Shown one piece after another: positions 1 to 64,000 of a stretch of 64,000 bases of DNA (position 1 is the stretch's first letter; the number at the start of each line of letters is the position of its first letter). The stretch comes from Rufibacter latericius. Lineage in GTDB: Bacteria; Bacteroidota; Bacteroidia; Cytophagales; Hymenobacteraceae. The notes under the pieces are model-generated. The model was not told the origin of the DNA. It worked only from the letters and a program-made list of their open reading frames with translations, and searched no databases. The translations under genes and the position numbers were made by a program. The DNA is taken from contig NZ_RJJD01000021.1 of assembly GCF_003721515.1 (NCBI RefSeq), positions 62,001 through 126,000 on the forward strand, written 5' to 3'.

Positions 1-608
1 ACCCCAAAGTACGGAAAGACGAGGTTCGGGTAGATTATTACGCCCGCATCATCAAAGACGAGAACAAGCGCATGCACCAGCAGGTAGAAAAAGTGCTGCA
101 AACGGCCCAGATGGAGCGCAAAACCCTGCAGTTGGCCTTTGAAGAAGTAGACGTGCATCAACTCATCAGGAAAGCCGCCGAGCCGTTCCAACTTCATATT
201 GAGCAACGCCAGGGAAATCTGGACCTGAAACTGGAGGCACGTACTCCGTATGTCTGGGCTGATCCCGGCCACTTAGCCAATATGATCGGCAACCTGCTGG
301 ACAACGCGAACAAGTACTCACCCAACGCCCCTAAGATCGTCATCCAGACCACCACCATTGCCAAAGGGCTGCACATATCGGTGGAGGATCAGGGCACGGG
401 CATGTCGCGGGAGGCGCAGAAAAGGGTGTTTGACAAGTTCTACCGCGTACCTACCGGCAACGTGCACAACGTGAAAGGCTTCGGGCTGGGGCTGAGTTAC
501 GTTAAAACCATGGCCGAAGCGCACGCAGGCACCATTCACCTGCGCAGTGAATTAGGCAAAGGCAGCAAGTTTACGCTTTGGCTCCCTTTTCAGAAAAACG
601 TCAGTTAA
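1..608 (+). CDS. Sensor histidine kinase, 5'-truncated by window edge
   Basis: This is the C-terminal part of a membrane sensor kinase that phosphorylates the response regulator encoded 29 bp downstream. The reading frame is open to the window edge (codons from base 3), so the gene starts outside. The visible part begins in the second helix of the dimerisation domain (ARIIKDENKRM), after the phospho-accepting His. It is followed by a complete HATPase_c domain: N box NMIGNLLDNANKYS, G1 box EDQGTGM, F box VFDKFYR and G2 box GFGLGLSYVK. With the regulator it resembles the RprX/RprY type of Bacteroidota two-component pair, but the sensory domain is not visible, so the signal is unknown. Confidence 0.93.
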   Translation, partial: PKVRKDEVRVDYYARIIKDENKRMHQQVEKVLQTAQMERKTLQLAFEEVDVHQLIRKAAEPFQLHIEQRQGNLDLKLEARTPYVWADPGHLANMIGNLLDNANKYSPNAPKIVIQTTTIAKGLHISVEDQGTGMSREAQKRVFDKFYRVPTGNVHNVKGFGLGLSYVKTMAEAHAGTIHLRSELGKGSKFTLWLPFQKNVS

Positions 609-637
609 ACGATCCTTTATTCTAACCGCATATTCCC

Positions 638-1375
638 ATGACTGCCACTCCTGACACCCGCCTTCTACTGGTTGAAGATGATCCCAACTTTGGGATGGTT
701 CTGAAAGACTATCTGGAGCTGCACGATTACAACGTGACCCTCTGCACCGATGGCCTACAAGGCTTGCGCATGTTCCAGAAAGAGGCGTTTGACGGTTGCA
801 TCCTGGATGTCATGATGCCGGTCAAGGACGGATTCTCCCTGGCCGCCGATATCAAAAAAGCAAACCCCGCCATGCCCGTGATCTTCCTGACGGCCAAAGC
901 CATGAAAGCCGATATGCTGGAAGGATTCAGGATTGGAGCTGATGACTACATCACCAAACCCTTTGACTCTGAGATCCTGCTCTGCAAGCTTAAGGCCATT
1001 CTGCACCGTAAAGCAATCCCGGCAGCTCCTGAGAAACCTCTGGCTACTGAGTATCAACTGGGCACCTATCATTTCCATTTCAAAACCCGCCTCATCACGC
1101 GTGGACCCGAAACCCAGAAACTTTCCCCAAAAGAAGCCGAGCTGCTCCTGCTGTTATGCCAGTACCTGAATGACGTACTTCCGCGCGAGGTTGCCCTCAG
1201 TAAGATCTGGAAAGACGACAACTATTTCACCGCCCGCAGCATGGATGTCTTTGTCACTAAACTCCGCAAATACCTTAAAGCAGACCCAAGCGTAGAGATC
1301 ATCAACGTACACGGCAACGGTTTCCGGCTGGTAGCACCTGTTATGGATGCTCAGGTTTTAACCCCCTCTTTATAA
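638..1375 (+). CDS. OmpR/PhoB-type response regulator
   Basis: DNA-binding response regulator of 245 residues, partner of the kinase just upstream. The receiver domain covers about residues 8-120: acidic pair in LLVEDDPNF, phospho-acceptor Asp in CILDVMMP (about residue 57), conserved Thr in FLTAKA and Lys in YITKPF. The C-terminal winged helix (about 140-235) has the OmpR-family pattern LSPKEAELLLLL and ends near VHGNGFRLV. Length and architecture match RprY-like regulators of Bacteroidota. Targets cannot be deduced. A hairpin repeat lies 33 bp after the stop. Confidence 0.93.
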   Translation: MTATPDTRLLLVEDDPNFGMVLKDYLELHDYNVTLCTDGLQGLRMFQKEAFDGCILDVMMPVKDGFSLAADIKKANPAMPVIFLTAKAMKADMLEGFRIGADDYITKPFDSEILLCKLKAILHRKAIPAAPEKPLATEYQLGTYHFHFKTRLITRGPETQKLSPKEAELLLLLCQYLNDVLPREVALSKIWKDDNYFTARSMDVFVTKLRKYLKADPSVEIINVHGNGFRLVAPVMDAQVLTPSL

Positions 1376-1407
1376 AAACTGCCGATTTTCAGCAATTCAC
1401 CAGTCAA

Positions 1408-1451
1408 GCGTGTTTAGGGCCTATTTTGTATAAAAAAGGCCCTAAAAACGC
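1408..1451. repeat. Core hairpin repeat (strong copy)
   Basis: Arms gcgtgtttagggcc and ggccctaaaaacgc pair over 14 bp with one mismatch around an AT-rich centre (tattttgtataaaaaa). It belongs to the intergenic hairpin family described in the findings. Confidence 0.8.
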
Positions 1452-1622
1452 TTTTGCTTTACAATAGAGTAGGTTCTACCCCTCTATTTGTGCCATTGAA
1501 GGCAAACGGGAATTGCAGGGGCAATCCCTGGTGGTTGCCCTTTGGCCTAAGGAATCGTGTTAAGGGGAACCACAAAGAATTGTCCCTACATTATGGTCCA
1601 CTTTGAGAAAAACCAACAAATT

Positions 1623-1660
1623 TGTTTTGACGGTATTTTCCCTAAAAGGGGTTTGAAACG
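1623..1660. repeat. Core hairpin repeat (degenerate copy)
   Basis: It keeps the layout gtttt ... tattttccctaaaa ... gtttgaaac, but the GC block pairs poorly. It lies 105 bp before the coaD start. Confidence 0.4.
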
Positions 1661-1765
1661 GGATAAAAGGAAACATTTCCGCCGAGGGGCGGTAAAGGGA
1701 AAGGATATTTTCAGCATCTTCACCGCTGAAACCAAATCAGATTTCTCCACCTACACCCCTATTGC

Positions 1766-2245
1766 ATGAAGCGCATAGCCATCTTCCCTGGTTCTTTTGA
1801 TCCTTTCACCAACGGACACTATGATGTGGTACAGCGCGGATGCGAGTTATTTGACAACATCATCATTGCCATTGGAAACAACAGCAGCAAGAACCGCTAC
1901 TTTCCGGTGCTGGAGATGGTTTCTACCATTGAAGGGGTGTTCAAAGACAATCCGCAAGTGTGGGTGCAGGCTTACAAGGGCCTTACCGCCGATTTTGCGA
2001 AAGAAGTAGGCGCTAAATTTCTATTGCGCGGGTTGCGCAACACCACTGATTTTGAGTACGAAAACACCATTGCACAAGCGAACCGGCACATAAACCCAGA
2101 GTTGGAGACTGTGTTTTTAATTACCTCTCCTTCCCTGGCGGCTATTAACTCCTCCATCATTCGGGAGATTCACCGGTTTGGCGGAAACGTGCAGGATTTT
2201 ATTCCCTTCCACCTTTCTTCATTGCCTGCAAATAATCCCGGATAA
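1766..2245 (+). CDS. coaD: Phosphopantetheine adenylyltransferase
   Basis: Transfers AMP from ATP to 4'-phosphopantetheine to give dephospho-CoA, the fourth step of CoA synthesis; cytosolic. The 159-residue protein has the nucleotidyltransferase signature GSFDPFTNGH at residues 9-18 (the TxGH site), the substrate-binding segment FLLRGLRN, and the C-terminal motif INSSIIREI equivalent to ISST-x-VR. Length is usual for the family. The last 47 bp overlap the 3' end of the convergent Nudix gene, so the C-terminal tail is encoded antisense to another coding region. Confidence 0.95.
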   Translation: MKRIAIFPGSFDPFTNGHYDVVQRGCELFDNIIIAIGNNSSKNRYFPVLEMVSTIEGVFKDNPQVWVQAYKGLTADFAKEVGAKFLLRGLRNTTDFEYENTIAQANRHINPELETVFLITSPSLAAINSSIIREIHRFGGNVQDFIPFHLSSLPANNPG

Positions 2246-2939
2246 CAAACTGGATAGAGGTGTAAGACTCTGGTAAAACCTCCAGAACTTCGTCTGGGGT
2301 CATGAAGCGGACCTCTTCAATAAATTCTTCGGCCTGGGGTTTCATGTAGGTATCATCCAGGCACTGCATGGTGAACCAGCTGGTTTTCTTCAGGATTTTG
2401 TTTCCCTTGTAGGCGTAGGAGTGCCAGGTGTTGGGCAGTTCGCCGGTAATGGCTACTTTGATATTGCACTCTTCCTCTACCTCGCGCAGGGCACCTAAAT
2501 CGGTTTCCTCAGCCTTCTTGATCTTGCCTTTAGGTAGGTCCCACATGCCCAGGCGGTAAATCATCAGGATTTTTCCGTCCTTGATCACCAGGCCACCAGC
2601 TGCTTTTATGATCTTGAATTGGTCTTTGAGATGGGCAATGAGCTTTTTCTTCTTGTCGGTGACCAGCGTAAGAGACTCCAGTTTCTTGAGTTTCTTAACT
2701 TCCATGAGGCGAACCAAACGGTCAATGAGAGCCGAATCTACATCCCGGATGAGCACATCGCCCACCAAGTCTTTGGAAGTAAACTGATCGTCTTTACCGA
2801 GCACTAAATCGTATTTGTGCTTAAAGATCTTTTCACTGCTTTTTTTAATAATCAGTGGGATGTCGTTGATAAAGACATTCATGAAGTTGTCGCTTAGGTA
2901 GGGCGCGTAAGTAGCTACAAAATAAGAAAGAATTTTCAT
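2199..2939 (-). CDS. Nudix hydrolase with N-terminal extension
   Basis: A 246-residue protein whose C-terminal half is a Nudix domain. The box reads G-KIKKA-E-x7-REVEEE (about residues 137-157), with the usual Glu cluster for Mg2+ binding and diphosphate cleavage. The N-terminal 110 residues (MKILSYFVATYAPYLSDNF...) match no family I can name and precede a predicted helix rich in Lys. The ATG at 2937-2939 is preferred over a TTG three codons upstream. The stop lies inside convergent coaD. The start is 56 bp from pyrE, which is divergent. Substrate unknown; the family cleaves nucleoside diphosphates linked to other groups. Confidence 0.85.
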   Translation of the reverse strand: MKILSYFVATYAPYLSDNFMNVFINDIPLIIKKSSEKIFKHKYDLVLGKDDQFTSKDLVGDVLIRDVDSALIDRLVRLMEVKKLKKLESLTLVTDKKKKLIAHLKDQFKIIKAAGGLVIKDGKILMIYRLGMWDLPKGKIKKAEETDLGALREVEEECNIKVAITGELPNTWHSYAYKGNKILKKTSWFTMQCLDDTYMKPQAEEFIEEVRFMTPDEVLEVLPESYTSIQFVIRDYLQAMKKGGRE

Positions 2940-2995
2940 AGGGCACAAGACGTGCGGCGAAGGAAAAGATTACTACTAATTGTGTAATTTCGCCC

Positions 2996-3634
2996 ATGCC
3001 ACACACAGAAACCGCCGCCCAGATAGCGGCTTACCTCCTTGAAACCCAAGCGGTGCGTCTCCGGCCCGAGCAGCCTTTCAAGTGGAGTTCCGGCTGGAAC
3101 TCCCCCATTTACTGCGACAACCGCGTCACGCTTTCTTTTCCGCATATTCGTTCATTCATTAAAAATGCTTTGGCAAAAGCCGTTCAGGACAATTTTCTAG
3201 GGGTGCAGGCCATTGCCGGGGTAGCCACGGCAGGCATTGCCCAAGGCGCCTTGGTAGCAGATATACTGAACTTGCCGTACTTATACGTACGTCCCGAGCC
3301 AAAAAGCCATGGAATGGGAAACCAAATTGAAGGAAAATTAGAAGCTGGCCAGAGGGTAGTACTCATAGAAGACCTTATTTCTACCGGAGGCTCCTCCTTG
3401 AAAGCCGCTAAAGCCGTACAGGCTGCCGGAGCCGAGGTCATTGGCATGGCCGCCATCTTCACCTACGGGTTCCGCCAAGCCGACGATAACTTCTCCGCCG
3501 CCGGCATCCCCACCGTCTGCCTCAGCCACTACAACGCCCTCCTTGAAACTGCCGCCTCGCAAGGCTACATCTCCCAGGAGGCCATCGCCACCCTGGAGCA
3601 ATGGCGTCAGCAACCCGAGACGTGGGGAGTATAA
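2996..3634 (+). CDS. pyrE: Orotate phosphoribosyltransferase
   Basis: Converts orotate and PRPP to OMP in pyrimidine synthesis. The 212-residue protein carries the PRPP-binding signature VVLIEDLISTGGSS at about residues 121-134 and the N-terminal region FKWSSGWNSPIYCD typical of OPRTases. The ATG lies only 4 bp after a weak -7-like TAATTTCG, so the promoter is uncertain. Downstream is a composite repeat (arms plus core hairpin). Confidence 0.95.
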   Translation: MPHTETAAQIAAYLLETQAVRLRPEQPFKWSSGWNSPIYCDNRVTLSFPHIRSFIKNALAKAVQDNFLGVQAIAGVATAGIAQGALVADILNLPYLYVRPEPKSHGMGNQIEGKLEAGQRVVLIEDLISTGGSSLKAAKAVQAAGAEVIGMAAIFTYGFRQADDNFSAAGIPTVCLSHYNALLETAASQGYISQEAIATLEQWRQQPETWGV

Positions 3635-3809
3635 TTGAATGTTTGGGGGATTGAATGATTGAGGGAATAGGTAAATGAAGAGGATGAATAGAAGGGAATA
3701 TTCGTTTTAAGGCTACTTTTCTAAAAACAGGCTTAGAACGTCCTCTAGTCGTATTTCTTCGTATTTTAAATTCTTCATTCATTCAATCTCTCAATCATTC
3801 ATTCTCTCC
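3634..3809. repeat. Composite repeat A: GAATGA array, core hairpin, TCATTC array
   Basis: The left arm (about 3634-3700) is rich in gaatga/ttgagg units. The centre is the core hairpin at 3703-3740. The right arm (3771-3809) reads as imperfect tcattc units. The right arm's complement matches the left arm at gaatgattgag and again at aatgaag, so the whole is a large imperfect inverted repeat. The right arm ends 2 bp before the ATG of the phosphodiesterase gene. Confidence 0.7.
3703..3740. repeat. Core hairpin repeat (good copy)
   Basis: Arms cgttttaagg and gcttagaacg with the centre ctacttttctaaaaacag. Two mismatches in the arms. Centre of composite repeat A. Confidence 0.65.
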
Positions 3810-3811
3810 TT

Positions 3812-4309
3812 ATGAAAATCGGCCTGCTTTCAGATACGCATAGTTACTTGGATGACCGAATTTTGGCTCTACTGGAGGGCTGTGATGAGATCTGGCATGC
3901 TGGGGATTTCGGGACAGCGGAGGTTTCTGTGCGGTTGGGGCAGTTGGCTCCAATCAAGGGCGTGTATGGCAACATTGATGCCGGGGACGTAAGAGCCTTG
4001 CACCCTAAAAACCTACGGTTCACTTGTGAAGGGTTAGACGTGCTCATGACGCACATTGGTGGGTACCCTGGTAAATACGCTCCCGAGGTGCGTACCATGA
4101 TTAAGGAGAATCCGCCGGGTCTTTTCATCTGCGGACACTCTCATATCCTTAAAGTCATGCAAGACCCAAAGCATGGTAATTTGCTGCACCTCAACCCCGG
4201 AGCAGCCGGGCGCCATGGGTTTCACCAGATGCGCACCATGATGCGTTTTGAGGTAGAAGAAGGGAAAGTACAGAAACTCCAGGCTATTGAGCTTGGCAAA
4301 AGGGCATAA
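3812..4309 (+). CDS. YfcE/MJ0936-type metallophosphoesterase
   Basis: A 165-residue single-domain calcineurin-like phosphoesterase. Metal ligands follow the family order: D8-x-H10, D32 in AGDFG, N54 in GNID, H81 in MTHIGG, H109 and H111 in CGHSH. These proteins hydrolyse phosphodiesters with two bound metals; the physiological substrate is usually unknown. The start codon directly follows the right arm of composite repeat A. The 3' end faces the small basic gene across a hairpin terminator. Confidence 0.9.
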   Translation: MKIGLLSDTHSYLDDRILALLEGCDEIWHAGDFGTAEVSVRLGQLAPIKGVYGNIDAGDVRALHPKNLRFTCEGLDVLMTHIGGYPGKYAPEVRTMIKENPPGLFICGHSHILKVMQDPKHGNLLHLNPGAAGRHGFHQMRTMMRFEVEEGKVQKLQAIELGKRA

Positions 4310-4339
4310 AAAAAGTGTAACCAATGGAGGTTACACTTT
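4308..4339 (-). terminator. Terminator of the small basic-protein gene
   Basis: Perfect 11-bp stem (4312-4322 with 4329-4339, arms aaagtgtaacc and ggttacacttt) and a 6-nt loop. Read on the minus strand, it is followed by a seven-base T run. It also touches the stop of the convergent phosphoesterase gene. Confidence 0.8.
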
Positions 4340-4410
4340 CAACTATCTTGTAGTAAGAGTAATCGCGTACAGTTTGCCGAAAGGCAGTAGGCGAACGAAA
4401 AAACGCAGAA

Positions 4411-4590
4411 TTACTCAGCTGTAGCAACTTCCGCGCTAGCGGCTGGAGCAGAAGTGAAACGAGCTTTCAGCTCTTCAACATCCACGTTCTTGATAACCGG
4501 AGTAGACAACAATTGCTTGATCACGCGTTGCTTGTTGTTCTGTCTTGCTTTATTCTTACGGTCTTTTCTTTTTAATCTAGTAACTGCCAT
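4411..4590 (-). CDS. Small conserved basic protein, 59 residues
   Basis: The frame begins MAVTRLKRKDRKNKAR and ends with an Ala/Glu tail. The first 25 residues hold about 11 Lys/Arg, the middle (VIKQLLSTPVIKNVDVEEL) looks helical, and the tail is acidic. Such very basic short proteins are often ribosome- or nucleic-acid-associated, but I cannot assign a family. It has its own promoter-like site (4615-4646) and its own terminator (4308-4339), which argues strongly that it is a real, independently transcribed gene. No Shine-Dalgarno is present, as expected in this phylum. Confidence 0.78.
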   Translation of the reverse strand: MAVTRLKRKDRKNKARQNNKQRVIKQLLSTPVIKNVDVEELKARFTSAPAASAEVATAE

Positions 4591-4605
4591 CGGTCAATAT
4601 TTAAA

Positions 4606-4635
4606 ATTGAATCGCAAAAGTAAGTTATTACTTTT
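4606..4635 (+). promoter_or_regulatory. Candidate promoter for the threonine aldolase gene
   Basis: ATTG at 4606-4609, 18 bp spacing, then TACTTTTA at 4628-4635, close to the Bacteroidota TTTG/TAnnTTTG consensus. It interleaves with the divergent promoter on the minus strand. Confidence 0.45.
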
Positions 4636-4646
4636 ACATTCTCAAT
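4615..4646 (-). promoter_or_regulatory. Candidate promoter for the small basic protein
   Basis: On the minus strand, ATTG (plus 4643-4646), 20 bp, then an exact TACTTTTG -7 box (plus 4615-4622), 24 bp before the start codon. Confidence 0.55.
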
Positions 4647-4666
4647 AGTTCGGCTTAAAAAAACAC

Positions 4667-5695
4667 ATGAATCCTTTGATTGACCTGCGCAGCGATACTG
4701 TCACCAAACCCTCTCCCGCTATGCTGGAGGCTATGTTTCAGGCCCAGGTGGGCGATGATGTGTACGGGGAAGACCCTACAGTGAATGAGTTACAGGCCTA
4801 CGGAGCCAGTTTGTTTGGGATGGAAGCTGGCCTCTTCTGCCCTTCTGGCACCATGACAAACCAGATCGCCATTAAAATGCACACGCAACCGCTCTCCGAG
4901 GTGGTTTGCGACCGCACTAGCCATATCTATGTCTATGAGGTGGGTGGAATCGCGTTCAACTCGGCGGCCTCTGTGCAGTTGATTGACGGGGTTCGCGGCA
5001 AAGTCACCCCGGAACAGGTAGAAGCCTGCATCAACCCAGACAACATCCACTTCCCGGTGACCAGCCTGGTTTCCCTGGAAAACACCTGCAACAAAGGCGG
5101 AGGCTCTTACTACACCGTTTCTGAAATTGCCGCCATCTCCGAAGTTTGCAGCCGAAACAACATTGCCCTGCACCTAGACGGAGCTCGGGTATTCAATGCC
5201 TTGGTTGCCTCCGGCGATGATGCCCGTGAATACGGCCGGTATTTCAACACTATTTCAATTTGCCTTTCCAAAGGATTGGGAGCCCCGGTGGGTTCTCTGC
5301 TCCTCGGCCCTAAACGACTTATTGAGCAAGCCAAGCGGGTACGTAAGGTGTTGGGCGGTGGTTGGCGGCAGGCCGGTTTTCTGGCTGCGGCCGGGCTCTA
5401 CGCCTTACAAAATAATGTTCAGCGCCTGCAGGTAGACCATGACCGTGCCCGGCAGATTGGGAATGTTTTGCAGGAAACGGGGTATGTCACCGAGGTGATG
5501 CCAGTGGACACCAACATCGTGATTTTCACTTTGGCTCCCCAGGTAAACATGGACGGGTTTCTGACTTATCTGGAAGAAAGAGGAATTCTGGCTTCTTCCT
5601 TCGGTCCGCAGAAGATCCGGATGGTTACCCACCTGGACCTCTCCGAAGAGATGATAACCTCTATTATGAAAGCCATCTCAGAATTTAAGGCCTAA
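4667..5695 (+). CDS. ltaE: Low-specificity L-threonine aldolase family PLP enzyme
   Basis: PLP-dependent fold-type I enzyme of 342 residues, expected to cleave L-threonine/L-allo-threonine to glycine and acetaldehyde. Family hallmarks: DLRSDTVT at residues 6-13, the PLP-pyridine Asp in LHLDGAR (D171), and the Schiff-base Lys in SICLSKGLGAPVGS (K202). Full length for the family. It is monocistronic, between a promoter candidate and a strong terminator. The related beta-eliminating lyases share the fold, but the DLRSDT start favours aldolase. Confidence 0.9.
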   Translation: MNPLIDLRSDTVTKPSPAMLEAMFQAQVGDDVYGEDPTVNELQAYGASLFGMEAGLFCPSGTMTNQIAIKMHTQPLSEVVCDRTSHIYVYEVGGIAFNSAASVQLIDGVRGKVTPEQVEACINPDNIHFPVTSLVSLENTCNKGGGSYYTVSEIAAISEVCSRNNIALHLDGARVFNALVASGDDAREYGRYFNTISICLSKGLGAPVGSLLLGPKRLIEQAKRVRKVLGGGWRQAGFLAAAGLYALQNNVQRLQVDHDRARQIGNVLQETGYVTEVMPVDTNIVIFTLAPQVNMDGFLTYLEERGILASSFGPQKIRMVTHLDLSEEMITSIMKAISEFKA

Positions 5696-5713
5696 GGGTA
5701 TACGCTTTGGTTC

Positions 5714-5760
5714 GCCCCCGTTTAGTGCCCGTTTTCAGAAAACAGGCACTAAACGGGGGC
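5714..5760 (+). terminator. Strong hairpin after threonine aldolase; member of core repeat family
   Basis: Perfect 16-bp stem (5714-5729 with 5745-5760; arms gcccccgtttagtgcc and ggcactaaacgggggc) around cgttttcagaaaaca, followed by ttttctttt. It has the core-repeat layout (gttta...GC block...gttttc-agaaaac...), so here a repeat copy appears to serve as a terminator. Confidence 0.8.
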
Positions 5761-5894
5761 TTTTCTTTTAAAAGCAGAGCGAAAAAGGATCTCCACGTCT
5801 TAAAGTTTCCGCCTTACAGGCAACCCTTTATATAAAGGAATCATCTTTCATGTAAAGCCCGGTAGCCTTCTTCAGAGGGAGGGTGAAAAACCAG

Positions 5895-5933
5895 CTCGTT
5901 TTACTCCTCTTTTTAGGAAAACAGAGCGGAAAC
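5895..5933. repeat. Core hairpin repeat (degenerate copy)
   Basis: cgttttactcctct ... aggaaaacag ... gcggaaac keeps the outer gttt/aaac pairing and the T/A centre. The GC block is weak. Confidence 0.4.
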
Positions 5934-5944
5934 TATATAAAGGA

Positions 5945-5974
5945 TTTGCTATCTTTTATGCTTCTTTACTTTTG
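5945..5974 (+). promoter_or_regulatory. Promoter candidate for the protease-CBM48 pair
   Basis: TTTG at 5945-5948, 18 bp spacing, and TACTTTTG at 5967-5974. This is one of the best Bacteroidota-type promoters in the window, 67 bp upstream of the first start codon. Confidence 0.6.
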
Positions 5975-6040
5975 CAACACCGTTCGCGATTCCTCTCCTT
6001 TACTAGATTATAACCAAGCCCTTAGACACAGCTTTTCCTT

Positions 6041-7075
6041 ATGCTTTTTTCCATCCGTTCTATGTTGGTGAGGTGCTTAGGAATGCTGCTGCTTCTTTCG
6101 GGCAGCTTTCTGCTGGAAGCCAAACCCCTTGGGGCTAAGAAACCTGAAAGGACTCGCCAACTTTCTTTACCACCTCTTCGGCAATCGCTTTCCTTGGTAT
6201 CCTTGCCCAACTTTTTCGCGGGCAATGATTCGGTTTCAAGTGTGTTGCCTTTTACCAGAGTGGGAAACCTGATTATGATCCAGGCGCGGGCTGACACCAC
6301 CGTGGGCAGCTTTATCCTGGATACCGGGGCGCAGGGACTGGTGCTCAACATCACCTATTTCCGGGATTACCCGAAGATGAAGGACTCTCAGGCCCAAAGG
6401 ACCAGTGTGACGGGAGCCTCCCCCGAGGTAGTGAAAACAATCGTGCGGAGTTTTTCCTTGGGAAACCTGCAGTATTCCAGAATAAAGGCAGATTTGGTGA
6501 ACCTGGGGCACTTAGAGAACACTAAAAAGGTTAAGATACTGGGGCTGTTGGGAATGGAGTTGTTCAGACGGTGTGAAATGATAATTGATTATGAGCGCAG
6601 CCTCATTTTCCTGCACCAGATTGGAAAGAAAGAAAGCGAAACCTACCGAAGCAGCCAGTTGCAGGACACATTGGGGTACAACACCATCCCCATCGATCTG
6701 AAGGATAACCGGATTATAGTTCACACCGAGATGGTTGGCAAGAAAATTGACTTCATCATTGACTGCGGGGCCGAAACCAATATTCTGGACAGCCGTCTGC
6801 CCAATAAGATCTTTGAAAACGTAGTTATAACAGGAAGAGTCATGTTGACCGGAACCGGCAACCGGAAGATTGAGGCACTGCGCGGAGACCTTAAAAACCT
6901 ACGGTTCGGGAATCAGGACATCGCCTCGTTGCCCGTTGTGATTACCAGCTTGGAAAACACTTGTTTTTCTTATGACGGGTGCATTAACGGCGTGCTGGGC
7001 TTTGATTTCCTTTCGGTGAATGATAACAAAATAGGCTTTAATTTTGTGAAGCGAGAATTGTATATATGGAAATAA
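6041..7075 (+). CDS. Secreted retropepsin-like (clan AA) aspartic protease homologue
   Basis: A 344-residue protein with an N-terminal signal peptide (LLLLSGSFLLEA, about residues 14-26) and two tandem aspartic-protease half domains. The first has FILDTGAQG (DTG at 94-96) and the closing GLLGMELF near 168-175. The second has FIIDCGAETN (DCG at 241-243) and GVLGFDFL near the C-terminus. The single-chain two-lobed form is the Asp_protease_2 arrangement. Cys replaces Thr in the second catalytic triplet, which may alter activity. The stop overlaps the start of the CBM48-repeat gene by 10 bp, so the two are almost surely co-translated. Substrate unknown. Confidence 0.82.
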   Translation: MLFSIRSMLVRCLGMLLLLSGSFLLEAKPLGAKKPERTRQLSLPPLRQSLSLVSLPNFFAGNDSVSSVLPFTRVGNLIMIQARADTTVGSFILDTGAQGLVLNITYFRDYPKMKDSQAQRTSVTGASPEVVKTIVRSFSLGNLQYSRIKADLVNLGHLENTKKVKILGLLGMELFRRCEMIIDYERSLIFLHQIGKKESETYRSSQLQDTLGYNTIPIDLKDNRIIVHTEMVGKKIDFIIDCGAETNILDSRLPNKIFENVVITGRVMLTGTGNRKIEALRGDLKNLRFGNQDIASLPVVITSLENTCFSYDGCINGVLGFDFLSVNDNKIGFNFVKRELYIWK

Positions 7076-8544
7076 ACATTGCCCGGGTTTCTTTGAAACG
7101 GCTGCTTTTGAGTTGCTGGTGTACTATCATGCTGGTAGTAGCCCTGCAGGGGCAGACCTATGCCCAAGCCCCGGTTCAAAAGTGCCTGGTAAAGGATGGT
7201 AAAATGTTCATTGAGCTGAGCAAACAGATCTCAAAGACTGCCTTGGATTCTTTTCTAGTGAAGTATAACCTCACCGATGTAGGCCTTAAACAGTTTTTCC
7301 AGACCCAATCCGCTGATTCGCTTCATCAGCAGGGCTGGCGCATGGAGCAGAACAACAGCCAGGTGGTGGTTTTCAGCAAACCCTTGATGTCGTTTGAGCA
7401 CATCTCCAACCCGGTAGACCGAATCATCTTCACCGAGAAAGAACCGGAGTCTTTTGCCGGTTTTCGGGCTATTAACCGGGGCGTGGTATTTGGTCTTAAC
7501 CGCTTTAAAAACAAGAAAACCTTTCCGGAACAGGATTCAGTGGTCACATTTTACCTGCGACAGGGTGCCCAGGCCCGCCAAGTGTATCTGGCTGGTTCCT
7601 TCAACAAATGGTCCCCCACCGACCTTGCCATGACCAAAACCGACTCCGGCTGGATAGCCCGCGTTCCCCTGCCCCCCGGCAAACACTGGTACAAATTCGT
7701 TTTAGACGGCGACTGGACCATTGACCCAGATAACCAACTCAGGGAAAACGACGGACGCGGAAACGTGAACTCAGTTTTTTACAAAACAAACACCATCTTC
7801 CGGCTCTCCGCTTTCCCGAACGCCAAACGGGTGTATCTGGCTGGTTCCTTCAATAACTGGCGCGAACGTGACCTGCTCATGAACAAAACGGCCAAAGGCT
7901 GGGAACTTCCCCTGTACCTAGCCGAGGGCACCCATATTTATAAGTACATTGTAGACGGTCAATGGCACCACGAGCCGGGCAAAACAGAGACAGTGCCGGA
8001 TGGTCAAAACGGACTCAACTCCATGCTGCGCATCGGGGAACCCCATCTTTTTCAGTTGAATTGCTACACGAATGCTAAAGAGGTTCTTTTGGCCGGTAGT
8101 TTCAACAACTGGCGTGATTTCGAATTGGTGATGAAGAAAACGCCTACTGGTTGGGAATTGCCTTACGCCATCAGACCGGGCAATTATGAATACAAGTTCA
8201 AGGTAGACGGCAAATGGGTACTGGACCCGGCTAACCCTTTAAAGGTGGGGAAAGATGGCAAGGACAGAAACTCCTACCTGATTCTATCCCCTAACTATAC
8301 GTTCCGGTTGAGAGGATATGAAAAAGCCAAGGCCGCTTACGTGACCGGCGACTTCAACAACTGGGACCCAACGGCTTTACTCATGAAAAGAGAAGGCAAT
8401 GATTGGGTGTTTAGTGTTCACCTGCCGGTAGGCAAGAACCGCTACAAATTCGTGGTAGACGGTGAGTGGATCATTGACCCGGCAAACAAGCTGTGGGAGC
8501 AAAATGAACACGGCACGGGCAACTCCATTATTTGGGTGGAATAA
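7066..8544 (+). CDS. Secreted protein with four CBM48-like repeats
   Basis: A 492-residue protein with a signal peptide (about 1-34), a unique N-terminal region (35-157) and four tandem glycogen-binding/early-set domains at about 158-238, 242-322, 327-407 and 411-492. Each shows (V/A)Y(L/V)(A/T)G(S/D)FN(N/K)W, a central G-W, then YK(F/Y)(V/K)VDG-x-W. No glycosidase, kinase or phosphatase domain is present, so it should bind a polysaccharide or organise partners rather than cleave. Repeats 1 and 2 share a 23-base identical stretch (7582-7604 and 7831-7853) exactly 83 codons apart, which suggests recent duplication. The start codon lies inside the upstream protease gene. Ligand unknown; alpha-glucan is the usual CBM48 ligand. 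Confidence 0.85.
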   Translation: MEINIARVSLKRLLLSCWCTIMLVVALQGQTYAQAPVQKCLVKDGKMFIELSKQISKTALDSFLVKYNLTDVGLKQFFQTQSADSLHQQGWRMEQNNSQVVVFSKPLMSFEHISNPVDRIIFTEKEPESFAGFRAINRGVVFGLNRFKNKKTFPEQDSVVTFYLRQGAQARQVYLAGSFNKWSPTDLAMTKTDSGWIARVPLPPGKHWYKFVLDGDWTIDPDNQLRENDGRGNVNSVFYKTNTIFRLSAFPNAKRVYLAGSFNNWRERDLLMNKTAKGWELPLYLAEGTHIYKYIVDGQWHHEPGKTETVPDGQNGLNSMLRIGEPHLFQLNCYTNAKEVLLAGSFNNWRDFELVMKKTPTGWELPYAIRPGNYEYKFKVDGKWVLDPANPLKVGKDGKDRNSYLILSPNYTFRLRGYEKAKAAYVTGDFNNWDPTALLMKREGNDWVFSVHLPVGKNRYKFVVDGEWIIDPANKLWEQNEHGTGNSIIWVE

Positions 8545-8570
8545 ATTTGTGATGGAACAAGCCTGACTAC

Positions 8571-8609
8571 CTGTTTTTGCCCCCTTTTCCTGAAAAGGCC
8601 TTTAAAACG
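8571..8609. repeat. Core hairpin repeat (moderate copy)
   Basis: ctgtttttgccccc / ggcctttaaaacg with the centre cttttcctgaaaag. Outer arms pair; the GC block has mismatches. It lies between the CBM48 gene and pyrG. Confidence 0.5.
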
Positions 8610-8675
8610 ATCTGAAGGTTAGCTTTTGCCTTGGTCATCCTGCAAAGGCAAACATTTTCCCCGCCGTTCCAATAA

Positions 8676-10337
<1,662 letters not shown>

Positions 10338-10352
10338 CCCTTCTTAACACTT

Positions 10353-12179
10353 ATGGATAAAAATTCAGCAATAGGCATGGGCCTGATTGCCATCCTTATA
10401 CTGGTATACAGTATTTTCTTTATGAAAGGGCCGGAGGAACAACCGGCACAAAAAGCAGCAAAAACCACTACCTCTATCTCAGCAGCTCCGGCAAAACAAA
10501 ACCCTACCCTGGACTCTGTAGCGAATGCTCAGCGCGTGGCCCAGTTAGGTGCCTTTGGCGCGTTGGCTACCGGTCAGAACCAAGCTGTTAGCTTGGAAAA
10601 TCAAGTGCTTCGTTTGACCTTGGGCAGCCAGGGAGGCAAAGTAGAGGAAGTGGAACTGAAGAACTACAAAACCTGGGACAAAAAGCCTTTGGTTTTGTTT
10701 GACAAAGAAACCAGCCAGCAGGAATTCAGCTTCCAGACCAAAGAAGGACGTACGGTTCGCCTGTCAGATTTGTTTTTCCAACCGTCTGCCGTCTCTAATG
10801 TGACCCTGAACAATAAGCCGGCTAAATCAGTAACGTTCACCGCACAGGTAGCGGCTGGGCAAACTATTGAGCAGGTGTACACTTTGCAGGAAGATTCCTA
10901 TGAAGTAGGCTATCAGCTTAATTTCCGGGGCATGGAAAACCTGGTGGCCCAGCAACCGGTGCTCCTTACCTGGACTGACCAGTTGAAGCGCCTGGAGAAG
11001 GACTTAAAGCAGAACCGCAGCCACTCTACCATCAATTACTTCACCGCCGACGAAAGCTTTGACAATCTTTCTGCCAGCGCTACGGAGACCGAGACGGAGA
11101 AACTAGAGGAGCCTGTAAAATGGGTGGCTAACAAGCAAAACTTCTTCACCGCCGCTATCATCGCGCAGAACAGTTTTGCCAACGCAGAGATCACCAGCGC
11201 CATAAATGAGAGTGACACCACCCAAATTAAGACCTTAACCTCCAAACTGACCATTTCGGCGCAGGATGTTTTAAGTGGAAAGGCCCATTTTACCTACTTC
11301 TTCGGGCCAAACGATTACGACGTCCTGAAGAACGTATCTGAAGGCTTTGACCGTAACCTGGAATTGGGTTGGGGTATCTTCTCTTACGTAAACAAGTACC
11401 TGATCATCCCGGCATTTGACTTCCTGGAAGATTTCGTGCCTTCTTACGGTATCATCATCATTCTACTGGTACTGTACATCAAGTTGATCCTGAGCCCCCT
11501 GACCTACAAGTCGTACATCTCTATGGCGAAGATGAAGGTTTTGAAACCTGAGATCGATGCTATCAAGGAGAAGAACGATGGTGACATGCAGAAGACCCAG
11601 GCTGAAACCATGTCGTTGTACTCCAAGATGGGCGTGAACCCCATGAGCGGCTGTATTCCCATGCTGCTGCAGATGCCTATCTTGTTTGCGATGTTCAACT
11701 TCTTCCCGAACTCCATTGAACTGCGTCAGGAGCCGTTTTTATGGGCACATGACTTAAGCACCTATGACGTGTTTGCCATGCTTCCTTTCACCATTCCGTT
11801 CTATGGAAATCACGTGAGTATGTTCACCTTGCTCATGACTGCCTCTACTATTCTGTACACATGGTCTAACAACCAGGTGAGCACGGTACAGGGCCCAATG
11901 AAGTTCTACTCGTACCTCATGCCCGTGATCTTCATGTTCGTGCTGAACAGCTTCCCAGCCGGTCTAAGCTTTTATTACTTCGTGTCTAACATCGTTACCT
12001 TTGGTCAGCAGGCCCTGATCAGATACTTTGTGGATGAAACTAAAATCCGGAAGAACCTGGAAGAGTATCAGGAGAAGAACAAAGGCAAAGAGCCCAAAGG
12101 TGGATTCCAGAAACGCTTACAGGAAGCCATGAAAGTGGCCGCTGAGCAAGATGCCAAACGCAAGAAAGGCACCAAATAG
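10353..12179 (+). CDS. yidC: Membrane protein insertase YidC
   Basis: Inserts inner-membrane proteins alone or with Sec. The 608-residue protein has an N-terminal membrane anchor (about 6-25), a large periplasmic beta-domain (about 60-340) and the conserved 60KD_IMP membrane region from about residue 355 (FVPSYGIIIILLVLY) onward. The cytoplasmic loop contains MKVLKPEIDAIKEK, and MGVNPMSGCIPMLLQMPI follows. The tail is strongly basic (AKRKKGTK), as in other YidC proteins. Follows pyrG by 15 bp and ends at a canonical terminator. Confidence 0.97.
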   Translation: MDKNSAIGMGLIAILILVYSIFFMKGPEEQPAQKAAKTTTSISAAPAKQNPTLDSVANAQRVAQLGAFGALATGQNQAVSLENQVLRLTLGSQGGKVEEVELKNYKTWDKKPLVLFDKETSQQEFSFQTKEGRTVRLSDLFFQPSAVSNVTLNNKPAKSVTFTAQVAAGQTIEQVYTLQEDSYEVGYQLNFRGMENLVAQQPVLLTWTDQLKRLEKDLKQNRSHSTINYFTADESFDNLSASATETETEKLEEPVKWVANKQNFFTAAIIAQNSFANAEITSAINESDTTQIKTLTSKLTISAQDVLSGKAHFTYFFGPNDYDVLKNVSEGFDRNLELGWGIFSYVNKYLIIPAFDFLEDFVPSYGIIIILLVLYIKLILSPLTYKSYISMAKMKVLKPEIDAIKEKNDGDMQKTQAETMSLYSKMGVNPMSGCIPMLLQMPILFAMFNFFPNSIELRQEPFLWAHDLSTYDVFAMLPFTIPFYGNHVSMFTLLMTASTILYTWSNNQVSTVQGPMKFYSYLMPVIFMFVLNSFPAGLSFYYFVSNIVTFGQQALIRYFVDETKIRKNLEEYQEKNKGKEPKGGFQKRLQEAMKVAAEQDAKRKKGTK

Positions 12180-12198
12180 GATTTCCCTTACCTATAAG

Positions 12199-12225
12199 AA
12201 AAAGCCCGGTTTTGCCGGGCTTTTT
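12199..12225 (+). terminator. Intrinsic terminator of pyrG-yidC
   Basis: Arms aaaaagcccgg (12199-12209) and ccgggcttttt (12215-12225) with a 5-nt loop and a T run. Confidence 0.9.
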
Positions 12226-12417
12226 TGTTTCAGACTCCCCATAAATTTCGTTTATAACCTCACTAATACCTAAGTATTTACATTAATTGATTTACATTCC
12301 TTCTAGAGGTAATCACCCACGTCAGAAAGGGAACTGGTGAGAAGTTGACCTACTCACATAAGCCTTTTCCTCACCTCAATTGAAGTCTATCTTTTGCCCC
12401 CCTTGAACCGTTAAACC

Positions 12418-12457
12418 CTGTTTTAAGCAGTTATTCGAAAAATTTGCCTTAAAATGG
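12418..12457. repeat. Core hairpin repeat (degenerate copy)
   Basis: ctgttttaagcag ... ttattcgaaaaattt ... gccttaaaatgg. Outer ttttaag/ccttaaaa are partly complementary. Confidence 0.4.
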
Positions 12458-12588
12458 AAAAGTAGGAAGAAACAAAGCCCAGGGAAAGTTGGAAAAAGCC
12501 CTTCTACCGAACAGAATAGGCCTCTCATGGCTTGTTTACAGCATTCCAGAAGAATCTCTCTTAAGCTTTTATTGACAGATTGTCCTAT

Positions 12589-12629
12589 CTGGTTTTAGGG
12601 GTAGAATGCCCAAAAGAGGCCTAAAACAG
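12589..12629. repeat. Core hairpin repeat (good copy)
   Basis: gttttagg pairs perfectly with cctaaaac over 8 bp. The centre ggtagaatgcccaaaagagg is less regular than in other copies. Confidence 0.6.
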
Positions 12630-12801
12630 ATGGGTAGCGACCTAAAGGAATGGTGACGGTGAGCTACTTTCTTGGATACGCTAAAAAGATAGATATCAGG
12701 CTTCTACCCTGTTTTTGCTAAACCAGTTTATAAACACTTTTTAACCCCCAAATGGGGATAAATAACTCCAAAGTGTTAATAAGTCTCTCTTCAAATTACC
12801 T

Positions 12802-12809
12802 TATCTTTG
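12802..12809 (+). promoter_or_regulatory. -7 box upstream of the hydrolase-parAB operon
   Basis: Exact TATCTTTG, 53 bp before the start at 12862. No good TTTG is present at the -33 distance. Confidence 0.45.
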
Positions 12810-12861
12810 TAAAAGCGTATGCTTGATCTTGTAGTTAATCGTCTACCTTGGCCTTACACAG

Positions 12862-13542
12862 ATGAAAATCACTTATTACGGACAATCCTGCTTTCTTTTT
12901 GACATAGGGGGAACAAAAGTTCTTTTTGATCCTTTCATCACCCCCAATCCTTTAGCTTCAGAGATTGATATTGATTCCATAGAATGCGATTACATCCTGC
13001 TCTCACACGGGCACGGAGACCACGTGGCAGACGCCGAGTACTTGCTCAACAAAACGAAGGCTACGTTGGTGGCTATGTTTGAGATTGTGAGCTGGTATCA
13101 GAAAAAGGGCGTGGAGAACGTTCATCCTATGAACACCGGCGGAAAGGTGCATCTGCCCTTCGGGACGGTGAAGATGGTGAACGCCATTCACTCCAGTTCT
13201 CTTCCAGACGGTACCTACGCTGGTACCGCGACAGGCTTCGTGGTGGAAAGCGCGGAGAAGACCTTCTACTTCGCCGGCGACACTGCCCTGCACTACGACA
13301 TGAAATTGATTGGCGACCGCTACAAGGTTGATTTCGCGCTACTGCCAATCGGTGACAACTTCACCATGGATGTGGAAGATGCGCTGGTAGCCGCCAATTA
13401 CGTAAATACAAACAAAATCATCGGGATGCATTATGACACCTTCCCGTACATAGAAATTGATCATGTGGAGGCCCTGGAACTTGCCCGGCGCCAGCAGAAG
13501 GATTTGATTTTGATGGAGATTGGTCAAACCATAGAACTGTAA
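12862..13542 (+). CDS. UPF0173-type metal-dependent hydrolase
   Basis: A 226-residue metallo-beta-lactamase-fold protein. The zinc motif LLSHGHGDH gives H49-x-H51-x-D53-H54. A further metal Asp is in FAGDTAL and the last His in MHYDTFP. The compact size and the start [11 protein letters not shown] fit the UPF0173 family, whose substrate is not established. Eight bp separate it from parA, so it probably heads the segregation operon; such linkage is not evidence for a role in segregation. Confidence 0.9.
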
Positions 13543-13550
13543 CCTGTAGA

Positions 13551-14330
13551 ATGGGAAAGATAATTGCCGTTGCCAACCAGAAAGGCGGAGTAGGGAAAAC
13601 CACTTCGGCCATTAACCTGGCAGCCAGTTTAGCCGCTTTAGAATATAGAACCCTGCTGGTAGATGCTGATCCGCAGGCCAATGCTACTTCTGGTATCGGG
13701 TTTGACCCGAAAGACATTGAAAACAGCATCTACGAGTGCATGGTGGACGGCGTGAAAACCGAAGACATCATTATGTCCTCTCCTATAGATTTTCTGGACC
13801 TGATCCCTTCCCACATTGACTTGGTAGGGGCTGAGGTGGAGATGATCAACTTGCCTAACCGCGAGGAGAAGATGAAACAGGTGTTGGTGCCGCTGAAGGA
13901 GAAGTATGATTTCATCATCATTGACTGCTCTCCTTCGTTGGGCCTCATCACCGTGAACTCGTTGACCGCCGCTGACTCGGTAATCATTCCGGTTCAGTGC
14001 GAGTACTTCGCCCTGGAAGGATTAGGAAAGCTGTTGAACACCATCAAAATCATTCAGTCAAGGCTGAACCCTGACCTGGAGATTGAAGGCCTGTTACTGA
14101 CCATGTATGACGTGCGTCTGCGCTTGTCTAACCAGGTGGTAGAGGAAGTGAAGATGCACTTCCAGCAGATGGTGTTTGACACCATCATCCCAAGAAATGT
14201 GAAGTTGAGTGAATCTCCATCGTTTGGAGTACCGGCAATTCTCCATGACGCCGAAAGCAAGGGAGCCATCAGCTACCTGAACCTGGCGCGTGAGATTGTG
14301 GAGAAGAACGGTGTGGCAGTTGCCCAATAG
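13551..14330 (+). CDS. parA: Chromosome-partitioning ATPase ParA
   Basis: A 259-residue ParA/Soj ATPase. The deviant Walker A box KGGVGKTT lies at residues 11-18, the A' motif in [12 protein letters not shown] and Walker B in [11 protein letters not shown]. No N-terminal helix-turn-helix is present, so it is the chromosomal (type Ib-like) form. It binds DNA non-specifically with ATP and is displaced by ParB-parS. parB starts 23 bp downstream. A parS site was not recognised in this window. Confidence 0.96.
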
Positions 14331-14353
14331 TACCTATAGCTTAAATTACCTAC

Positions 14354-15277
14354 ATGTCTGATAATTCAGCCAAGAAGAAAGCAGGGGGTCTTGGAAGAGG
14401 CCTCAATGCCCTTATCACGGGGCAATATGATCGTAAAGCCCCAGAACCTGAAACAACATCATCCACCCTTAGCGCTGTCAACACCATCGCAGATATAAGC
14501 TTAAACCAGATTGAGACCAACCCCTTCCAGCCCCGTACCCACTTTGACCAAGTGGCTCTGGAAGAATTGGCTGAGTCTATCCGCATACAAGGCATCATAC
14601 AGCCCATAACGGTTCGCCAGCTAAGCGCTGATGCCTACCAGTTAATTTCGGGTGAGCGCCGTTATCAGGCCGCTAAAATGGCGGGTCTGGAAACCATACC
14701 GGCATACATCAGAAAAGCCGATGACCAGCAGATGCTGGAGATGGCTCTAATTGAGAACATTCAGCGCGAAAACCTCAACGCCATTGAGATTGCCTTGAGT
14801 TACCAGCGGCTGCTTTCTGAGTGTAGCCTGAAGCAGGAGGAACTAGGAGAGCGCGTTGGCAAGAAACGCACCACCGTTACCAATTACCTTCGTCTGCTCA
14901 AACTACCTCCAGACATCCAGATCGGGATCAGGGACAACCTGATATCCATGGGCCACGCCCGTGCCGTCATCAACATTGATGACGTAGACAAGCAGTTGGA
15001 GGTGTACCGCAAGATTGTGAACGAGGAACTCTCGGTGCGGAAAGTGGAGGAATTGGTGCGTAACATCAACCTGGCGAACAAAAAGCCCGACCCACAGACC
15101 AAACTAGACCTGCATCCGTTAGAAAACGAAGTGAAGCGCGTGGAATCAAGACTTTCGTCTTATTTTGGCACCCGCATTCACGTAAAGGCCTCTCCAGAAG
15201 GCAAAGGGGAAATCAAGATCCCGTTTGTGTCTGTAGATGAGCTGAACCGTATTCTGGAAATCTTAAACTACGCCTAA
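14354..15277 (+). CDS. parB: Chromosome-partitioning CTPase ParB
   Basis: A 307-residue ParB/Spo0J protein. The ParB N-terminal domain covers about 45-135: NPFQPRTHF, the GERR motif in ISGERRYQAAKMAG, and ALIENIQRENLNAIE. A helix-turn-helix (about 140-200) includes LGERVGKKRTTVTNYLRLL. The C-terminal dimerisation domain ends RILEILNYA. The GERR box is the CTP-binding and clamp-closing element of this family. One base separates its stop from the next gene. Confidence 0.96.
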   Translation: MSDNSAKKKAGGLGRGLNALITGQYDRKAPEPETTSSTLSAVNTIADISLNQIETNPFQPRTHFDQVALEELAESIRIQGIIQPITVRQLSADAYQLISGERRYQAAKMAGLETIPAYIRKADDQQMLEMALIENIQRENLNAIEIALSYQRLLSECSLKQEELGERVGKKRTTVTNYLRLLKLPPDIQIGIRDNLISMGHARAVINIDDVDKQLEVYRKIVNEELSVRKVEELVRNINLANKKPDPQTKLDLHPLENEVKRVESRLSSYFGTRIHVKASPEGKGEIKIPFVSVDELNRILEILNYA

Positions 15278-15278
15278 C

Positions 15279-15929
15279 ATGCGGCAGCTAGCGGCCCTGT
15301 TCCTATTGGCAGGTCTATCCTTTGGTATTCACTTTACTTCTGTAGCGCAGGTAGTCACCGCGGGGCCAGATTCGGCCAGGATAGCTACCCCTCCTGTTGC
15401 AGCGCAAGCAGATACCACAAAAAAGTGGAAGCCTATGAGCCAATGGAGTCGCCCTGCGAAAGCTGCTTTTTACTCTGCGGTACTGCCGGGTTTAGGACAA
15501 GCCTACAATAAGAGCTATTGGAAAATACCTTTGGTTTATGCCGCTGGCGGGGTAATCGGGTACTTTATTTATGATAACAACCGCAAATACCAAGGCTTTG
15601 TGAAAGCTTTGGCTATCCGGTTTGATGGCGATGCCAACACGGTAGATCAGTACGCCGAAAGCAATGTGTATGGCGTGGGCAGGCCCAATGACCAAGGCAG
15701 CATCAACCTGCGCCGTTCCCGTGATTTTTTCAGAAAGTACCGGGACTTAGACATTATTTTGGGGGTAGTTGCCTGGGGCCTCAACGTTATGGAAGCCCAC
15801 GTAGATGCTCACCTTAAGGCTTTTGACGTAAGCGATGACCTTTCCTTACAACTAAAACCCTCCTGGCAGCAACTTGCCGGTACCCCATCTTACTCGGCGG
15901 GTTTCACCCTCCAACTGAACCTCAAATAA
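15279..15929 (+). CDS. DUF5683 membrane protein
   Basis: A 216-residue protein with a signal peptide ending near SVAQ (about residue 24). The DUF5683 core has WSRPAKAAFYSAVLPGLGQ, then a hydrophobic stretch AAGGVIGYFIYDNN, and later DLDIILGVVAWGLNVMEAHVDAHL. Function unknown. In this phylum it commonly sits between parB and dapB, as here, which suggests conserved co-expression. The ATG follows the parB stop by one base. Confidence 0.85.
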   Translation: MRQLAALFLLAGLSFGIHFTSVAQVVTAGPDSARIATPPVAAQADTTKKWKPMSQWSRPAKAAFYSAVLPGLGQAYNKSYWKIPLVYAAGGVIGYFIYDNNRKYQGFVKALAIRFDGDANTVDQYAESNVYGVGRPNDQGSINLRRSRDFFRKYRDLDIILGVVAWGLNVMEAHVDAHLKAFDVSDDLSLQLKPSWQQLAGTPSYSAGFTLQLNLK

Positions 15930-15933
15930 AATT

Positions 15934-16650
15934 ATGCGCATATTACTCATTGGGTACGGCAAAATGGGTCAGACAATTGAGCGTTTGGCTCTAGCTAAAG
16001 GCCACGAGATTGTAGGAGCCCTTACCGTTCATGATGCAGACAAACTTGCTGGCTATACCCCTGACCAGGTAGACGTAGCCATTGAATTTACCAGCCCAGA
16101 TGCCGCGGTGGGCAACATTCTCACCTGCTTTGAGAAAAAGATACCGGTTGTGGTGGGTACCACCGGCTGGCTCCAGCACTTGCCGCAGGTGCAGGAAAAA
16201 TGCCAGGAACTGCAGGGCACGCTTTTCTACGCCTCCAACTTCAGCGTGGGTGTGAACTTGTTTTTCCATTTCAATGAGTACGTGGCGCAGAAGATGCAGC
16301 AGTACCCGGAGTACGGCGTACAGGTAAAGGAAATCCACCACGTGCACAAACTGGACAAACCCAGCGGCACCGCCCTCTCCATTGCCGACGGTATTCTGAA
16401 ACACTTTCCCGAGAAACAAGGCTGGGTGAACGACCTTTCTCAGAAACCTGAGCTCTTAGGTGTGATTTCTGAACGCGAAGGCGAAGTAGTAGGCACCCAC
16501 ATTGTACAATACACCTCAGAAAACGATACCTTTGAGCTTCACCACATTGCCCACAGCAGAGAAGGATTCGCCTCCGGAGCTCTTTTGGCAGCAGAGTGGT
16601 TACCCGGTCGCCAGGGCATCTTTGGCATGACCGACCTGCTACAACTCTAA
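15934..16650 (+). CDS. dapB: 4-hydroxy-tetrahydrodipicolinate reductase
   Basis: NAD(P)H-dependent step of the lysine/diaminopimelate pathway, giving tetrahydrodipicolinate. The 238-residue protein has the dinucleotide motif GYGKMG (7-12), VVVGTTGW, and the substrate-binding/catalytic segment EIHHVHKLDKPSGTA. It is slightly shorter than E. coli DapB, as usual in Bacteroidota. Ten bp precede lepB. Confidence 0.95.
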   Translation: MRILLIGYGKMGQTIERLALAKGHEIVGALTVHDADKLAGYTPDQVDVAIEFTSPDAAVGNILTCFEKKIPVVVGTTGWLQHLPQVQEKCQELQGTLFYASNFSVGVNLFFHFNEYVAQKMQQYPEYGVQVKEIHHVHKLDKPSGTALSIADGILKHFPEKQGWVNDLSQKPELLGVISEREGEVVGTHIVQYTSENDTFELHHIAHSREGFASGALLAAEWLPGRQGIFGMTDLLQL

Positions 16651-16660
16651 CCTAGATTGC

Positions 16661-17767
16661 ATGAGCATCCGTTTTTGGACCAAAAAAGAAACCAAGCCTA
16701 AAAAGAAGAAAGGCTTTTTCAGGGAGTGGGGAGACGCCATTCTTTTTGCCGTAGTGGCTGCCACCCTTATCCGGTGGGCTACATTTGAGGCGTACACGAT
16801 TCCTACCCCATCCATGGAGAAATCGCTGTTGGTAGGGGATTATCTGTTTGTGAGCAAACTGCATTATGGTCCGCGTACCCCTATCACGCCGTTGCAGGTT
16901 CCTTTGACCCACCAGACTATCTGGGGAACTAACATTCCTTCCTATTCAGACGCCATTCAGCTGAAATCGTACCGCTTGCCGGGTTTTACCTCGGTGAAAA
17001 ACAATGATGTAGTGGTGTTCAACTGGCCCGCCGATGTCAACCACCCCACAGACCTGAGAATGAATTACATCAAGCGCTGCATTGGCATTGCGGGTGATAA
17101 GATTCAGATGAAGGACATGAGGGTGTATATCAACGACAAATTGGTGCCCGAGCCCGACAGAGTACAGTACGCCTATGGTTTGCTCACCACTACGCCCATC
17201 AACGAGAAGTTTTTCAAGGAGCACGACATTACCGATGTGCAGATGGCTTTTGGAGGAGTGGGCTACGTAATCAACACCACGCCTTCTACCGCCGAGAAAC
17301 TGAAAGGCTTTGACTTCATTAAGGAAGTAGTACTGTACAAAGACTCCATCGGGTCTGTGCGGGCCGATGTGTTCCCGTTCAAGCCGTCTATGTACCCGTA
17401 CAACAAAGATAATTTCGGACCGTTTACCATTCCTAAAGAAGGTATGACCGTGGACCTGAATGCCCAAACCATTCCTTTCTATGAAATGGTGCTACGCAAG
17501 TACGAAGGCTTCGGGAAAGATGACATCACCGTTACCGACGATAAAGTTCTGGTAAAAGGGCAGGAGTTAAAGCAATACACCTTCAAGCAGAACTACTACT
17601 GGATGATGGGTGACAACCGCCATAACTCAGAAGACTCGCGGTACTGGGGTTTTGTGCCAGAAGACCACGTGGTGGGAAAGGCCGTCCTGATCTGGATGTC
17701 AGCAGACCCTTACGGATCGTTGTTCAATAAAATTCGCTGGAGCCGCATCTTCAAAGGCATAGAATAA
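16661..17767 (+). CDS. lepB: Signal peptidase I
   Basis: Removes signal peptides from exported proteins at the outer face of the inner membrane. 368 residues with a basic N-terminus, one membrane segment (about 25-42), the catalytic Ser in IPTPSMEKSLLVGDY (S51) and general-base Lys in YIKRCIGIAGD (K138). Box E is GDNRHNSEDSRYWG. A large insert (about residues 150-290) between boxes D and E accounts for the length and is typical of this phylum. Last gene of the par operon before a long terminator. Confidence 0.95.
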   Translation: MSIRFWTKKETKPKKKKGFFREWGDAILFAVVAATLIRWATFEAYTIPTPSMEKSLLVGDYLFVSKLHYGPRTPITPLQVPLTHQTIWGTNIPSYSDAIQLKSYRLPGFTSVKNNDVVVFNWPADVNHPTDLRMNYIKRCIGIAGDKIQMKDMRVYINDKLVPEPDRVQYAYGLLTTTPINEKFFKEHDITDVQMAFGGVGYVINTTPSTAEKLKGFDFIKEVVLYKDSIGSVRADVFPFKPSMYPYNKDNFGPFTIPKEGMTVDLNAQTIPFYEMVLRKYEGFGKDDITVTDDKVLVKGQELKQYTFKQNYYWMMGDNRHNSEDSRYWGFVPEDHVVGKAVLIWMSADPYGSLFNKIRWSRIFKGIE

Positions 17768-17808
17768 CACTTCCTTTTCAAGGGTGTTTTTGAGAAATCA
17801 CCTCGAAA

Positions 17809-17875
17809 GCAGAACTCTTTCTACAAGAAAAGCCGGCCTTTGTGGGACCGGCTTTTCTTGTAGAAAGAGTTCTGC
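17809..17875. terminator. Bidirectional terminator, perfect 28-bp stem
   Basis: Bases 17809-17836 pair without mismatch with 17848-17875 across an 11-nt loop. The stem contains aaaagccgg/ccggctttt, so both directions have the A-stem-T layout. It lies between the convergent lepB and ung genes. The stem is unusually long for an intrinsic terminator. Confidence 0.85.
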
Positions 17876-17887
17876 TATTTCTTCATG

Positions 17888-17926
17888 CTGTTTTAGGATC
17901 GTTTTCAAGTAAATAGGCTTAAAACA
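17888..17926. repeat. Core hairpin repeat (moderate copy)
   Basis: ctgttttaggatc ... gttttcaagtaaat ... aggcttaaaac. The outer gttttaNg/Ncttaaaac pairs; the GC block is degenerate. Confidence 0.5.
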
Positions 17927-17932
17927 AACCTT

Positions 17933-18595
17933 CTACCACTCAATCTCAGGAAGGCCGTGCTCCCGCAGGTAAGCGTTGGTTTTACTGAAATGCCGGGTCC
18001 CGAAAAAGCCTTTGTCGGCGGCGAAGGGCGACGGGTGGGCTGCTTTCAAAACCAAGTGTTTTCTCTCGTCTATGATCATTCCTTTCTTCTGGGCGTAAGC
18101 TCCCCATAAAAGGAACACCACGTGCTCTTTCTGGTCTGAGACTTTCTTGATGACGGCATCGGTAAACTCCTCCCACCCCTTTTTCTGGTGTGACCCGGCC
18201 TGATGGGCCCGCACCGTAAGCGTGGCATTCAACAAGAGTACCCCCTGCTCTGCCCAACGCTCCAGATTGCCTGATCTGGGGATTGGTTTTCCTAAATCGG
18301 CTTCTATTTCTTTAAATATGTTAAGCAGCGATGGTGGGGTGCGCATCCCCTCTGCTACGGAGAAAGCCAACCCGTTGGCCTGTCCCTGCCCATGATAAGG
18401 ATCCTGACCCAAAATTACCACCCGAACTTGGTCAAAGGGACATTCGTCAAAGGCATGGAAAATTTGTTTGCCCGGCGGATAAACCTCGGTGGTGGTGTAT
18501 TCCGTCTTCACAAAGTTGATAAGGGTTTGGAAATAAGGTTTCTCAAACTCATCCTGCAGTACCTGTTGCCAGCTACTTTCTATTTTTACCTGCAT
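17933..18595 (-). CDS. ung: Uracil-DNA glycosylase
   Basis: Excises uracil from DNA in base-excision repair. The 220-residue family 1 UDG has the catalytic water-activating Asp in GQDPYHGQGQANGLAFSV (D65) and the leucine-loop motif HPSPFAADKGFFG near the C-terminus. The start ATG at 18595 fits the family N-terminus (MQVKIESSW). Convergent with lepB, divergent from apaG. Confidence 0.96.
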   Translation of the reverse strand: MQVKIESSWQQVLQDEFEKPYFQTLINFVKTEYTTTEVYPPGKQIFHAFDECPFDQVRVVILGQDPYHGQGQANGLAFSVAEGMRTPPSLLNIFKEIEADLGKPIPRSGNLERWAEQGVLLLNATLTVRAHQAGSHQKKGWEEFTDAVIKKVSDQKEHVVFLLWGAYAQKKGMIIDERKHLVLKAAHPSPFAADKGFFGTRHFSKTNAYLREHGLPEIEW

Positions 18596-18702
18596 ATAAG
18601 AGGTACCAGTTAAAGGTTTTTAGCGTATTTTTACTTTAGAATCCGGCTGGCAAAACTAAAGAGCCAGAAAGCCTGTTCCCATTATACCAAATTAAGGCAA
18701 GC

Positions 18703-19089
18703 ATGGATACGAAAACAACCCAAGGAGTCACTGTCAATGTCACGACAAATTACCTCCCTGACTATTCCAGTCCGGCCCAACAGCACTTTGTCTTCGCTTA
18801 CAAGATCACTATCCAGAACAACAGCGAATTTACGGTAAAGTTATTACGCCGCCACTGGCACATTTACGATTCCAACAACGAGGTGCGGGAAGTGGAGGGT
18901 GAAGGCGTGGTAGGCCAGCAACCGGTGCTGGAACCCGGCGAAAGCCACCAGTATGTCTCGGGTTGTAACCTGAAAACCAGCATCGGGAAAATGGCCGGTA
19001 CCTTTCTGATGGAGCGTCTGGTAGACGGCCGTCAGTTCTACGTGACCATCCCCGAATTCACGCTCATTATTCCTTATAAACTAAACTAA
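18703..19089 (+). CDS. apaG: ApaG-domain protein
   Basis: A 128-residue single ApaG (DUF525) domain with a fibronectin-like beta fold. The segments FVFAYKITIQNNS, LLRRHWHIYDSN, VREVEGEGVVGQQP and the closing IPEFTLIIP are family hallmarks. Bacterial ApaG is linked to Co2+/Mg2+ phenotypes and diadenosine tetraphosphate in enterobacteria, but its biochemical role is unsettled. It precedes a methyltransferase by 28 bp. Confidence 0.92.
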   Translation: MDTKTTQGVTVNVTTNYLPDYSSPAQQHFVFAYKITIQNNSEFTVKLLRRHWHIYDSNNEVREVEGEGVVGQQPVLEPGESHQYVSGCNLKTSIGKMAGTFLMERLVDGRQFYVTIPEFTLIIPYKLN

Positions 19090-19117
19090 TCCCGCTTCTG
19101 GTTTGCAGCACGCCGCC

Positions 19118-19888
19118 ATGATCTACAGGTACGCCTCCTTTTGGTGGCGTTCAGGGAATGCGCATGGTTTGCACTCCCCTTTCGTATTCAATCTCTATTG
19201 CCACATCATCCATCACGAAGGCCATTTCCCGGCCTATGATGCCGTGGAAGCCTTACGGGAAGAGTTGTTGCAAGACCACACGGTTCTGGAGGTCACTGAC
19301 TTCGGGGCAGGTTCCCATTCGGGTGCCACCCGCCAGCGCAAGATTTCTGACATCGCCCGCACGGCTGCCAAACCAGCCCGGTTAGGCCAATTGCTGTTCA
19401 GGCTAGCCAACCATTTCAAACCCGCCACCATTTTAGAACTGGGCACCTCTTTAGGCTTAACTACCAGTTATCTAGGATTAGCCCGCAAAACCGCCGATCT
19501 GTACACCTTTGAGGGTTGCCCCGCCATTGCAGCACAAGCCCGAAAGAACTTCCAGAAATTAGGGTTGGGTAAAATACAACTGGTAGAAGGTAACCTGGAC
19601 CAAACCCTAGGCCAGACCTTGAACCGGCTGGAGAAAGTAGACCTCGTGTTCTTTGACGGAAACCACCGCTACGAGCCCACCCTGCGGTACTTTGAGGAAT
19701 GCCTCACCAAGGCACACGAAGGCAGCGTCTTCATTCTGGATGACATTTACTGGTCGGGGGAGATGGCCAAAGCCTGGCAAAAAATAAAGCAGCACCCGCG
19801 GGTACTGCTTACGGTTGATCTTTTCTACATGGGCCTGGTCTTCTTCCGGACGAATCAGCCCAAGCAGCATTTCACCTTAAGGTTCTAA
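19118..19888 (+). CDS. Class I SAM-dependent methyltransferase
   Basis: A 256-residue O-methyltransferase-like protein. Motif I is ILELGTSLGLTTSYL (about 109-123), the acidic strand-2 residue is in TFEGCP, and strand 4 reads VDLVFFDGNHRYEPTL followed by FILDDIYWS, the metal/substrate region seen in catechol-OMT-type enzymes. The ATG at 19118 is chosen over a TTG 15 bp upstream. Probably co-transcribed with apaG. Substrate unknown. Confidence 0.85.
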   Translation: MIYRYASFWWRSGNAHGLHSPFVFNLYCHIIHHEGHFPAYDAVEALREELLQDHTVLEVTDFGAGSHSGATRQRKISDIARTAAKPARLGQLLFRLANHFKPATILELGTSLGLTTSYLGLARKTADLYTFEGCPAIAAQARKNFQKLGLGKIQLVEGNLDQTLGQTLNRLEKVDLVFFDGNHRYEPTLRYFEECLTKAHEGSVFILDDIYWSGEMAKAWQKIKQHPRVLLTVDLFYMGLVFFRTNQPKQHFTLRF

Positions 19889-19901
19889 GAGTTTTTTTAT
19901 A

Positions 19902-19951
19902 AAAATCTGCTTTGGGCCTGATTTACTTAAAACAGGCCCAAAGCAGATTTT
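19902..19951. terminator. Bidirectional hairpin; strong member of core repeat family
   Basis: Perfect 19-bp stem (19902-19920 with 19933-19951; inner part ctttgggcctg/caggcccaaag) around atttacttaaaa. It fills the gap between the convergent methyltransferase and kdsA genes and is flanked by A/T runs on both sides, so it can act as a two-way terminator. Confidence 0.8.
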
Positions 19952-19952
19952 A

Positions 19953-20771
19953 TTATTCGAAGCGGATGGCTTCCCTGATTCTGATCAGGCGTCTCATCAG
20001 ACCTTCCAGCTGCGCTAACGGCAACATGTTAGCACCGTCTGAACGGGCCGTTAAGGGGTCTGGGTGCGTTTCAATGAACAAGCCATCGGCTCCCACTGCA
20101 ATGGCCGCTTTGGCGATGGTCTCGATCAAGGCTGGTCTTCCGCCGGTCACTCCAGATGATTGGTTCGGTTGCTGAAGCGAATGCGTCACGTCCATCACTA
20201 CCGGCACCTGATTTTCGCGCATCACAGTGATGTTCCGGAAATCTACCACAAGGTCTGAATACCCGAAGGAGTTTCCCCGATCGGTCAGAATCACGTTGTC
20301 GTTACCAGATTCTTTAATTTTCTCCACGGCAAACTTCATGGACTCACCAGACAGGAACTGACCTTTCTTAATGTTCACCACCTTGCTGGTTTGGGCTGCG
20401 GCAATCAACAGATCGGTTTGGCGGCACAGGAAAGCCGGAATCTGCAACACGTCTACGTACTCGGCAGCCATGGCCGCTTCATGGGTTTCATGGATATCGG
20501 TGACGGTTGGCACCACGAAGGTCTCGCTTACTTTCGCTAGAATCTTAAGTGCTTTCTCGTCTCCGATGCCGGTGAAAGAGTCTTTTCTGGAGCGGTTGGC
20601 TTTGCGGTAAGATCCTTTAAAGATAAGGGGAATCTGCAGGCGGTCAGAAATCCGGACGAGTTCTTCGGCAATGCCCATGGCCATCTCCTCTCCTTCTATG
20701 GCGCAAGGACCCGCCATCAAAAAGAAGTTACCCGATGCCGTATGCTGAAGCTTGGGAATATTGATTAACAT
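19953..20771 (-). CDS. kdsA: 3-deoxy-8-phosphooctulonate synthase (metal-dependent type)
   Basis: Condenses PEP and arabinose 5-phosphate to Kdo-8-phosphate for lipid A core synthesis. 272 residues with FKGSYRKANRSR, IQIPAFLCRQTDLL-like LQIPAFLCRQTDLL, NIKKGQFLS and THSLQQP segments. The N-terminal AGPCAIEG contains the Cys (about residue 22) that marks the metal-dependent class exemplified by Aquifex KdsA; the E. coli metal-independent enzyme has Asn there. The stop is 2 bp from the terminator hairpin. Confidence 0.95.
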   Translation of the reverse strand: MLINIPKLQHTASGNFFLMAGPCAIEGEEMAMGIAEELVRISDRLQIPLIFKGSYRKANRSRKDSFTGIGDEKALKILAKVSETFVVPTVTDIHETHEAAMAAEYVDVLQIPAFLCRQTDLLIAAAQTSKVVNIKKGQFLSGESMKFAVEKIKESGNDNVILTDRGNSFGYSDLVVDFRNITVMRENQVPVVMDVTHSLQQPNQSSGVTGGRPALIETIAKAAIAVGADGLFIETHPDPLTARSDGANMLPLAQLEGLMRRLIRIREAIRFE

Positions 20772-20853
20772 ATGCTTTCTCTAATTAGATAATGGTTTTT
20801 GTCTACTTTCTGGTACAGCTGAATTCGCTTTTATTACAGTTACGTAAGGCGTT

Positions 20854-20894
20854 CCCCTTTTTAAGGCGTTTTTGGCAAAACGGCATTGAAAGGG
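20854..20894. repeat. Core hairpin repeat (moderate copy)
   Basis: ccctttttaaggc ... gtttttggcaaaac ... ggcattgaaaggg. Outer cccttt/aaaggg pairs perfectly. Between kdsA and the upstream methyltransferase gene. Confidence 0.5.
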
Positions 20895-20973
20895 TTCTTA
20901 CCCGAAAGTCATAGTTTGCTTAAAAAGCTTATGGCTGTACCAGATTCATTTATGATGCCAAAAGTACAGAATT

Positions 20974-21591
20974 CTACGCGATAAACTGCGGCCGGTCGCG
21001 GCGTTGCAGTTCAATGAACAACTCCCTTCCCTGCCGGGGCTTCACTGAATTCTGGCAAGGCTCAAACCGGATGAACCGGAAGTACGGTTCAAAGTAGGCC
21101 TGGTATTCTAAAGCCGTTCCACCAAAAGGCGGGCCTTCCTTCTCAAACTCCTCTGAAAACAGGACACCAACCAACTTCCCTCCCGGCTTTAGGATGTCAA
21201 ACACCTGACGCGCGTAATGGGTGCGAAATTCCCTGGGCAAGGCGCAAAAGAACGTTTGCTCCAATACCAGATCATACAGGCCGGGCGTTAAAGTAAAGAA
21301 ATCCTGCTGCAGTAAGTGGCCCTCTGGAAAAGACGGAACCCGCTCCCTAAAATTCAGCAAGGGGGCTTGGGCGAAGTCTAACAGAAAGACTTGGGAAAAG
21401 CCCTTCTGGTGCAGGTACTCTGCCTCGTACCCGTTGCCGCCGCCCGGTAGAAGAATCTGCAGGCTCTTCTCGCTTAATTGGTCAATATAGGATTTTAATG
21501 GAGGGGTGATTGATCCAACATCCCACTCCGTGCGATTTTGCCGATACCTTTGCTCCCAATACTCCTGGTCTAAATTGTCTTTTTCACGCAT
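20974..21591 (-). CDS. TPMT-family SAM methyltransferase
   Basis: A 205-residue protein beginning MREKDNLDQEYWEQRY. The start is set at 21591 because a further 107 codons upstream would cover the divergent promoter and the neighbour's coding region. TPMT-family features: W-RY-NRTEWDVG, motif I ILLPGGGNGYEAEYL, then VFLLDFA, and LVLEQTFFCALPREFR. TPMT-like proteins methylate sulfur, selenium or halide acceptors; the substrate here is not predictable. Confidence 0.83.
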   Translation of the reverse strand: MREKDNLDQEYWEQRYRQNRTEWDVGSITPPLKSYIDQLSEKSLQILLPGGGNGYEAEYLHQKGFSQVFLLDFAQAPLLNFRERVPSFPEGHLLQQDFFTLTPGLYDLVLEQTFFCALPREFRTHYARQVFDILKPGGKLVGVLFSEEFEKEGPPFGGTALEYQAYFEPYFRFIRFEPCQNSVKPRQGRELFIELQRRDRPQFIA

Positions 21592-21619
21592 GCCCGGAAG
21601 TAAGTATTTTAACCTCTTA

Positions 21620-21650
21620 TTTGCAAAGGATAGATAGAAACGTATTTTTG
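21620..21650 (+). promoter_or_regulatory. Promoter of the coiled-coil protein gene
   Basis: TTTG at 21620-21623, exactly 19 bp, then TATTTTTG at 21643-21650; 46 bp before the ATG. A near-consensus element on the minus strand overlaps it, suggesting a divergent promoter with the methyltransferase gene. Confidence 0.65.
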
Positions 21651-21696
21651 TACAAATAGGGAATACCCAAAAAACTCTAAACCACCCTGATCCGCT

Positions 21697-22638
21697 ATGT
21701 CGACTGAAACACCCGAAAAGGATAGTAACCGCAAATTGTTGGTAGTAGGCCTCATCATTGTGCTGCTCAGCATCAACGGTATCCTTATTTACATGCAGCA
21801 ACAGAAAACGCAGGAGAACGAGGAACAGAAGGAAATCATCAAGGTAAAGAATACCGAGCTTGAGAACCAGATCAAGGTTTACGAAACTCTGAAAGCAGAT
21901 TATGAGAAGCAAAGCGCTGATCTGAGCGCCATGGGCCTGACCAACGACTCACTGGAATCCAGAATTGCCGCCATTAACGCCGACCTGGCCCAACTCCGCT
22001 CCTTCCGGAACAGCTCGTTTACCGTTGCTGATCAGAAACGTTTCCAGATGAAAGCCCAGAACCTTGAGCAGGCACTTAAGAAAAAAGACGAAGAAGTAGC
22101 CAAACTGCAAACCGATAACGAAGAGCTCTTCACCGAGGTAAAAGGCCTGAAAACCACCCAAAACAAACTTGCAGACTCTATCACCACCCTTTCAACTGAC
22201 AAGAAAGCCCTGGAAGAAAAAGTGAGCCTGGCCTCTAAACTGGAAGCCCAGAACATTGTGGTAAGCGTCATCAACGCCAAAGGCAAAGAAAAAGAAGACA
22301 CCGAGGAAGAGTACAAAGCAAAACGCGTAGACCGTATCAAGCTTTCCTTCCGGTTAGGCAAAAACGAGGTAGCGCCTAAGGAAAACAAAGAGATTCTGAT
22401 GCGCCTCATTGAGCCAGACGGTTCAGCGCTCTACAACCTGGCTACCGGCTCGGGAACGTTTGAGTTTGAAGGCAAAGAGCAGTTCTACACCGCCAAACGC
22501 GACATCGTTTTTGACAACACCCAGCAACAGGTTTCCTTCATCTACTCCAAAGGAACTCCCTACAAAACCGGAAAACACCTTATTGAGATCTACTCAGACG
22601 GCTATTTGATCGGAACCACCTCCTTCACCTTGAAGTAA
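21697..22638 (+). CDS. Membrane-anchored coiled-coil protein
   Basis: A 313-residue protein of unknown function. A charged N-terminus precedes a membrane helix (LLVVGLIIVLLSINGILIY, about 14-32). A long coiled coil follows (about 36-185, with many E/K/L/Q heptads such as NLEQALKKKDEEVAKLQ). The C-terminal domain (about 190-313) is predicted beta-rich (IVVSVINAKGKEK ... GKHLIEIYSDGYLIGTTSF). Similar architecture is common in Cytophagales, but I know of no assigned role. It has its own promoter and a strong terminator. Confidence 0.85.
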   Translation: MSTETPEKDSNRKLLVVGLIIVLLSINGILIYMQQQKTQENEEQKEIIKVKNTELENQIKVYETLKADYEKQSADLSAMGLTNDSLESRIAAINADLAQLRSFRNSSFTVADQKRFQMKAQNLEQALKKKDEEVAKLQTDNEELFTEVKGLKTTQNKLADSITTLSTDKKALEEKVSLASKLEAQNIVVSVINAKGKEKEDTEEEYKAKRVDRIKLSFRLGKNEVAPKENKEILMRLIEPDGSALYNLATGSGTFEFEGKEQFYTAKRDIVFDNTQQQVSFIYSKGTPYKTGKHLIEIYSDGYLIGTTSFTLK

Positions 22639-22658
22639 CAGTTTTACTTACTTATTTC

Positions 22659-22702
22659 AAAAAAGAGCCCCGAAACGTACCAGCGTTTCGGGGCTCTTTT
22701 TT
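22659..22702 (+). terminator. Terminator of the coiled-coil protein gene
   Basis: Perfect 19-bp stem (22659-22677 with 22684-22702; arms around gagccccgaaacg/cgtttcggggctc), 6-nt loop, followed by T residues. Confidence 0.9.
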
Positions 22703-22703
22703 T

Positions 22704-22898
22704 AGAGAGTGATTGAATGGTTGAGAGAATGAAGGAATTAGAGAATGAAGGAATGATAGAAATACAAAAAGGCTCTTAGTCCCTGTTTTAAGGCTGTGTT
22801 CAGAAAAGAAGGCAAAAAACATTTTTCGGTTCTTCCCTCTCCTTTCTCATTCACTCCATCATTCATTCATTCATTCATTCATTCATTCTCTCATTACT
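22704..22898. repeat. Composite repeat B with (ATTC)7 microsatellite
   Basis: The left arm (22704-22763) is made of degenerate gaatga/ttgaga units. The centre is a core repeat (22783-22820). The right arm (about 22845-22898) is of tcattc type and includes a perfect (ATTC)7 run at 22861-22888. Same architecture as composite repeat A. It occupies the gap between two convergent genes and ends at the cphA stop codon. Confidence 0.75.
22783..22820. repeat. Core hairpin repeat (moderate copy)
   Basis: ctgttttaaggctg ... tgttcagaaaag ... aaggcaaaaaac. Centre of composite repeat B. Outer T and A runs pair; the GC block is imperfect. Confidence 0.5.
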
Positions 22899-25538
22899 CT
22901 AGTCAACCATGACGCGTCTATCCTGAATCACCTTGAAGTTCTCGATCATCTTGATAGCCTCCGGAATGTCTTCGGAGAAGATGGTAATAAAGGAATTACG
23001 CTCGGCATGTTCCAGGGCATAGGCGATGGCTACCATTTCCTGCTCAATTACCTTGAAGGGTTTATGCGGATCAACTTGCAGAATGCCGTCAATGACGTTC
23101 CGGTTGATCTCTTCGGCGGTGCGGCCCCGCAGGTCACGGTCTGAGCGAATGATGACTTCATCAAACATCTGGGCTGCCATCTTGCCAAGTTCCACCATGT
23201 CTTCGTCCCGACGGTCACCCACGCCGGCTACCACGCCCACACGTTTACGGGCATCCACGTTCTGTAGGAAATCAGCGATCCCCTTCATGCCGGCAGGGTT
23301 GTGGGCATAATCCACCAAAACCTCGAAGGTAGGGAATTTGAAGAGGTTCATTCTGCCCGGGGTTTTGGAAGCCGATGGCACGAAGGTGCGCAAGGCGGTT
23401 TTAATCTCGGAAATCTCAAATCGGGAGATATACCCCGCCAGGGTAGCGGCCAACACGTTTTCGATGTTGAACTTGGCACGGCCGCCAAAAGTAAGCGGAA
23501 TATCGGCTACGCGGTCTACCCTAATTTTGTAAGTGTTCTTGAAGATGGAAATGAAGCCGTTTTCAAAAACTGCCGCCAAACCTCCCTGAGCCACGTGCTT
23601 CAGGATACGCGGATTGTTTTCGTCCATGCTGAAGAACGCCACCTTGCACTCTACTTCTTTGGCCATTTTGTAGACATTGTCATCGTCGGCGTTCAGAATG
23701 GCATACCCGTCTTTACTCACGCTTTTGGGGACCACGGCTTTTACCCGTGCCATGTCTTCCAGGGTATAGATGTCGCGGAGGCCCATGTGGTCTTCGGCCA
23801 CGTTCGTCACGATCCCGATGTCACATTGCTGAAATCCTAAACCTGAGCGAAGCATCCCGCCACGGGCGCATTCCAGCACGGCAAAGTTCACGGTAGGATC
23901 CCGCAAGACGAACTCAGCGCTTTTAGCACCGGTAGTATCGCCTTTTTCCAGCAATTTGTCCTGGATGTAGATGCCGTCTGTAGTGGTGAAGCCCACCTGA
24001 TATCCGCAGGATTTCACCATGTGCGCGATCAAGCGAGTTGTAGTGGTCTTGCCGTTGGTACCGGTTATGGCAATAATGGGAATACGTGACGGGCAATTGT
24101 CCGGGAACAACATCTCAATCACTGGGTCGGCTACGTTGCGGGGCAGACCTTCAGTGGGCGCTACGTGCATCCGGAATCCGGGAGCGGCGTTTACCTCAAT
24201 CACGGCCCCTCTTGCCTCAGGCAACGGAATGGCAATGTCAGAGGTAACTACATCAATTCCGCAGATGTCCAGGCCAATGGTACCGGCAATCCGCTCAGCC
24301 ATCAGCACATTGTAGGGGTCTATGAGATCAGTGACGTCAGTGGCGGTACCACCCGTAGACAGGTTTGCGGTGCTTTTGAGGTAAAGCGTTTCTCCATCGG
24401 CAATGACAGTATTCAAGGTATACCCTTTACTATCCAGTATTCCCTGGGTGTCTTTGTCTACGGTAATCTTGGTGAGTTCCTTTTCGTGGCCAACACCCCG
24501 GCGCGGATCTGCATTTACTTTGTCAATCAGTTGCTGCACCGTGGAAACGCCGTCTCCCACCACCATGGCGGGGGTGCGTTTAGCAGCGGCAATAAATTTT
24601 TTGTTGACCACCAGTAACCGAAAGTCATACCCTTGGATGAACTGCTCTACAATCACGGCTTTATCAGCTTTGCAATATTTCAGAGCCACTTCAAACCCGG
24701 CTACGGCCTCTTCCCAGTTCTTGATATTGATTCCGGCCCCTTTCCCATGGTTTCCGTCCAGAGGCTTTGTCACGATGGGATAACCGAGGTAGTCTACTGC
24801 TTCTTTCAGTTCTTCTAAGGTATACACGATCTCGCCTTTGGGTACCGGTACCCCAGCCTCATAGAGCATGTCTTTGGTAGCGCTTTTGTCACCAGCAATC
24901 TCCACGGCAAAGGAAGCGGTACGGCAGGTCATGGTGGCCTGGATACGTTTCTGGTGGACTCCGTACCCCAACTGGATTAGTGAGTTCTTGTTCAGGCGGA
25001 TGTAAGGAATGCCCCGGGCCACTGCTTCAGACACGATGGAGTAGGTGCTTGGACCAATGTGTTCATCTTCCCGAATCTCATGCAATTCTTCTACGTCTGG
25101 TCCAATGTCATAGGGTTGGTTGTTTATCAGTGCGGTAACGACCCGGCAGGCCGCGTAAGCAGCATACTCTCCGGCTTTCTCTTCTTGGTAAGAAAATACT
25201 ACGTACTCAAAACCGGGTTGTGGTGCCGGGTACGTACGTCCGAATCCTGAATTCATCCCGCCCAGGGTCTGTAGTTCCAGGGCCACATGTTCTACCACGT
25301 TGCTCAAGGGTACTCCTTCTTCTCTTACTCTTCTAAGATAGCCCCCCTCCTGGCCTTCGGTGCTCCGGTGTTCCATCATTCCGGGGAACATGGTTTCCAA
25401 CCTTTGCGCAAAATCTGGAATGTCTGTGGTGAGCACACCCGCAAAGTCTTCCATGTCCAGTTTGAGTACTACAATTTTGGGGTGTTTCACAGACCAATAG
25501 TTTGGCCCACGCATGATGCGTATTTCTGCGATTTTCAT
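22899..25538 (-). CDS. cphA: Cyanophycin synthetase
   Basis: Builds cyanophycin, a poly-aspartate backbone with arginine side chains, used as nitrogen store. 879 residues in the canonical order: N-terminal domain (1-160), ATP-grasp domain (about 215-480; KPLDGNHGKGAGI and the metal-binding VIEVNAAPG) that adds Asp, and a Mur-ligase-like domain (about 488-879; P-loop ITGTNGKTTTTR at 491-502) that adds Arg. Full length with both ATP sites intact. Starts 40 bp after cphB, so the two form an operon. The stop abuts the repeat array on the opposite side. Confidence 0.95.
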   Translation of the reverse strand: MKIAEIRIMRGPNYWSVKHPKIVVLKLDMEDFAGVLTTDIPDFAQRLETMFPGMMEHRSTEGQEGGYLRRVREEGVPLSNVVEHVALELQTLGGMNSGFGRTYPAPQPGFEYVVFSYQEEKAGEYAAYAACRVVTALINNQPYDIGPDVEELHEIREDEHIGPSTYSIVSEAVARGIPYIRLNKNSLIQLGYGVHQKRIQATMTCRTASFAVEIAGDKSATKDMLYEAGVPVPKGEIVYTLEELKEAVDYLGYPIVTKPLDGNHGKGAGINIKNWEEAVAGFEVALKYCKADKAVIVEQFIQGYDFRLLVVNKKFIAAAKRTPAMVVGDGVSTVQQLIDKVNADPRRGVGHEKELTKITVDKDTQGILDSKGYTLNTVIADGETLYLKSTANLSTGGTATDVTDLIDPYNVLMAERIAGTIGLDICGIDVVTSDIAIPLPEARGAVIEVNAAPGFRMHVAPTEGLPRNVADPVIEMLFPDNCPSRIPIIAITGTNGKTTTTRLIAHMVKSCGYQVGFTTTDGIYIQDKLLEKGDTTGAKSAEFVLRDPTVNFAVLECARGGMLRSGLGFQQCDIGIVTNVAEDHMGLRDIYTLEDMARVKAVVPKSVSKDGYAILNADDDNVYKMAKEVECKVAFFSMDENNPRILKHVAQGGLAAVFENGFISIFKNTYKIRVDRVADIPLTFGGRAKFNIENVLAATLAGYISRFEISEIKTALRTFVPSASKTPGRMNLFKFPTFEVLVDYAHNPAGMKGIADFLQNVDARKRVGVVAGVGDRRDEDMVELGKMAAQMFDEVIIRSDRDLRGRTAEEINRNVIDGILQVDPHKPFKVIEQEMVAIAYALEHAERNSFITIFSEDIPEAIKMIENFKVIQDRRVMVD

Positions 25539-25578
25539 AGATTGTTTAATCTAGTATAGATGCCGGTATTCAGACTAT

Positions 25579-26478
25579 TTAAAAAATCTCCAACGTGTAC
25601 GTATCTCCCTTTCCCAGGAGATGCACCGTAAGGTCTCTTATGGTGACAGGAACACCTTCCTCCACCTCATAAATGTTGGTACGCGTGCTTTTCCGGCCGT
25701 CTACCAAGACTACCAGGCCACTTCCTATCACTTCTATCTGATTTCCTCCTTTTACGACAATGCCGGTGTCTTCCTCCAGCCCCACCCCTATAAAAGTTGG
25801 GTTGGTGGCTAGCATCTGCGCCATACGTACTATACGGCCCCGTTTGATAAAATGGGTATCAATCGCGACATCATTCAATAATTCAAGCCCAGCGGTAATA
25901 CTCACAGAGCCCTTGATGAAGCCTGCGCCGTTCATTCCCTGATAGATCATCTGAGTAGACATGGCTGCGGCTCCCGCGCTGGTTCCTGCCACTACAAGGG
26001 TTTCTTTATAATACCGTTCCTTGATGAGCCGCATGAGCTCAGTACCTCCCAGAATAGAAGTAAGTTTTAACTGGTCGCCGCCGGTAAACAAAATACCCGC
26101 CGCTTTTTTGACCAAGTCCAAATACTCTTCCTTGCAGGTATCTTCCCGGTTGCGGATATCCAGTACTTCTACCTTTTTTACCTTCAAGGTCTTAAACACC
26201 TCTATATATGAGGCCCCTACTTCCTCGGGCAAGGAAGATGCGGTAGGGATTACAAGGACAAGTGGATTGCTCCCCTTCAACTCTTCTACAAACCTGGACA
26301 GAATCTCAGTCTTTTCGAAATTAAGGTTTTCAGAATCAGAGGAATCCGCTTCTGGGTCATCCCCTTTGTTTTCTGCGCCCCCAATAGCAATTAATGTTCC
26401 CTTCGGGATTTTACTCTCAATTGCTTCTCTTACAACGGGTTGGTTTGTCTCTTTTTTTTCTGGCTCTTTTTTGCTCAT
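25579..26478 (-). CDS. cphB: Cyanophycinase
   Basis: Serine exopeptidase (family S51) that degrades cyanophycin to beta-Asp-Arg dipeptides. 299 residues with a charged, probably disordered N-terminus (1-26), IAIGGAENKG, LFTGGDQLKLT and the nucleophile Ser in VAGTSAGAAAMS (S167). The acidic tract GDDPEADSSDSEN (40-52) is an insert near the N-terminus. No signal peptide is visible, so it should act in the cytoplasm. First gene of the cphB-cphA operon, with a -7 box 58 bp upstream. Confidence 0.93.
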   Translation of the reverse strand: MSKKEPEKKETNQPVVREAIESKIPKGTLIAIGGAENKGDDPEADSSDSENLNFEKTEILSRFVEELKGSNPLVLVIPTASSLPEEVGASYIEVFKTLKVKKVEVLDIRNREDTCKEEYLDLVKKAAGILFTGGDQLKLTSILGGTELMRLIKERYYKETLVVAGTSAGAAAMSTQMIYQGMNGAGFIKGSVSITAGLELLNDVAIDTHFIKRGRIVRMAQMLATNPTFIGVGLEEDTGIVVKGGNQIEVIGSGLVVLVDGRKSTRTNIYEVEEGVPVTIRDLTVHLLGKGDTYTLEIF

Positions 26479-26535
26479 AATCTTTCAAATCCTGAAAGTC
26501 AAAATCATCTGGAAGCCGCTTACATTTTTTAAAAG

Positions 26536-26543
26536 CAAAGGTA
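26536..26543 (-). promoter_or_regulatory. -7 box of the cyanophycin operon
   Basis: Minus-strand TACCTTTG, an exact TAnnTTTG match, 57 bp before the cphB start. Only a T-rich stretch is present at the -33 position. Confidence 0.5.
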
Positions 26544-27121
26544 TTACACTCTATTTACCTGAAAATGAAAAATGACCTTCTCGTATATGCTTCTGACAGA
26601 TGTCTGCGCATACGCATAATGAAGGCAAAAGATTATGCAATTAAAATATTCAGGAATTACCGAAGCAGAGATGCGTGAACTACTAGGCAACCTTGTTGAA
26701 AAAGCCCCATAATTTAAATATCTCCTATTTTATACGAACTTGATTGAAAAATGGGCAATACCGTATACTGAGGACCAATCTTTTTTCTCAAATTACTAAT
26801 AATTGATTTTACCCCCCTTAGGCCTCTATTACATAATAAAAAAGCTTTAGCTGTTTTATTTACCTGAAGTTGCCAGAGGAATAAACCCGTTCCGGAGAAG
26901 AAAGACGTCAAGGGAATTGCACATTTATTTAACAGTTATTTATAACTACTTAAAGAACAATTAAATAAAAAATAAAAGATTAAACCTAAAATAGAAAAGG
27001 GAATTAAAGGGAAGATAAACCAAGCCTTTCTACCTTTTAAATGCTTAGTGTAGGCAGAAGGAAACAGAAAGGAATTTGAATAAGGCTGGCCGGAATAGGA
27101 AATGAATAATGGACTGAAAAC

Positions 27122-27154
27122 AAAAAAGCCTGCTTAATGAAAGCAGGCTTTTTT
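27122..27154 (-). terminator. Terminator of tRNA-Cys
   Basis: Perfect 14-bp stem (27122-27135 with 27141-27154; arms aaaaaagcctgctt and aagcaggctttttt), loop aatga, giving a T run on the minus strand 6 bp after the tRNA end. Confidence 0.85.
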
Positions 27155-27160
27155 CAGAGG

Positions 27161-27231
27161 AGGTAACGAGCGGATTCGAACCGCTGTACGAGCTTTTGCA
27201 GAGCTCTGCCTAGCCACTCGGCCACGTTACC
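27161..27231 (-). tRNA. tRNA-Cys (GCA)
   Basis: Read on the minus strand: acceptor arms ggtaacg/cgttacc, D-arm containing ggccgagtggctaggc, anticodon stem gagct/agctc around ctGCAaa, T-loop ggttcgaatcc, discriminator T. 71 nt. The next bases are CCT, so the 3' CCA is not encoded and must be added post-transcriptionally. Confidence 0.95.
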
Positions 27232-27244
27232 GTGTTTTGGTGTG

Positions 27245-27276
27245 CAAATATAGGCAGGAACTATTACTATCCCAAT
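27245..27276 (-). promoter_or_regulatory. Promoter of tRNA-Cys
   Basis: Minus-strand TATATTTG -7 box (plus 27245-27252) with ATTG 20 bp further upstream (plus 27273-27276), 14 bp before the tRNA 5' end. Confidence 0.6.
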
Positions 27277-27303
27277 TTTGAAGCAGTTTTTTCAAAAGGA
27301 ACA

Positions 27304-27334
27304 TAAAAAAAGAGCCTCTTTTCAGAGGCTCTTT
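27304..27334 (-). terminator. Terminator of rpsA
   Basis: Arms aaagagcctc (27309-27318) and gaggctcttt (27325-27334), 6-nt loop, and a minus-strand T run at 27304-27310. It lies 30 bp after the rpsA stop. Confidence 0.85.
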
Positions 27335-27364
27335 CTGGTTATCAGGCAGTTACCTACCTAAAAA

Positions 27365-29260
27365 TTATTCAGCTGATTCTGCTGAGTCAGCGTCTGCAGA
27401 GCCGGTAGATTTGTCAGCACGGGCTTGGGCAGCCGCGGCTAATTTCTTCTCACCAGCTTCCTTCTCGCTTTCCATCATTTGGTCTTTCAAGGCAGAAAGG
27501 GCATCCAGGTCACCTAAGGTAGAACGAACTTCGTCTTTCTTAGGGGCAGCCGGAGCAGCGGCAGCTTTAGGCGCACCGGCAGCGGCAGGAGCATCTTTCT
27601 TCTCAAATTTCTTACGCTTGGCGTCTTCTGGCTGAGCAGTGTGGATGGCAGTGTGCGACAAGATGATCTTACGATCGTCTTTAGAGAACTCAGTAACTTT
27701 GAATTCTACTTGCTCACCGGCTTCTACGCTGGTACCATCTTCTTTGGTAAGACCTTTAGGGAAAGAGAATCCTTCAATACCGTAAGGCAGCTCCAGGGTA
27801 GCACCACGGTCAGATTTCTCCAACACGGTAGCTCTGTGTACTGAACCTACGTTGAATACGGTAGCGAAAGTATCCCAAGGGTTTTCTTCCAGTTGTTTGT
27901 GACCAAGTGCCAGACGACGGGCAGCAGCATCAAGCTCCAGAACCACCACGTCTAATCTGTCACCAACTTTCACGAACTCAGATGGGTGCTTAATTTTCTT
28001 AGTCCAAGACAAGTCAGAAACGTGAACCAGACCGTCTACGCCTTCTTCCAGCTCAATGAACAGACCAAAGTTAGTCAGGTTTCTAACCACACCTGTGTGC
28101 TTAGTTCCAACGGCGTATTTGGTCAATACATCTTCTTTGGTCCAAGGATCTTCGGTCAGTTGCTTAATGCCCAGAGACATTTTGCGGTCGTTACGGTCCA
28201 TCGTCAACACAACGGCCTCAATCTCGTCACCTTGTTTGATGAAGTCTTGTGGGTTGCGCAGGTGCTGAGACCATGACATTTCTGACACGTGGATCAAGCC
28301 TTCTACGCCTGGCATCAGTTCTAAGAACGCACCGTAATCTGCTACGTTCACGATTTTGCCTTTCACCCGTGAGCCAACTTCCACTTCGGCAGGAAGAGCA
28401 TCCCAAGGGTGAGCAGTCAGCTGCTTCATGCCCAAAGAAATACGTTTCTTGTCGTCGTCGAAATCTAACACTACCACGTTTACTTTCTGGTCTAGCTCCA
28501 ACACCTCTTGCGGGTGGTTGATGCGTCCCCATGAGATATCGGTGATGTGCAACAGACCATCTACACCACCAAGGTCGATGAACACACCGAAGTTGGTCAT
28601 GTTTTTGATTACACCTTCCAGAACCTGACCTTTTTCCAGGTTGTTCAGGATAGCGGCGCGTTGCTGCTCAAGATCTTTCTCGATCAGGACTTTGTGCGAT
28701 ACTACTACGTTATCAAAAGCGGCGTTGATTTTCACCACTTTCACTTCCATCTTACGACCAACATAAATGTCGAAATCACGGATAGGTTTCACGTCAATTT
28801 GAGAACCTGGTAAGAAGGCTTCTACACCGTAAAGGTCTGTGATCAGACCACCTTTGGTTCTGCGTTTCACTACACCTTCCAATACAGTGTCGTTCTCCAA
28901 AGCGCCGTAGATCATTTCCCACGCTTTCACGATTTTCGCTTTCTTACGAGACAGGATCAACTGACCGTTAGGGTCTTCCTGGTCTTCGATGAAAACCTCT
29001 ACCTCATCACCAATTTTCAGGTCCGGCATGTCACGGAATTCTGAAACAGGCACCAAACCATCAGATTTGAATCCGATGTTCAAGATCACATCGCGATCTG
29101 TGATACCAACAACAGTACCTTTGATCACTTCCTCTTCCTGAACAGTGTTCAGGGTGTCGGCGTACATTTGCTCCAGTTCGGCTCTCTGCGCAGCAGAGTA
29201 GCTTCCACCGAAACCCTGAGACTCAAACTGGTCCCAGTTAAAATCATCTACATTTGCCAT
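27365..29260 (-). CDS. rpsA: 30S ribosomal protein S1
   Basis: RNA-binding S1 protein, here 631 residues from the ATG at 29260 (MANVDDFNWDQFES); a GTG 18 bp upstream is less likely. Successive S1 (OB-fold) repeats are visible, e.g. KGTVVGITDRDVILNIG, EGVIKNMTNFGVFIDLGGVDGLLH, KGKIVNVADYGAFLELMPGVEGLIH and TGVVRNLTNFGLFIELEEGVDGLVH. The C-terminal 90 residues form a low-complexity Ala/Lys/Glu tail. As Bacteroidota messages mostly lack Shine-Dalgarno sites, S1 may matter for initiation here. Own promoter and terminator. Confidence 0.96.
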   Translation of the reverse strand: MANVDDFNWDQFESQGFGGSYSAAQRAELEQMYADTLNTVQEEEVIKGTVVGITDRDVILNIGFKSDGLVPVSEFRDMPDLKIGDEVEVFIEDQEDPNGQLILSRKKAKIVKAWEMIYGALENDTVLEGVVKRRTKGGLITDLYGVEAFLPGSQIDVKPIRDFDIYVGRKMEVKVVKINAAFDNVVVSHKVLIEKDLEQQRAAILNNLEKGQVLEGVIKNMTNFGVFIDLGGVDGLLHITDISWGRINHPQEVLELDQKVNVVVLDFDDDKKRISLGMKQLTAHPWDALPAEVEVGSRVKGKIVNVADYGAFLELMPGVEGLIHVSEMSWSQHLRNPQDFIKQGDEIEAVVLTMDRNDRKMSLGIKQLTEDPWTKEDVLTKYAVGTKHTGVVRNLTNFGLFIELEEGVDGLVHVSDLSWTKKIKHPSEFVKVGDRLDVVVLELDAAARRLALGHKQLEENPWDTFATVFNVGSVHRATVLEKSDRGATLELPYGIEGFSFPKGLTKEDGTSVEAGEQVEFKVTEFSKDDRKIILSHTAIHTAQPEDAKRKKFEKKDAPAAAGAPKAAAAPAAPKKDEVRSTLGDLDALSALKDQMMESEKEAGEKKLAAAAQARADKSTGSADADSAESAE

Positions 29261-29379
29261 ATTGCTATGTTGGTTCACAAAAAATAACGGCTAGACACAG
29301 AACCACTTACCTCTCCGTAGCTTCTTTTACATACCCGTTTTCCAACGCGGAACCCGGGGCATTCACCTTGAACGCGGCG

Positions 29380-29410
29380 CGAAGGTACAAAAACCTGTTC
29401 CGCTATCCAA
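29380..29410 (-). promoter_or_regulatory. Promoter candidate for rpsA
   Basis: Minus-strand TTGG (plus 29407-29410), 19 bp, then TACCTTCG (plus 29380-29387), one base from TAnnTTTG. It implies a leader of about 110 nt before the rpsA start. Confidence 0.4.
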
Positions 29411-29478
29411 GATTTCTGCCCACACATCTGTAAATCTCTTTGGCTATCAAGTACTTTGATAAATAGCTATAAAAGGAA

Positions 29479-29522
29479 AACCGTTTCAGGCCTATTTCCA
29501 GAAAAGAAGGCTTGAAACGGTT
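29479..29522. repeat. Core hairpin repeat (strong copy)
   Basis: Arms aaccgtttcaggcc and ggcttgaaacggtt pair over 14 bp with one mismatch, around tatttccagaaaagaa. The outer sequence (tttcag/ttgaaa) differs from other copies while pairing is kept. Confidence 0.75.
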
Positions 29523-29594
29523 ATAGCAAAGAAGTAAGCTAAATCTGGAAAGGAATATCGCAGAAGCGCTCACCCAATAAGTAGAGGAAAACAA

Positions 29595-29636
29595 CCTTGT
29601 TTAAGGCTTGTTTTCCAGAAAACAACCTAGAAACGG
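29595..29636. repeat. Core hairpin repeat (moderate copy)
   Basis: ccttgtttaagg ... cttgttttccagaaaacaa ... cctagaaacgg. The inner ttgttttccagaaaacaa is a perfect palindrome-like hairpin; outer arms carry mismatches. Confidence 0.6.
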
Positions 29637-29659
29637 CATCAAGCTTAATGGTGATTACC

Positions 29660-30283
29660 TTAGTTGTTTTTGAGCAGGCGAAGGACTTCCTGCTCTTTCT
29701 CTGGATTGAGGGTGATCAAAATGACTCCATTTTTTCCCTGCTCTTTAAATCGTTTCTCCGCCTCTGCCCCCTTCAGAACATTGATGGATTTGATCCATTC
29801 TGGATTAAGGCTGGAGACATCTTCTTTTTTCAGGGCTACTTCTCCGGTATTGGTTAAGATAAAGTACAAAGGCTCGGGAAAGGAACGCTCAGAAATTGGC
29901 CTATCGTCTAACCGAATGGTAACTGGTTTCCTCTTCTCTGCAGAAGCACGATCAGGACTTTTCAAGGTTTGAAGAAAAGCGCGCTCCTGCTCTGGCTTTA
30001 ACTCAATTATTATAACCCCATCTTTGGCCTTCGGTCCAAATTCTTTCTTCGTCTTTTCATCCTTAGACACGACAATAGATTCAATCCATTCCTTATCCAT
30101 AGCTTGGATGTCAGCGGAAGTTAGAGGCACATTGCCCGAATCAGTTTTCAATAAGTAGAGTAGCAGAATCTGTGGACTCACTCCCACATTCGTGGTTTTT
30201 CTTTTCGCAGGAAGGTCTTGCGCTTCTACACCAAAAGGCAGCGAAGCTGCCAACAATAAGCTTAATAGAAAAGGTTTATACAT
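29660..30283 (-). CDS. Secreted protein with two TonB-plug-like modules
   Basis: A 207-residue protein with a signal peptide (LLSLLLAASLPFGVEAQ, about 6-22) and a duplicated module. Module 1 has ADIQAMDKEWIESIVVSKDE ... KDGVIIIELKPEQE; module 2 has EDVSSLNPEWIKSINVLKG ... KNGVILITLNPEKE. This pattern (W-I-x-S-I-x-V-x-K-G ... G-V-I-x-I) is that of the TonB-dependent receptor plug edge seen in SusC proteins and at the C-terminus of some M56/BlaR1 proteins. No barrel, carboxypeptidase-like or TonB domain is present. Role unknown. Confidence 0.78.
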   Translation of the reverse strand: MYKPFLLSLLLAASLPFGVEAQDLPAKRKTTNVGVSPQILLLYLLKTDSGNVPLTSADIQAMDKEWIESIVVSKDEKTKKEFGPKAKDGVIIIELKPEQERAFLQTLKSPDRASAEKRKPVTIRLDDRPISERSFPEPLYFILTNTGEVALKKEDVSSLNPEWIKSINVLKGAEAEKRFKEQGKNGVILITLNPEKEQEVLRLLKNN

Positions 30284-30301
30284 AAAGGAAGGTTAGTCAA
30301 T

Positions 30302-30811
30302 CTAGGCTCTGGCGCGCTCGGCGAGGAAAGGAATCCAGACGTGGTCGGTATCCTGAATGCTTTCCCGAAGGAATGACACCAAAGACGGTTTATAGGGTTT
30401 CCGGCTTAATTTCATGGAAACTTCCTCGGGAGTTCGGTCACCTTTCTTGGAATTGCAGCGGGCGCAGGCGGTAATAAGGTTGTACCAGGTGCTTTCGCCC
30501 CCGCGGGAACGGGGCACCATGTGGTCCAGGGTGAGGTTTCTGGTGGAGCCGCAGTACTGGCACTGATTACGATCACGGCGCATGATGTTCTGCCGCGTAA
30601 GGGAAATACCTTTGTAAGGCACGCGTACGTAGCGGTGCAACCGGATCACCAGCGGACGCGGGTAGGCCTGCCGAACCGTGCGCAATACATTCAACTTGTC
30701 TTCCGCGATGAGTTCTGCTTTCTGGAGATAAATCAAGATGAAAGCCTTGTGCAGGCTGCACGTGGCTATAGCGGAGTAATCTTGATTAAGTAAAAGTACC
30801 TTATCATTCAT
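30302..30811 (-). CDS. HNH endonuclease family protein
   Basis: A 169-residue protein with an HNH core at about residues 80-125. Zinc-binding CQYC and CARC pairs flank the motif LTLDHMVPRSRGG and the Asn in YNLITACARCN. The N-terminal part (VLLLNQDYSAIATCSLHKA) is typical of the stand-alone chromosomal HNH proteins widespread in this phylum; these are not phage-linked here. Nuclease activity is likely from the intact motif, but the biological role is unknown. It follows the NlpC gene by 97 bp. Confidence 0.88.
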   Translation of the reverse strand: MNDKVLLLNQDYSAIATCSLHKAFILIYLQKAELIAEDKLNVLRTVRQAYPRPLVIRLHRYVRVPYKGISLTRQNIMRRDRNQCQYCGSTRNLTLDHMVPRSRGGESTWYNLITACARCNSKKGDRTPEEVSMKLSRKPYKPSLVSFLRESIQDTDHVWIPFLAERARA

Positions 30812-30908
30812 ACGAAAACCTGCTCAGTAGATCCTTCTCGTAAGTTACGTAAAAATATCTTACAACAGATTTTACTAACTGATTTTCAGGGCTTCGTGTT
30901 TCAGGAAT

Positions 30909-31688
30909 TTAGTCTGGCAGGATACGTTTGATGATGCGAAGTTTGTGGGAATAGCGTTTCCGCTCGCGGTTGTAGATGCCGTGGTGGTCTAGCTGGTCTA
31001 TGCGCACCTCGCCCGAGGCATGGATGATCTTTTGGTCTTCCAGCACAATGCCTACGTGAATGATTCTACCTTCCTCGTTATCAAAGAAAGCTACATCGCC
31101 GGGGCGGGTTTGGGTCACGAAATGAACTTCCTGTCCGTGCACCACCTGCTGGTAGGCATCACGGCGGAGTTGATGGCCACAGACGCCGTACACCTGCTGC
31201 ACAAACCCTGAACAATCAATCCCGAAAATGGATTTCCCGCCCCATAGATAAGGCGCCCGCATGAACTGCAAGGCGATCTTCTGCAGGAAATTCTCGCGGT
31301 AAGGCAGTGTTGGGTTGGAGGCCCGACCGTTGTAGAGCATGCGCTCCTCTCCTACCCGAATGCTCATGCCGTCAAAGAAAGGCAACACACTGCCCAAGCC
31401 AATGGGCGTAACGGCCTGGTCTCCGCTCACCGTCTGCACCAAGTCCATGGACCGGGCATGTTTGGTTTGGCGCCACTCCTGGAAATACGCGTCAGAAACC
31501 GGATAATGCTGCTTGAAATCGATCCAGCCTTCGTAATCATCGGCGGCGTTTTTGACCTGAATCCATTTCTCCTGCGTCAGCAGAACTTCATAGCACTCGC
31601 CAAAAACCAATTGGGTAATCTGTTCGCTTCTGTCAGAGGGCTCTCGGCGCACCGGCACCAGACTCAATTTGCAAATTCCGAAATTCAA
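30909..31688 (-). CDS. NlpC/P60 (C40) cell-wall peptidase with SH3-like domain
   Basis: Predicted gamma-D-glutamyl-diamino-acid endopeptidase, 259 residues from a TTG at 31686-31688 (MNFGICKLSLVPVR). A longer TTG start at 31751 would run through the GAATGA repeat array, so it is not preferred. N-terminal SH3-like segments (VPVRREPSDRSEQITQL, then EGWID) precede the papain-like C40 domain with Cys in FGIDCSGFVQQVYG, His in IIHVGIVL and a third polar site at KIIHASGEVR. No clear signal peptide, so cytoplasmic murein-peptide recycling is possible. Confidence 0.85.
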   Translation of the reverse strand: MNFGICKLSLVPVRREPSDRSEQITQLVFGECYEVLLTQEKWIQVKNAADDYEGWIDFKQHYPVSDAYFQEWRQTKHARSMDLVQTVSGDQAVTPIGLGSVLPFFDGMSIRVGEERMLYNGRASNPTLPYRENFLQKIALQFMRAPYLWGGKSIFGIDCSGFVQQVYGVCGHQLRRDAYQQVVHGQEVHFVTQTRPGDVAFFDNEEGRIIHVGIVLEDQKIIHASGEVRIDQLDHHGIYNRERKRYSHKLRIIKRILPD

Positions 31689-31689
31689 A

Positions 31690-31720
31690 GTAATGAGTGA
31701 ATGAGTGGTTGAAAGAATGG
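31690..31720. repeat. GAATGA array (composite repeat C, one arm)
   Basis: taatgagtgaatgagtgg followed by ttgaaagaatggg, the same unit as in composite repeats A and B. In the direction of the NlpC gene it reads as a tcattc array ending beside the TTG start. A weak core repeat lies 50 bp further upstream; the second arm is missing. Confidence 0.5.
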
Positions 31721-31770
31721 GTGGCGGTGCGTAAGGCCTGTTGAATTTCAAAGGGCAGAACCAGCTCCTA

Positions 31771-31805
31771 TTTTGGGGCCATTTTAGGCAAAATAGGCTT
31801 CAAAC
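31771..31805. repeat. Core hairpin repeat (degenerate copy)
   Basis: ttttggggccattttaggca then aaataggcttcaaac. Outer ttttg/caaac pairing only. Between smpB and the NlpC gene. Confidence 0.4.
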
Positions 31806-31808
31806 AAG

Positions 31809-32282
31809 TTAAAAGCGTTCCCGGGCCATCTCGCGCTTGACGTCGCGTTCTTTGATGTCTTCGCGTTTGTCAAAGAGTTTCTTTCCTTTGGCCAGGGCGA
31901 TCTCTACTTTGGCAAATCCGCGGTCTGAGATAAACAGGCGGGTAGGAATGATGGTGACGCCCTGCTCCTGGGCTCCCTCCTTCAGTTGTTTCAATTCGCG
32001 TTTGTTTAAAAGCAGCTTGCGGTCACGGGTGGGCTCGTGGTTGTAATGAGTCCCTTCGGTGTATTTGGAGATGGTGACCTGGTGTAGGAACAGCTCGTTT
32101 CCGTGGAAGGTACAGTACCCGTCTGAGAGGTTTACTTTGCCTTCCCTTATGGATTTGATCTCGGTGCCGCGCAGCATCATGCCGGCGGTATATTTGTCTA
32201 GAAACTGGTACTCATAGGAGGCCCGTCGGTTGGAGATGTGTACCGATTTCTGCAGCCTGTCTTTCTCTTTCGATTTCGCCAT
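31809..32282 (-). CDS. smpB: SsrA-binding protein SmpB
   Basis: Partner of tmRNA in ribosome rescue. 157 residues with the OB-fold core: RRASYEYQFLDKYTAGMMLRGTEIKSIR, DGYCTFHGNELFLHQ and YNHEPTRDRKLLLNKRELKQL. The C-terminal basic tail (KKLFDKREDIKERDVKREM) inserts into the decoding centre. Its start directly follows the thioesterase stop without spacing, so the two are translationally coupled. No tmRNA gene is in this window. Confidence 0.96.
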   Translation of the reverse strand: MAKSKEKDRLQKSVHISNRRASYEYQFLDKYTAGMMLRGTEIKSIREGKVNLSDGYCTFHGNELFLHQVTISKYTEGTHYNHEPTRDRKLLLNKRELKQLKEGAQEQGVTIIPTRLFISDRGFAKVEIALAKGKKLFDKREDIKERDVKREMARERF

Positions 32283-32678
32283 TTAGTTTCTACTGTTCGT
32301 CAAAAGTCGGTGGATCTTCTCTTTTTTCAAAATTTTTTGGCCGGTTTGCCCTGTGGCCACCAACCGCTGGCCTGCCTTTACGGTAATGGCGCAGCGTAGT
32401 TCGTTCTGGTGCAGAGTCTTGAAGGTGGCCTCTACCTGCAGGGTTTCTCCGGCAAAGGCTGGGCTATGGTGCTCAATATGCACCATAGTGCCTATTCCTT
32501 CCTCATCAATCTCCTTCATTTCCAGCACAAACAACCGGGAAGCCCATTCCATGGCTTGTGCCAGCGAAAAAGTGGAGCAGACCGGGTGCACCAAACCTGC
32601 CTCAAATTGGGCATAATCTGCCTCGGTGATGAATTTCTGGTATTGTTTGGTATCTCCTTCCTGAAACGGGTTCTGCAT
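32283..32678 (-). CDS. Hotdog-fold thioesterase, FlK-like
   Basis: A 131-residue hotdog protein resembling fluoroacetyl-CoA-thioesterase-type sequences: VCSTFSLAQAMEWASRLFVLE, then EGIGTMVHIEHHSPAFAGETL and an ITVKAGQRLVATGQTGQKIL strand. The Thr, Glu and His positions needed for the FlK active site appear to be present (CSTF, EWAS, IEHHSP), but the substrate is not deducible; fluoroacetate is improbable. Coupled to smpB (adjacent stop and start). Confidence 0.75.
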   Translation of the reverse strand: MQNPFQEGDTKQYQKFITEADYAQFEAGLVHPVCSTFSLAQAMEWASRLFVLEMKEIDEEGIGTMVHIEHHSPAFAGETLQVEATFKTLHQNELRCAITVKAGQRLVATGQTGQKILKKEKIHRLLTNSRN

Positions 32679-32755
32679 GCTACTTTTGTTTGGGGCCGAA
32701 GTTGTAAATTTCTACGCATATTCGGCTTCAATCGTCTACATATCTCCTTCTCGCT

Positions 32756-34024
32756 ATGAAAATGTCTTTCCTGGGGTTGGGCCTGCTGCTGCTGGGCACC
32801 ACCCTCGCCTCGGCACAAGTTAAAACCGATAAATTCCTTTCTCAGCTTCTGGAGAAGCACCCCGACAAATTCAAAACCCTGCTGGAGCAGCCTGAGAAAT
32901 ACCGAATCCAGATTCTGTACACCCAGATAGACCGCGACAAGAACAACACTCCTTCCTTTAAGACGTACCGCTACCGGGTCAACGCAAACGAGTATTTCAA
33001 CCCGGCCAGTACTGTGAAACTGCCCGCCTCGTTGATGGCGCTGGAGAAAATCAATTCTTTAAAAGTAGCGGGCCTCACCAAAGAAACCACCATGCTCACC
33101 GACAGTGCCTTCACCGGGCAAACCAAGGTGTTGCAAGATTCTACTTCGGCCAACGGTTTTCCTTCGATAGCGCATTATATAAAGAAGATCTTGGTCACCA
33201 GCGACAATGACGCCTACAACCGCCTGTATGAATTCATCGGGCAGGAACCCCTGAACGAAGACCTCAAAGCCAAAGGCTACAAAAGCATCCGGCTGCCAAT
33301 TAGGTTATCCCGGTTTCTGCCCATTGAACTGGACCAGTACACCAACCCCGTGAGGTTTCTGAAAGATGGCAAAGTGGTGTACCAGCAGGGTCTGGTGAAA
33401 AGCGGAAAAAGTTACAAGAATCCAACCCCTATTCTGATGGGCAAGGGCAACATGACCAATGACGACAAACTGGTGATGGAGCCGCGCGATTTTGCCTTTT
33501 CCAATACCTTCGCCCTGGAAGACCAGCACCTCATGCTGAAGGCGCTGCTCTTCCCCGAGGCCGTACCAGCTCAAAACCGGTTCAACCTTACTCCCGAGGA
33601 TAACCGGTTCCTGTACCAGTACATGTCCCAACTTCCGCGCGAGACAACTTACCCAGCCTACGACGAAAAAGAATACCCAGATGCCTTTGTAAAGTACCTG
33701 TTCTACGGCGGACCTACCCGAACGGAGAGAGTACCGGAAAACATCCGGATCTTCAACAAAATAGGACAGTCCTTTGGCTTCCTGACAGATAACGCTTACC
33801 TCGTGGATTTCGAAAACAAGGTCGAATTCATGCTCACCGCCACCGTGCACGTGAACGAAGACGGAATCTATAACGACGGCGTATATGAGTATGACACCAT
33901 CGGGTTTCCGTTCCTGCGTGATTTAGGTCAGGTGGTGTACCAATATGAACGGCAACGCAAGCGAAAGCACCTTCCCGACTTGACCCGTTTTAAGCTCAAT
34001 TATGACAAACAGGCCCAAAACTAA
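32756..34024 (+). CDS. Secreted class-A-beta-lactamase-like serine hydrolase
   Basis: A 422-residue periplasmic protein with a signal peptide (LLLLGTTLASAQ, to about residue 21). The SxxK motif is PASTVK (S85-K88) and an SDN motif is in TSDNDAYN (149-151), both as in class A beta-lactamases. The C-terminal region is longer than in true beta-lactamases, and a clear KTG motif was not found, so a peptidase or esterase role is as likely as antibiotic resistance. It is monocistronic and ends at a strong terminator. Confidence 0.8.
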   Translation: MKMSFLGLGLLLLGTTLASAQVKTDKFLSQLLEKHPDKFKTLLEQPEKYRIQILYTQIDRDKNNTPSFKTYRYRVNANEYFNPASTVKLPASLMALEKINSLKVAGLTKETTMLTDSAFTGQTKVLQDSTSANGFPSIAHYIKKILVTSDNDAYNRLYEFIGQEPLNEDLKAKGYKSIRLPIRLSRFLPIELDQYTNPVRFLKDGKVVYQQGLVKSGKSYKNPTPILMGKGNMTNDDKLVMEPRDFAFSNTFALEDQHLMLKALLFPEAVPAQNRFNLTPEDNRFLYQYMSQLPRETTYPAYDEKEYPDAFVKYLFYGGPTRTERVPENIRIFNKIGQSFGFLTDNAYLVDFENKVEFMLTATVHVNEDGIYNDGVYEYDTIGFPFLRDLGQVVYQYERQRKRKHLPDLTRFKLNYDKQAQN

Positions 34025-34031
34025 CCTGTAA

Positions 34032-34074
34032 AGAAATGGCCCCGCCTGAATACCAGGCGGGGCCATTTCTTTTA
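34032..34074 (+). terminator. Terminator of the serine-hydrolase gene
   Basis: Perfect 17-bp stem (34032-34048 with 34054-34070; core ggccccgcctg/caggcggggcc), loop aatac, then tttt. Confidence 0.9.
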
Positions 34075-34087
34075 AAAGGAAAAATAC

Positions 34088-34324
34088 TTAGTGGCTTCCG
34101 GTGGAGCTTCCTTCTACATCTCCGCCATCCTCAGAGCTGATATTGCCTCTGCGACCACTGGCACTAGGGATAACCCCGGGACTGTCTTTGATGTAACTTG
34201 GATCATCGTTGACATCGGTGGGTAGGGGAAGTTTGCCCACTGCCTCTGGAACACGGCCAGCCTCTGCTTGATTACTCACTGTATTTTGGTTATTGTCCAG
34301 GTTCTTATTTTTCTCATTCTCCAT
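34088..34324 (-). CDS. Small hydrophilic, probably disordered protein
   Basis: 78 residues rich in Asn, Glu, Gly, Ser and Asp (MENEKNKNLDNNQNTVSNQ ... SSEDGGDVEGSSTGSH) with no hydrophobic core, signal peptide or cysteine. I recognise no family. Support for a real gene: ATG start, sensible codon use, separation from neighbours by a terminator and a hairpin repeat. It could be a stress-type disordered protein, but that is only a guess. Confidence 0.55.
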   Translation of the reverse strand: MENEKNKNLDNNQNTVSNQAEAGRVPEAVGKLPLPTDVNDDPSYIKDSPGVIPSASGRRGNISSEDGGDVEGSSTGSH

Positions 34325-34440
34325 ATCAGTTCAGCTTAGGTGAAAAACTCGTTTCCCTTAATTACGGGGAAAGCAGCTCAACAGATACTCTTCCCGCAAG
34401 AACCCTCCACAAAACCACCCGCTGTAGAAAACTCAATTGT

Positions 34441-34476
34441 CTTTTAAGCCTCTTTTCAGAAAAAGAAGCCTAAAAG
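34441..34476. repeat. Core hairpin repeat (good copy)
   Basis: cttttaagcct ... cttttcagaaaaag ... aagcctaaaag. Nine of eleven arm positions pair, and the centre cttttcagaaaaag is self-complementary. Confidence 0.65.
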
Positions 34477-34545
34477 AAAGTGGCATTCTTTGCTAACCTT
34501 CTGTTCATCAAAACAAGCTTAAGCAATTATCCTTTGAACTCGGCT

Positions 34546-35547
34546 TCAGACCTTGTTGGAAAATAGAAGCGTCTGCCCGATATTCAGAATCTTCAATTTC
34601 CCGGGTATTTCGCCGGAAGCTTGTAGCTTTTCCAGCCAACGAACCGGTTCACTGATCGGCTCATCAGACAAATCGAAGGTGCCGTAATGCATGGGCACCA
34701 AAGTACGCCCTTTAAGATCTTTGAAGGCCTGCACCGCCTCGGCCGGATTGGTGTGGCTCTGCTGCATCAGGAAAGCCGGGTTATAGGCACCCACCCCCAA
34801 CAAGCAGGTATCAATCTGGGGGAACAGCTTCTGGATTTCCTTATAATGGTGGTCATAGCCAGAATCGGCGCCGAAGTAAAGCGTGTGGTTGGGTGCCTGC
34901 ACCATAAAACTGCCCCAAAGAATCTGATTATTGTCTTGCATGCCCCGTTTGTGCCAGTGGAAAGAAGGCAGGTAAAACACTTTAGGCTGATTCTGAGGTA
35001 AGGAAAACTCCTGGTACCAACCCGCTTCCTGGATAGAGATTCCGGGCAACCATCCCTGAATCAGGTCCTTCATTTTAAGGGAAGTGAGGACCGTGAAGGT
35101 GTGGGTTTTCCGAAGCATTTTGAGGCTGGCTTTGTCACAATGGTCAAAATGGCCATGGGAGAGCAGCACGTAATCAATTGGCGGCAATTCACTTGGCTCT
35201 ACAGGAAAAGGCACTTTCCGCTTCAGGAGGGATACGCCGTAAAACAGCGGGTCTGTCAGAAAAGTGATTCCCCCCAACCGGATGAAAAACGTGGCATGGC
35301 CTAACCAGACCATCCCCTCCCCTTTCCCCTGAAGAAATGGCCTGGGGTCTTCCACGGTGGGCAGCCAAGCATCTTCTTTCTTCTCCTGCCTTTGGGTATT
35401 CCGGGTCAGTTTCCAACGAAGGGCCAACAGCATGGATTGGTTTCCCTGCTTGAATTGGTTCAAGAAACGGCCGTTCTGCACCGGGTTTCCAGCCCAGTTT
35501 GGACGAATGATGGGGAGATTTGGGTTAAGTAAAAATTCATCTGCCAT
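34546..35547 (-). CDS. Metallo-beta-lactamase-fold hydrolase, NAPE-PLD/UlaG-like
   Basis: A 333-residue cytosolic protein. Zinc motif LLSHGHFDH gives H131-x-H133-x-D135-H136. Other ligands are probably Asp in YFGADSGY and His in PMHYGTF. The WLGHATFFIRLGGITFLTDP start of the domain is shared by NAPE-PLD-like and UlaG-like (L-ascorbate-6-phosphate lactonase) proteins. No signal peptide. The family hydrolyses phosphodiesters or lactones; substrate here unknown. Confidence 0.87.
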   Translation of the reverse strand: MADEFLLNPNLPIIRPNWAGNPVQNGRFLNQFKQGNQSMLLALRWKLTRNTQRQEKKEDAWLPTVEDPRPFLQGKGEGMVWLGHATFFIRLGGITFLTDPLFYGVSLLKRKVPFPVEPSELPPIDYVLLSHGHFDHCDKASLKMLRKTHTFTVLTSLKMKDLIQGWLPGISIQEAGWYQEFSLPQNQPKVFYLPSFHWHKRGMQDNNQILWGSFMVQAPNHTLYFGADSGYDHHYKEIQKLFPQIDTCLLGVGAYNPAFLMQQSHTNPAEAVQAFKDLKGRTLVPMHYGTFDLSDEPISEPVRWLEKLQASGEIPGKLKILNIGQTLLFSNKV

Positions 35548-35688
35548 AAAATAAAACTATACCAATAAAGCGAGACTCTAAGCGAGATCCAAGAATGAGA
35601 AAAAAAGATACCTATCATTCATGCAAGTAGCTTATTTATATGTACATACACTATAACCTTAGATGCAATTAAACCTTATCACCTATTG

Positions 35689-35723
35689 CATTTTAAGCCT
35701 ATTTTTCTAAATTATAAGCAAAA
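35689..35723. repeat. Core hairpin repeat (degenerate copy)
   Basis: gcattttaagcct ... atttttctaaat ... tataagcaaaat. Partial arm pairing, 30 bp before the SusC-like gene. Confidence 0.4.
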
Positions 35724-35753
35724 TCATTCTCCATATTACTAATCCAAACGCAC

Positions 35754-38700
35754 ATGAAAAAACTATACTCCTTGTTCTTTTTCTTTTGTGCATTCAGCTG
35801 CATGGAAGAACTGGCCGCCCAGGACCGACAAATCTCCGGGCGAGTCGTCTCTACCACAGACGGAACCCCGGTGGTGGGGGCCAGTGTGGTGGTAAAAGGC
35901 ACCACCAGCGGCACTACCACCGATGCTTCCGGAAATTACGCCATAAACGCCCCTGCTTCCGCCACCACCCTGGTGGTTTCTTTTATTGGGTTCACCTCAC
36001 AGGACGTACCCATCAGCGGCAGAACCTCTATTACGGTTTCCCTGGTGCCCGATGTCCAGCAACTGAATGAAGTGGTGGTGACGGCCTTCGGGCGGGAGCA
36101 GGAAAAGAGAACGCTGGGGTATTCGGTGCAGGAGGTGGGCGCAGAGGAGATTACCCAGACCCAGAACCCCAACGTAGTGAATGCCTTGCAGGGGCGCGTG
36201 GCCGGGGTTCAGGTATTAAGTACGGGGGGAACGCCTGGGGCTGGGTCCCGAATCCAGATCAGGGGCATCAACTCCCTCTCGCCCAGTGCGAACAATCAGC
36301 CCCTTTTTGTAATAGACGGCATTCCCATCAGCAATGAAACCTTGGCGGGAAACCAACTGCCTAGCGCGGGAACCGTGGCCACTGCCGAAGCCGGCGGGAA
36401 CGAACAATCCTTTGCGTTCACCAACCGGGCCGCCGACATCAACCCCGAGGACGTGGAAAGCATGACTGTCTTGAAAGGTGCCGCGGCTACGGCGTTGTAC
36501 GGGCTCAGGGCGGCCAACGGGGCCATCATCATTACCACCAAGAAAGGAAAAGCCGGTGCCACGATGGTGAACTTCAGCTCCAACTTCGGGATTGACAACA
36601 TCAACAAGACCCCCAAATACCAGAAAAGGTACCGCGAAGGCCTGGGCGGAAGACTCCGGTACACTTCTTCCGGTGCCCCCAACCGTTTCCAGACCTTCGG
36701 CCCGCCCATCACCGATGACCCGTTCTTTGACAACTTCAAGAACTTTTTCCAGACCGGTACCCGCTATGACAACAACATCAGCGTATCCGGCGGAAACGAG
36801 AAAGCCACCTTCCACACCTCGGCTTCCCATTTCAATCAGGAAGGTATTTCTCCTAATTCAGACTGGAAACGCACCACGGTAAAACTGGGCGGCAACATCA
36901 ACTTCTCTGAGAAATTCGCGGTGAACGGTTCTTTGAGCTACACCCAATCTGGGGGGGATAAAGCCGCCTCCGGGGACAAGGGCATCATGTCGGCGCTGAA
37001 CTACCATACCACCACCTTTGACGTAAATGATTACATCAACCCCAACGGCACCATGAAGGTGTACTCGCCCGGGGTGATTGACAATCCCCGTTACCTGGCA
37101 GAACACAGCACCCTCAAAGATGACGTAAACCGCCTGATGGGGAACGTAGGCTTCAGCTACGACTTTTTGCCCTGGCTGCGGTTTAACTACAAGATCGGGG
37201 CCGATGTGTACAGCGATAACCGAACCCGCCTGGTACCCGGCCCGATTTTCCAGGGAGCGCCCACCCTTGACATTGCCGCCGGAACCGCGGGCTTCATCAT
37301 TGAGGAGCGGGTCAATTACCGTGAAATCACCTCCAATGCCTTCCTTACCGCCGAGCACTCTTTTTCCGATGTCATGAATACTTCTATCATGCTGGGGAAC
37401 AGCGTGGAAAGCCAGTTTTCTGACATCCTGAATACCCGCGGCGAGCGGTTCACCATTCCGCTCTTCTACCATATCTCCAACACCTCCAACCTCTATACCC
37501 GGAACGACATCTCGGAACGACGCTTGATCGGGGCCTTTTTCGATGCCAAAGCCGATTACAAGAACATCCTTTTCCTGAACGTCACCGGCCGTAACGACTG
37601 GACCTCTACCCTTCCCGTTGAAAATCGGTCTTTCTTCTATCCTTCGGTAAGTACCAGCTTCATCTTCTCAGAACCGTTGGGGCTGTCAAGTAACCGGATC
37701 TTCAACTTCGGGAAGATCAGGGCTTCCTGGGCGCAGGTAGGGAAAGACACCAGGCCTTACCTGGTAGGCACCTATTACGGTTCTCCGGCCGATTTTCCTT
37801 TCGGGGGAAGAAACGGATTTGCGGTGAGCACTACCATCGGGGACATTGAACTGCAACCAGAGAGAACCACTTCTGTTGAGTTCGGCACGGAGTTGCATTT
37901 CTTCCAGAGCCGCCTCACCCTTGATGCCACCTACTACCGGGCCAACAGTAAAGACCAAATTATTCCGGTGCCCACCAGCGTCACCTCGGGTGTTTTGAAT
38001 TACGTCACCAATGCGGGCGAGATCCGGAATACGGGGGTAGAATTGCTCATCTCCGGCACCCCCCTCAAAATAAACGATTTCACCTGGGATCTGGTGCTGA
38101 ACTGGTCAACGAACGAAAGCGAGGTGATTTCCATTACCCCAGCCGTGCCGGAGATCATCTTCCAGGACGACCGGGTCATCAACAAACTGGTAGTGGGCGG
38201 CTCGGCCGGAGATCTGTACGGCCGTCCGTTTTTGCGCGACAACCAGGGCCGTTTGATCATAGGGGCAAATGGGCTCCCCACTCTGGCACCCCTCGGGCCG
38301 AACGGATTACCGATCACTTCCACCATTCCCTACGTGAAAGTAGGCAACGCCCTACCAGATTGGCAGGGAGGCATCACCAGCACCATTACCTGGAAAGGCC
38401 TGAGCTTAACCGCGCTGCTGGAAATCCGGGAAGGGGGCGATGTGTACGATGTCAGCATGCGGAACCGGATCAGGAACGGGATTGACATCAGGACCGAGAA
38501 CCGGTACGAGGAAATCATCTTCAACGGGGTAAACGCCAGCGGTGAACCCAATACCGTTCCCGTTGTCCTAGACGAAAACTTCTACCGGAACGGAAACAGC
38601 TTCAATGATGCCTCGGATGTTTTGCTGCAAGACGCTTCCTGGGTAAGATTACGCAATGCGCAGTTGTCTTATACCTTACCCACCAGCCTGGTAGGCAGAA

Positions 38701-38879
38701 CACCCTTCAAAAGCGCCCGGGTCAGTGTGACGGGCAACAACCTGTTCCTGATTACACCCTATGAAGGCTTTGACCCCGAAACACCCAACTATGGGGCGGG
38801 CAGCAATGCCCTGGGATACACCGGCTATGGCATTCCGGCCACCAGAAGCTTTACGTTCGGTTTAAATGTCACCCTCTAA
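35754..38879 (+). CDS. SusC/RagA-family TonB-linked outer-membrane protein
   Basis: Outer-membrane importer of 1041 residues. Signal peptide (to AAQ at about residue 23), a carboxypeptidase-like regulatory domain (QISGRVVSTTDGTPVVGASV, about 26-110), then the plug (NALQGRVAGVQVLS ... IQIRGINSL ... FVIDGIPI ... VLKGAAATALYG) and a beta-barrel ending in a typical terminal strand (ATRSFTFGLNVTL). The SusD-like lipoprotein gene follows by 12 bp. No anti-sigma/sigma pair and no hydrolase is adjacent, so the imported nutrient cannot be named. Confidence 0.94.
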   Translation: MKKLYSLFFFFCAFSCMEELAAQDRQISGRVVSTTDGTPVVGASVVVKGTTSGTTTDASGNYAINAPASATTLVVSFIGFTSQDVPISGRTSITVSLVPDVQQLNEVVVTAFGREQEKRTLGYSVQEVGAEEITQTQNPNVVNALQGRVAGVQVLSTGGTPGAGSRIQIRGINSLSPSANNQPLFVIDGIPISNETLAGNQLPSAGTVATAEAGGNEQSFAFTNRAADINPEDVESMTVLKGAAATALYGLRAANGAIIITTKKGKAGATMVNFSSNFGIDNINKTPKYQKRYREGLGGRLRYTSSGAPNRFQTFGPPITDDPFFDNFKNFFQTGTRYDNNISVSGGNEKATFHTSASHFNQEGISPNSDWKRTTVKLGGNINFSEKFAVNGSLSYTQSGGDKAASGDKGIMSALNYHTTTFDVNDYINPNGTMKVYSPGVIDNPRYLAEHSTLKDDVNRLMGNVGFSYDFLPWLRFNYKIGADVYSDNRTRLVPGPIFQGAPTLDIAAGTAGFIIEERVNYREITSNAFLTAEHSFSDVMNTSIMLGNSVESQFSDILNTRGERFTIPLFYHISNTSNLYTRNDISERRLIGAFFDAKADYKNILFLNVTGRNDWTSTLPVENRSFFYPSVSTSFIFSEPLGLSSNRIFNFGKIRASWAQVGKDTRPYLVGTYYGSPADFPFGGRNGFAVSTTIGDIELQPERTTSVEFGTELHFFQSRLTLDATYYRANSKDQIIPVPTSVTSGVLNYVTNAGEIRNTGVELLISGTPLKINDFTWDLVLNWSTNESEVISITPAVPEIIFQDDRVINKLVVGGSAGDLYGRPFLRDNQGRLIIGANGLPTLAPLGPNGLPITSTIPYVKVGNALPDWQGGITSTITWKGLSLTALLEIREGGDVYDVSMRNRIRNGIDIRTENRYEEIIFNGVNASGEPNTVPVVLDENFYRNGNSFNDASDVLLQDASWVRLRNAQLSYTLPTSLVGRTPFKSARVSVTGNNLFLITPYEGFDPETPNYGAGSNALGYTGYGIPATRSFTFGLNVTL

Positions 38880-38891
38880 TCTGCTAAGACC

Positions 38892-40352
38892 ATGCTGAAA
38901 ACTTCAAAAAAATATATTTCCGTAGGGTTGATGGCGCTGCTTCCATTGGCAGGTTGCGACTCTTTCCTGGACGTGAACGATGATCCCAACCGGGCCACCA
39001 GGGTCAGTTCAGAGGCGCTTTTGTCTCCCCTCATTGTTTCTACCGCCGATGCGCATTTCCAGCTGGGCCAGTACACCAGTTTGTTTGCCCAACAACTGGG
39101 TGCCTACACCGCTGGCCCTCAGATTGCCGACCGGCACATAGACGTACGTGCCAACCTTGCCTGGAACCTCTTGTACCTGAACAACCTGACCAATGCCAAT
39201 CTGCTGGTGCAGCAAGCAACCGCTCAGGGTTCCCCCTATTATGTAGGCGTTGGTAAAATCATGCAGGCATTGAACCTGGGTCTGCTCACCGACACCTGGG
39301 GAGAGGTTCCATTTTCTCAGGCCTTCCAGGGCTCCGCTGATTTTACCCCAGCCTACGACCAACAGGAACAGATTTACGCCACCATCCACCAGTTACTGGA
39401 CGATGCCTTGGTAGAGCTCCAGAAAACCACTTCGGCGGAACGACCAGGGGCCGATGATTTCATCTACGCTGGCGACATTCCTAAATGGAGGAAAGCGGCC
39501 AATGCCCTGAAAGCCCGCTACACCATTCACCTGGTGGAAAGACAGGGAACTGCCGCTGCCAATGCCGCGCTGGGGTATGTTGCCCAAGCTTTTTCGTCTA
39601 ACGCAGATGATATGCAGTTGATTTACTCGGAACGCAACATCAACCCCTGGAACCGGAACATCGCCATCGGGATTACCACGGGTAACTTTATCGTGGCTCC
39701 GTCGGCAACCCTTATCAACCTCCAAAATGGCAACACCTACCCTGGTTTGGTAGATCCCCGCATGCCGCTTATGGCAGACCGGAGAACCAGCACCAATCCT
39801 TATTCGGGTATCCGGAACGGTTCTGGCACGGGAGGTAATACCGATATAACGGCTGCCACCTTCTACGGCAAATCCACTTCGCCCCTGCTCATGGTGACCT
39901 ACAGCGAGATGAAATTCATTGAGGCCGAGGCTCGGTTCCTGGCCAATGGCGGCACCCGCACCTCGGTGGGATCAACTGAGGAAGCATACCAGGCATACCT
40001 GGCCGGAATCAGGGCTCACATGGAAAAACTAGGAGTGCAACCCGCGGATATCACCTCTTACCTCAGCCACCCTCAGGTTGCCGTAGGTGCCGCCAACCTG
40101 ACCTTGTCCCTGATCATGAAGGAGAAGCTGATTGCGCTATACCTCAACCCCGAAGCCTGGGTGGATGTGCGCCGGTATGATTATGATCCGCAGATCTATC
40201 CAGGCATGGCCTTACCAGAAGGGCATAACCCGGCTTTGAGTGGTCAGTTCATCCGGCGGGTACTCTATCCCGAAACCGAGGCGGCCCGCAACGCCGATGA
40301 AGTGGCAAAGGTGACGAAAGGTTTGGCCGAAAAAATGTGGTGGGATCTATAA
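38892..40352 (+). CDS. SusD/RagB-family lipoprotein
   Basis: Substrate-binding lid of the SusC-like channel, 486 residues. Lipobox LAGC (Cys at residue 22) followed by DSFLDVNDDPNRAT, typical of the SusD_2-type subgroup. TPR-like helices span the middle, and EAWVDVRRYDYD lies near the C-terminus. It acts at the outer-membrane surface. Its stop is 20 bp before the next lipoprotein gene; all three form one operon. Confidence 0.93.
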   Translation: MLKTSKKYISVGLMALLPLAGCDSFLDVNDDPNRATRVSSEALLSPLIVSTADAHFQLGQYTSLFAQQLGAYTAGPQIADRHIDVRANLAWNLLYLNNLTNANLLVQQATAQGSPYYVGVGKIMQALNLGLLTDTWGEVPFSQAFQGSADFTPAYDQQEQIYATIHQLLDDALVELQKTTSAERPGADDFIYAGDIPKWRKAANALKARYTIHLVERQGTAAANAALGYVAQAFSSNADDMQLIYSERNINPWNRNIAIGITTGNFIVAPSATLINLQNGNTYPGLVDPRMPLMADRRTSTNPYSGIRNGSGTGGNTDITAATFYGKSTSPLLMVTYSEMKFIEAEARFLANGGTRTSVGSTEEAYQAYLAGIRAHMEKLGVQPADITSYLSHPQVAVGAANLTLSLIMKEKLIALYLNPEAWVDVRRYDYDPQIYPGMALPEGHNPALSGQFIRRVLYPETEAARNADEVAKVTKGLAEKMWWDL

Positions 40353-40372
40353 TCAGTAAACTATCTACTCCA

Positions 40373-40852
40373 ATGAAAAGACTTTCTATCTATACTTTCC
40401 TGCTGGCTTTTGGGACTCTTTTGCTCACGGCCTGCTACGATGAACCCGACTTCATCAAAGACAACACGACGCCCACGGGCAAAGGAAGCGCCCCGGTGAG
40501 TGCCAATGACCTCCGCGACCTCAGCACCAATACCAGTATCTCTACCTCCAACAACGCCAGCACTTCTCAATATACCGCTGGCACGCAGATCAGGTATGAA
40601 CTCCAGTTCTTTTCCCAATCGCCGGTGAAAGAGATTAACGTTTACGAGACCGTAGGAGCCGGCACCCGTACCAAGGTTTCCACCTACCCCTACGTCCCGG
40701 CTTTCTCTCAAACTGACCGGACTGACACCCTGATTGTGACTTATACCGTACCTCAGGCACCGGTAGGCACCAACGTAAAAATTGAGACCGAAGTACTGAA
40801 CCAAAACAACCTCAGTGTACTGAGGACTCTCTGGATCAGGTTGAAACCATAA
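40373..40852 (+). CDS. Small lipoprotein of the SusCD operon
   Basis: A 159-residue protein from ATG 40373 (a GTG/TTG-type frame start at 40337 inside the susD-like gene is rejected). Lipobox LLTAC (Cys about 21). The rest is predicted beta-sandwich (QIRYELQFFSQSPVKEINVYE ... TLIVTYTVPQAP), similar in layout to surface glycan/peptide-binding proteins of Sus-like systems, but no family is recognised. Position suggests an accessory surface-binding subunit. Confidence 0.75.
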   Translation: MKRLSIYTFLLAFGTLLLTACYDEPDFIKDNTTPTGKGSAPVSANDLRDLSTNTSISTSNNASTSQYTAGTQIRYELQFFSQSPVKEINVYETVGAGTRTKVSTYPYVPAFSQTDRTDTLIVTYTVPQAPVGTNVKIETEVLNQNNLSVLRTLWIRLKP

Positions 40853-40867
40853 ACCTCTGGCTTTCTA

Positions 40868-40902
40868 TTCTGGGGCAGTTTTTCCAAAAACGGCCCAAAA
40901 GC
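40868..40902. repeat. Core hairpin repeat (degenerate copy)
   Basis: ttctggggcagt ... ttttccaaaaa ... cggcccaaaag. Partial arm pairing, directly before a terminator. Confidence 0.4.
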
Positions 40903-40935
40903 AAGTTGCTCAACATGTAACTTACTTCAAATAAA

Positions 40936-40977
40936 AGAGCCCCTGCAAGAACTAAATCACGTTCCTGCAGGGGCTCT
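40936..40977. terminator. Bidirectional terminator between SusCD operon and Spm fusion
   Basis: 17-bp stem with one mismatch (40936-40952 with 40961-40977; core gcccctgca/tgcaggggc), 8-nt loop, with A-rich sequence on the left side and gcgtttt on the right. Confidence 0.75.
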
Positions 40978-41019
40978 GCGTTTTAGTTAAGTTTTTTAAA
41001 AGGACCTTATAAATGCCTG

Positions 41020-42252
41020 TTAATGGAAGAACAGGTAGGCCAGCCAGATAGCCGCCACAATCCCGATCAAATCGGCGATGAGGCCACACACCACGGCATA
41101 GCGGGTTTTACGGATTCCCACCGACCCGAAATACACGGCCAGAATGTAGAAAGTAGTTTCCGTTGATCCCTGGATCACCGCTGCTACGTTCCCCACGAAA
41201 GAATCAACGCCGTAAGTTTTCATGGCATCCACCATCAGGCCACGGGCTCCGCTGCCGCTCAATGGTTTCATCAAGGCCACCGGCAAAGCAGGCACAAAAT
41301 CAGTGTTGAAGCCCATCAGGCTGAACAAAGACCCGATGCCCTGGACCAGAATATCCAAAGCGCCTGAAGCCCGGAAAACCCCAATGGCCACCAACATGGC
41401 AACCAGATACGGAATAATGGAAACCGCCACGCCAAAACCTTCTTTCGCCCCCTCTATAAAGGCTTCGTACACGTTTACTTTCCTCACCAACCCCAGCCCA
41501 ATAAAAGAGATGATCACTGAAAACAAGATGATGTTACTGGCTACTGAGGAGATGGTGGCAATCTGCTCTTGTGAAATGGTGCTGAAATAGTAGATCAAAC
41601 CACCGATCAAGAGGCCCAGCGTTCCCAGGTAAAGGATGACCACTTTGTCCAGGAGGTTAATGCGCTGATAAATGGCTACGGCCAGAAGTCCGCCCAGGAG
41701 CGAGAAAAAAGTACCCAGCAGAATAGGAATGAACACAGCCGACGGGTCTACAGAGCCCATTTGCGCCCTAAATACCAACACGCTGATCGGGATTAAGGTT
41801 AGCCCGGCGGTATTGAGCACCAGGAACATGATCTGAGCATTAGAGGCGGTGTCTTCGCTGGGGTTCAGTTCCTGCAGTTCTTTCATGGCTTTCAAACCAA
41901 GTGGCGTGGCGGCATTGTCCAACCCCAGCATGTTCGCCGAGAAGTTCATCAGGATAGACCCAAACACCGGGTGGTTTTTGGGAACTTCGGGAAATAGCCG
42001 GTTGAAAAACGGACCTACCGCTTTCGCGAAAATAGCAATGATGCCGCCGCGCTCCCCCACTTTCATGAGCCCAAGCCACAAAGTCATGACGCCAGTCAGC
42101 CCCAACGATATCTCGAAACCGGTCTTGGCACTGTCAAAGGTGCTGGCCACCAGCTTCTGGAAAACCTCTACGTCCTGAAAAAAGATAAGCTTGAACAGAG
42201 CAATGCAGAAAGCGATGATGAAGAACGCCGCCCACAGGTAATTTAAAATCAT
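41020..42252 (-). CDS. SpmA-SpmB fusion, nucleoside-recognition-domain membrane protein
   Basis: A 410-residue polytopic membrane protein, about ten hydrophobic segments. The N-terminal half resembles SpmA (SILMNFSANMLGLDNAATPLGLKAM), the C-terminal half SpmB (PALPVALMKPLSGSGARGLMVDAM and VAAVIQGSTETTFYILAVYFGSVGIRK). In Bacillus these are two sporulation genes affecting spore-core dehydration; here they are fused in a non-sporulating phylum, so transport of an unknown solute is more probable. The start codon is preceded by a tcattc-type array. Possibly linked to the dipeptide-epimerase operon upstream, but a terminator separates them. Confidence 0.85.
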   Translation of the reverse strand: MILNYLWAAFFIIAFCIALFKLIFFQDVEVFQKLVASTFDSAKTGFEISLGLTGVMTLWLGLMKVGERGGIIAIFAKAVGPFFNRLFPEVPKNHPVFGSILMNFSANMLGLDNAATPLGLKAMKELQELNPSEDTASNAQIMFLVLNTAGLTLIPISVLVFRAQMGSVDPSAVFIPILLGTFFSLLGGLLAVAIYQRINLLDKVVILYLGTLGLLIGGLIYYFSTISQEQIATISSVASNIILFSVIISFIGLGLVRKVNVYEAFIEGAKEGFGVAVSIIPYLVAMLVAIGVFRASGALDILVQGIGSLFSLMGFNTDFVPALPVALMKPLSGSGARGLMVDAMKTYGVDSFVGNVAAVIQGSTETTFYILAVYFGSVGIRKTRYAVVCGLIADLIGIVAAIWLAYLFFH

Positions 42253-42290
42253 GCGAGATGAATGAGTGAATGGATGATAGGCAGAATGAG
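42253..42290. repeat. GAATGA array (composite repeat D, one arm)
   Basis: gatgaatgagtgaatggatgat then aatgagg on the plus strand. In the sense of the Spm-fusion gene it is a tcattc array ending 5 bp before the ATG. No core hairpin is adjacent; two core copies lie about 200 bp away beyond a terminator. Confidence 0.5.
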
Positions 42291-42378
42291 GGTTTGAAGT
42301 CTGTCAAGAGGTGAGACACCGCTTTTCTCTGCCCCTAATTCAAGCAAAACTGTCCGAAAGATACACAGCCGAAAAATA

Positions 42379-42414
42379 AAAACCGCAGGTCCATTTTTCC
42401 AGATCTGCGGTTTT
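42379..42414 (-). terminator. Terminator of the DUF1611-epimerase operon
   Basis: 13-bp stem with one mismatch (42379-42391 with 42402-42414; aaaaccgcag/ctgcggtttt). T-rich on the minus strand. It lies about 160 bp after the epimerase stop, with two core repeats in between. Confidence 0.75.
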
Positions 42415-42473
42415 AGTTTGTCGGCTTTCTACACTAGATTACTTTCAACCAGCCTTCATAGAAAGATGAATCT

Positions 42474-42510
42474 CCCTTTTAAGGCTGATTTCCAGAAAAT
42501 AACCTTAAAT
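42474..42510. repeat. Core hairpin repeat (moderate copy)
   Basis: cccttttaaggctg ... atttccagaaaat ... aaccttaaat. ttaagg pairs with ccttaa; the centre atttccagaaaat is self-complementary. Confidence 0.55.
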
Positions 42511-42523
42511 TGGTAATGGAAAA

Positions 42524-42562
42524 GCTGTTTTAAGGACATTTCATGCTAATAAGGCCTATAAC
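42524..42562. repeat. Core hairpin repeat (degenerate copy)
   Basis: gctgttttaaggac ... atttcatgctaat ... aaggcctataac. Weak arms. It lies 14 bp from the previous copy, forming a tandem pair. Confidence 0.35.
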
Positions 42563-42570
42563 TCAGCCAC

Positions 42571-43638
42571 TCAAATCCGATCCACGCCCAGACCAGGTTT
42601 TCCATTGGGCCGCATGACGCCGTTTTCCAGCACAAACCCTCCGGAAACCACATCGCGGGCCAAATCCAAGCTGCCGTCCAGGTCAATGTAGCGGGTGTTG
42701 GCGCAGGAGAAAGCGGCGTGCAAGGCGGCGGAAATGCTGATGATGCTCTCGTCGTTACAGCCCCACATAAGGTTTATGCCTGCTTGCTGCGCAATGGTGG
42801 CAATCTGACGGGCGGCAAACACACCCCCGCTTTTCATCAGCTTGATGTTGTAGATCCCGCAGGCGCGCGGCGATTGGGCGAGGTGAAAGGCATCCAGCGG
42901 CGACAAAAGGGATTCATCAGCGGCCACCAGGTCTTTCACGGCATCGGGCAGTTCCCGCAGGTCATCTATCATGGGGGCGGGCAGCGGTTGTTCAATCAAT
43001 TCAATGTCCAGGGGCTGGGCTTGGGTACAGAACGTGGCCAGATCATAGGAAGTCCAGCCTTGGTTCGCATCTATCCGGAGGTTGATTTTGTTTCCGTAAG
43101 TTTCCCGAAGCTTTACCAGACGTTCAAGGTCCCGTTCAACCGTTTCGCCTACTTTTACTTTAAGGTGCGTAAAACCACGCCCCACGTACTCCTCGGCCTC
43201 AGCCAAGGTCTCTTCCACCGATTTTATCCCGATGGTGATGGAAGTTGGCAAGGCTTCCAAGCGCTGCCCCAGGAAAGTCACTAACGGAACTTCCAGGTAC
43301 TTGCAGAAGACATCATGCAGGGCAATGTCCAGGGCCGCACGGGCGGCGGGGTTACCGGGCAGCCGCAGGGGCAGTTCGGCGCAAATAGCTTGGAAGCTCC
43401 GGGTGTCCTGTCCAATGAGCCACTCCAGGTTCTCTGGTTGAAGGGCAGCCATGGTCTCGGCCAGCTTCTCTCCTACTACTTCGGAACTGGGATTTCCTGC
43501 CCCAAGACCACTCAAACCACTCTCAGTGACAATTTCCACCACCACGTTCTCTACCGCCGAAACGGTTTTAAAGGCAATGGTATACGGACGGGTTAACTCC
43601 AGATTGATTTTCCAGACGTGGATCTCCTTAATCTTCAT
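42571..43638 (-). CDS. Enolase-superfamily dipeptide epimerase (AEE/DgcA-like)
   Basis: A 355-residue muconate-lactonizing subgroup enzyme. Acid/base Lys in THLKVKVG (K162) and NIKLMKSGG (K266). Metal ligands D190 (RIDANQGW), E216 (ELIEQPLP) and D241 (AADESL). The DLDG segment gives the D-x-D (D319, D321) that in dipeptide epimerases holds the N-terminal ammonium of the dipeptide, favouring L-Ala-D/L-Glu epimerase. The coupled DUF1611 gene (4-bp overlap) favours the alternative, an N-acetyl-D-glutamate racemase of the DgcA type. Both concern D-glutamate. Confidence 0.87.
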   Translation of the reverse strand: MKIKEIHVWKINLELTRPYTIAFKTVSAVENVVVEIVTESGLSGLGAGNPSSEVVGEKLAETMAALQPENLEWLIGQDTRSFQAICAELPLRLPGNPAARAALDIALHDVFCKYLEVPLVTFLGQRLEALPTSITIGIKSVEETLAEAEEYVGRGFTHLKVKVGETVERDLERLVKLRETYGNKINLRIDANQGWTSYDLATFCTQAQPLDIELIEQPLPAPMIDDLRELPDAVKDLVAADESLLSPLDAFHLAQSPRACGIYNIKLMKSGGVFAARQIATIAQQAGINLMWGCNDESIISISAALHAAFSCANTRYIDLDGSLDLARDVVSGGFVLENGVMRPNGKPGLGVDRI

Positions 43639-44708
43639 ACGGTGGTTTTCTCTTGCTCCAGAACTTGTTTGACCAGGCCGATGATGGGGGCCACGCCTTC
43701 TTCCAGCGGAAGGATTACGGGTAGATTTAGCTCCTCCTGGTATTGTTTCTGGTACTGCCGGGCTTGTTCCAGGGTTAAGCCAGCCGTGTTCAGGGTTACG
43801 GCCAGCACCTTGGCCCCATACAGCTCTATCAACTGGATTTCGGTGGACAAAGGCGGGATCTTAAAGCCCAACTCCTCGTTGTCGTCATAATACACACGGG
43901 CAGGAGCGTGTTGGAGCACTACGTATTTAACCTTTCCAGAAACCAGGTACTCAGAACCGCAGGGTCCGCTGGGGTTGCGCAACGCGGCCTGGCCTTCCAC
44001 GAAAAAGACATCGGGTTGGTGCTGTTCGTAGCTAGAGACAATGGCGTGCTCCAGTTCTCCAGAGACAAAATCATTGTAGGTAGAATCCAGGATGAAGCCG
44101 GTGCCTCGGCCTTGCATCCAACCGGTTTGGCCGGTGAAGATCATCTGGGCTTTGAGGCCGGCGGCTTCGGCAGCCTGGGTGAGCAAGCGGGTGGTGGTGC
44201 GTTTCCCCATCCGAACATCGGTGCCGAGCACGGCAATGCGTGGGGCCGGAATGCCTTTGATCCTGCCGGTCCAGAAATGTAGCTCGCTTTTGGGTTTGGG
44301 CTTGCGCACATCAATCAACTGCACGCCGTTTTCCTTCGCCAGAGCCGCCAGATCGGGCATATCGCTCAGATATTCGTGCAGGCCGCTCACTACGTTCATC
44401 TTCTGCCGGATAGCCTCAATAATGGTCTGTTTCATGCTGGCCGGCAGTTTCCCACCCTTCGGGGCGATGCCCACCAGGCAATACTGAGCGGTTTCAGGGC
44501 TGTTTTCCAGAAATTGGGCTAAATCTGCAAAAATAGGGATATGGCGTGTTTTCCCGTCTACCACCTCACCGGCATCCTGCCCCGCCGACTCGGCATCAAT
44601 CACACCCACGATTCTGAACCGCTCGGTGCCCCTGATGAGCCCATGTGCGGTTTTGGCAGGATACTGTTTCAGTAGCCCGTCTGTTAAGATAATGGCATTT
44701 CCGTCCAT
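43635..44708 (-). CDS. DUF1611 P-loop protein (DgcN-like)
   Basis: A 357-residue DUF1611 protein. The N-terminal Rossmann-like half (about 1-140) precedes a P-loop domain with GTDVRMGKRTTT (162-173), similar to the BioD/CobQ nucleotide-binding fold. Conserved later segments are FTGQTGWMQG and FFVEGQAALRNPSG. Some members, called DgcN, are known as D-glutamate N-acetyltransferases paired with an enolase-superfamily racemase, and here the paired gene overlaps by 4 bp. That assignment is an inference from family plus context. Confidence 0.85.
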   Translation of the reverse strand: MDGNAIILTDGLLKQYPAKTAHGLIRGTERFRIVGVIDAESAGQDAGEVVDGKTRHIPIFADLAQFLENSPETAQYCLVGIAPKGGKLPASMKQTIIEAIRQKMNVVSGLHEYLSDMPDLAALAKENGVQLIDVRKPKPKSELHFWTGRIKGIPAPRIAVLGTDVRMGKRTTTRLLTQAAEAAGLKAQMIFTGQTGWMQGRGTGFILDSTYNDFVSGELEHAIVSSYEQHQPDVFFVEGQAALRNPSGPCGSEYLVSGKVKYVVLQHAPARVYYDDNEELGFKIPPLSTEIQLIELYGAKVLAVTLNTAGLTLEQARQYQKQYQEELNLPVILPLEEGVAPIIGLVKQVLEQEKTTV

Positions 44709-44753
44709 TGCTGTAAATGGTTTGAAAAGGAGATGTACTTTGGATTAAGAATA

Positions 44754-44789
44754 GTTTCGGGGCCATTTTCTTGAAAGCAGCCCCGAAAC
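44754..44789. repeat. Core hairpin repeat (strong copy)
   Basis: gtttcggggc pairs perfectly with gccccgaaac over 10 bp, centre cattttcttgaaagca. The GC block differs from other copies at several paired positions. Between the M14 peptidase and DUF1611 genes. Confidence 0.75.
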
Positions 44790-44799
44790 AGGGATTTTG

Positions 44800-46299
44800 C
44801 TACAAAACCAAGCCGTGGAATAAGGCGGGTTTCTCCTTGCTCAGATCATAGATGAACCCGTTCACGATGGCGTACCGCACTTGCCCGGCCTGGTCCTGCA
44901 ACGTAAAGTTAGCTCCGCGGTCCAATGCCAGCCCATGGTTGACTCTGCCTGATGGCGCTACCACATTCAAAGGCAGGTCTACGGGATTATACTCAGTAGG
45001 CACATTCTCCAACTTCACGGTGGTGAACCCGCCGGAAAGCAGTTCCAGGGTGCGTTCTGGGGTGAGGTCCTGGGCGCTGGCCAGCGGGGTATCGTAGACT
45101 TTGCCGGGCACCAGGAAAAGGCCCTCTGCGTTGAGTTCCTCGTAGCCCGAGAACACGCTCATGTCGCCTATCTCTTCCACGGTGCTGCGGTGGTAAAAGC
45201 CTTGGGGGATTCTGGCGCTGCTGGTCTCGTTCCGTACGATGCCTACGTCCAGCAGGGTGTCGCGGCCTTGCGAGCGGTAGCGCACTTTCCGGAGGACCAC
45301 GTCATACAGGTAGCGTTCGTTCTCAGGGATCTTGTAGTAATCTTTTACGTGATGCTTCTTATACCCTTCTTCCCCAATCAGTTGCAGGGCGGCCAAGATA
45401 GCGGCAAAATTCAACTGACGGATGTACTGCTTCTCAGGGTCGCCCTGATATCCCCCGGATTCGATGAGGATGAGGCTGGTGCCCCACTTCTGGATGTTAT
45501 CGCCGAAAGCCCTGGGTTCGTGCTCGTCTGAGTACTTGGCCACCTGCCCCGGAATGAACTGCTGGATGCTTTCGTTCATGCCCACGATGGTCCGCATGGC
45601 CCTTTCCCGCACTTCATTCACGGTCTGTTTGTGGTTGAAGGCCGGAGCCAAAAAGGAAATGGTGGCAGGTTTACCGGTGGTCCCCACGGTGTAAAAGCGG
45701 CTCTGATCATGCAGATTGAACCCAAAATCAGGTTTGATGCTGTCACGGAGGCCTTTCAGGAGCTGAGCTTCGGGGCTCTGCAGACGAAGGGCATCACGGT
45801 TCAGGTCAATGTCCAGGGCGTTTCGGCGTCTGAACTGCTCAGCCCCATCTGGGTTGAGCATGGGAACGAAATAAAGGGTATTGTTCTTCAGTATTTCCTG
45901 CCGGATGGGGTCTAGGTCGTCTGAGGCTTGTAGGAAATTGAAGATGTCCAGCAAAGCCATGGTGGCGGTAGACTCATCGCCGTGCATCTGCGACCAGAGC
46001 ATGACCTTGTTTTTGCCGGTGCCCGCTTTGATCAGGTAGATGTCCCGCTTCTCCACTGATTTGCCTACCACCTGCACCTGGAACAGGGAGTTTTGGCGAA
46101 GCTTTTCTAAAAGCGGTACCAAATCATTGTGCTTGAAGCGACGGTGCGTAATGCTGGCTTCTTTGAATCGGCCGTGTTGGTCAAAAACCTGCCGGGCCAT
46201 GTCAGGGGCCGAAATACTTTGACCGGCCACAAAGCTGTTTTGGCTAAGGCCTCCCAGAAGTGTCATGAAAGTAGAAACGTAAATAAGGAATTTTCGCAT
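44800..46299 (-). CDS. Secreted M14-family zinc carboxypeptidase
   Basis: 499 residues with a signal peptide (about 1-27). Zinc ligands H106 and E109 in QMHGDES, H197 in FNLHDQS; catalytic Glu E280 in LILIESGG. The middle segment YFVPMLNPDGAEQFRRRN with DLNRDA is the M14 substrate-binding region. A C-terminal beta-rich extension (about 340-499) is not part of the catalytic core. It precedes the DUF1611-epimerase pair on the same strand after a 91-bp gap holding a core repeat, so a joint role in murein-peptide or D-Glu-peptide use is possible. Confidence 0.88.
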   Translation of the reverse strand: MRKFLIYVSTFMTLLGGLSQNSFVAGQSISAPDMARQVFDQHGRFKEASITHRRFKHNDLVPLLEKLRQNSLFQVQVVGKSVEKRDIYLIKAGTGKNKVMLWSQMHGDESTATMALLDIFNFLQASDDLDPIRQEILKNNTLYFVPMLNPDGAEQFRRRNALDIDLNRDALRLQSPEAQLLKGLRDSIKPDFGFNLHDQSRFYTVGTTGKPATISFLAPAFNHKQTVNEVRERAMRTIVGMNESIQQFIPGQVAKYSDEHEPRAFGDNIQKWGTSLILIESGGYQGDPEKQYIRQLNFAAILAALQLIGEEGYKKHHVKDYYKIPENERYLYDVVLRKVRYRSQGRDTLLDVGIVRNETSSARIPQGFYHRSTVEEIGDMSVFSGYEELNAEGLFLVPGKVYDTPLASAQDLTPERTLELLSGGFTTVKLENVPTEYNPVDLPLNVVAPSGRVNHGLALDRGANFTLQDQAGQVRYAIVNGFIYDLSKEKPALFHGLVL

Positions 46300-46510
46300 G
46301 AACCACGGATTTTAAGTGGCGGCAACTTAGCCCATAGAACCCCAGAGAGTACTTTGAGGAAGAGCTAAGGCACTTCAGGCGGTCAATGTAAGGACGATTT
46401 CTTAGTTCCGGAAAGGTTTTCTCCTGAATTTGCCTCCCCTGGGGATCTGTTGAAGATTTGAGGCAAAGCGCACCCTCTACCCTGCAATTCAGTCAAGGTT
46501 TTCCAAGACG

Positions 46511-46552
46511 GTTGTTTTAGGGCTGATTTTCCTTAAACGACTCGAAAACAGC
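46511..46552. repeat. Core hairpin repeat (moderate copy)
   Basis: gttgttttagggctg ... attttccttaaac ... gactcgaaaacagc. Outer gttgtttt/gaaaacagc pairs; GC block mismatched. Between the M14 gene and tsaD. Confidence 0.5.
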
Positions 46553-46560
46553 TTGCTGCT

Positions 46561-47565
46561 TTAGACCTTCAGGCGCGGGTCCGGGCTGGCGTATTGCGTA
46601 GTGAAATCTCCGGCCAGGTACTGAAAGTGGGCGGCCATAGCGATCATGGCGGCGTTGTCGGTGCAGTACTCAAAGGCGGGGATGTAGATGTTCCAGCCGT
46701 GTTTTTGGGCATATTCCTGCAAAGTGGCCCGTAAACCCGAGTTGGCCGATACTCCTCCGGCAATGGCAATTTCTTTTATCCCCAGGTCTTTGGCGGCCAA
46801 TACCAATTTCTTCATCAGCGTCTGAATCAAAGCCCACTGTATACTGGCACAGATATCAGCGAGGTTGTTCTGCACGAAGTCAGCCTCGGCGGCGGAGTTC
46901 TTTTTCACGAAGTTGAGGATAGAGGTCTTAATCCCGCTGAAGGAGAAATCGTACCCATCCATGTTCACGATGGGGAACTGGAACCGGTTAGGATCTCCGG
47001 TAGCCGCCAGTTTGTCCAGCATAGGTCCGCCGGGATAAGGCAAGCCCAGCAGTTTTGCTGATTTATCAAAGGCCTCGCCTACGGCGTCATCGGTGGTCTG
47101 GCCCAAAACTTGCATATCTAAATGACTGCGCACTAACACGATCTGGGTATGGCCGCCGCTCACGGTAAGGCACAGAAACGGGAAATTAGGTTTGGGATCG
47201 TCAATGAAATGGGCCAGGATGTGGGCCTGCATGTGGTTCACTTCAATGAGGGGCAAATTCAGGCCCAACGCAAAGGATTTGGCGAAGGAACAGCCTACCA
47301 GTAAGGCTCCTAAAAGTCCGGGGCCGCGGGTAAAAGCCACCGCATCTAATTGGCTTTTTGCTATATTTGCTTTTTGCAGCGCCTGGGAAACCACGGGGAT
47401 GATGTTTTGCTGATGCGCCCTGGAGGCTAACTCTGGCACCACGCCGCCGTATTGCTCATGGATTGCCTGCGTAGCTACAATGTTTGACAGTACCTGGCCG
47501 TTTTGAATGACAGAAGCGGAGGTTTCATCACAGGACGATTCAATTGCTAATAGTGTAGGGTTCAT
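46561..47565 (-). CDS. tsaD: tRNA N6-adenosine threonylcarbamoyltransferase TsaD
   Basis: Transfers threonylcarbamoyl to A37 of ANN-decoding tRNAs. 334 residues from MNPTLLAIESSCDETSAS; a 20-codon upstream extension of the frame is rejected because it lies inside the divergent tamB gene. Family features: GGVVPELASRAH, the metal-binding H-x3-H in VNHMQAHILAHF, TVSGGHTQ, and the C-terminal IAGGVSANSGLR and YCTDNAAM. Only 6 bp separate its start from that of tamB. Confidence 0.96.
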   Translation of the reverse strand: MNPTLLAIESSCDETSASVIQNGQVLSNIVATQAIHEQYGGVVPELASRAHQQNIIPVVSQALQKANIAKSQLDAVAFTRGPGLLGALLVGCSFAKSFALGLNLPLIEVNHMQAHILAHFIDDPKPNFPFLCLTVSGGHTQIVLVRSHLDMQVLGQTTDDAVGEAFDKSAKLLGLPYPGGPMLDKLAATGDPNRFQFPIVNMDGYDFSFSGIKTSILNFVKKNSAAEADFVQNNLADICASIQWALIQTLMKKLVLAAKDLGIKEIAIAGGVSANSGLRATLQEYAQKHGWNIYIPAFEYCTDNAAMIAMAAHFQYLAGDFTTQYASPDPRLKV

Positions 47566-47571
47566 ATTCCG

Positions 47572-50500
47572 TTGGAGACGCAAGACCAAGAAGAAACGCA
47601 AGAAAAAAAGAAAAACTATCCGCAAGTTATAGCAAAAGCTCTGTTAAAAATAATCCTGGGCGTGCTAATCGTGGTGGTTCTACTGGTGGGGGGGCTCGCC
47701 CTGGCTTTGCGTTTTCCTTCTGTTCAGACCAAAGTGGCCCGAAAAGCCGCCAGCGTCCTCTCTGAAACCATCCACCACCAGGTCACCATCGGGACAGTAG
47801 ACGTCAGGTTTTTCAAGAGTGTGCTGCTAAACGAGGTGCGGGTGCTGGATCGCCAGAAAAAGACCCTTTTCTACGTGGGCCAAGCCGATGCCGACATTGG
47901 GTTCTTCCAACTGTTCAAATCGAATCCGCTGCACATCCCGTTGTTCGGGAAACGGGAAGTGGTGCTTCCCTGGGCTAAATTCCAACCCAACCGGCTCCAC
48001 ATCGCCTCCCTCACCCTCACCCGGCCCGAGGCCAACCTCATCAAATACGAAGGCACCGACACCCTGAACATGAGCACGTTCATTACGGCGCTTTCTAACC
48101 TGGTCACCAAAGACACCACCAAGGCTAAAACCCCTTTCGATTTCAAGATTGACGAGATAGTCCTGAAGGATGGGCTTTTCACCTACCATAACTTCAACAT
48201 CCCCCGCACCGACTACGGCCTGGATTACCAGCACATGGATCTGGAGCGGATTAATGGCCGTTTTTCTGAAATCAGCCTCAAAGGAGACACCATCCAGACG
48301 GTGGTAACCAGCCTCACCACCATGGACCGAAGGTCTAAAACCTACCTCAAGGACCTGGACACCCGCATGACCTTCGCTCCTACCTTCTGGGAGTGGGCCA
48401 ACCTGAATTTGCGCGTGAACAACAGTCACCTGGCCAGGTACGTGCGCTTTGATTACCGCATCTTCTGGAACTTTAAGGAGTTCAACGACAGCATGAACGT
48501 AACGGCCACATTTGACAGCACTTATGTCACCTCAGACGACATCGCGCTGTTTGCTCCCGTGCTCAAAGACGTGAACGAAAAGGTGCTGCTTTCCGGCAAG
48601 GTGAAGGGGAAAGTAAAGAACTTCCGGGCCGAGGGCATTGACGTACGCTATGGCCAATACACCCACATCAAAGGTGATATCTCGGCAGATGGTTTGCCCA
48701 ACTTCAAGAACACTTTCGCAGATCTGAACCTGGAGCGAAGCACTATTAATGCCCGCGACATAAAGAAGTTCTTGCCCAAGAAAGCCTATGACATGGCAGC
48801 CCGAGCGGGAACGGTGACGCTTGAAGGCGAATTCACTGGGTTCTACAATGACTTTGTGGCGAACGGGGCGTTCCAAAGCGCCCTGGGTAATGTGGTTTCC
48901 GATATCAACCTCAAGTTCGATAAAAACAACATTGACCGTTCTGCTTACCGCGGCTACCTGAAAACCAACGGTTTTGATGTGGGTGGCCTTTTGGGTGATC
49001 GCAGCGTGCTCAAACGGGTGGCCATGGACGGAAGAGTGACCGGCAGCGGTTTCAGTCTGGCCTCGGCCCGCCTGAATGTGGATGCCACCATCAATGCCTT
49101 GAACCTGAACAACTACAACTTCCGGAACATTGTGGTGAACGCAGACCTGAGCCGGCAGACCTTCAACGGAGACCTCAGCATCAACGACCCTAACCTGAAA
49201 ATGGCGGCCAGCGGCCAGATCAACCTGCAGAACAACCGCCAGGTGTTTGACCTCAAGACCAACATCAAAAGCGCCGATCTACGCGCCCTGGGCTTCACGG
49301 AGCAGGGAATTGTGCTTTCCACCAACGCCGATGTAGATTTCACGGGCATCAAGTTAGATGAGATTTACGGGCTGGCCAACTTCAAGAACACCAAACTCCT
49401 GTACGGCGGCAAGCAGGTGGGCATTGATTCGCTCACCATAGAATCGCATTTCCATGACGGCATACGCGAACTCCATGTGGGCTCTGAGGTGCTGGCCTTG
49501 AAGGCCGGAGGCAATTTCCTGTACTCCACCTTTTTCCGGGATCTGCAGACGCTGTACGAGGAATACCGCCTGAACTTGGAGAACAACCCGCTCAGGATTG
49601 AGAGCTACTACCGCCGGAAATCTCCGGTTCCGCCCGCGTCTTATGAGGTAAATCTGGACGTACACCTGCGGCACATCAATCCGGTGCTGCACGCCTTCGC
49701 CCCTGACCTTTCCATCTCTGATTTCTCTACCATGGAAGGCACTTTCCGGAACGGCCCTACTTCGGTACTAACCCTTATAAGCCAGATAGATACCATCCTT
49801 TACGGGAAGAATGAGTTTTACTCAAACAATCTCGAAATCACCTCCTCCAAACTCTGGAATACCCCAGACGTGCTGGCCAATGCCGTGGTCACCTCGGAGC
49901 GGCAAAAACTGGGCAATGCCGGCGACACCGAGAAGCTGTACGTGGAAGGGGTTTGGAGTGAGCGCCTCATCAGTTTCTCCAGCAACATCGCCCAGACGGG
50001 CACTACCAACCGGGCCAATATTTCGGGTAACGTTTCTTTTGAGCGCGACCAGATAGCGGTGGTTTTCAACCGGTCAAACATTAACGTGCTGGACAAAGTC
50101 TGGAACATCTCGCCAAACAACACCATCGTGTACAATGACGGCGCCATGCGGTTCGAGAACGTGACCTTGTCCAACGGGCCGCAGAGCGTGAACATTTTTG
50201 GAGTGCTTTCCAGAAATCCGCAGGATTTGTTGACCGTGAGTCTGGCCAACTTCCGCCTGGAGAACCTGAACCCGCTCCTCCCCGACAAAATTGACGGCCG
50301 CCTTAACGCCCAATTGCAACTTCGGGACCTGTACAACGAAATGCAGATGTCTTCCACCCTGGCCGTGGACACCTTCATGATCGGGAACCAACTGATTGGG
50401 AACGTAGCCGGCACCACCCAATGGGAAAGCCGCCTGCACCGCATGAACGTTGACCTGGGCATCAGCCGGGAAAACAAGAAAGTGCTGTCGCTTACGGGCA

Positions 50501-52230
50501 CCTATACCCCTAGCGGCGGAAAAGAAGAACTGGATTTACTTGCCGTGCTGGACGATGCCCAGATGAAGCTGGTGGAGCCGGTGCTGAAAACCATTATGTC
50601 TGACCTGGGCGGCACTATGGATGGGCGCGTCCGCATCTCAGGGAAACTCTCGGGACCGGTCCTAAAAGGCTCGGTCATGGTGACAGAGGGTTCCTTTGTG
50701 TTCAACTACCTTAAAACCAAGTACACCTTCTCAGACCGGGTTTTCTTCACCGAGAATGACATCTCCTTCCAGAACGTGCGCATAAGGGACATCTACAACA
50801 ACGTGGCGATCCTGAACGGGGGCATTTTCCACGATGGTTTTCAGAACATGGTGCTGGACCTCAGGGCCCGGTTCAATCGGTTCATGGTCCTGAACACCAC
50901 CCGCGCCGACAACCCCTTGTATTACGGAACAGCCTTTGCCTCCGGCGAAGTCACCGCGCTGGGTTCTACCTCTAACCTGCAGGTTAACATCACCGCCCGA
51001 AGTGAGAACAACACCTCCATTGCCATTCCCCTGGACAACACCTCGTCGCTGGAAAGGCAGAATTTTATCTCGTTCGTGAACAACAACCCCGCCAAGCAGG
51101 ACAGCGCCGGAACCGCCACCCCATTGATTAAGAAAGGCGTAGACCTGAGCGGCATCCGGCTGAACTTCAACCTGGACGTGGACGAGAATGCCTACATAGA
51201 ATTGATTTTCGATGAACGCACCGGAGACATTATCCGAGGGAAAGGAAGGGGCAACATCCGGATGGAGATTGACACCCGCGGAGAGTTCGCCATGTACGGC
51301 AACTACGAGATTGTGCAGGGGCGCTACAATTTCACCATGCTGGGGCTTATAAACAAGGAATTCAACGTACGTCCGGGCGGCACTGTCACCTGGAACGGGA
51401 ATCCGCTGGATGGGCTGTTGAAGATCACGGCCACCTACACCCAGCGGGTTTCACTTGCTCCAATTCTAGCCGATCTGAGTGAGCAGCAGCAACAATCGGC
51501 GGCGGCGCGGTCGCGGTACCCGGTAACGGCCGTGATGGACCTGGACGGGCCTTTGACCACTCCGCAGATCAGGCTCAACCTGGAGTTCAATGACACGCCC
51601 AGCCTTCTGGAAGACCAGATCACGCGTTACCTGAACAACATCCGGAACGATGAACAGGAACTGAACCGTCAGGTTTTCTCGCTTTTGGCCTTTAAACGCC
51701 TCTCGGCGCAGGATGAATTACAGGTTGGCTTGGGCGTAGGTGACCTGGGCAGCAGCGTGGGTGAGCTTTTCTCCAACCAGTTGAGTTACTGGCTCTCGCA
51801 GATTGACACCAATCTGGAAGTGGACATTGGGGTAAGCGGCTACGGAAACCAGGTGCTGGACGATGTGCAGCTGCGCTTAAGTTACACTTTCCTGGAAGGC
51901 CGCCTGAAAGTTACCCGTGAGGGCAGCGTGAACAACAACCGCTTGGGCAGCAACCGGTCCACCGCCGCCGGCGACTGGTCAGTGGAATATTACCTAAGCC
52001 AAAGCGGTCAGTTACGCCTAAGGGCCACCTATGAAACCACCCCGCGGGACTTCGAGGCGAATGCCACCGCCAGCCGCCAGACGGTGAGCGTCCTGCACCA
52101 GGCCAACTTTGATCGGTTCGGGGAGCTTTTCCGGCGCCGGAAACTAAGCAAACGAGCCCAGCGTGCCGCCGAACGCGAACGAATGATCCGCCTGGAAGAC
52201 GATGCGCCTACTACCTTACAGGACCTCTAA
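47572..52230 (+). CDS. tamB: Translocation/assembly module protein TamB
   Basis: A 1552-residue AsmA-like/TamB protein thought to bridge inner and outer membrane for lipid transport or outer-membrane protein assembly. The start is a TTG at 47572: an in-frame stop lies at 47551, and no ATG exists before the membrane anchor (ALLKIILGVLIVVVLLVGG, about 23-45). A very long beta-rich region follows, and the C-terminal DUF490 domain covers roughly the last 400 residues (GEVTALGSTSNLQVNITARS ... MLGLINKEFNVRPGGTVTW ... LSAQDELQVGLGVGDLGSSV). The tail is Arg-rich (RRRKLSKRAQRAAERER). Confidence 0.9.
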   Translation: METQDQEETQEKKKNYPQVIAKALLKIILGVLIVVVLLVGGLALALRFPSVQTKVARKAASVLSETIHHQVTIGTVDVRFFKSVLLNEVRVLDRQKKTLFYVGQADADIGFFQLFKSNPLHIPLFGKREVVLPWAKFQPNRLHIASLTLTRPEANLIKYEGTDTLNMSTFITALSNLVTKDTTKAKTPFDFKIDEIVLKDGLFTYHNFNIPRTDYGLDYQHMDLERINGRFSEISLKGDTIQTVVTSLTTMDRRSKTYLKDLDTRMTFAPTFWEWANLNLRVNNSHLARYVRFDYRIFWNFKEFNDSMNVTATFDSTYVTSDDIALFAPVLKDVNEKVLLSGKVKGKVKNFRAEGIDVRYGQYTHIKGDISADGLPNFKNTFADLNLERSTINARDIKKFLPKKAYDMAARAGTVTLEGEFTGFYNDFVANGAFQSALGNVVSDINLKFDKNNIDRSAYRGYLKTNGFDVGGLLGDRSVLKRVAMDGRVTGSGFSLASARLNVDATINALNLNNYNFRNIVVNADLSRQTFNGDLSINDPNLKMAASGQINLQNNRQVFDLKTNIKSADLRALGFTEQGIVLSTNADVDFTGIKLDEIYGLANFKNTKLLYGGKQVGIDSLTIESHFHDGIRELHVGSEVLALKAGGNFLYSTFFRDLQTLYEEYRLNLENNPLRIESYYRRKSPVPPASYEVNLDVHLRHINPVLHAFAPDLSISDFSTMEGTFRNGPTSVLTLISQIDTILYGKNEFYSNNLEITSSKLWNTPDVLANAVVTSERQKLGNAGDTEKLYVEGVWSERLISFSSNIAQTGTTNRANISGNVSFERDQIAVVFNRSNINVLDKVWNISPNNTIVYNDGAMRFENVTLSNGPQSVNIFGVLSRNPQDLLTVSLANFRLENLNPLLPDKIDGRLNAQLQLRDLYNEMQMSSTLAVDTFMIGNQLIGNVAGTTQWESRLHRMNVDLGISRENKKVLSLTGTYTPSGGKEELDLLAVLDDAQMKLVEPVLKTIMSDLGGTMDGRVRISGKLSGPVLKGSVMVTEGSFVFNYLKTKYTFSDRVFFTENDISFQNVRIRDIYNNVAILNGGIFHDGFQNMVLDLRARFNRFMVLNTTRADNPLYYGTAFASGEVTALGSTSNLQVNITARSENNTSIAIPLDNTSSLERQNFISFVNNNPAKQDSAGTATPLIKKGVDLSGIRLNFNLDVDENAYIELIFDERTGDIIRGKGRGNIRMEIDTRGEFAMYGNYEIVQGRYNFTMLGLINKEFNVRPGGTVTWNGNPLDGLLKITATYTQRVSLAPILADLSEQQQQSAAARSRYPVTAVMDLDGPLTTPQIRLNLEFNDTPSLLEDQITRYLNNIRNDEQELNRQVFSLLAFKRLSAQDELQVGLGVGDLGSSVGELFSNQLSYWLSQIDTNLEVDIGVSGYGNQVLDDVQLRLSYTFLEGRLKVTREGSVNNNRLGSNRSTAAGDWSVEYYLSQSGQLRLRATYETTPRDFEANATASRQTVSVLHQANFDRFGELFRRRKLSKRAQRAAERERMIRLEDDAPTTLQDL

Positions 52231-52231
52231 T

Positions 52232-52269
52232 CTTGTTTTAGGCCAGTTTTCAGGAAAACAGTTCCAAAG
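52232..52269. repeat. Core hairpin repeat (moderate copy)
   Basis: cttgttttaggcca ... gttttcaggaaaac ... agttccaaag. The centre gttttcaggaaaac is self-complementary; arms are degenerate. Confidence 0.5.
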
Positions 52270-52337
52270 CACCTTTCGTAATTGTGGCCTTGAAGGCCGT
52301 GGAATAAACCAAACAGATGCCTAGCCCGTGGGCTTCT

Positions 52338-52373
52338 GTTTAGAGGCTGTTTTACAGAAATTAGGTTAAAAAC
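52338..52373. repeat. Core hairpin repeat (good copy)
   Basis: gtttagaggctg ... ttttacagaaa ... ttaggttaaaaac. Extended by outer cccgtg (52325-52330) and cacggg (52373-52378), which pair perfectly. Second of two copies between tamB and ftsX. Confidence 0.55.
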
Positions 52374-52406
52374 ACGGGTCCGGCCCTTCTTCTTCTAAAT
52401 TATTAC

Positions 52407-52414
52407 TATTTTTG
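52407..52414 (+). promoter_or_regulatory. -7 box of the ftsX operon
   Basis: Exact TATTTTTG, 15 bp before the ATG at 52430. It rules out the TTG frame start at 52412, which would lie inside the box. Confidence 0.5.
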
Positions 52415-52429
52415 CCGGCACACGTTTCT

Positions 52430-53329
52430 ATGGCTGCTAAACCGCTCAAACATACCCGCAAGAAAAAGCTTGGCAATTACCCGCACACCATGGTGATCTT
52501 CAGTATCACGTTGGCGCTGTTTGTGATTGGTTCATTTGGGCTCCTGCTCATTCATGCTGGCAAGCTTTCTAACCTGGTGAAACAGAACATTGAGGTACAG
52601 GTTTACCTTGACCGCGATATGTCTCCTTTAGAAATCGATAAGCTGAAAAAGACGCTGGCTCGCAAGGAGTACATCGCCTACGATGAAAACAAACCCCAAG
52701 TCCTGTTCATGTCCAAAGAGCAAGGGGCCAAGGAATTCATTGACGAAAGCGGCGAGGACTTCCTGACGTTCCTGGGCGAGAACCCGCTCCGAGATGCCTT
52801 CATCCTGCGCATCAACCCAGATTTTGCCAACTCAGACCAGCTTAAAACCATCAAAGCCGACCTGCAGAACACCCTGGGTGTGTACGAGGTAGACTACGTA
52901 GAAAGCCTCATTGACTCCATCAACCATAACCTGCGCCGGTTGAGCATTGTGTTGCTTTCGTTTGCGGCCATTCTGGTGCTGGTGGTTATCATCCTCATCA
53001 ACAACACCATCAAACTGGCCCTTTACTCTCAGCGGTTCCTCATCAGGAGCATGCAGTTAGTGGGAGCTACGTCGTTTTTCATTCAGCGGCCCTTTTTGAA
53101 CCGGGCTACGTTCCAGGGTTTGGTGAGCGGGGCAATGGCCTCTATCCTGCTTTTTGGGCTGCTTCAGTACGCCTATCACGAGATCAGTGAATTGTACCTG
53201 CTCAGAGATGAGAAGCAGATGCTCATTTTGATGACTTCCCTGCTTTTATTGGGCGGGGTATTGGGCTTTTTTAGCTCTTACCGGGCAGTTAAGAAATACC
53301 TCCGGGCCTCATTAGACGATTTATATTAA
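52430..53329 (+). CDS. ftsX: Cell-division protein FtsX
   Basis: Membrane partner of FtsE in activating septal murein hydrolases. 299 residues from ATG 52430. Four membrane segments: one near residue 30 (VIFSITLALFVIGSFGLLLI), then an extracellular domain, and three in the C-terminal half (LSIVLLSFAAILVLVVIILIN ... LLLLGGVLGFFSSY). The FtsX/MacB-type region includes RSMQLVGATSFFIQRPF. ftsE is not adjacent, which is common in this phylum. First gene of an operon with DUF3098, uppP, truB and ribF. Confidence 0.93.
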   Translation: MAAKPLKHTRKKKLGNYPHTMVIFSITLALFVIGSFGLLLIHAGKLSNLVKQNIEVQVYLDRDMSPLEIDKLKKTLARKEYIAYDENKPQVLFMSKEQGAKEFIDESGEDFLTFLGENPLRDAFILRINPDFANSDQLKTIKADLQNTLGVYEVDYVESLIDSINHNLRRLSIVLLSFAAILVLVVIILINNTIKLALYSQRFLIRSMQLVGATSFFIQRPFLNRATFQGLVSGAMASILLFGLLQYAYHEISELYLLRDEKQMLILMTSLLLLGGVLGFFSSYRAVKKYLRASLDDLY

Positions 53330-53343
53330 AGACATTATCCTTT

Positions 53344-53565
53344 ATGGAAAACAAAACCCCCACTTTCTTCTCGTTCGGGCGACGCAATTACCAGATCATG
53401 TTGTTTGGGTTACTGGTGATGGCTATCGGCTTCATTCTCATGGCCCTGGACACAGAACCTTATGGATATGGCTTTTTAGGGCTCACGCTAGGGCCTATTG
53501 TATTGGTCATTGGTTTCATCATTCAATTCTTCGCCATTCTGGCGAAACCCCGCAAAAACGTTTAA
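53344..53565 (+). CDS. DUF3098 small membrane protein
   Basis: 73 residues, two membrane helices (IMLFGLLVMAIGFILMAL and LGPIVLVIGFIIQFFAIL) and the N-terminal segment FSFGRRNYQ typical of DUF3098. In Bacteroidota it commonly sits between ftsX and uppP, as here, suggesting a link to envelope or division, but no function is established. It ends exactly where uppP begins. Confidence 0.9.
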   Translation: MENKTPTFFSFGRRNYQIMLFGLLVMAIGFILMALDTEPYGYGFLGLTLGPIVLVIGFIIQFFAILAKPRKNV

Positions 53566-54408
53566 ATGAGTATCTGGCAAGCCATCATCCTGGCCATAGT
53601 GGAAGGGTTGACGGAGTTTTTACCAGTATCATCTACTGGGCACATGGTGATCGCCTCCAGCCTGATGGGCATCAGCGCCTTTGAGTTTACCAAAATGTTC
53701 ACGGTCTCTATTCAGTTCGGGGCTATTTTGTCGGTGGTGGTGCTGTATTGGAAGCGGTTTATCAATTCCTTTGATTTCTATAAAAAGCTGATGGTGGCGG
53801 TGGTTCCTGCCCTTGCCATTGGTTTCCTGCTGAAGGACCTGGTGTACTCCATGCTGGAACGCATTGAGATTGTCGCCATCAGTTTACTTCTTGGCGGTAT
53901 TCTACTGATTTTTATCGACCGTTGGTTTAAGGTAAAAGAAAACCCGGTGACCACACCCAGCTTTCAAAACGCCTTTGTGATTGGCTTGTTCCAGTGCATT
54001 GCCATGATTCCAGGGGTTTCGCGTTCGGCTTCCTCTATCATTGGTGGCCTAACTCAGAACATGACCCGTAAATCTGCGGCGGAGTTCTCTTTCTTCATGG
54101 CTGTGCCCACCATGCTGGCCGCTACCGTTTACAGCGTCATCAAAGACCTGCTGCACCTGGAAATCTCTGACGTACTCAAGTTCAACTTACCCAAAATCCA
54201 GGCGGGCTTCCAATCCATTACTGCCCAGGAATGGCAGGTACTTCTGGTGGGGAACGTAGTAGCCTTTATCGTAGCCATGGCTGCCATTAAGTTCTTTGTG
54301 GACTTTTTAACCAAATACGGCTTCAAGCTGTTTGGCTATTATCGCATTGTAGTGGGGTTGGTGATTCTGTTATTACTTTCCATGGGAGTTGATTTACAAT
54401 TGATCTGA
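53566..54408 (+). CDS. uppP: Undecaprenyl-diphosphatase UppP/BacA
   Basis: Recycles undecaprenyl pyrophosphate to the monophosphate carrier for cell-wall synthesis; the activity also gives bacitracin tolerance. 280 residues, about eight membrane segments, with the two signature regions [15 protein letters not shown] (13-27) and [13 protein letters not shown]. The ATG follows the DUF3098 stop directly, and the stop overlaps the truB start by one base (TGATG). Confidence 0.95.
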
Positions 54409-55118
54409 TGCAGGAAACTCCTTATGATTTTGAGGCAGGGGCCATTCTCCTGATGGACAAGCCCCTTACCTGGACCTCCTTTGATGTGGTCAAGAAAACC
54501 AAGTTCGCGCTCCGCATCAAGAAAATAGGCCATGCCGGTACCTTAGATCCTTTGGCCAGCGGACTTCTGATTCTGTGCACCGGTAAGTTCACCAAACGGA
54601 TTGAAGAGATCCAGGCCCAGGAAAAAGAATACACGGGCACGTTTGTCTTGGGTCACACAACCCCTTCTTTCGACCTGGAAACCGAGATTGACAGCACCCA
54701 ACCAACCGATCACCTCACCCCTGAGATGCTCCAAGAAGCGGCTGATTCCTTCCTGGGGGAAATTGATCAGACCCCGCCCATTTATTCAGCGGTGAAGGTG
54801 AACGGCGAAAGAGCCTACGCCCTGGCCCGCCGTGGCGAGGAGGCGGAAATCAAATCTAAGCGCATCACCATTAAACAGTTTGAGCTTACGGCTGTAGAAG
54901 GTAACCAGGTTCACTTCAAAGTAGTATGCTCCAAGGGAACCTATATCCGTAGCCTGGCCCGTGATTTCGGCCTGAAGTTGGGATGTGGGGCTTACCTTTC
55001 TAAACTGGTGCGCACCCGCATTGGGGAATACCGCCTAGAGGATGCCATGACTTTGGATCAATTACAGGAACTCCGCGAAAAACAATTGGCGCACCATGAT
55101 CGTCATCCGGGAGCTTAG
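54408..55118 (+). CDS. truB: tRNA pseudouridine(55) synthase TruB
   Basis: Makes pseudouridine at position 55 in the tRNA T-loop. 236 residues with motif II GHAGTLDPLASGLL containing the catalytic Asp (D47), TPPIYSAVKVNGERAYALAR and CSKGTYIRSLARDFG. It is the short Bacteroidota form without a PUA domain. Translationally coupled to uppP (1-bp overlap) and ribF (23-bp overlap). Confidence 0.95.
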   Translation: MQETPYDFEAGAILLMDKPLTWTSFDVVKKTKFALRIKKIGHAGTLDPLASGLLILCTGKFTKRIEEIQAQEKEYTGTFVLGHTTPSFDLETEIDSTQPTDHLTPEMLQEAADSFLGEIDQTPPIYSAVKVNGERAYALARRGEEAEIKSKRITIKQFELTAVEGNQVHFKVVCSKGTYIRSLARDFGLKLGCGAYLSKLVRTRIGEYRLEDAMTLDQLQELREKQLAHHDRHPGA

Positions 55119-56022
55119 CCAATTTCCTTCCCTTTCGCATGCCGTGGTAACTTCCGGCACGTTTGATGGAGTCCATGTGGGCCACCAGAAAATCCTTTCC
55201 AGACTCATAGAAGCGGCTCGCCAGGACCACGGCCAGAGTGTGGTGATTTCCTACTGGCCTCATCCCCGCACCGTACTGCACCCTGAAGACGATTCACTGC
55301 GCCTGCTTTCCACCATTGAAGAACGGATTGAGGCCCTCCGGGCTTTTGGGGTTGACTACCTGTTGCTTCTTCCGTTTACCAGGGAATTTGCTCAATTCTC
55401 GTCTGAAGAGTACATCCAGCAGATTTTGATCGAAGCCATCCAGACCAAAAAACTGGTGATCGGGTATGACCATCGGTTCGGGAAAAACCGTGAGGGAGGC
55501 TTTGATTACCTGCAAAAGAATTCCTCCCGCTATGGCTTTACCGTGGAAGAGATTCCGCGTCAGGACATTGACGCAGTGGGAGTGAGTTCCAGCAAAATCA
55601 GAACTGCCCTTGAACACGGCGATGTGGCAACCGCAGCCCGCTATCTGGCCAGACCTTACTCGCTCACCGGAACCGTAGTGAAAGGCAAACAACTGGGTCG
55701 TACCTTAGGCTATCCTACTGCCAACGTAGAACCCCAGGAAAAACTGAAGTTGGTACCGGCCCAGGGCATTTACGCCGTTCAGGTTAAAACTGCTTCCGGT
55801 ACCTTCAAGGGCATGCTGAGCATCGGCACCAATCCTACCGTGCAGGGCACTCGCCAAACCATTGAGGTTAATCTCTTTGATTTCTCCGGTGACCTGTACG
55901 ACCAAGAAATCACCCTTTTTTTTATCTCCTACCTCCGACCGGAACAAATGTTCGATGGGTTGGAAGCGCTTACCCAGCAACTCCACTTGGACAAGGTCGC
56001 CGCCTTACAGGTGTTAGGATAA
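55096..56022 (+). CDS. ribF: Bifunctional riboflavin kinase/FMN adenylyltransferase
   Basis: Makes FMN and then FAD from riboflavin. 308 residues. The N-terminal FAD synthetase half has the nucleotidyltransferase site GTFDGVHVGHQKIL (about 20-33) and VIGYDHRFGKNREG; SSSKIRTALEHGD follows at about 157-169. The C-terminal riboflavin kinase half has GRTLGYPTANVEP and GIYAV. The start lies within truB, as often found for this pair. Confidence 0.95.
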   Translation: MIVIRELSQFPSLSHAVVTSGTFDGVHVGHQKILSRLIEAARQDHGQSVVISYWPHPRTVLHPEDDSLRLLSTIEERIEALRAFGVDYLLLLPFTREFAQFSSEEYIQQILIEAIQTKKLVIGYDHRFGKNREGGFDYLQKNSSRYGFTVEEIPRQDIDAVGVSSSKIRTALEHGDVATAARYLARPYSLTGTVVKGKQLGRTLGYPTANVEPQEKLKLVPAQGIYAVQVKTASGTFKGMLSIGTNPTVQGTRQTIEVNLFDFSGDLYDQEITLFFISYLRPEQMFDGLEALTQQLHLDKVAALQVLG

Positions 56023-56118
56023 ATCAGGTAAATCCGTAACTTCACCTCGGGCTTTCACGAAAAAGACAGTAGGGAAGCAAGCCTGCCATTGGTTTGTCAT
56101 CTAATACAAGACTGTGCT

Positions 56119-56523
56119 ATGTTCAGAAGCATTCTGGCGGTTTTAGGCGGAATCGCCATTGGCGTATTTACCATTAGCCTGGTGGAATACATGAGCCATC
56201 AGCTCTATCCCCTGCTGGTGACCGGGAACCCGGCAAACCCCGATGTTGTGGCGGCTACTTTGAACAACGCGCCCACAGGGGCCTTGCTGATGGTTCTGCT
56301 GGGGTATGCCCTGGGTTCTTTCTTCGGGGGCATGGTAGCAGGCAGGGTGGCCCATTTCAGACGGATTCTACATGCGGTTTTAGTAGGTGGATTTTTGCTA
56401 GCTGCTGGAATTGCTAACCTATACGCCTTCTCGCACCCGCTTTGGTTTACGGTCGTCTCGCTGATCATTTATATACCTATGGCTTACTTTGGAGGCATAA
56501 TGTCGGTGCGGCGAATTCCCTAA
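56119..56523 (+). CDS. Small integral membrane protein, unknown
   Basis: 134 residues from ATG 56119 (a TTG 30 bp upstream is less likely). Four hydrophobic segments: ILAVLGGIAIGVFTISLV, LLMVLLGYALGSFFGGMVAG, AVLVGGFLLAAGIANLY and FTVVSLIIYIPMAYFGGIM. Glycine-rich (G-x3-G) helices suggest close packing. I recognise no named family and no functional neighbour. Confidence 0.75.
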   Translation: MFRSILAVLGGIAIGVFTISLVEYMSHQLYPLLVTGNPANPDVVAATLNNAPTGALLMVLLGYALGSFFGGMVAGRVAHFRRILHAVLVGGFLLAAGIANLYAFSHPLWFTVVSLIIYIPMAYFGGIMSVRRIP

Positions 56524-56531
56524 ATCTGTTC

Positions 56532-56567
56532 TATTTCAAGCCTAGCTTTAGGAAAATGGCCTAAAAA
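56532..56567. repeat. Core hairpin repeat (moderate copy)
   Basis: tatttcaagcctag ... ctttaggaaaat ... ggcctaaaaa. Partial arm pairing. Upstream of scoA. Confidence 0.45.
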
Positions 56568-56628
56568 CCCAATCCCAGTTCATTTAACCAAATTATCGAT
56601 CCATACACTCCACGTACTTTCTACTTCT

Positions 56629-57330
56629 ATGATAAACAAAGTGGTACCAGATGCTGCCTCCGCGTGTCAGGATATTCCCGATGGCGCTACCCTCATGCTG
56701 GGAGGTTTCGGCTTATGCGGGATTCCGGAAAATTCCATTCAGGAGATTTTACGCCGGGGCATCAAAGGCCTTACCTGTATTTCCAACAACGCCGGCGTAG
56801 ACGATTTTGGCATCGGGCTGCTGTTACAGCGGCGGCAGGTTAAAAAAATGATCTCCAGCTACGTGGGCGAAAACGCCGAGTTTGAACGCCAACTGCTTTC
56901 CGGCGAACTAGAGGTTGAATTGATTCCACAAGGAACGCTGGCCGAGCGCATTAGGGCAGGTGGGGCAGGCATTCCCGCGTTTTTCACCCCGGCCGGCTAC
57001 GGCACTGAAGTAGGTGAAGGAAAAGAAAGCCGCGAGTTTGACGGAAAGATGTACCTCATGGAAACCTGGCTCAAAGCCGATTTTGCTCTGGTGAAAGCCT
57101 GGAAAGGCGACACGGCCGGAAACCTCATCTTCAAAGGAACCGCCCGCAACTTCAACCCCATGATGGCCACTGCCGGCAAGATCACCATCGCCGAGGTGGA
57201 GGAACTGGTACCCGTGGGCGAACTGGATCCTAACATGATCCATACCCCCGGCATCTACGTCCAGCGCATTTTCCAGGGCAAAAACTACGAAAAACGCATT
57301 GAACAGAGAACCGTTCGGGCTTCTTCCTAA
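56629..57330 (+). CDS. scoA: 3-oxoacid CoA-transferase subunit A
   Basis: Alpha subunit of succinyl-CoA:3-ketoacid (acetoacetate) CoA transferase, 233 residues. Features: [16 protein letters not shown] (CoA-transferase family I signature, about 23-38), [16 protein letters not shown], and [12 protein letters not shown]. The B subunit follows by 23 bp. With it, the enzyme moves CoA between succinyl-CoA and acetoacetate in ketone-body use. Confidence 0.94.
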
Positions 57331-57353
57331 TTCACCTCACAAAAAAGAAAATA

Positions 57354-58010
57354 ATGGCTTTAGATAAACACGGCATTGCCAAGAGAATAGCGCAGGAACT
57401 GCAGGAAGGATACTATGTGAACTTAGGCATCGGGATTCCTACCCTGGTGGCCAATTACATTCCCGAGGGGATGAACGTGGTGCTTCAGAGCGAGAACGGA
57501 TTGCTGGGCATGGGACCCTTCCCCACCGAAGACGAAGTGGACCCTGACATGATCAACGCCGGGAAACAAACCGTCACCACCTTACCCGGCTCCGCCCTAT
57601 TCAGCTCCGCGGAAAGCTTTGGCATGATCCGGGGTGAGCACGTGCAGCTAACGGTGCTTGGGGCCATGGAAGTATCGGAGCGCGGCGACATTGCCAACTG
57701 GAAAATTCCGGGTAAAATGGTAAAAGGCATGGGCGGAGCGATGGACTTGGTGGCCTCTGCCAAGAACATCATCGTGGCCATGCAGCATACCTCCAAAGAC
57801 GGTCAATCCAAACTTCTGAAAAACTGCAGCCTTCCTATTACCGGCCTAAAATGCGTGAAGAAGATTGTCACCGATCTGGCGGTGCTGGAAGTTACCGTGA
57901 ATGGTTTCAAGTTGCTGGAACGGGCCCCGGGCGTAACTGTGGAGCAGATTCAAGCTGCCACCGAGGGAAAATTAACCATAGAAGGTGAAATCCCTGAAAT
58001 TAATGTGTGA
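57354..58010 (+). CDS. scoB: 3-oxoacid CoA-transferase subunit B
   Basis: Beta subunit of the same enzyme, 218 residues. The catalytic Glu that forms the glutamyl-CoA thioester is in QSENGLLGMGP (E47). Also YVNLGIGIPTLVANYIP and GAMEVSERGDIANWKIPGKMVKGMGGAMDL, whose parts are typical of the family. Complete; operon with scoA. Confidence 0.94.
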   Translation: MALDKHGIAKRIAQELQEGYYVNLGIGIPTLVANYIPEGMNVVLQSENGLLGMGPFPTEDEVDPDMINAGKQTVTTLPGSALFSSAESFGMIRGEHVQLTVLGAMEVSERGDIANWKIPGKMVKGMGGAMDLVASAKNIIVAMQHTSKDGQSKLLKNCSLPITGLKCVKKIVTDLAVLEVTVNGFKLLERAPGVTVEQIQAATEGKLTIEGEIPEINV

Positions 58011-58055
58011 CGTTTGGTGTTAAGAAAAGGCAAAAAGCCAATAATCAAGTTTGTG

Positions 58056-58097
58056 TTTTGCTTTTTAAGCCCGCTTTAGATAAAAAAAGGCAAAACC
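58056..58097. repeat. Core hairpin repeat (good copy)
   Basis: gttttgc pairs perfectly with gcaaaac; between them ttttaagcccgctttagataaaa keeps the T/A centre. Between scoB and the GNAT-nitrilase gene. Confidence 0.55.
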
Positions 58098-58245
58098 CGT
58101 ATACCTTCAACTTAACCGAGCACCTTACCAGTTGTAACCCTGTCAGATTGCTTTTCTCGCTGTTAATCCATTAGAAATAGAAGGACATCGTCTTCTAATT
58201 TCGGACCAAGAGGATGGAAAGCAATTCAGATGAATCCGAATCAAA

Positions 58246-59799
58246 ATGAGTGAAAATACCGAACATAAGTTAATCCTTCGTCAGCTTACCACCTCAGACT
58301 ACAAGGAAGTAAAACAAATCATGGAGCTGGTGTACACCACCATTGGAGGCTCCTGGACCCAGAAAGAATTCTCGTCCCTGCTCAAACGTTTCCCCGAAGG
58401 CCAGCTCTGTATTGAGGACAAAGGCCGGGTGGTGGCCGCGGCCCTCAGCATCATTGTCAATTACCCTGAGTACGGCGACAAGCACACCTACGAACAAATA
58501 ACCGGCGGAGGTAAATTCGACACCCACGACAATGATGGCGATACCCTCTACGGCGTAGACGTGTTTGTACACCCAGAATACCGCAACCTACGTCTGGGCC
58601 GTCGTCTGTACGATGCCCGGAAAGAGCTTTGCGAAAACCTTAACCTGCGGGGCATTATCCTGGGGGGCCGTATTCCTGGCTACAAAGAGCATTCAGACAA
58701 GATGACGCCCGGCAAGTACATTGAGCAGGTCCGTAACAAGGAGATCTATGATCCTATCCTTACCTTCCAGCTCAGCAACGGCTTCCACGTCCGGAAAATC
58801 ATTAGAGGGTACATGCCCCAGGACAAGGAATCAAAGGCCTATGCCTCTTTGCTGGAGTGGATCAACGTCTACTATGAGGAAAAGGAAACCCTGGTGGGTG
58901 GTACTAAGCGCGTTGTCCGGATTGGGGTAATCCAGTGGCAGATGCGCCAGATGACCTCCCTGGAGGATTTTGAGCAGCAGGTGGAGTTCTTCGTGGATAC
59001 CGTGAGTTCCTACAAAGCGGACTTAGTGATGTTCCCCGAGTTCTTCAATGCGCCCCTCATGGCCCTTTCCGATGAGAAATCGCCCTCGGCGGCCATCCGG
59101 AAACTAGCGGAATATACAGATGGTATCCGGGAGCGGCTTATTCACCTGGCGCTGTCTTACAACATCAACATCATCGCGGGCAGCATGCCGGAGTATATTG
59201 AGAACAAGCTGCACAACGTGAGCTACCTCTGCCGCCGCGACGGAACGTATGACAAACAGTACAAGCTGCACGTAACCCCCGATGAATCTCAGTATTGGGG
59301 GATGCGCGGAGGAAACAAGCTGAGCATTTTTGACACCGATTTCGGGAAAGTGGGTCTTTTGATCTGTTACGATGTGGAGTTCCCGGAACTGGCTCGGATG
59401 CTGTCTGACCAGGACATGAAAATCCTCTTCGTTCCGTACCAGACCGATACCAAAAACGCTTACCTGCGGGTACGCCATTGCGCCCAGGCCCGGGCCATTG
59501 AAAACGAGTGCTACGTGGCCATCACGGGCAGCGTAGGGAACTTGCCAAGGGTAGAGAACATGGACATCCAGTACTCCCAATCGGCGGTATTCTCGCCTTC
59601 AGACGTGGCTTTCCCCCACGATGCCATCATCGCGGAGGCTACTCCTAATACCGAGATGACCCTCATTGCCGACCTGGACCTGGACTTGCTCAAAGACCTG
59701 AACACCACCGGTAGCGTTAGAAACCTGAGAGACCGCCGTAAAGATCTGTACAACCTGAGCTGGCTGCATCAGAAAGAAGATGATTTAACCGAGATTTAA
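58246..59799 (+). CDS. GNAT acetyltransferase-nitrilase superfamily fusion
   Basis: A 517-residue two-domain protein. The N-terminal GNAT domain (about 8-215) includes GVDVFVHPEYRNLRLGRRLY, the acetyl-CoA-binding turn. The C-terminal carbon-nitrogen hydrolase domain (about 224-505) has the catalytic triad Glu in MFPEFF (E265), Lys in KQYKLHV (K340) and Cys in LLICYDVEFPE (C374). This fused form recurs in several phyla and is annotated only generally; an amidase with an acylation step on the same molecule is likely, substrate unknown. Monocistronic. Confidence 0.88.
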   Translation: MSENTEHKLILRQLTTSDYKEVKQIMELVYTTIGGSWTQKEFSSLLKRFPEGQLCIEDKGRVVAAALSIIVNYPEYGDKHTYEQITGGGKFDTHDNDGDTLYGVDVFVHPEYRNLRLGRRLYDARKELCENLNLRGIILGGRIPGYKEHSDKMTPGKYIEQVRNKEIYDPILTFQLSNGFHVRKIIRGYMPQDKESKAYASLLEWINVYYEEKETLVGGTKRVVRIGVIQWQMRQMTSLEDFEQQVEFFVDTVSSYKADLVMFPEFFNAPLMALSDEKSPSAAIRKLAEYTDGIRERLIHLALSYNINIIAGSMPEYIENKLHNVSYLCRRDGTYDKQYKLHVTPDESQYWGMRGGNKLSIFDTDFGKVGLLICYDVEFPELARMLSDQDMKILFVPYQTDTKNAYLRVRHCAQARAIENECYVAITGSVGNLPRVENMDIQYSQSAVFSPSDVAFPHDAIIAEATPNTEMTLIADLDLDLLKDLNTTGSVRNLRDRRKDLYNLSWLHQKEDDLTEI

Positions 59800-59801
59800 A
59801 T

Positions 59802-59861
59802 AAAACAGCCCTAAAACAGAAAAGCCGGTTTATACCGGCTTTTCTGTTTTAGGGCTGTTTT
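59802..59861. terminator. Bidirectional terminator, perfect 28-bp stem
   Basis: Bases 59802-59829 pair without mismatch with 59834-59861 across loop ttat. The apex aaaagccggt/accggctttt resembles the terminator at 17809-17875. Its outer part gttttagggctgtttt matches the left arm of the core repeat family, and a degenerate core continues beyond it. Between convergent genes. Confidence 0.85.
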
Positions 59862-59880
59862 GCCAAAAAAGCTTTGTTTT
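59844..59880. repeat. Core hairpin repeat overlapping the terminator (degenerate)
   Basis: ctgttttagggctg ... ttttgccaaaaaa ... gctttgtttt. The left arm forms the right half of the terminator stem; the right arm is decayed. Confidence 0.4.
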
Positions 59881-59902
59881 GCCTGTATTAAGCTACAAGG
59901 GT

Positions 59903-60814
59903 TTATAATTGGGCGAGCCTTCTTTTCCGTTGCCTTAGTTTGTACTCATACCAGAGCACCAGGATAAAAGCGCCCACAAAACCCAGAACGGCACCCAGGG
60001 CCAGGTGAATTTTCACTTTGGGACCAGTTGGATGAATCAAAGGGGCAAACCCAACCACTACCTGTATTGTCTCCATTTTACGGAGCTGAGACTCCAGATA
60101 AGCCTGCTTTTCAAAGAGTTCGGCGCTTTGCTTGTAGAGTTCGGTAGGGTCTAAAGGCTCGCCGTAAACAAATCCGTTTGCGGGTCCCCTTAGGGAAACA
60201 GCCGTCCGTTTGATGCTGTCAATGGAGGCAATGTCAATCCGAAGCTTTTCGATCATACTCCTGATCTGCTCTTTCTTTGCCTGCGTGCTTTTGGTGAAGA
60301 ACGGATTGCTGTCCAGGTAACTGACAATGGCTTTTTGAAAGGGCGGGAAGTACGTTTTGTCGTACAGTTCTACGTCTAACCGGAACGGAGCCCCGGTCAT
60401 GATACTGTCTTCGGCAACCCGGTTGTGGTCTATGTTCACGTACCGGATGCTTTTCACTTTAGACGCATCTTCCGGGCTTATTTTCAGGTCAGTGGCTACC
60501 TGGTCAACGTTGCCATCAAGGATCAGGACGGCTAATCGGTTTACCTGGTCTTCAAAAAACTCGTTTCTGATCTCGGCCGGGGCTAAAGTCAGGAAAGATT
60601 TGTAAAAAGGACGCTTTAGAAAGAAGTCTACATATCCAAGCCCAATCCCCAGCAAGGTGATTAAAAGGAAAAGGGGCCACCTCCGGAGAACCAGTAGAAA
60701 AGCACTCTTGATAAGATGAAATACCTTCTTAAGGAAAGATCCAATCTTATCAAATACCACCCTTAGGTCTATTTCATCTGCCGATCTTTCTTCCCGGGGG
60801 GATATTCTGTTCAT
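59903..60814 (-). CDS. Wzz-like chain-length/co-polymerase protein
   Basis: 303 residues with two membrane helices: LFLLITLLGIGLGYVDFF (about 52-69) and LGAVLGFVGAFILVLWYEY (about 272-290). Between them is a periplasmic helical region with a coiled-coil part (KKEQIRSMIEKLRIDIASIDS) and a proline-containing pre-TM2 segment (PLIHPTGPKVKIHLALGAVLG). This is the Wzz/PCP layout, controlling polysaccharide length or export. No cytoplasmic tyrosine kinase domain is attached. It is divergent from the flippase gene. Confidence 0.83.
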   Translation of the reverse strand: MNRISPREERSADEIDLRVVFDKIGSFLKKVFHLIKSAFLLVLRRWPLFLLITLLGIGLGYVDFFLKRPFYKSFLTLAPAEIRNEFFEDQVNRLAVLILDGNVDQVATDLKISPEDASKVKSIRYVNIDHNRVAEDSIMTGAPFRLDVELYDKTYFPPFQKAIVSYLDSNPFFTKSTQAKKEQIRSMIEKLRIDIASIDSIKRTAVSLRGPANGFVYGEPLDPTELYKQSAELFEKQAYLESQLRKMETIQVVVGFAPLIHPTGPKVKIHLALGAVLGFVGAFILVLWYEYKLRQRKRRLAQL

Positions 60815-60840
60815 GGTACCTTTTTTTGTGCTAAAGCTTC

Positions 60841-60848
60841 CAAAAATA
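60841..60848 (-). promoter_or_regulatory. -7 box of the Wzz-like gene
   Basis: Minus-strand TATTTTTG, 26 bp before the start codon. The -33 region is weak. Confidence 0.5.
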
Positions 60849-60894
60849 TAAAAACTTTATAAAATCTGGCAGAAAAGCTTTTAAGCTTAATCTC

Positions 60895-60902
60895 TATCTT
60901 TG
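60895..60902 (+). promoter_or_regulatory. -7 box of the flippase-GT4-wecB operon
   Basis: Exact TATCTTTG on the plus strand, about 120 bp before the flippase ATG and 46 bp from the divergent -7 box. It supports divergent transcription from this gap. Confidence 0.45.
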
Positions 60903-61021
60903 GTCATTTCAGGAAAGTTGAGACACTTTTGTTTCTTACCTTTTAGCCCCTGCTTCATGGATTGCCCGATCAAATAACCCGGTTTTTAACCCGTTCTTCC
61001 CTTACCACTTTCAGCTGCTTA

Positions 61022-62539
61022 ATGATATTTGATCTTAAAAGGAAACTAAGCTCCCTCCTCTTCACTAACAGCCTGCTGGGAAGGTTCAACAAAGGTGCCT
61101 TCTGGATTCTGGTAAGCACCGTTGGCTTGCAGGGCTCCAACCTGCTGGTAACCATTTTCCTAGCCCGCTTTTTTGGGCAGACGGGTTATGGTGAGATCAG
61201 TTTAACGGTGAGTACGTTTGCGTTGGTGGGCGAAATAGCAGGGCTTGGTTTCGGGCTAACCACAACCAAATACATCGCCGAATACCGGCAGAAGGAATTT
61301 AATAAAGTCAATCACATCCTGGGCTTAACCCTAGGGTTTTCCCTTTTGCTGGGTCTTGTTTTTTCCCTTATTTTGCTTTTTTGGCCCCAAATCATCACGG
61401 TACCGTTTATCAAGGCACCCGAGCTGAATACGCTTTTCAGAATTGGGGCTTTCCAGATTTTTTTCAACGCGGTGTCCGGGGTTATCCTGGGTGTTCTCTC
61501 GGGCTTGGAGGCCTTTCCCAGCATTGGAATAAGCAACCTGATCAGGGGCGGGTTGTACGTCTTTTCGGCGGTGATAGGCTCCTTTTTCTTCGGGGCACCG
61601 GGAGCGGTCATGGCTACCACCGTATCGGCGGGTGTGGGGGTCTTGGTGGCGTTTCTGTTCCTGAGGAAAAGGCTTCAGGTATTGGGGCTGGCTATCAAAT
61701 TCAAAGGCGCCCTGCAGGAGGCATCCATCCTGTCTTCCTTCGCTCTTCCGGCCCTGTTAAGCAATTTGTCGGTGATTGCGGCCGTTTGGGTTACGAACAT
61801 TCTCCTGGTGAACCAAGCCTCTGGGTTCTCGGAATTAGGTCAATTGAACGTTGCCAACCAATGGAAGAACCTGCTCATGCTCATGCCTAACATTATTGCG
61901 CAGGTCCTGCTTCCGCTCCTTTCCTCGGAACTCGCCTTAAATGAAAACAGCTCTTCCAACAAGATGCTGGGCATGTTCCAGAGTATTACCGCCCTGGTCA
62001 TTTTTCCGGTGGGAACCTTGTTTATGTTCTTTGCCGAGGGGGTGCTTTTCATCTATGGGCAGGAATTCAAGAACAGCCAGGAGGTTCTGATCGGCTCGGT
62101 TTGGAGTGTGATGGTGGCGAGCGCGGGCAGTGTGCTAGGGGCCTATGTTCAATCGACGGGTAAAATGTGGATCGGGTTTACCACCAATATCACGTATGGG
62201 GTACTTCTGGTTTTGCTTACCTACCTCTTTGCCGGAGCCTATGGAGCCAATGCCGTGGCTTTCGGGAGCGGGTTGGCTTATGTTTTCATCAACGGGTTAA
62301 GTCTTTTCTTGCTCCGGAACCACGTTTCACGCCAGTTGGTAAAACAAATCCTTTTGGCTTTGGTGCTCAGTGTTCTTCTGGTGATTTTCTGCCTTTCAGT
62401 AGACCCTGCTTACCGGTTTTTCTTCGGCCTGGTGGCCCTTGTCTTAGTGGAGCTATTCCTCTTCAAGGCCGTCATCAGTACCGAGGTGAGACAAGGTGTT
62501 TTTAGGTTGTTTTCCAAATTCGTGCTCAAAAATGGCTAA
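61022..62539 (+). CDS. Wzx-like oligosaccharide flippase
   Basis: A 505-residue multipass membrane protein from ATG 61022 (a TTG frame start at 60962 is less likely). Polysaccharide-synthesis/MVF-type pattern: FNKGAFWILVSTVGLQGSNLL, FLARFFGQTGYGEISLTVSTF, PALLSNLSVIAAVWVTNILL and VMVASAGSVLGAYVQSTGKMW. About 12-14 membrane segments. It should flip lipid-linked sugar units across the inner membrane. Its last 8 bp overlap the glycosyltransferase start. Confidence 0.88.
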   Translation: MIFDLKRKLSSLLFTNSLLGRFNKGAFWILVSTVGLQGSNLLVTIFLARFFGQTGYGEISLTVSTFALVGEIAGLGFGLTTTKYIAEYRQKEFNKVNHILGLTLGFSLLLGLVFSLILLFWPQIITVPFIKAPELNTLFRIGAFQIFFNAVSGVILGVLSGLEAFPSIGISNLIRGGLYVFSAVIGSFFFGAPGAVMATTVSAGVGVLVAFLFLRKRLQVLGLAIKFKGALQEASILSSFALPALLSNLSVIAAVWVTNILLVNQASGFSELGQLNVANQWKNLLMLMPNIIAQVLLPLLSSELALNENSSSNKMLGMFQSITALVIFPVGTLFMFFAEGVLFIYGQEFKNSQEVLIGSVWSVMVASAGSVLGAYVQSTGKMWIGFTTNITYGVLLVLLTYLFAGAYGANAVAFGSGLAYVFINGLSLFLLRNHVSRQLVKQILLALVLSVLLVIFCLSVDPAYRFFFGLVALVLVELFLFKAVISTEVRQGVFRLFSKFVLKNG

Positions 62540-63668
62540 ACCTGCCGCGCCGCGTATCAAAGTAGGAATCTTCACCTATGCCATGCACGGCGGCGGAATG
62601 GAGATGGCGCTGCTCAGGTTGGGAAAGTACCTGCAGGAAAGCGGAATGGACGTAGAAATCACCACCTTATCAGAGAAAGGCGCCTGGTTTCCTAAAATTG
62701 CCGAGGCCGGTTTGTCTGGGTTCTTTCTTTCCCATCAAGGGCTGGAAACCACTTTCAAAAGGGGAATTCACTACCTCAAGACTTTGAACTACATCCTCGG
62801 TAAAAGGTATGATATCGTCTTCCTGAACCATACTCGTTATGCGCACCGGGCAGTTCCCTTTCTGAAATTATTCACCAAAACGAAAGCCGTCGCCGTCCTC
62901 CACAACACCGATCCCTCCATTTTCGAGATTGGTTTGATCCATGCCTCTTTTCTGGATAGTGCTGTGGCGGTGGGCCCATTGGTTCAGAGCTTAGCGGAAC
63001 AAAGAAACCCCAAATGCCCCGTTATCCAGATCAGGAATGGGGTGGATACTCCTGAAACCTTGGGTTTGGTGTCAGAGGAGCCTTTTCCACGGTTCACCCT
63101 GGTGTTTGTGGGGAGGTTGGAGCATGCCCAGAAAGGCGTCCTTTTTCTGCCCGATATTGTGAAAGGATGCCAAAATCAAGGGCTGGAACTTCAACTGATC
63201 ATAGCAGGTACGGGCGAGGACGAACCAGAACTGAGAAGGCTTGTTTCAGAAAAAGGCCTTGAAAAAGAGATCCAGTTTGTAGGCCCGCTGGAAACCAAAG
63301 AAGTCTACCGACTGCTGCTAAAGTCTCACCTCATGCTCATGCCTTCTTATTTCGAGGGGTTTAGCGTGGTTCTTTTAGAGGCGCAGATGTGCGGATGCCT
63401 GCCCCTGGTCACCAGACTGGAAGAGATCACCACACCGGTGGTCCAAGATGGTGAGACCGGCTTTCTGATTGATGGCAATGATAATATAGATATGTTTGTG
63501 GAGAAAATAACCTACCTCTACACCCATCGGCAGAGATTGGAGGAGATGAAGGCCGCCTCCATGCGCCTCGCCTCACAAAATTACTCGGTTCAGGCCATGG
63601 GGGAAAGGTACCATGATTTGATCTTTGCTTTAGTTAAGGGTGACGGGCAAATACAGGAAACGAAATAA
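62532..63668 (+). CDS. Glycosyltransferase family 4
   Basis: A 378-residue GT-B glycosyltransferase from ATG 62532, inside the end of the flippase gene. N-terminal KVGIFTYAMHGGGMEMALLRL; C-terminal donor-binding half with LVFVGRLEHAQKGVLFLP and the E-x7-E region EGFSVVLLEAQMCG. GT4 enzymes use nucleotide-activated sugars with retention; the sugar is not predictable. Directly followed by wecB (stop and start adjacent). Confidence 0.9.
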   Translation: MAKPAAPRIKVGIFTYAMHGGGMEMALLRLGKYLQESGMDVEITTLSEKGAWFPKIAEAGLSGFFLSHQGLETTFKRGIHYLKTLNYILGKRYDIVFLNHTRYAHRAVPFLKLFTKTKAVAVLHNTDPSIFEIGLIHASFLDSAVAVGPLVQSLAEQRNPKCPVIQIRNGVDTPETLGLVSEEPFPRFTLVFVGRLEHAQKGVLFLPDIVKGCQNQGLELQLIIAGTGEDEPELRRLVSEKGLEKEIQFVGPLETKEVYRLLLKSHLMLMPSYFEGFSVVLLEAQMCGCLPLVTRLEEITTPVVQDGETGFLIDGNDNIDMFVEKITYLYTHRQRLEEMKAASMRLASQNYSVQAMGERYHDLIFALVKGDGQIQETK

Positions 63669-64000
63669 ATGAAGAAGATACTGTTTGTTTTCGGGACCAG
63701 GCCAGAGGCGATTAAAATGGCTCCCCTGATTAAAGAATTCAGCCTTTTCCCTGGTTTATACCAGACTGTAACCTGTATCACGGGACAGCACCGCCAGATG
63801 CTGGATCAAGTCCTGGAGTTCTTCTCCATCACCCCGGATTATGACATGAACCTCATGCGAGCCGACCAAAGCCTGTTTGACATTACCTCTAACGGACTGA
63901 AAGCCCTGGAAGCGGTGCTGGAGGATTGCGCCCCTTCCCTGGTCTTCGTTCAAGGCGATACCACCACCGCGTTTATTGGGGCTCTGGCGTGCTATTACAA
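63669..64000 (+). CDS. wecB: UDP-N-acetylglucosamine 2-epimerase, 3'-truncated by window
   Basis: The first 110 codons of a non-hydrolysing UDP-GlcNAc 2-epimerase (UDP-GlcNAc to UDP-ManNAc). The start MKKILFVFGTRPEAIKMAPL is the family signature, followed by CITGQHRQMLDQVL and LVFVQGDTTTAF. The frame runs off the window. It starts right after the glycosyltransferase stop (63666-63668) and suggests ManNAc-type sugars in the surface polysaccharide. Confidence 0.93.
   Translation, partial: MKKILFVFGTRPEAIKMAPLIKEFSLFPGLYQTVTCITGQHRQMLDQVLEFFSITPDYDMNLMRADQSLFDITSNGLKALEAVLEDCAPSLVFVQGDTTTAFIGALACYY

Follow-up and report, generated by a model that had tools for sequence, protein, structure and literature searches.

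What are the short imperfect palindromes that recur between the genes of this stretch of a Rufibacter (Hymenobacteraceae) genome, and what might read them? The stretch analyzed, 64,000 nucleotides in length and referred to here as the window, was scanned with a matrix that had been re-estimated on a different contig of the same genome from a seed that included copies found in the window. There were 36 matches of at least 18 bits, and none was found in 30 first-order Markov shuffles of the window. By our own gene calls, intergenic DNA makes up 13% of the window, yet it held 29 of the 36 matches; genes were called by a simple ORF caller, so the label "genic" given to the other 7 and all distances to starts are approximate. 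These counts bear out the roughly 27 copies claimed by an earlier note on this DNA, and the copies that it placed at 1408, 5714, 19902, 29479, and 44754 match its description, while its statement that none lies inside genes was too strong, as 3 of the 29 matches of at least 22 bits were still genic (44491, 46701, and 48249). Its remark that it knew of no described family of this form agrees with the literature searched, in which none was found, and with Rfam 15 at gathering scores, which gave a single match in the window, to a tRNA, and none to the palindromes. The copies and associated features are listed in Table 1.

Table 1. Palindrome copies and associated features in the window (scores in bits are those of the matrix)
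Position	Feature	Basis
1412..1447	Family copy inside longer stem (1406-1453), 36 nt past stop codon	31 bits, 14/17 pairs; palindrome scan
1624..1659	Family copy, intergenic tandem	30 bits
3704..3739	Family copy, intergenic tandem	36 bits, 13 pairs
5714..5760	35-bp-form copy with 3-nt centre, tipping a longer GC stem that has a T-rich stretch after it; also terminator-like	27 bits, sequence, palindrome scan
5898..5933	Family copy, imperfect	27 bits
8573..8608	Family copy, 28 nt past stop codon	34 bits
12420..12455	Degenerate family copy	21 bits
12592..12627	Family copy	25 bits
12700..12735	Degenerate family copy	24 bits
17775..17810	Convergent-gap copy of the family, 7 nt past left stop codon	26 bits
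17808-17876	Ordinary terminator between copies 17775..17810 and 17890..17925	palindrome scan
17890..17925	Convergent-gap copy of the family, 7 nt from right stop codon	35 bits
19909..19944	Near-perfect copy in longer stem (19902-19951), convergent gap; position kept in 3/3 species compared (window included)	37 bits, 16 pairs
20857..20892	Degenerate copy; aligned G063 copy nearly perfect	23 bits
22641..22676	Weak match, overlaps terminator at 22659-22702	18 bits
22785..22820	Family copy, convergent gap	31 bits
27275..27310	Degenerate copy	21 bits
29483..29518	Family copy, position kept in G037	31 bits
29599..29634	Family copy, 25 nt past stop codon, position kept in G037	39 bits
31770..31805	Family copy, 3 nt past stop codon; position kept in 4/4 species compared	32 bits
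34441..34476	Family copy, convergent gap; position kept in 3/3 species compared	34 bits
40867..40902	Family copy, convergent gap	30 bits
42476..42511	Family copy in variable gap; 5/12 species without copy there	33 bits
44754..44789	Family copy, 10 nt past stop codon	38 bits
46514..46549	Family copy, 11 nt past tsaD stop codon; gap holds a copy in 14/14 species	31 bits
52235..52270	Family copy, 4 nt past tamB (TamB-like) stop codon; one position group, 9/13 species	38 bits
52338..52373	Family copy, 56 nt upstream of ftsX-like gene	38 bits
56533..56568	Family copy, 9 nt past stop codon; 3-17 nt past that stop in 12/12 species	25 bits
58062..58097	Degenerate copy; position kept in 3/3 species compared	23 bits
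59782..59817	Copy overlapping gene end, left half degenerate	30 bits
59846..59881	Copy with degenerate right half; everted partner of 59782..59817	16 bits

The palindrome family is real and far larger than first reported. The high density held when the search was extended to more of the genome and to related species: matrix scans of four species found 138 to 163 intergenic copies per 400 kb (overall density in their blocks, 0.38 to 0.57/kb), and pattern searches found 335 to 1,779 matches per genome in all 16 Rufibacter genomes searched. In 94 genomes of other Hymenobacteraceae genera, there were 0 to 2 pattern matches per genome; in 10 loci (214 kb) of the sister genus Pontibacter, none of the 27 palindromes listed had, by eye, the four-tract form described below, and the genome pattern survey agrees. 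The family is dispersed and mainly intergenic, as first described, with densities across the four species of 0.02 to 0.09/kb in genes and of 2.9 to 3.8/kb, 1.6 to 2.2/kb, and 0.7 to 1.6/kb in convergent, tandem, and divergent gaps, respectively. Among tandem copies, 38 to 49% began no more than 30 nt past a stop codon, and 27 to 53% of divergent gaps of at least 60 bp also contained copies. The longest element-free stretches in the window's own genome (G000) and in G045 were genomic islands that carry integrase or defence genes. The asymmetric centre was oriented nearly at random with respect to transcription (45:37 in G048 and 17:21 in G017) and to the contig strand, and a gene- or strand-oriented motif was therefore rejected.

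The unit is a 36-bp dyad in which four T/A tracts, two per half, stand around a 4-nt centre of nearly invariant length. The profile of 183 G000 copies reads CYGTTTT-N4-CYGTTTT-N4-AAAACRG-N4-AAAACRG, which replaces the layout of one arm and a GC block given originally. The two 16-nt halves were exactly 4 nt apart in 161 of 161 half-site pairs in G048, 143 of 144 in G017, and 114 of 117 in G045, a fixed spacing of the kind looked for in a protein-binding dyad; it was looser in G000, where 147 of 232 pairs had 4 nt, 34 had 3, and 27 had 5. With the centre lengthened by 2 nt as a control, only 0 to 3 matches were found in the 16 genomes of the genus, versus the hundreds or more per genome at the correct spacing. 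Between G000 and G063, 73 of 76 copies aligned well and 62 were still detected at the aligned place, with identities of 0.90 in the tracts, 0.585 in the linkers, 0.495 in the centre, and 0.638 in the flanks. Strong conservation between related species is thus restricted to the tracts, together with the spacing; the linkers, whose positions should pair, diverge between these two genomes like the flanks, and pairing as the main constraint is not supported. Self-complementary dinucleotides are avoided in the centre (5 of 64 and 7 of 64, versus 17 to 18 expected). An insertion sequence with half-site ends was also considered and set aside, as no such pairing was apparent, by eye, among the 28 isolated half-sites listed from 1.2 Mb.

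Across the genus, many but not all copies have kept their positions, well in excess of what chance would give. Where a shared gap had a copy in both species, positions matched in 44 of 61 cases, versus 16.7 under random placement, and in two further species pairs, they matched in 10 of 15 and 10 of 19, versus 4.6 and 4.3; over all shared gaps, matched copies numbered 45 of 67, 11 of 22, and 10 of 24, or about two fifths to two thirds. The comparison across the genus covered 15 site groups. The copy at 44754..44789 kept its position in 11 of the 12 species whose neighbouring genes are conserved, its arms showing compensated changes, and the two position groups of the copy at 52338..52373 comprise 10 of 13 species, 2 more fitting either there or at 52235..52270. 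G037 has both 29483..29518 and 29599..29634, and G063 and G006 each have a single copy that fits either. Consensus sequences differ among the four species sampled in depth, and in the sharp dialects, the median information per site was 48 to 58 bits. Copies were 0.78 to 0.83 alike within 4 of the 16 species (G017, G022, G048, and G060), versus 0.66 for orthologous copies, and 0.55 to 0.74 alike within the remaining 12; G045 was bimodal, with many near-identical copies. The orthologous G022 copy shared 186 of the 495 departures from the G017 dialect, versus 71 expected, indicating vertical descent.

Whether the arms pair, and in which molecule, bears on two alternatives. The earlier note had read paired arm changes as selection on pairing, as RNA or as a DNA cruciform. 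Their excess over chance stands: compensatory double changes numbered 30 versus 16.3 and 30 versus 16.6 expected in two species pairs (0 of 500 permutations each), and covariation, a modest excess of the kind sought in structured RNA, was found at position pairs 5/32, 6/31, and 7/30 in G000 and 6/31, 9/28, and 12/25 in G048. The signal is weak, however, as the majority of copies are imperfect and many positions in the arms vary independently of each other within species (Watson-Crick pairs among arm pairs 5 to 13, 659 versus 660 expected in G017 and 685 versus 670 in G022). A cruciform or a single-strand hairpin formed at replication, with pairing selected or restored by template-switch mutation, would account for the compensatory changes, the covarying pairs, the strand symmetry, and the outward extension of stems by at least 8 bp in 81 of 590 copies, such that about 1 in 7 tips a longer hairpin; this DNA secondary structure is nevertheless distinctly unlikely, given the independent arm positions, the almost invariant centre length in three species, and the conservation of the T/A tracts, which are poor pairs, while GC linkers drift. 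A hairpin acting in RNA at transcript 3' ends, as a terminator or a stabilizer, would fit the copies that begin soon past stop codons, the highest density in convergent gaps, and the T- or A-tract beyond the stem in 25 of the 81 long-stem copies. It would also be expected to tolerate G.U over A.C on the transcribed strand, whereas sense-strand mismatches in 334 tandem copies showed no wobble asymmetry (G.T:A.C, 334:323; between species, 57:53) and intrinsic terminators taken from the same blocks, the positive control, did (38:16), which speaks against RNA as the level of selection. TTTT lay downstream of 41 of the 334 tandem copies and AAAA, the mirrored control, upstream of 46, in keeping with the earlier view that most copies are not plain terminators; intrinsic terminators at gene ends occurred independently of the element (Fisher p, 0.23 to 0.88), and copies are also present in divergent gaps. 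An intrinsic-terminator family was rejected on these T-tract counts, the wobble test, and the independence at gene ends, and we hold any 3'-end RNA role to be very unlikely. Bidirectional intrinsic terminators are likewise palindromic and richest in convergent gaps, and a minority of copies overlaps one or has a T-tract right after the hairpin, but most copies lack the T-tract, and the family shows no G.T excess. Because G.T equals A.C, unlike in terminators, and most copies lack a T-tract, the element behaves as a DNA dyad, unlike a family of terminators or RNA hairpins. A systematic survey of 40 bacterial genomes (PMC2267715) found stem-loop sequence families, proposed as possibly RNA-acting, that share the intergenic location and the capacity to fold as stem-loops; for the present element, the wobble test and the spacing point to DNA.

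Two further alternatives concern how such a family might arise and persist. A REP- or MITE-like palindrome, spread by a transposase (RAYT or another) and now largely fixed, with the dialects as copy waves or gene conversion, would be a short intergenic palindrome of very high copy number, near-random orientation, and lineage-specific sequence, like REP/BIME and RAYT-linked REPs, and would account for the near-identical G045 copies and the homogeneous families of the four species named above. Between distant species, 11 of 22 G048 copies were unmatched in G000 and 14 of 24 G045 copies in G048 (10 of 21 and 8 of 14, respectively, among near-consensus copies), and 30 RAYT loci held 65 copies in 97 kb (0.67/kb), somewhat above the overall density. 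RAYT-linked REPs, however, comprise GTAG and CGTC families (PMC3733652), and neither end tag was present in the motif and flank profile of the 183 G000 copies or, inside the 36 bp, in three other dialects; the four-tract dyad and its fixed spacing differ from REPs as well. A RAYT gene flanked by the element itself, as expected of such REPs, was not borne out: the repeat at the sole RAYT match of G000 is, by eye, a different one, and a RAYT appears dispensable, since the single-contig genome of G017, whose family is homogeneous, lacks any PF01797 match. Among the 82 G022 and 81 G017 copies with both flanks found in the other genome, there was no clean empty site (1 of these 163 testable copies was ambiguous; flanks were not found for 75 of 157 and 65 of 146 copies, respectively), and no clean insertion polymorphism was seen in the two species pairs compared, although distant species differ in many copies. 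The well-aligned copies of G000 and G063, the 29 of 38 near-consensus G045 copies that sit at G000 copy positions, and the other positions kept across the genus also disfavour mobility, as do the element-free islands. A RAYT/REP origin is thus not needed, despite a slightly raised density of copies near RAYTs, and we consider the mobile explanation unlikely. A DNA uptake signal comparable to those of Neisseriaceae and Pasteurellaceae (DUS or USS), maintained through biased transformation and divided into species dialects, would match the genus restriction, the strand symmetry, the hundreds to over a thousand copies, and dialects that differ partly at the same places; DUS of the Neisseriaceae (PMC3630211) have dialects and inverted pairs at terminators, and they resemble the element in copy number and in the copies that double as terminators. 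By the same account, genes commonly contain single copies of the DUS, whereas the unit here is a 36-bp dyad, rare in genes and rarely reduced to one half-site: genic half-sites of at least 13 bits numbered 3, 5, and 2 in G045, G048, and G017, versus 0, 3, and 6 in the reversed control and 250 to 327 within full dyads. Outside a modest excess in G000 (49 versus 17), half-sites were rarely single, DUS/USS-like single sites were rejected, and an uptake function seems hardly probable at all.

The reading that we put first, at just short of an even chance, is that the copies are duplex-DNA sites for a putative protein. Each would be a dyad-symmetric site of 36 to 40 bp in double-stranded DNA, with a half-site of two CYGTTTT tract boxes 11 bp apart, and therefore on the same helix face, and with the second half mirrored across a 4-bp centre. 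The putative DNA-binding protein would be abundant and probably dimeric or tetrameric, its units reading the four boxes, and may occupy hundreds to over a thousand sites per genome, densest between convergent genes and soon past stops, and the occupied sites might mark or insulate gene boundaries or organize the nucleoid. The sites would have spread mainly in the Rufibacter ancestor and largely stayed put since then; purifying selection would keep tracts and spacing while linkers drift, lineages may have drifted to their own dialects along with their protein, and a minority of copies would have become part of longer hairpins, including some terminators. Operator and nucleoid-protein site families, such as parS, matS, and Fis sites, are comparable in being fixed-spacing dyads that a dimer could read, but the Rufibacter sites are longer, many more, and mostly confined to gaps, and their reader is putative.

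Several observations count against protein sites. A usual regulator site needs far less information than the 48 to 58 bits of the sharp dialects, switching dialect across sites this numerous would be hard to achieve stepwise, and the avoidance of self-complementary centre dinucleotides is left unexplained; the looser G000 spacing and the only partly matched copies of shared gaps also weigh against them. Compensatory changes at drifting positions and copy-specific stem extensions are unexpected for a simple dimer site, suggesting some pairing or palindrome-making mutation process.

A bolder proposal, possible but doubtful, is a genome-wide gene-boundary code of the genus's own, in which hundreds to over a thousand putative protein-read dyads per genome, at largely ancestral positions, would have changed their sequence without moving in several lineages, along with the specificity of the reader. 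If true, such a code would give bacteria an equivalent of insulators or chromatin boundaries, and its natural dialects could be used for testing. The usual explanations for palindromic repeats between genes are mobile REPs, terminators, and RNA hairpins, and the element fails the tests applied for each; we know of no described family that combines confinement to one genus, conservation of many positions, dialects by species, and tract-box constraint. If protein-read, the many sites per genome in 16 species with natural dialects would let the co-evolution of a regulator and its site set be measured and would reveal how Rufibacter marks gene ends. One place in the window departs from the common form: 59802, described originally as a copy that seemed to double as a terminator, is instead an ordinary terminator hairpin between two everted half-sites, the right half of 59782..59817 pairing with the left half of 59846..59881 around the terminator (palindrome 59802-59861).

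The dispersed copies described in the earlier note were recovered with a 36-position matrix seeded with 18 window copies and iterated over 464 kb of the same Rufibacter latericius genome: re-estimated on another contig of that genome, C17, it gave 36 matches of at least 18 bits in the window and none in 30 Markov shuffles of it. Over the 464 kb, 292 matches reached at least 13 bits, versus 0 to 4 in column-shuffled controls. The profile was CY-GTTTTARGGCYG-TTTTCC-NGAAAA-CAGSCYTAAAAC-RG, that is, two CYGTTTT boxes 11 bp apart followed by their mirror image. The restriction to intergenic DNA claimed previously was true of most copies, with 29 of the 36 window matches intergenic and 7 genic. At ≥20 bits in four species, convergent gaps held 2.9 to 3.8 copies/kb, tandem gaps 1.6 to 2.2, divergent gaps 0.7 to 1.6, and genes 0.02 to 0.09. 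In tandem gaps of ≥200 bp, 109 of 203 copies lay ≤100 nt past a stop and 39 lay ≤100 nt ahead of a start, a placement that fits function or simple tolerance alike.

The genus carrying the family is Rufibacter. A first search pattern found 774 copies in R. latericius and 32 to 2008 in 15 congeners, 0 to 1 per genome elsewhere in the family Hymenobacteraceae (104 genomes, five other genera), and 0 to 3 in other families of the order (177 genomes). Because one congener, G048, has a different dialect (species-specific consensus), the survey was repeated with a dialect-neutral pattern, which gave 335 to 1779 matches in each of the 16 genus genomes, 0 to 2 in other genera of the Hymenobacteraceae (94 genomes), and 0 to 3 across the phylum (197 further genomes). 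Such pattern counts miss degenerate copies; the matrix found 138 to 163 intergenic copies per 400 kb in R. latericius, R. immobilis, G048, and G017, which would extrapolate to roughly 1500 to 2300 per genome.

The anatomy of the family, in both spacing and strand symmetry, speaks for duplex DNA. Among half-site pairs within 0 to 29 nt of each other, exactly 4 nt separated the 16-nt halves in 161/161 pairs of G048, 143/144 of G017, and 114/117 of R. immobilis. The copies of R. latericius were more degenerate and their spacing looser (4 nt in 147/232 pairs, 3 nt in 34, and 5 nt in 27, where the same copy may in some cases have been read in two frames). A pattern with two bases added at the centre had only 0 to 3 matches per genus genome. 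In 334 tandem copies, sense-strand mismatches were balanced (G.T 334, A.C 323), and Watson-Crick pairs of one species appeared in the other as G.T 57 times and A.C 53 times between the congeners G017 and G022. In contrast, the terminator-like stems of the four ~400-kb blocks, of which 144 remained once 43 overlapping a copy had been left out, had 38 G.T, 16 A.C, and 11 other mismatches. RNA as the level of pairing, one of the two possibilities proposed earlier, is thus not supported. The accompanying statement that most copies are not plain terminators was borne out by this lack of a G.T excess and by the tracts, since TTTT occurred ≤14 nt downstream of 41 of the 334 copies and mirrored AAAA upstream of 46. 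Terminators and copies occurred independently at gene ends.

The boxes were also the most constrained part of the element. Between R. latericius and G063 (median protein identity, 90%), 73 of 76 copies were alignable and 62 were still detected at the aligned place; identity was 0.90 in tract columns, 0.585 in linkers, 0.495 at the centre, and 0.638 in flanking intergenic DNA. Between G017 and G022, identity was 0.93 to 0.97 in tract columns 3, 4, 14, and 15, lower in column 16 (0.72), 0.65 to 0.88 in linker columns 6 to 13, and 0.66 in flanks. In 115 aligned pairs, 186 of 495 departures from the dialect consensus were common to the orthologous copy, versus 71 expected, which indicates vertical inheritance.

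The paired arm changes noted earlier were confirmed between species, as a modest excess, and only partly within them. Compensatory doubles at arm pairs 5 to 13 numbered 30 in R. latericius/G063 (16.3 expected, SD 3.6; 64 of 73 pairs passing the tract filter) and 30 in G017/G022 (16.6 expected, SD 3.6; 104 position-matched pairs), and 0 of 500 permutations reached either count. The within-species signal was uneven: R. latericius showed it strongly at 5/32 and 6/31, G048 at 6/31, 9/28, and 12/25, and R. immobilis at 7/30, with no clear covariation in G017 arms. A further stem of ≥8 bp lay outside the motif in 81 of 590 copies, and beyond this stem 25 of the 81 had a T or A tract. Together, these doubles and outer stems suggest that pairing, or a palindrome-restoring mutation process, is superimposed on the duplex signature. 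A self-complementary central dinucleotide was avoided in four species (0.04 to 0.19 observed versus 0.27 to 0.44 expected). Central bases were self-complementary in 5 and 7 of 64 copies in R. latericius/G063, although they had changed in more than half of the orthologous copies, and in 20 and 21 of 104 in G017/G022 (36 and 40 expected). The element therefore has an orientation, which was about random relative to genes and strand.

Around tsaD, tamB, and ftsX, the distance from a copy to a given gene was similar in species throughout the genus. In shared gaps with a copy in both species, positions matched in 44 of 61 cases, versus 16.7 (SD 3.5) under random placement, and in 10/15 and 10/19 in two further species pairs. 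Over all shared gaps, 45/67 copies matched for R. immobilis versus R. latericius, 11/22 for G048 versus R. latericius, and 10/24 for R. immobilis versus G048, implying gain or loss over longer times. Orthologous copies were 66.0% identical and non-orthologous copies 62.1% (262 orthologous pairs; 15 site groups of ≥3 species), and within-species likeness was 78 to 83% in G017, G022, G048, and G060 and 55 to 74% in the other 12 species. Half-sites read GTTTTARGGCTGTTTTCC in R. latericius, GTTTAGGGGCTGTTTTTC in R. immobilis, GTTTTCGGGCTCATTTCC in G048, and GTTTTTGGCCTGTTTTCT in G017. Near-consensus copies often stood where the other species had a copy (R. immobilis versus R. latericius, 29/38 in shared gaps; G048 versus R. 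latericius, 11/21; R. immobilis versus G048, 6/14), so the dialect appears to have been rewritten in place at many sites.

Most simply, a putative DNA-binding protein reading four boxes on the duplex accounts for the fixed spacing and strand symmetry, the constraint on the boxes, the conserved positions, and the dialects, and we give it close to an even chance; boundary, roadblock, or nucleoid packing are candidate roles. That the family forms a genus-wide code of gene-boundary marks, putative protein-read dyads rewritten in place in several lineages, is a more doubtful proposition. A mobile repeat, REP- or MITE-like, gains weight at the expense of the protein-site model and of the gene-boundary code from the many copies unmatched in distant species and from a slightly higher density at 30 loci of REP-associated transposases (RAYTs; 0.67 copies/kb versus 0.38 to 0.57 in the four blocks). 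Yet the family shows little sign of movement, and we consider this origin unlikely. In the flank test, which covered the about half of all copies with locatable flanks, an interval of ≥34 nt was present for 71/82 G022 copies in G017 and for 74/81 G017 copies in G022; by eye, 17 of the 18 shorter intervals still held a shifted copy and one could not be judged, and there was no clean empty site. By alignment, 18 copies faced a gap in the other genome, and G022 held 10 of the 12 that were listed; the flank test did not show them as insertions. RAYTs do not account for the family: the only PF01797 match of R. latericius has, by eye, its own repeat, and G017 has no match. No such repeat was found in open-licence literature on Rufibacter repeats or palindromes (by title) or on Hymenobacter intergenic inverted repeats, and a description may exist elsewhere.

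The largest element-free stretches of the R. latericius and R. immobilis blocks, without a copy at ≥20 bits, were islands, and absence of the element may thus mark recently acquired DNA. By eye, the window also has intergenic repeats of another kind, built of GAATGA/TCATTC-type units.

Sites, neighbouring repeats, and islands (plain positions refer to the window; C17 is an R. latericius contig of genome G000, and C10 belongs to R. immobilis, G045)
Position	Feature	Remark
56533	Copy site	Kept in 12/12 species
44754	Copy site	Kept in 11/12 species
46514	Gap	Holds a copy in 14/14 species
42476	Gap	Variable; no copy in 5/12 species
3635-3811	Long imperfect inverted repeat of GAATGA/TCATTC-type short units	Contains copy at 3704; by eye
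22720-22898	Long imperfect inverted repeat of the same units	Contains copy at 22785; by eye
near 42253-42290	One-sided stretch of the same units	By eye
59782-59881	Terminator hairpin with an everted family half-site on each side	Half-sites lengthen its stem
17808-17876, 22659-22702, 27122-27154, 34030-34072, 40936-40977	Strong palindromes of the kind found in ordinary terminators	Separate from the family
G000:C17 around 380803-381054 (L001)	Sole PF01797 (RAYT-like) match, with an inverted repeat of its own around it	Repeat of CAAGTTTGAGCGAAGCGGTAACTTG type; no relation to the family
G045:C10 about 514280 (L137 near 14280)	Near-perfect copy with 3-nt centre	Among the few spacing exceptions there
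G000:C17:205989-225650 (L012-L013)	Largest element-free stretch of the block; island with phage integrase	10/14 genes scanned
G045:C10 about 408526-450111 (L132-L134)	Element-free island with type I restriction, TIR/SEFIR, and Schlafen-helicase genes	10/30 genes scanned
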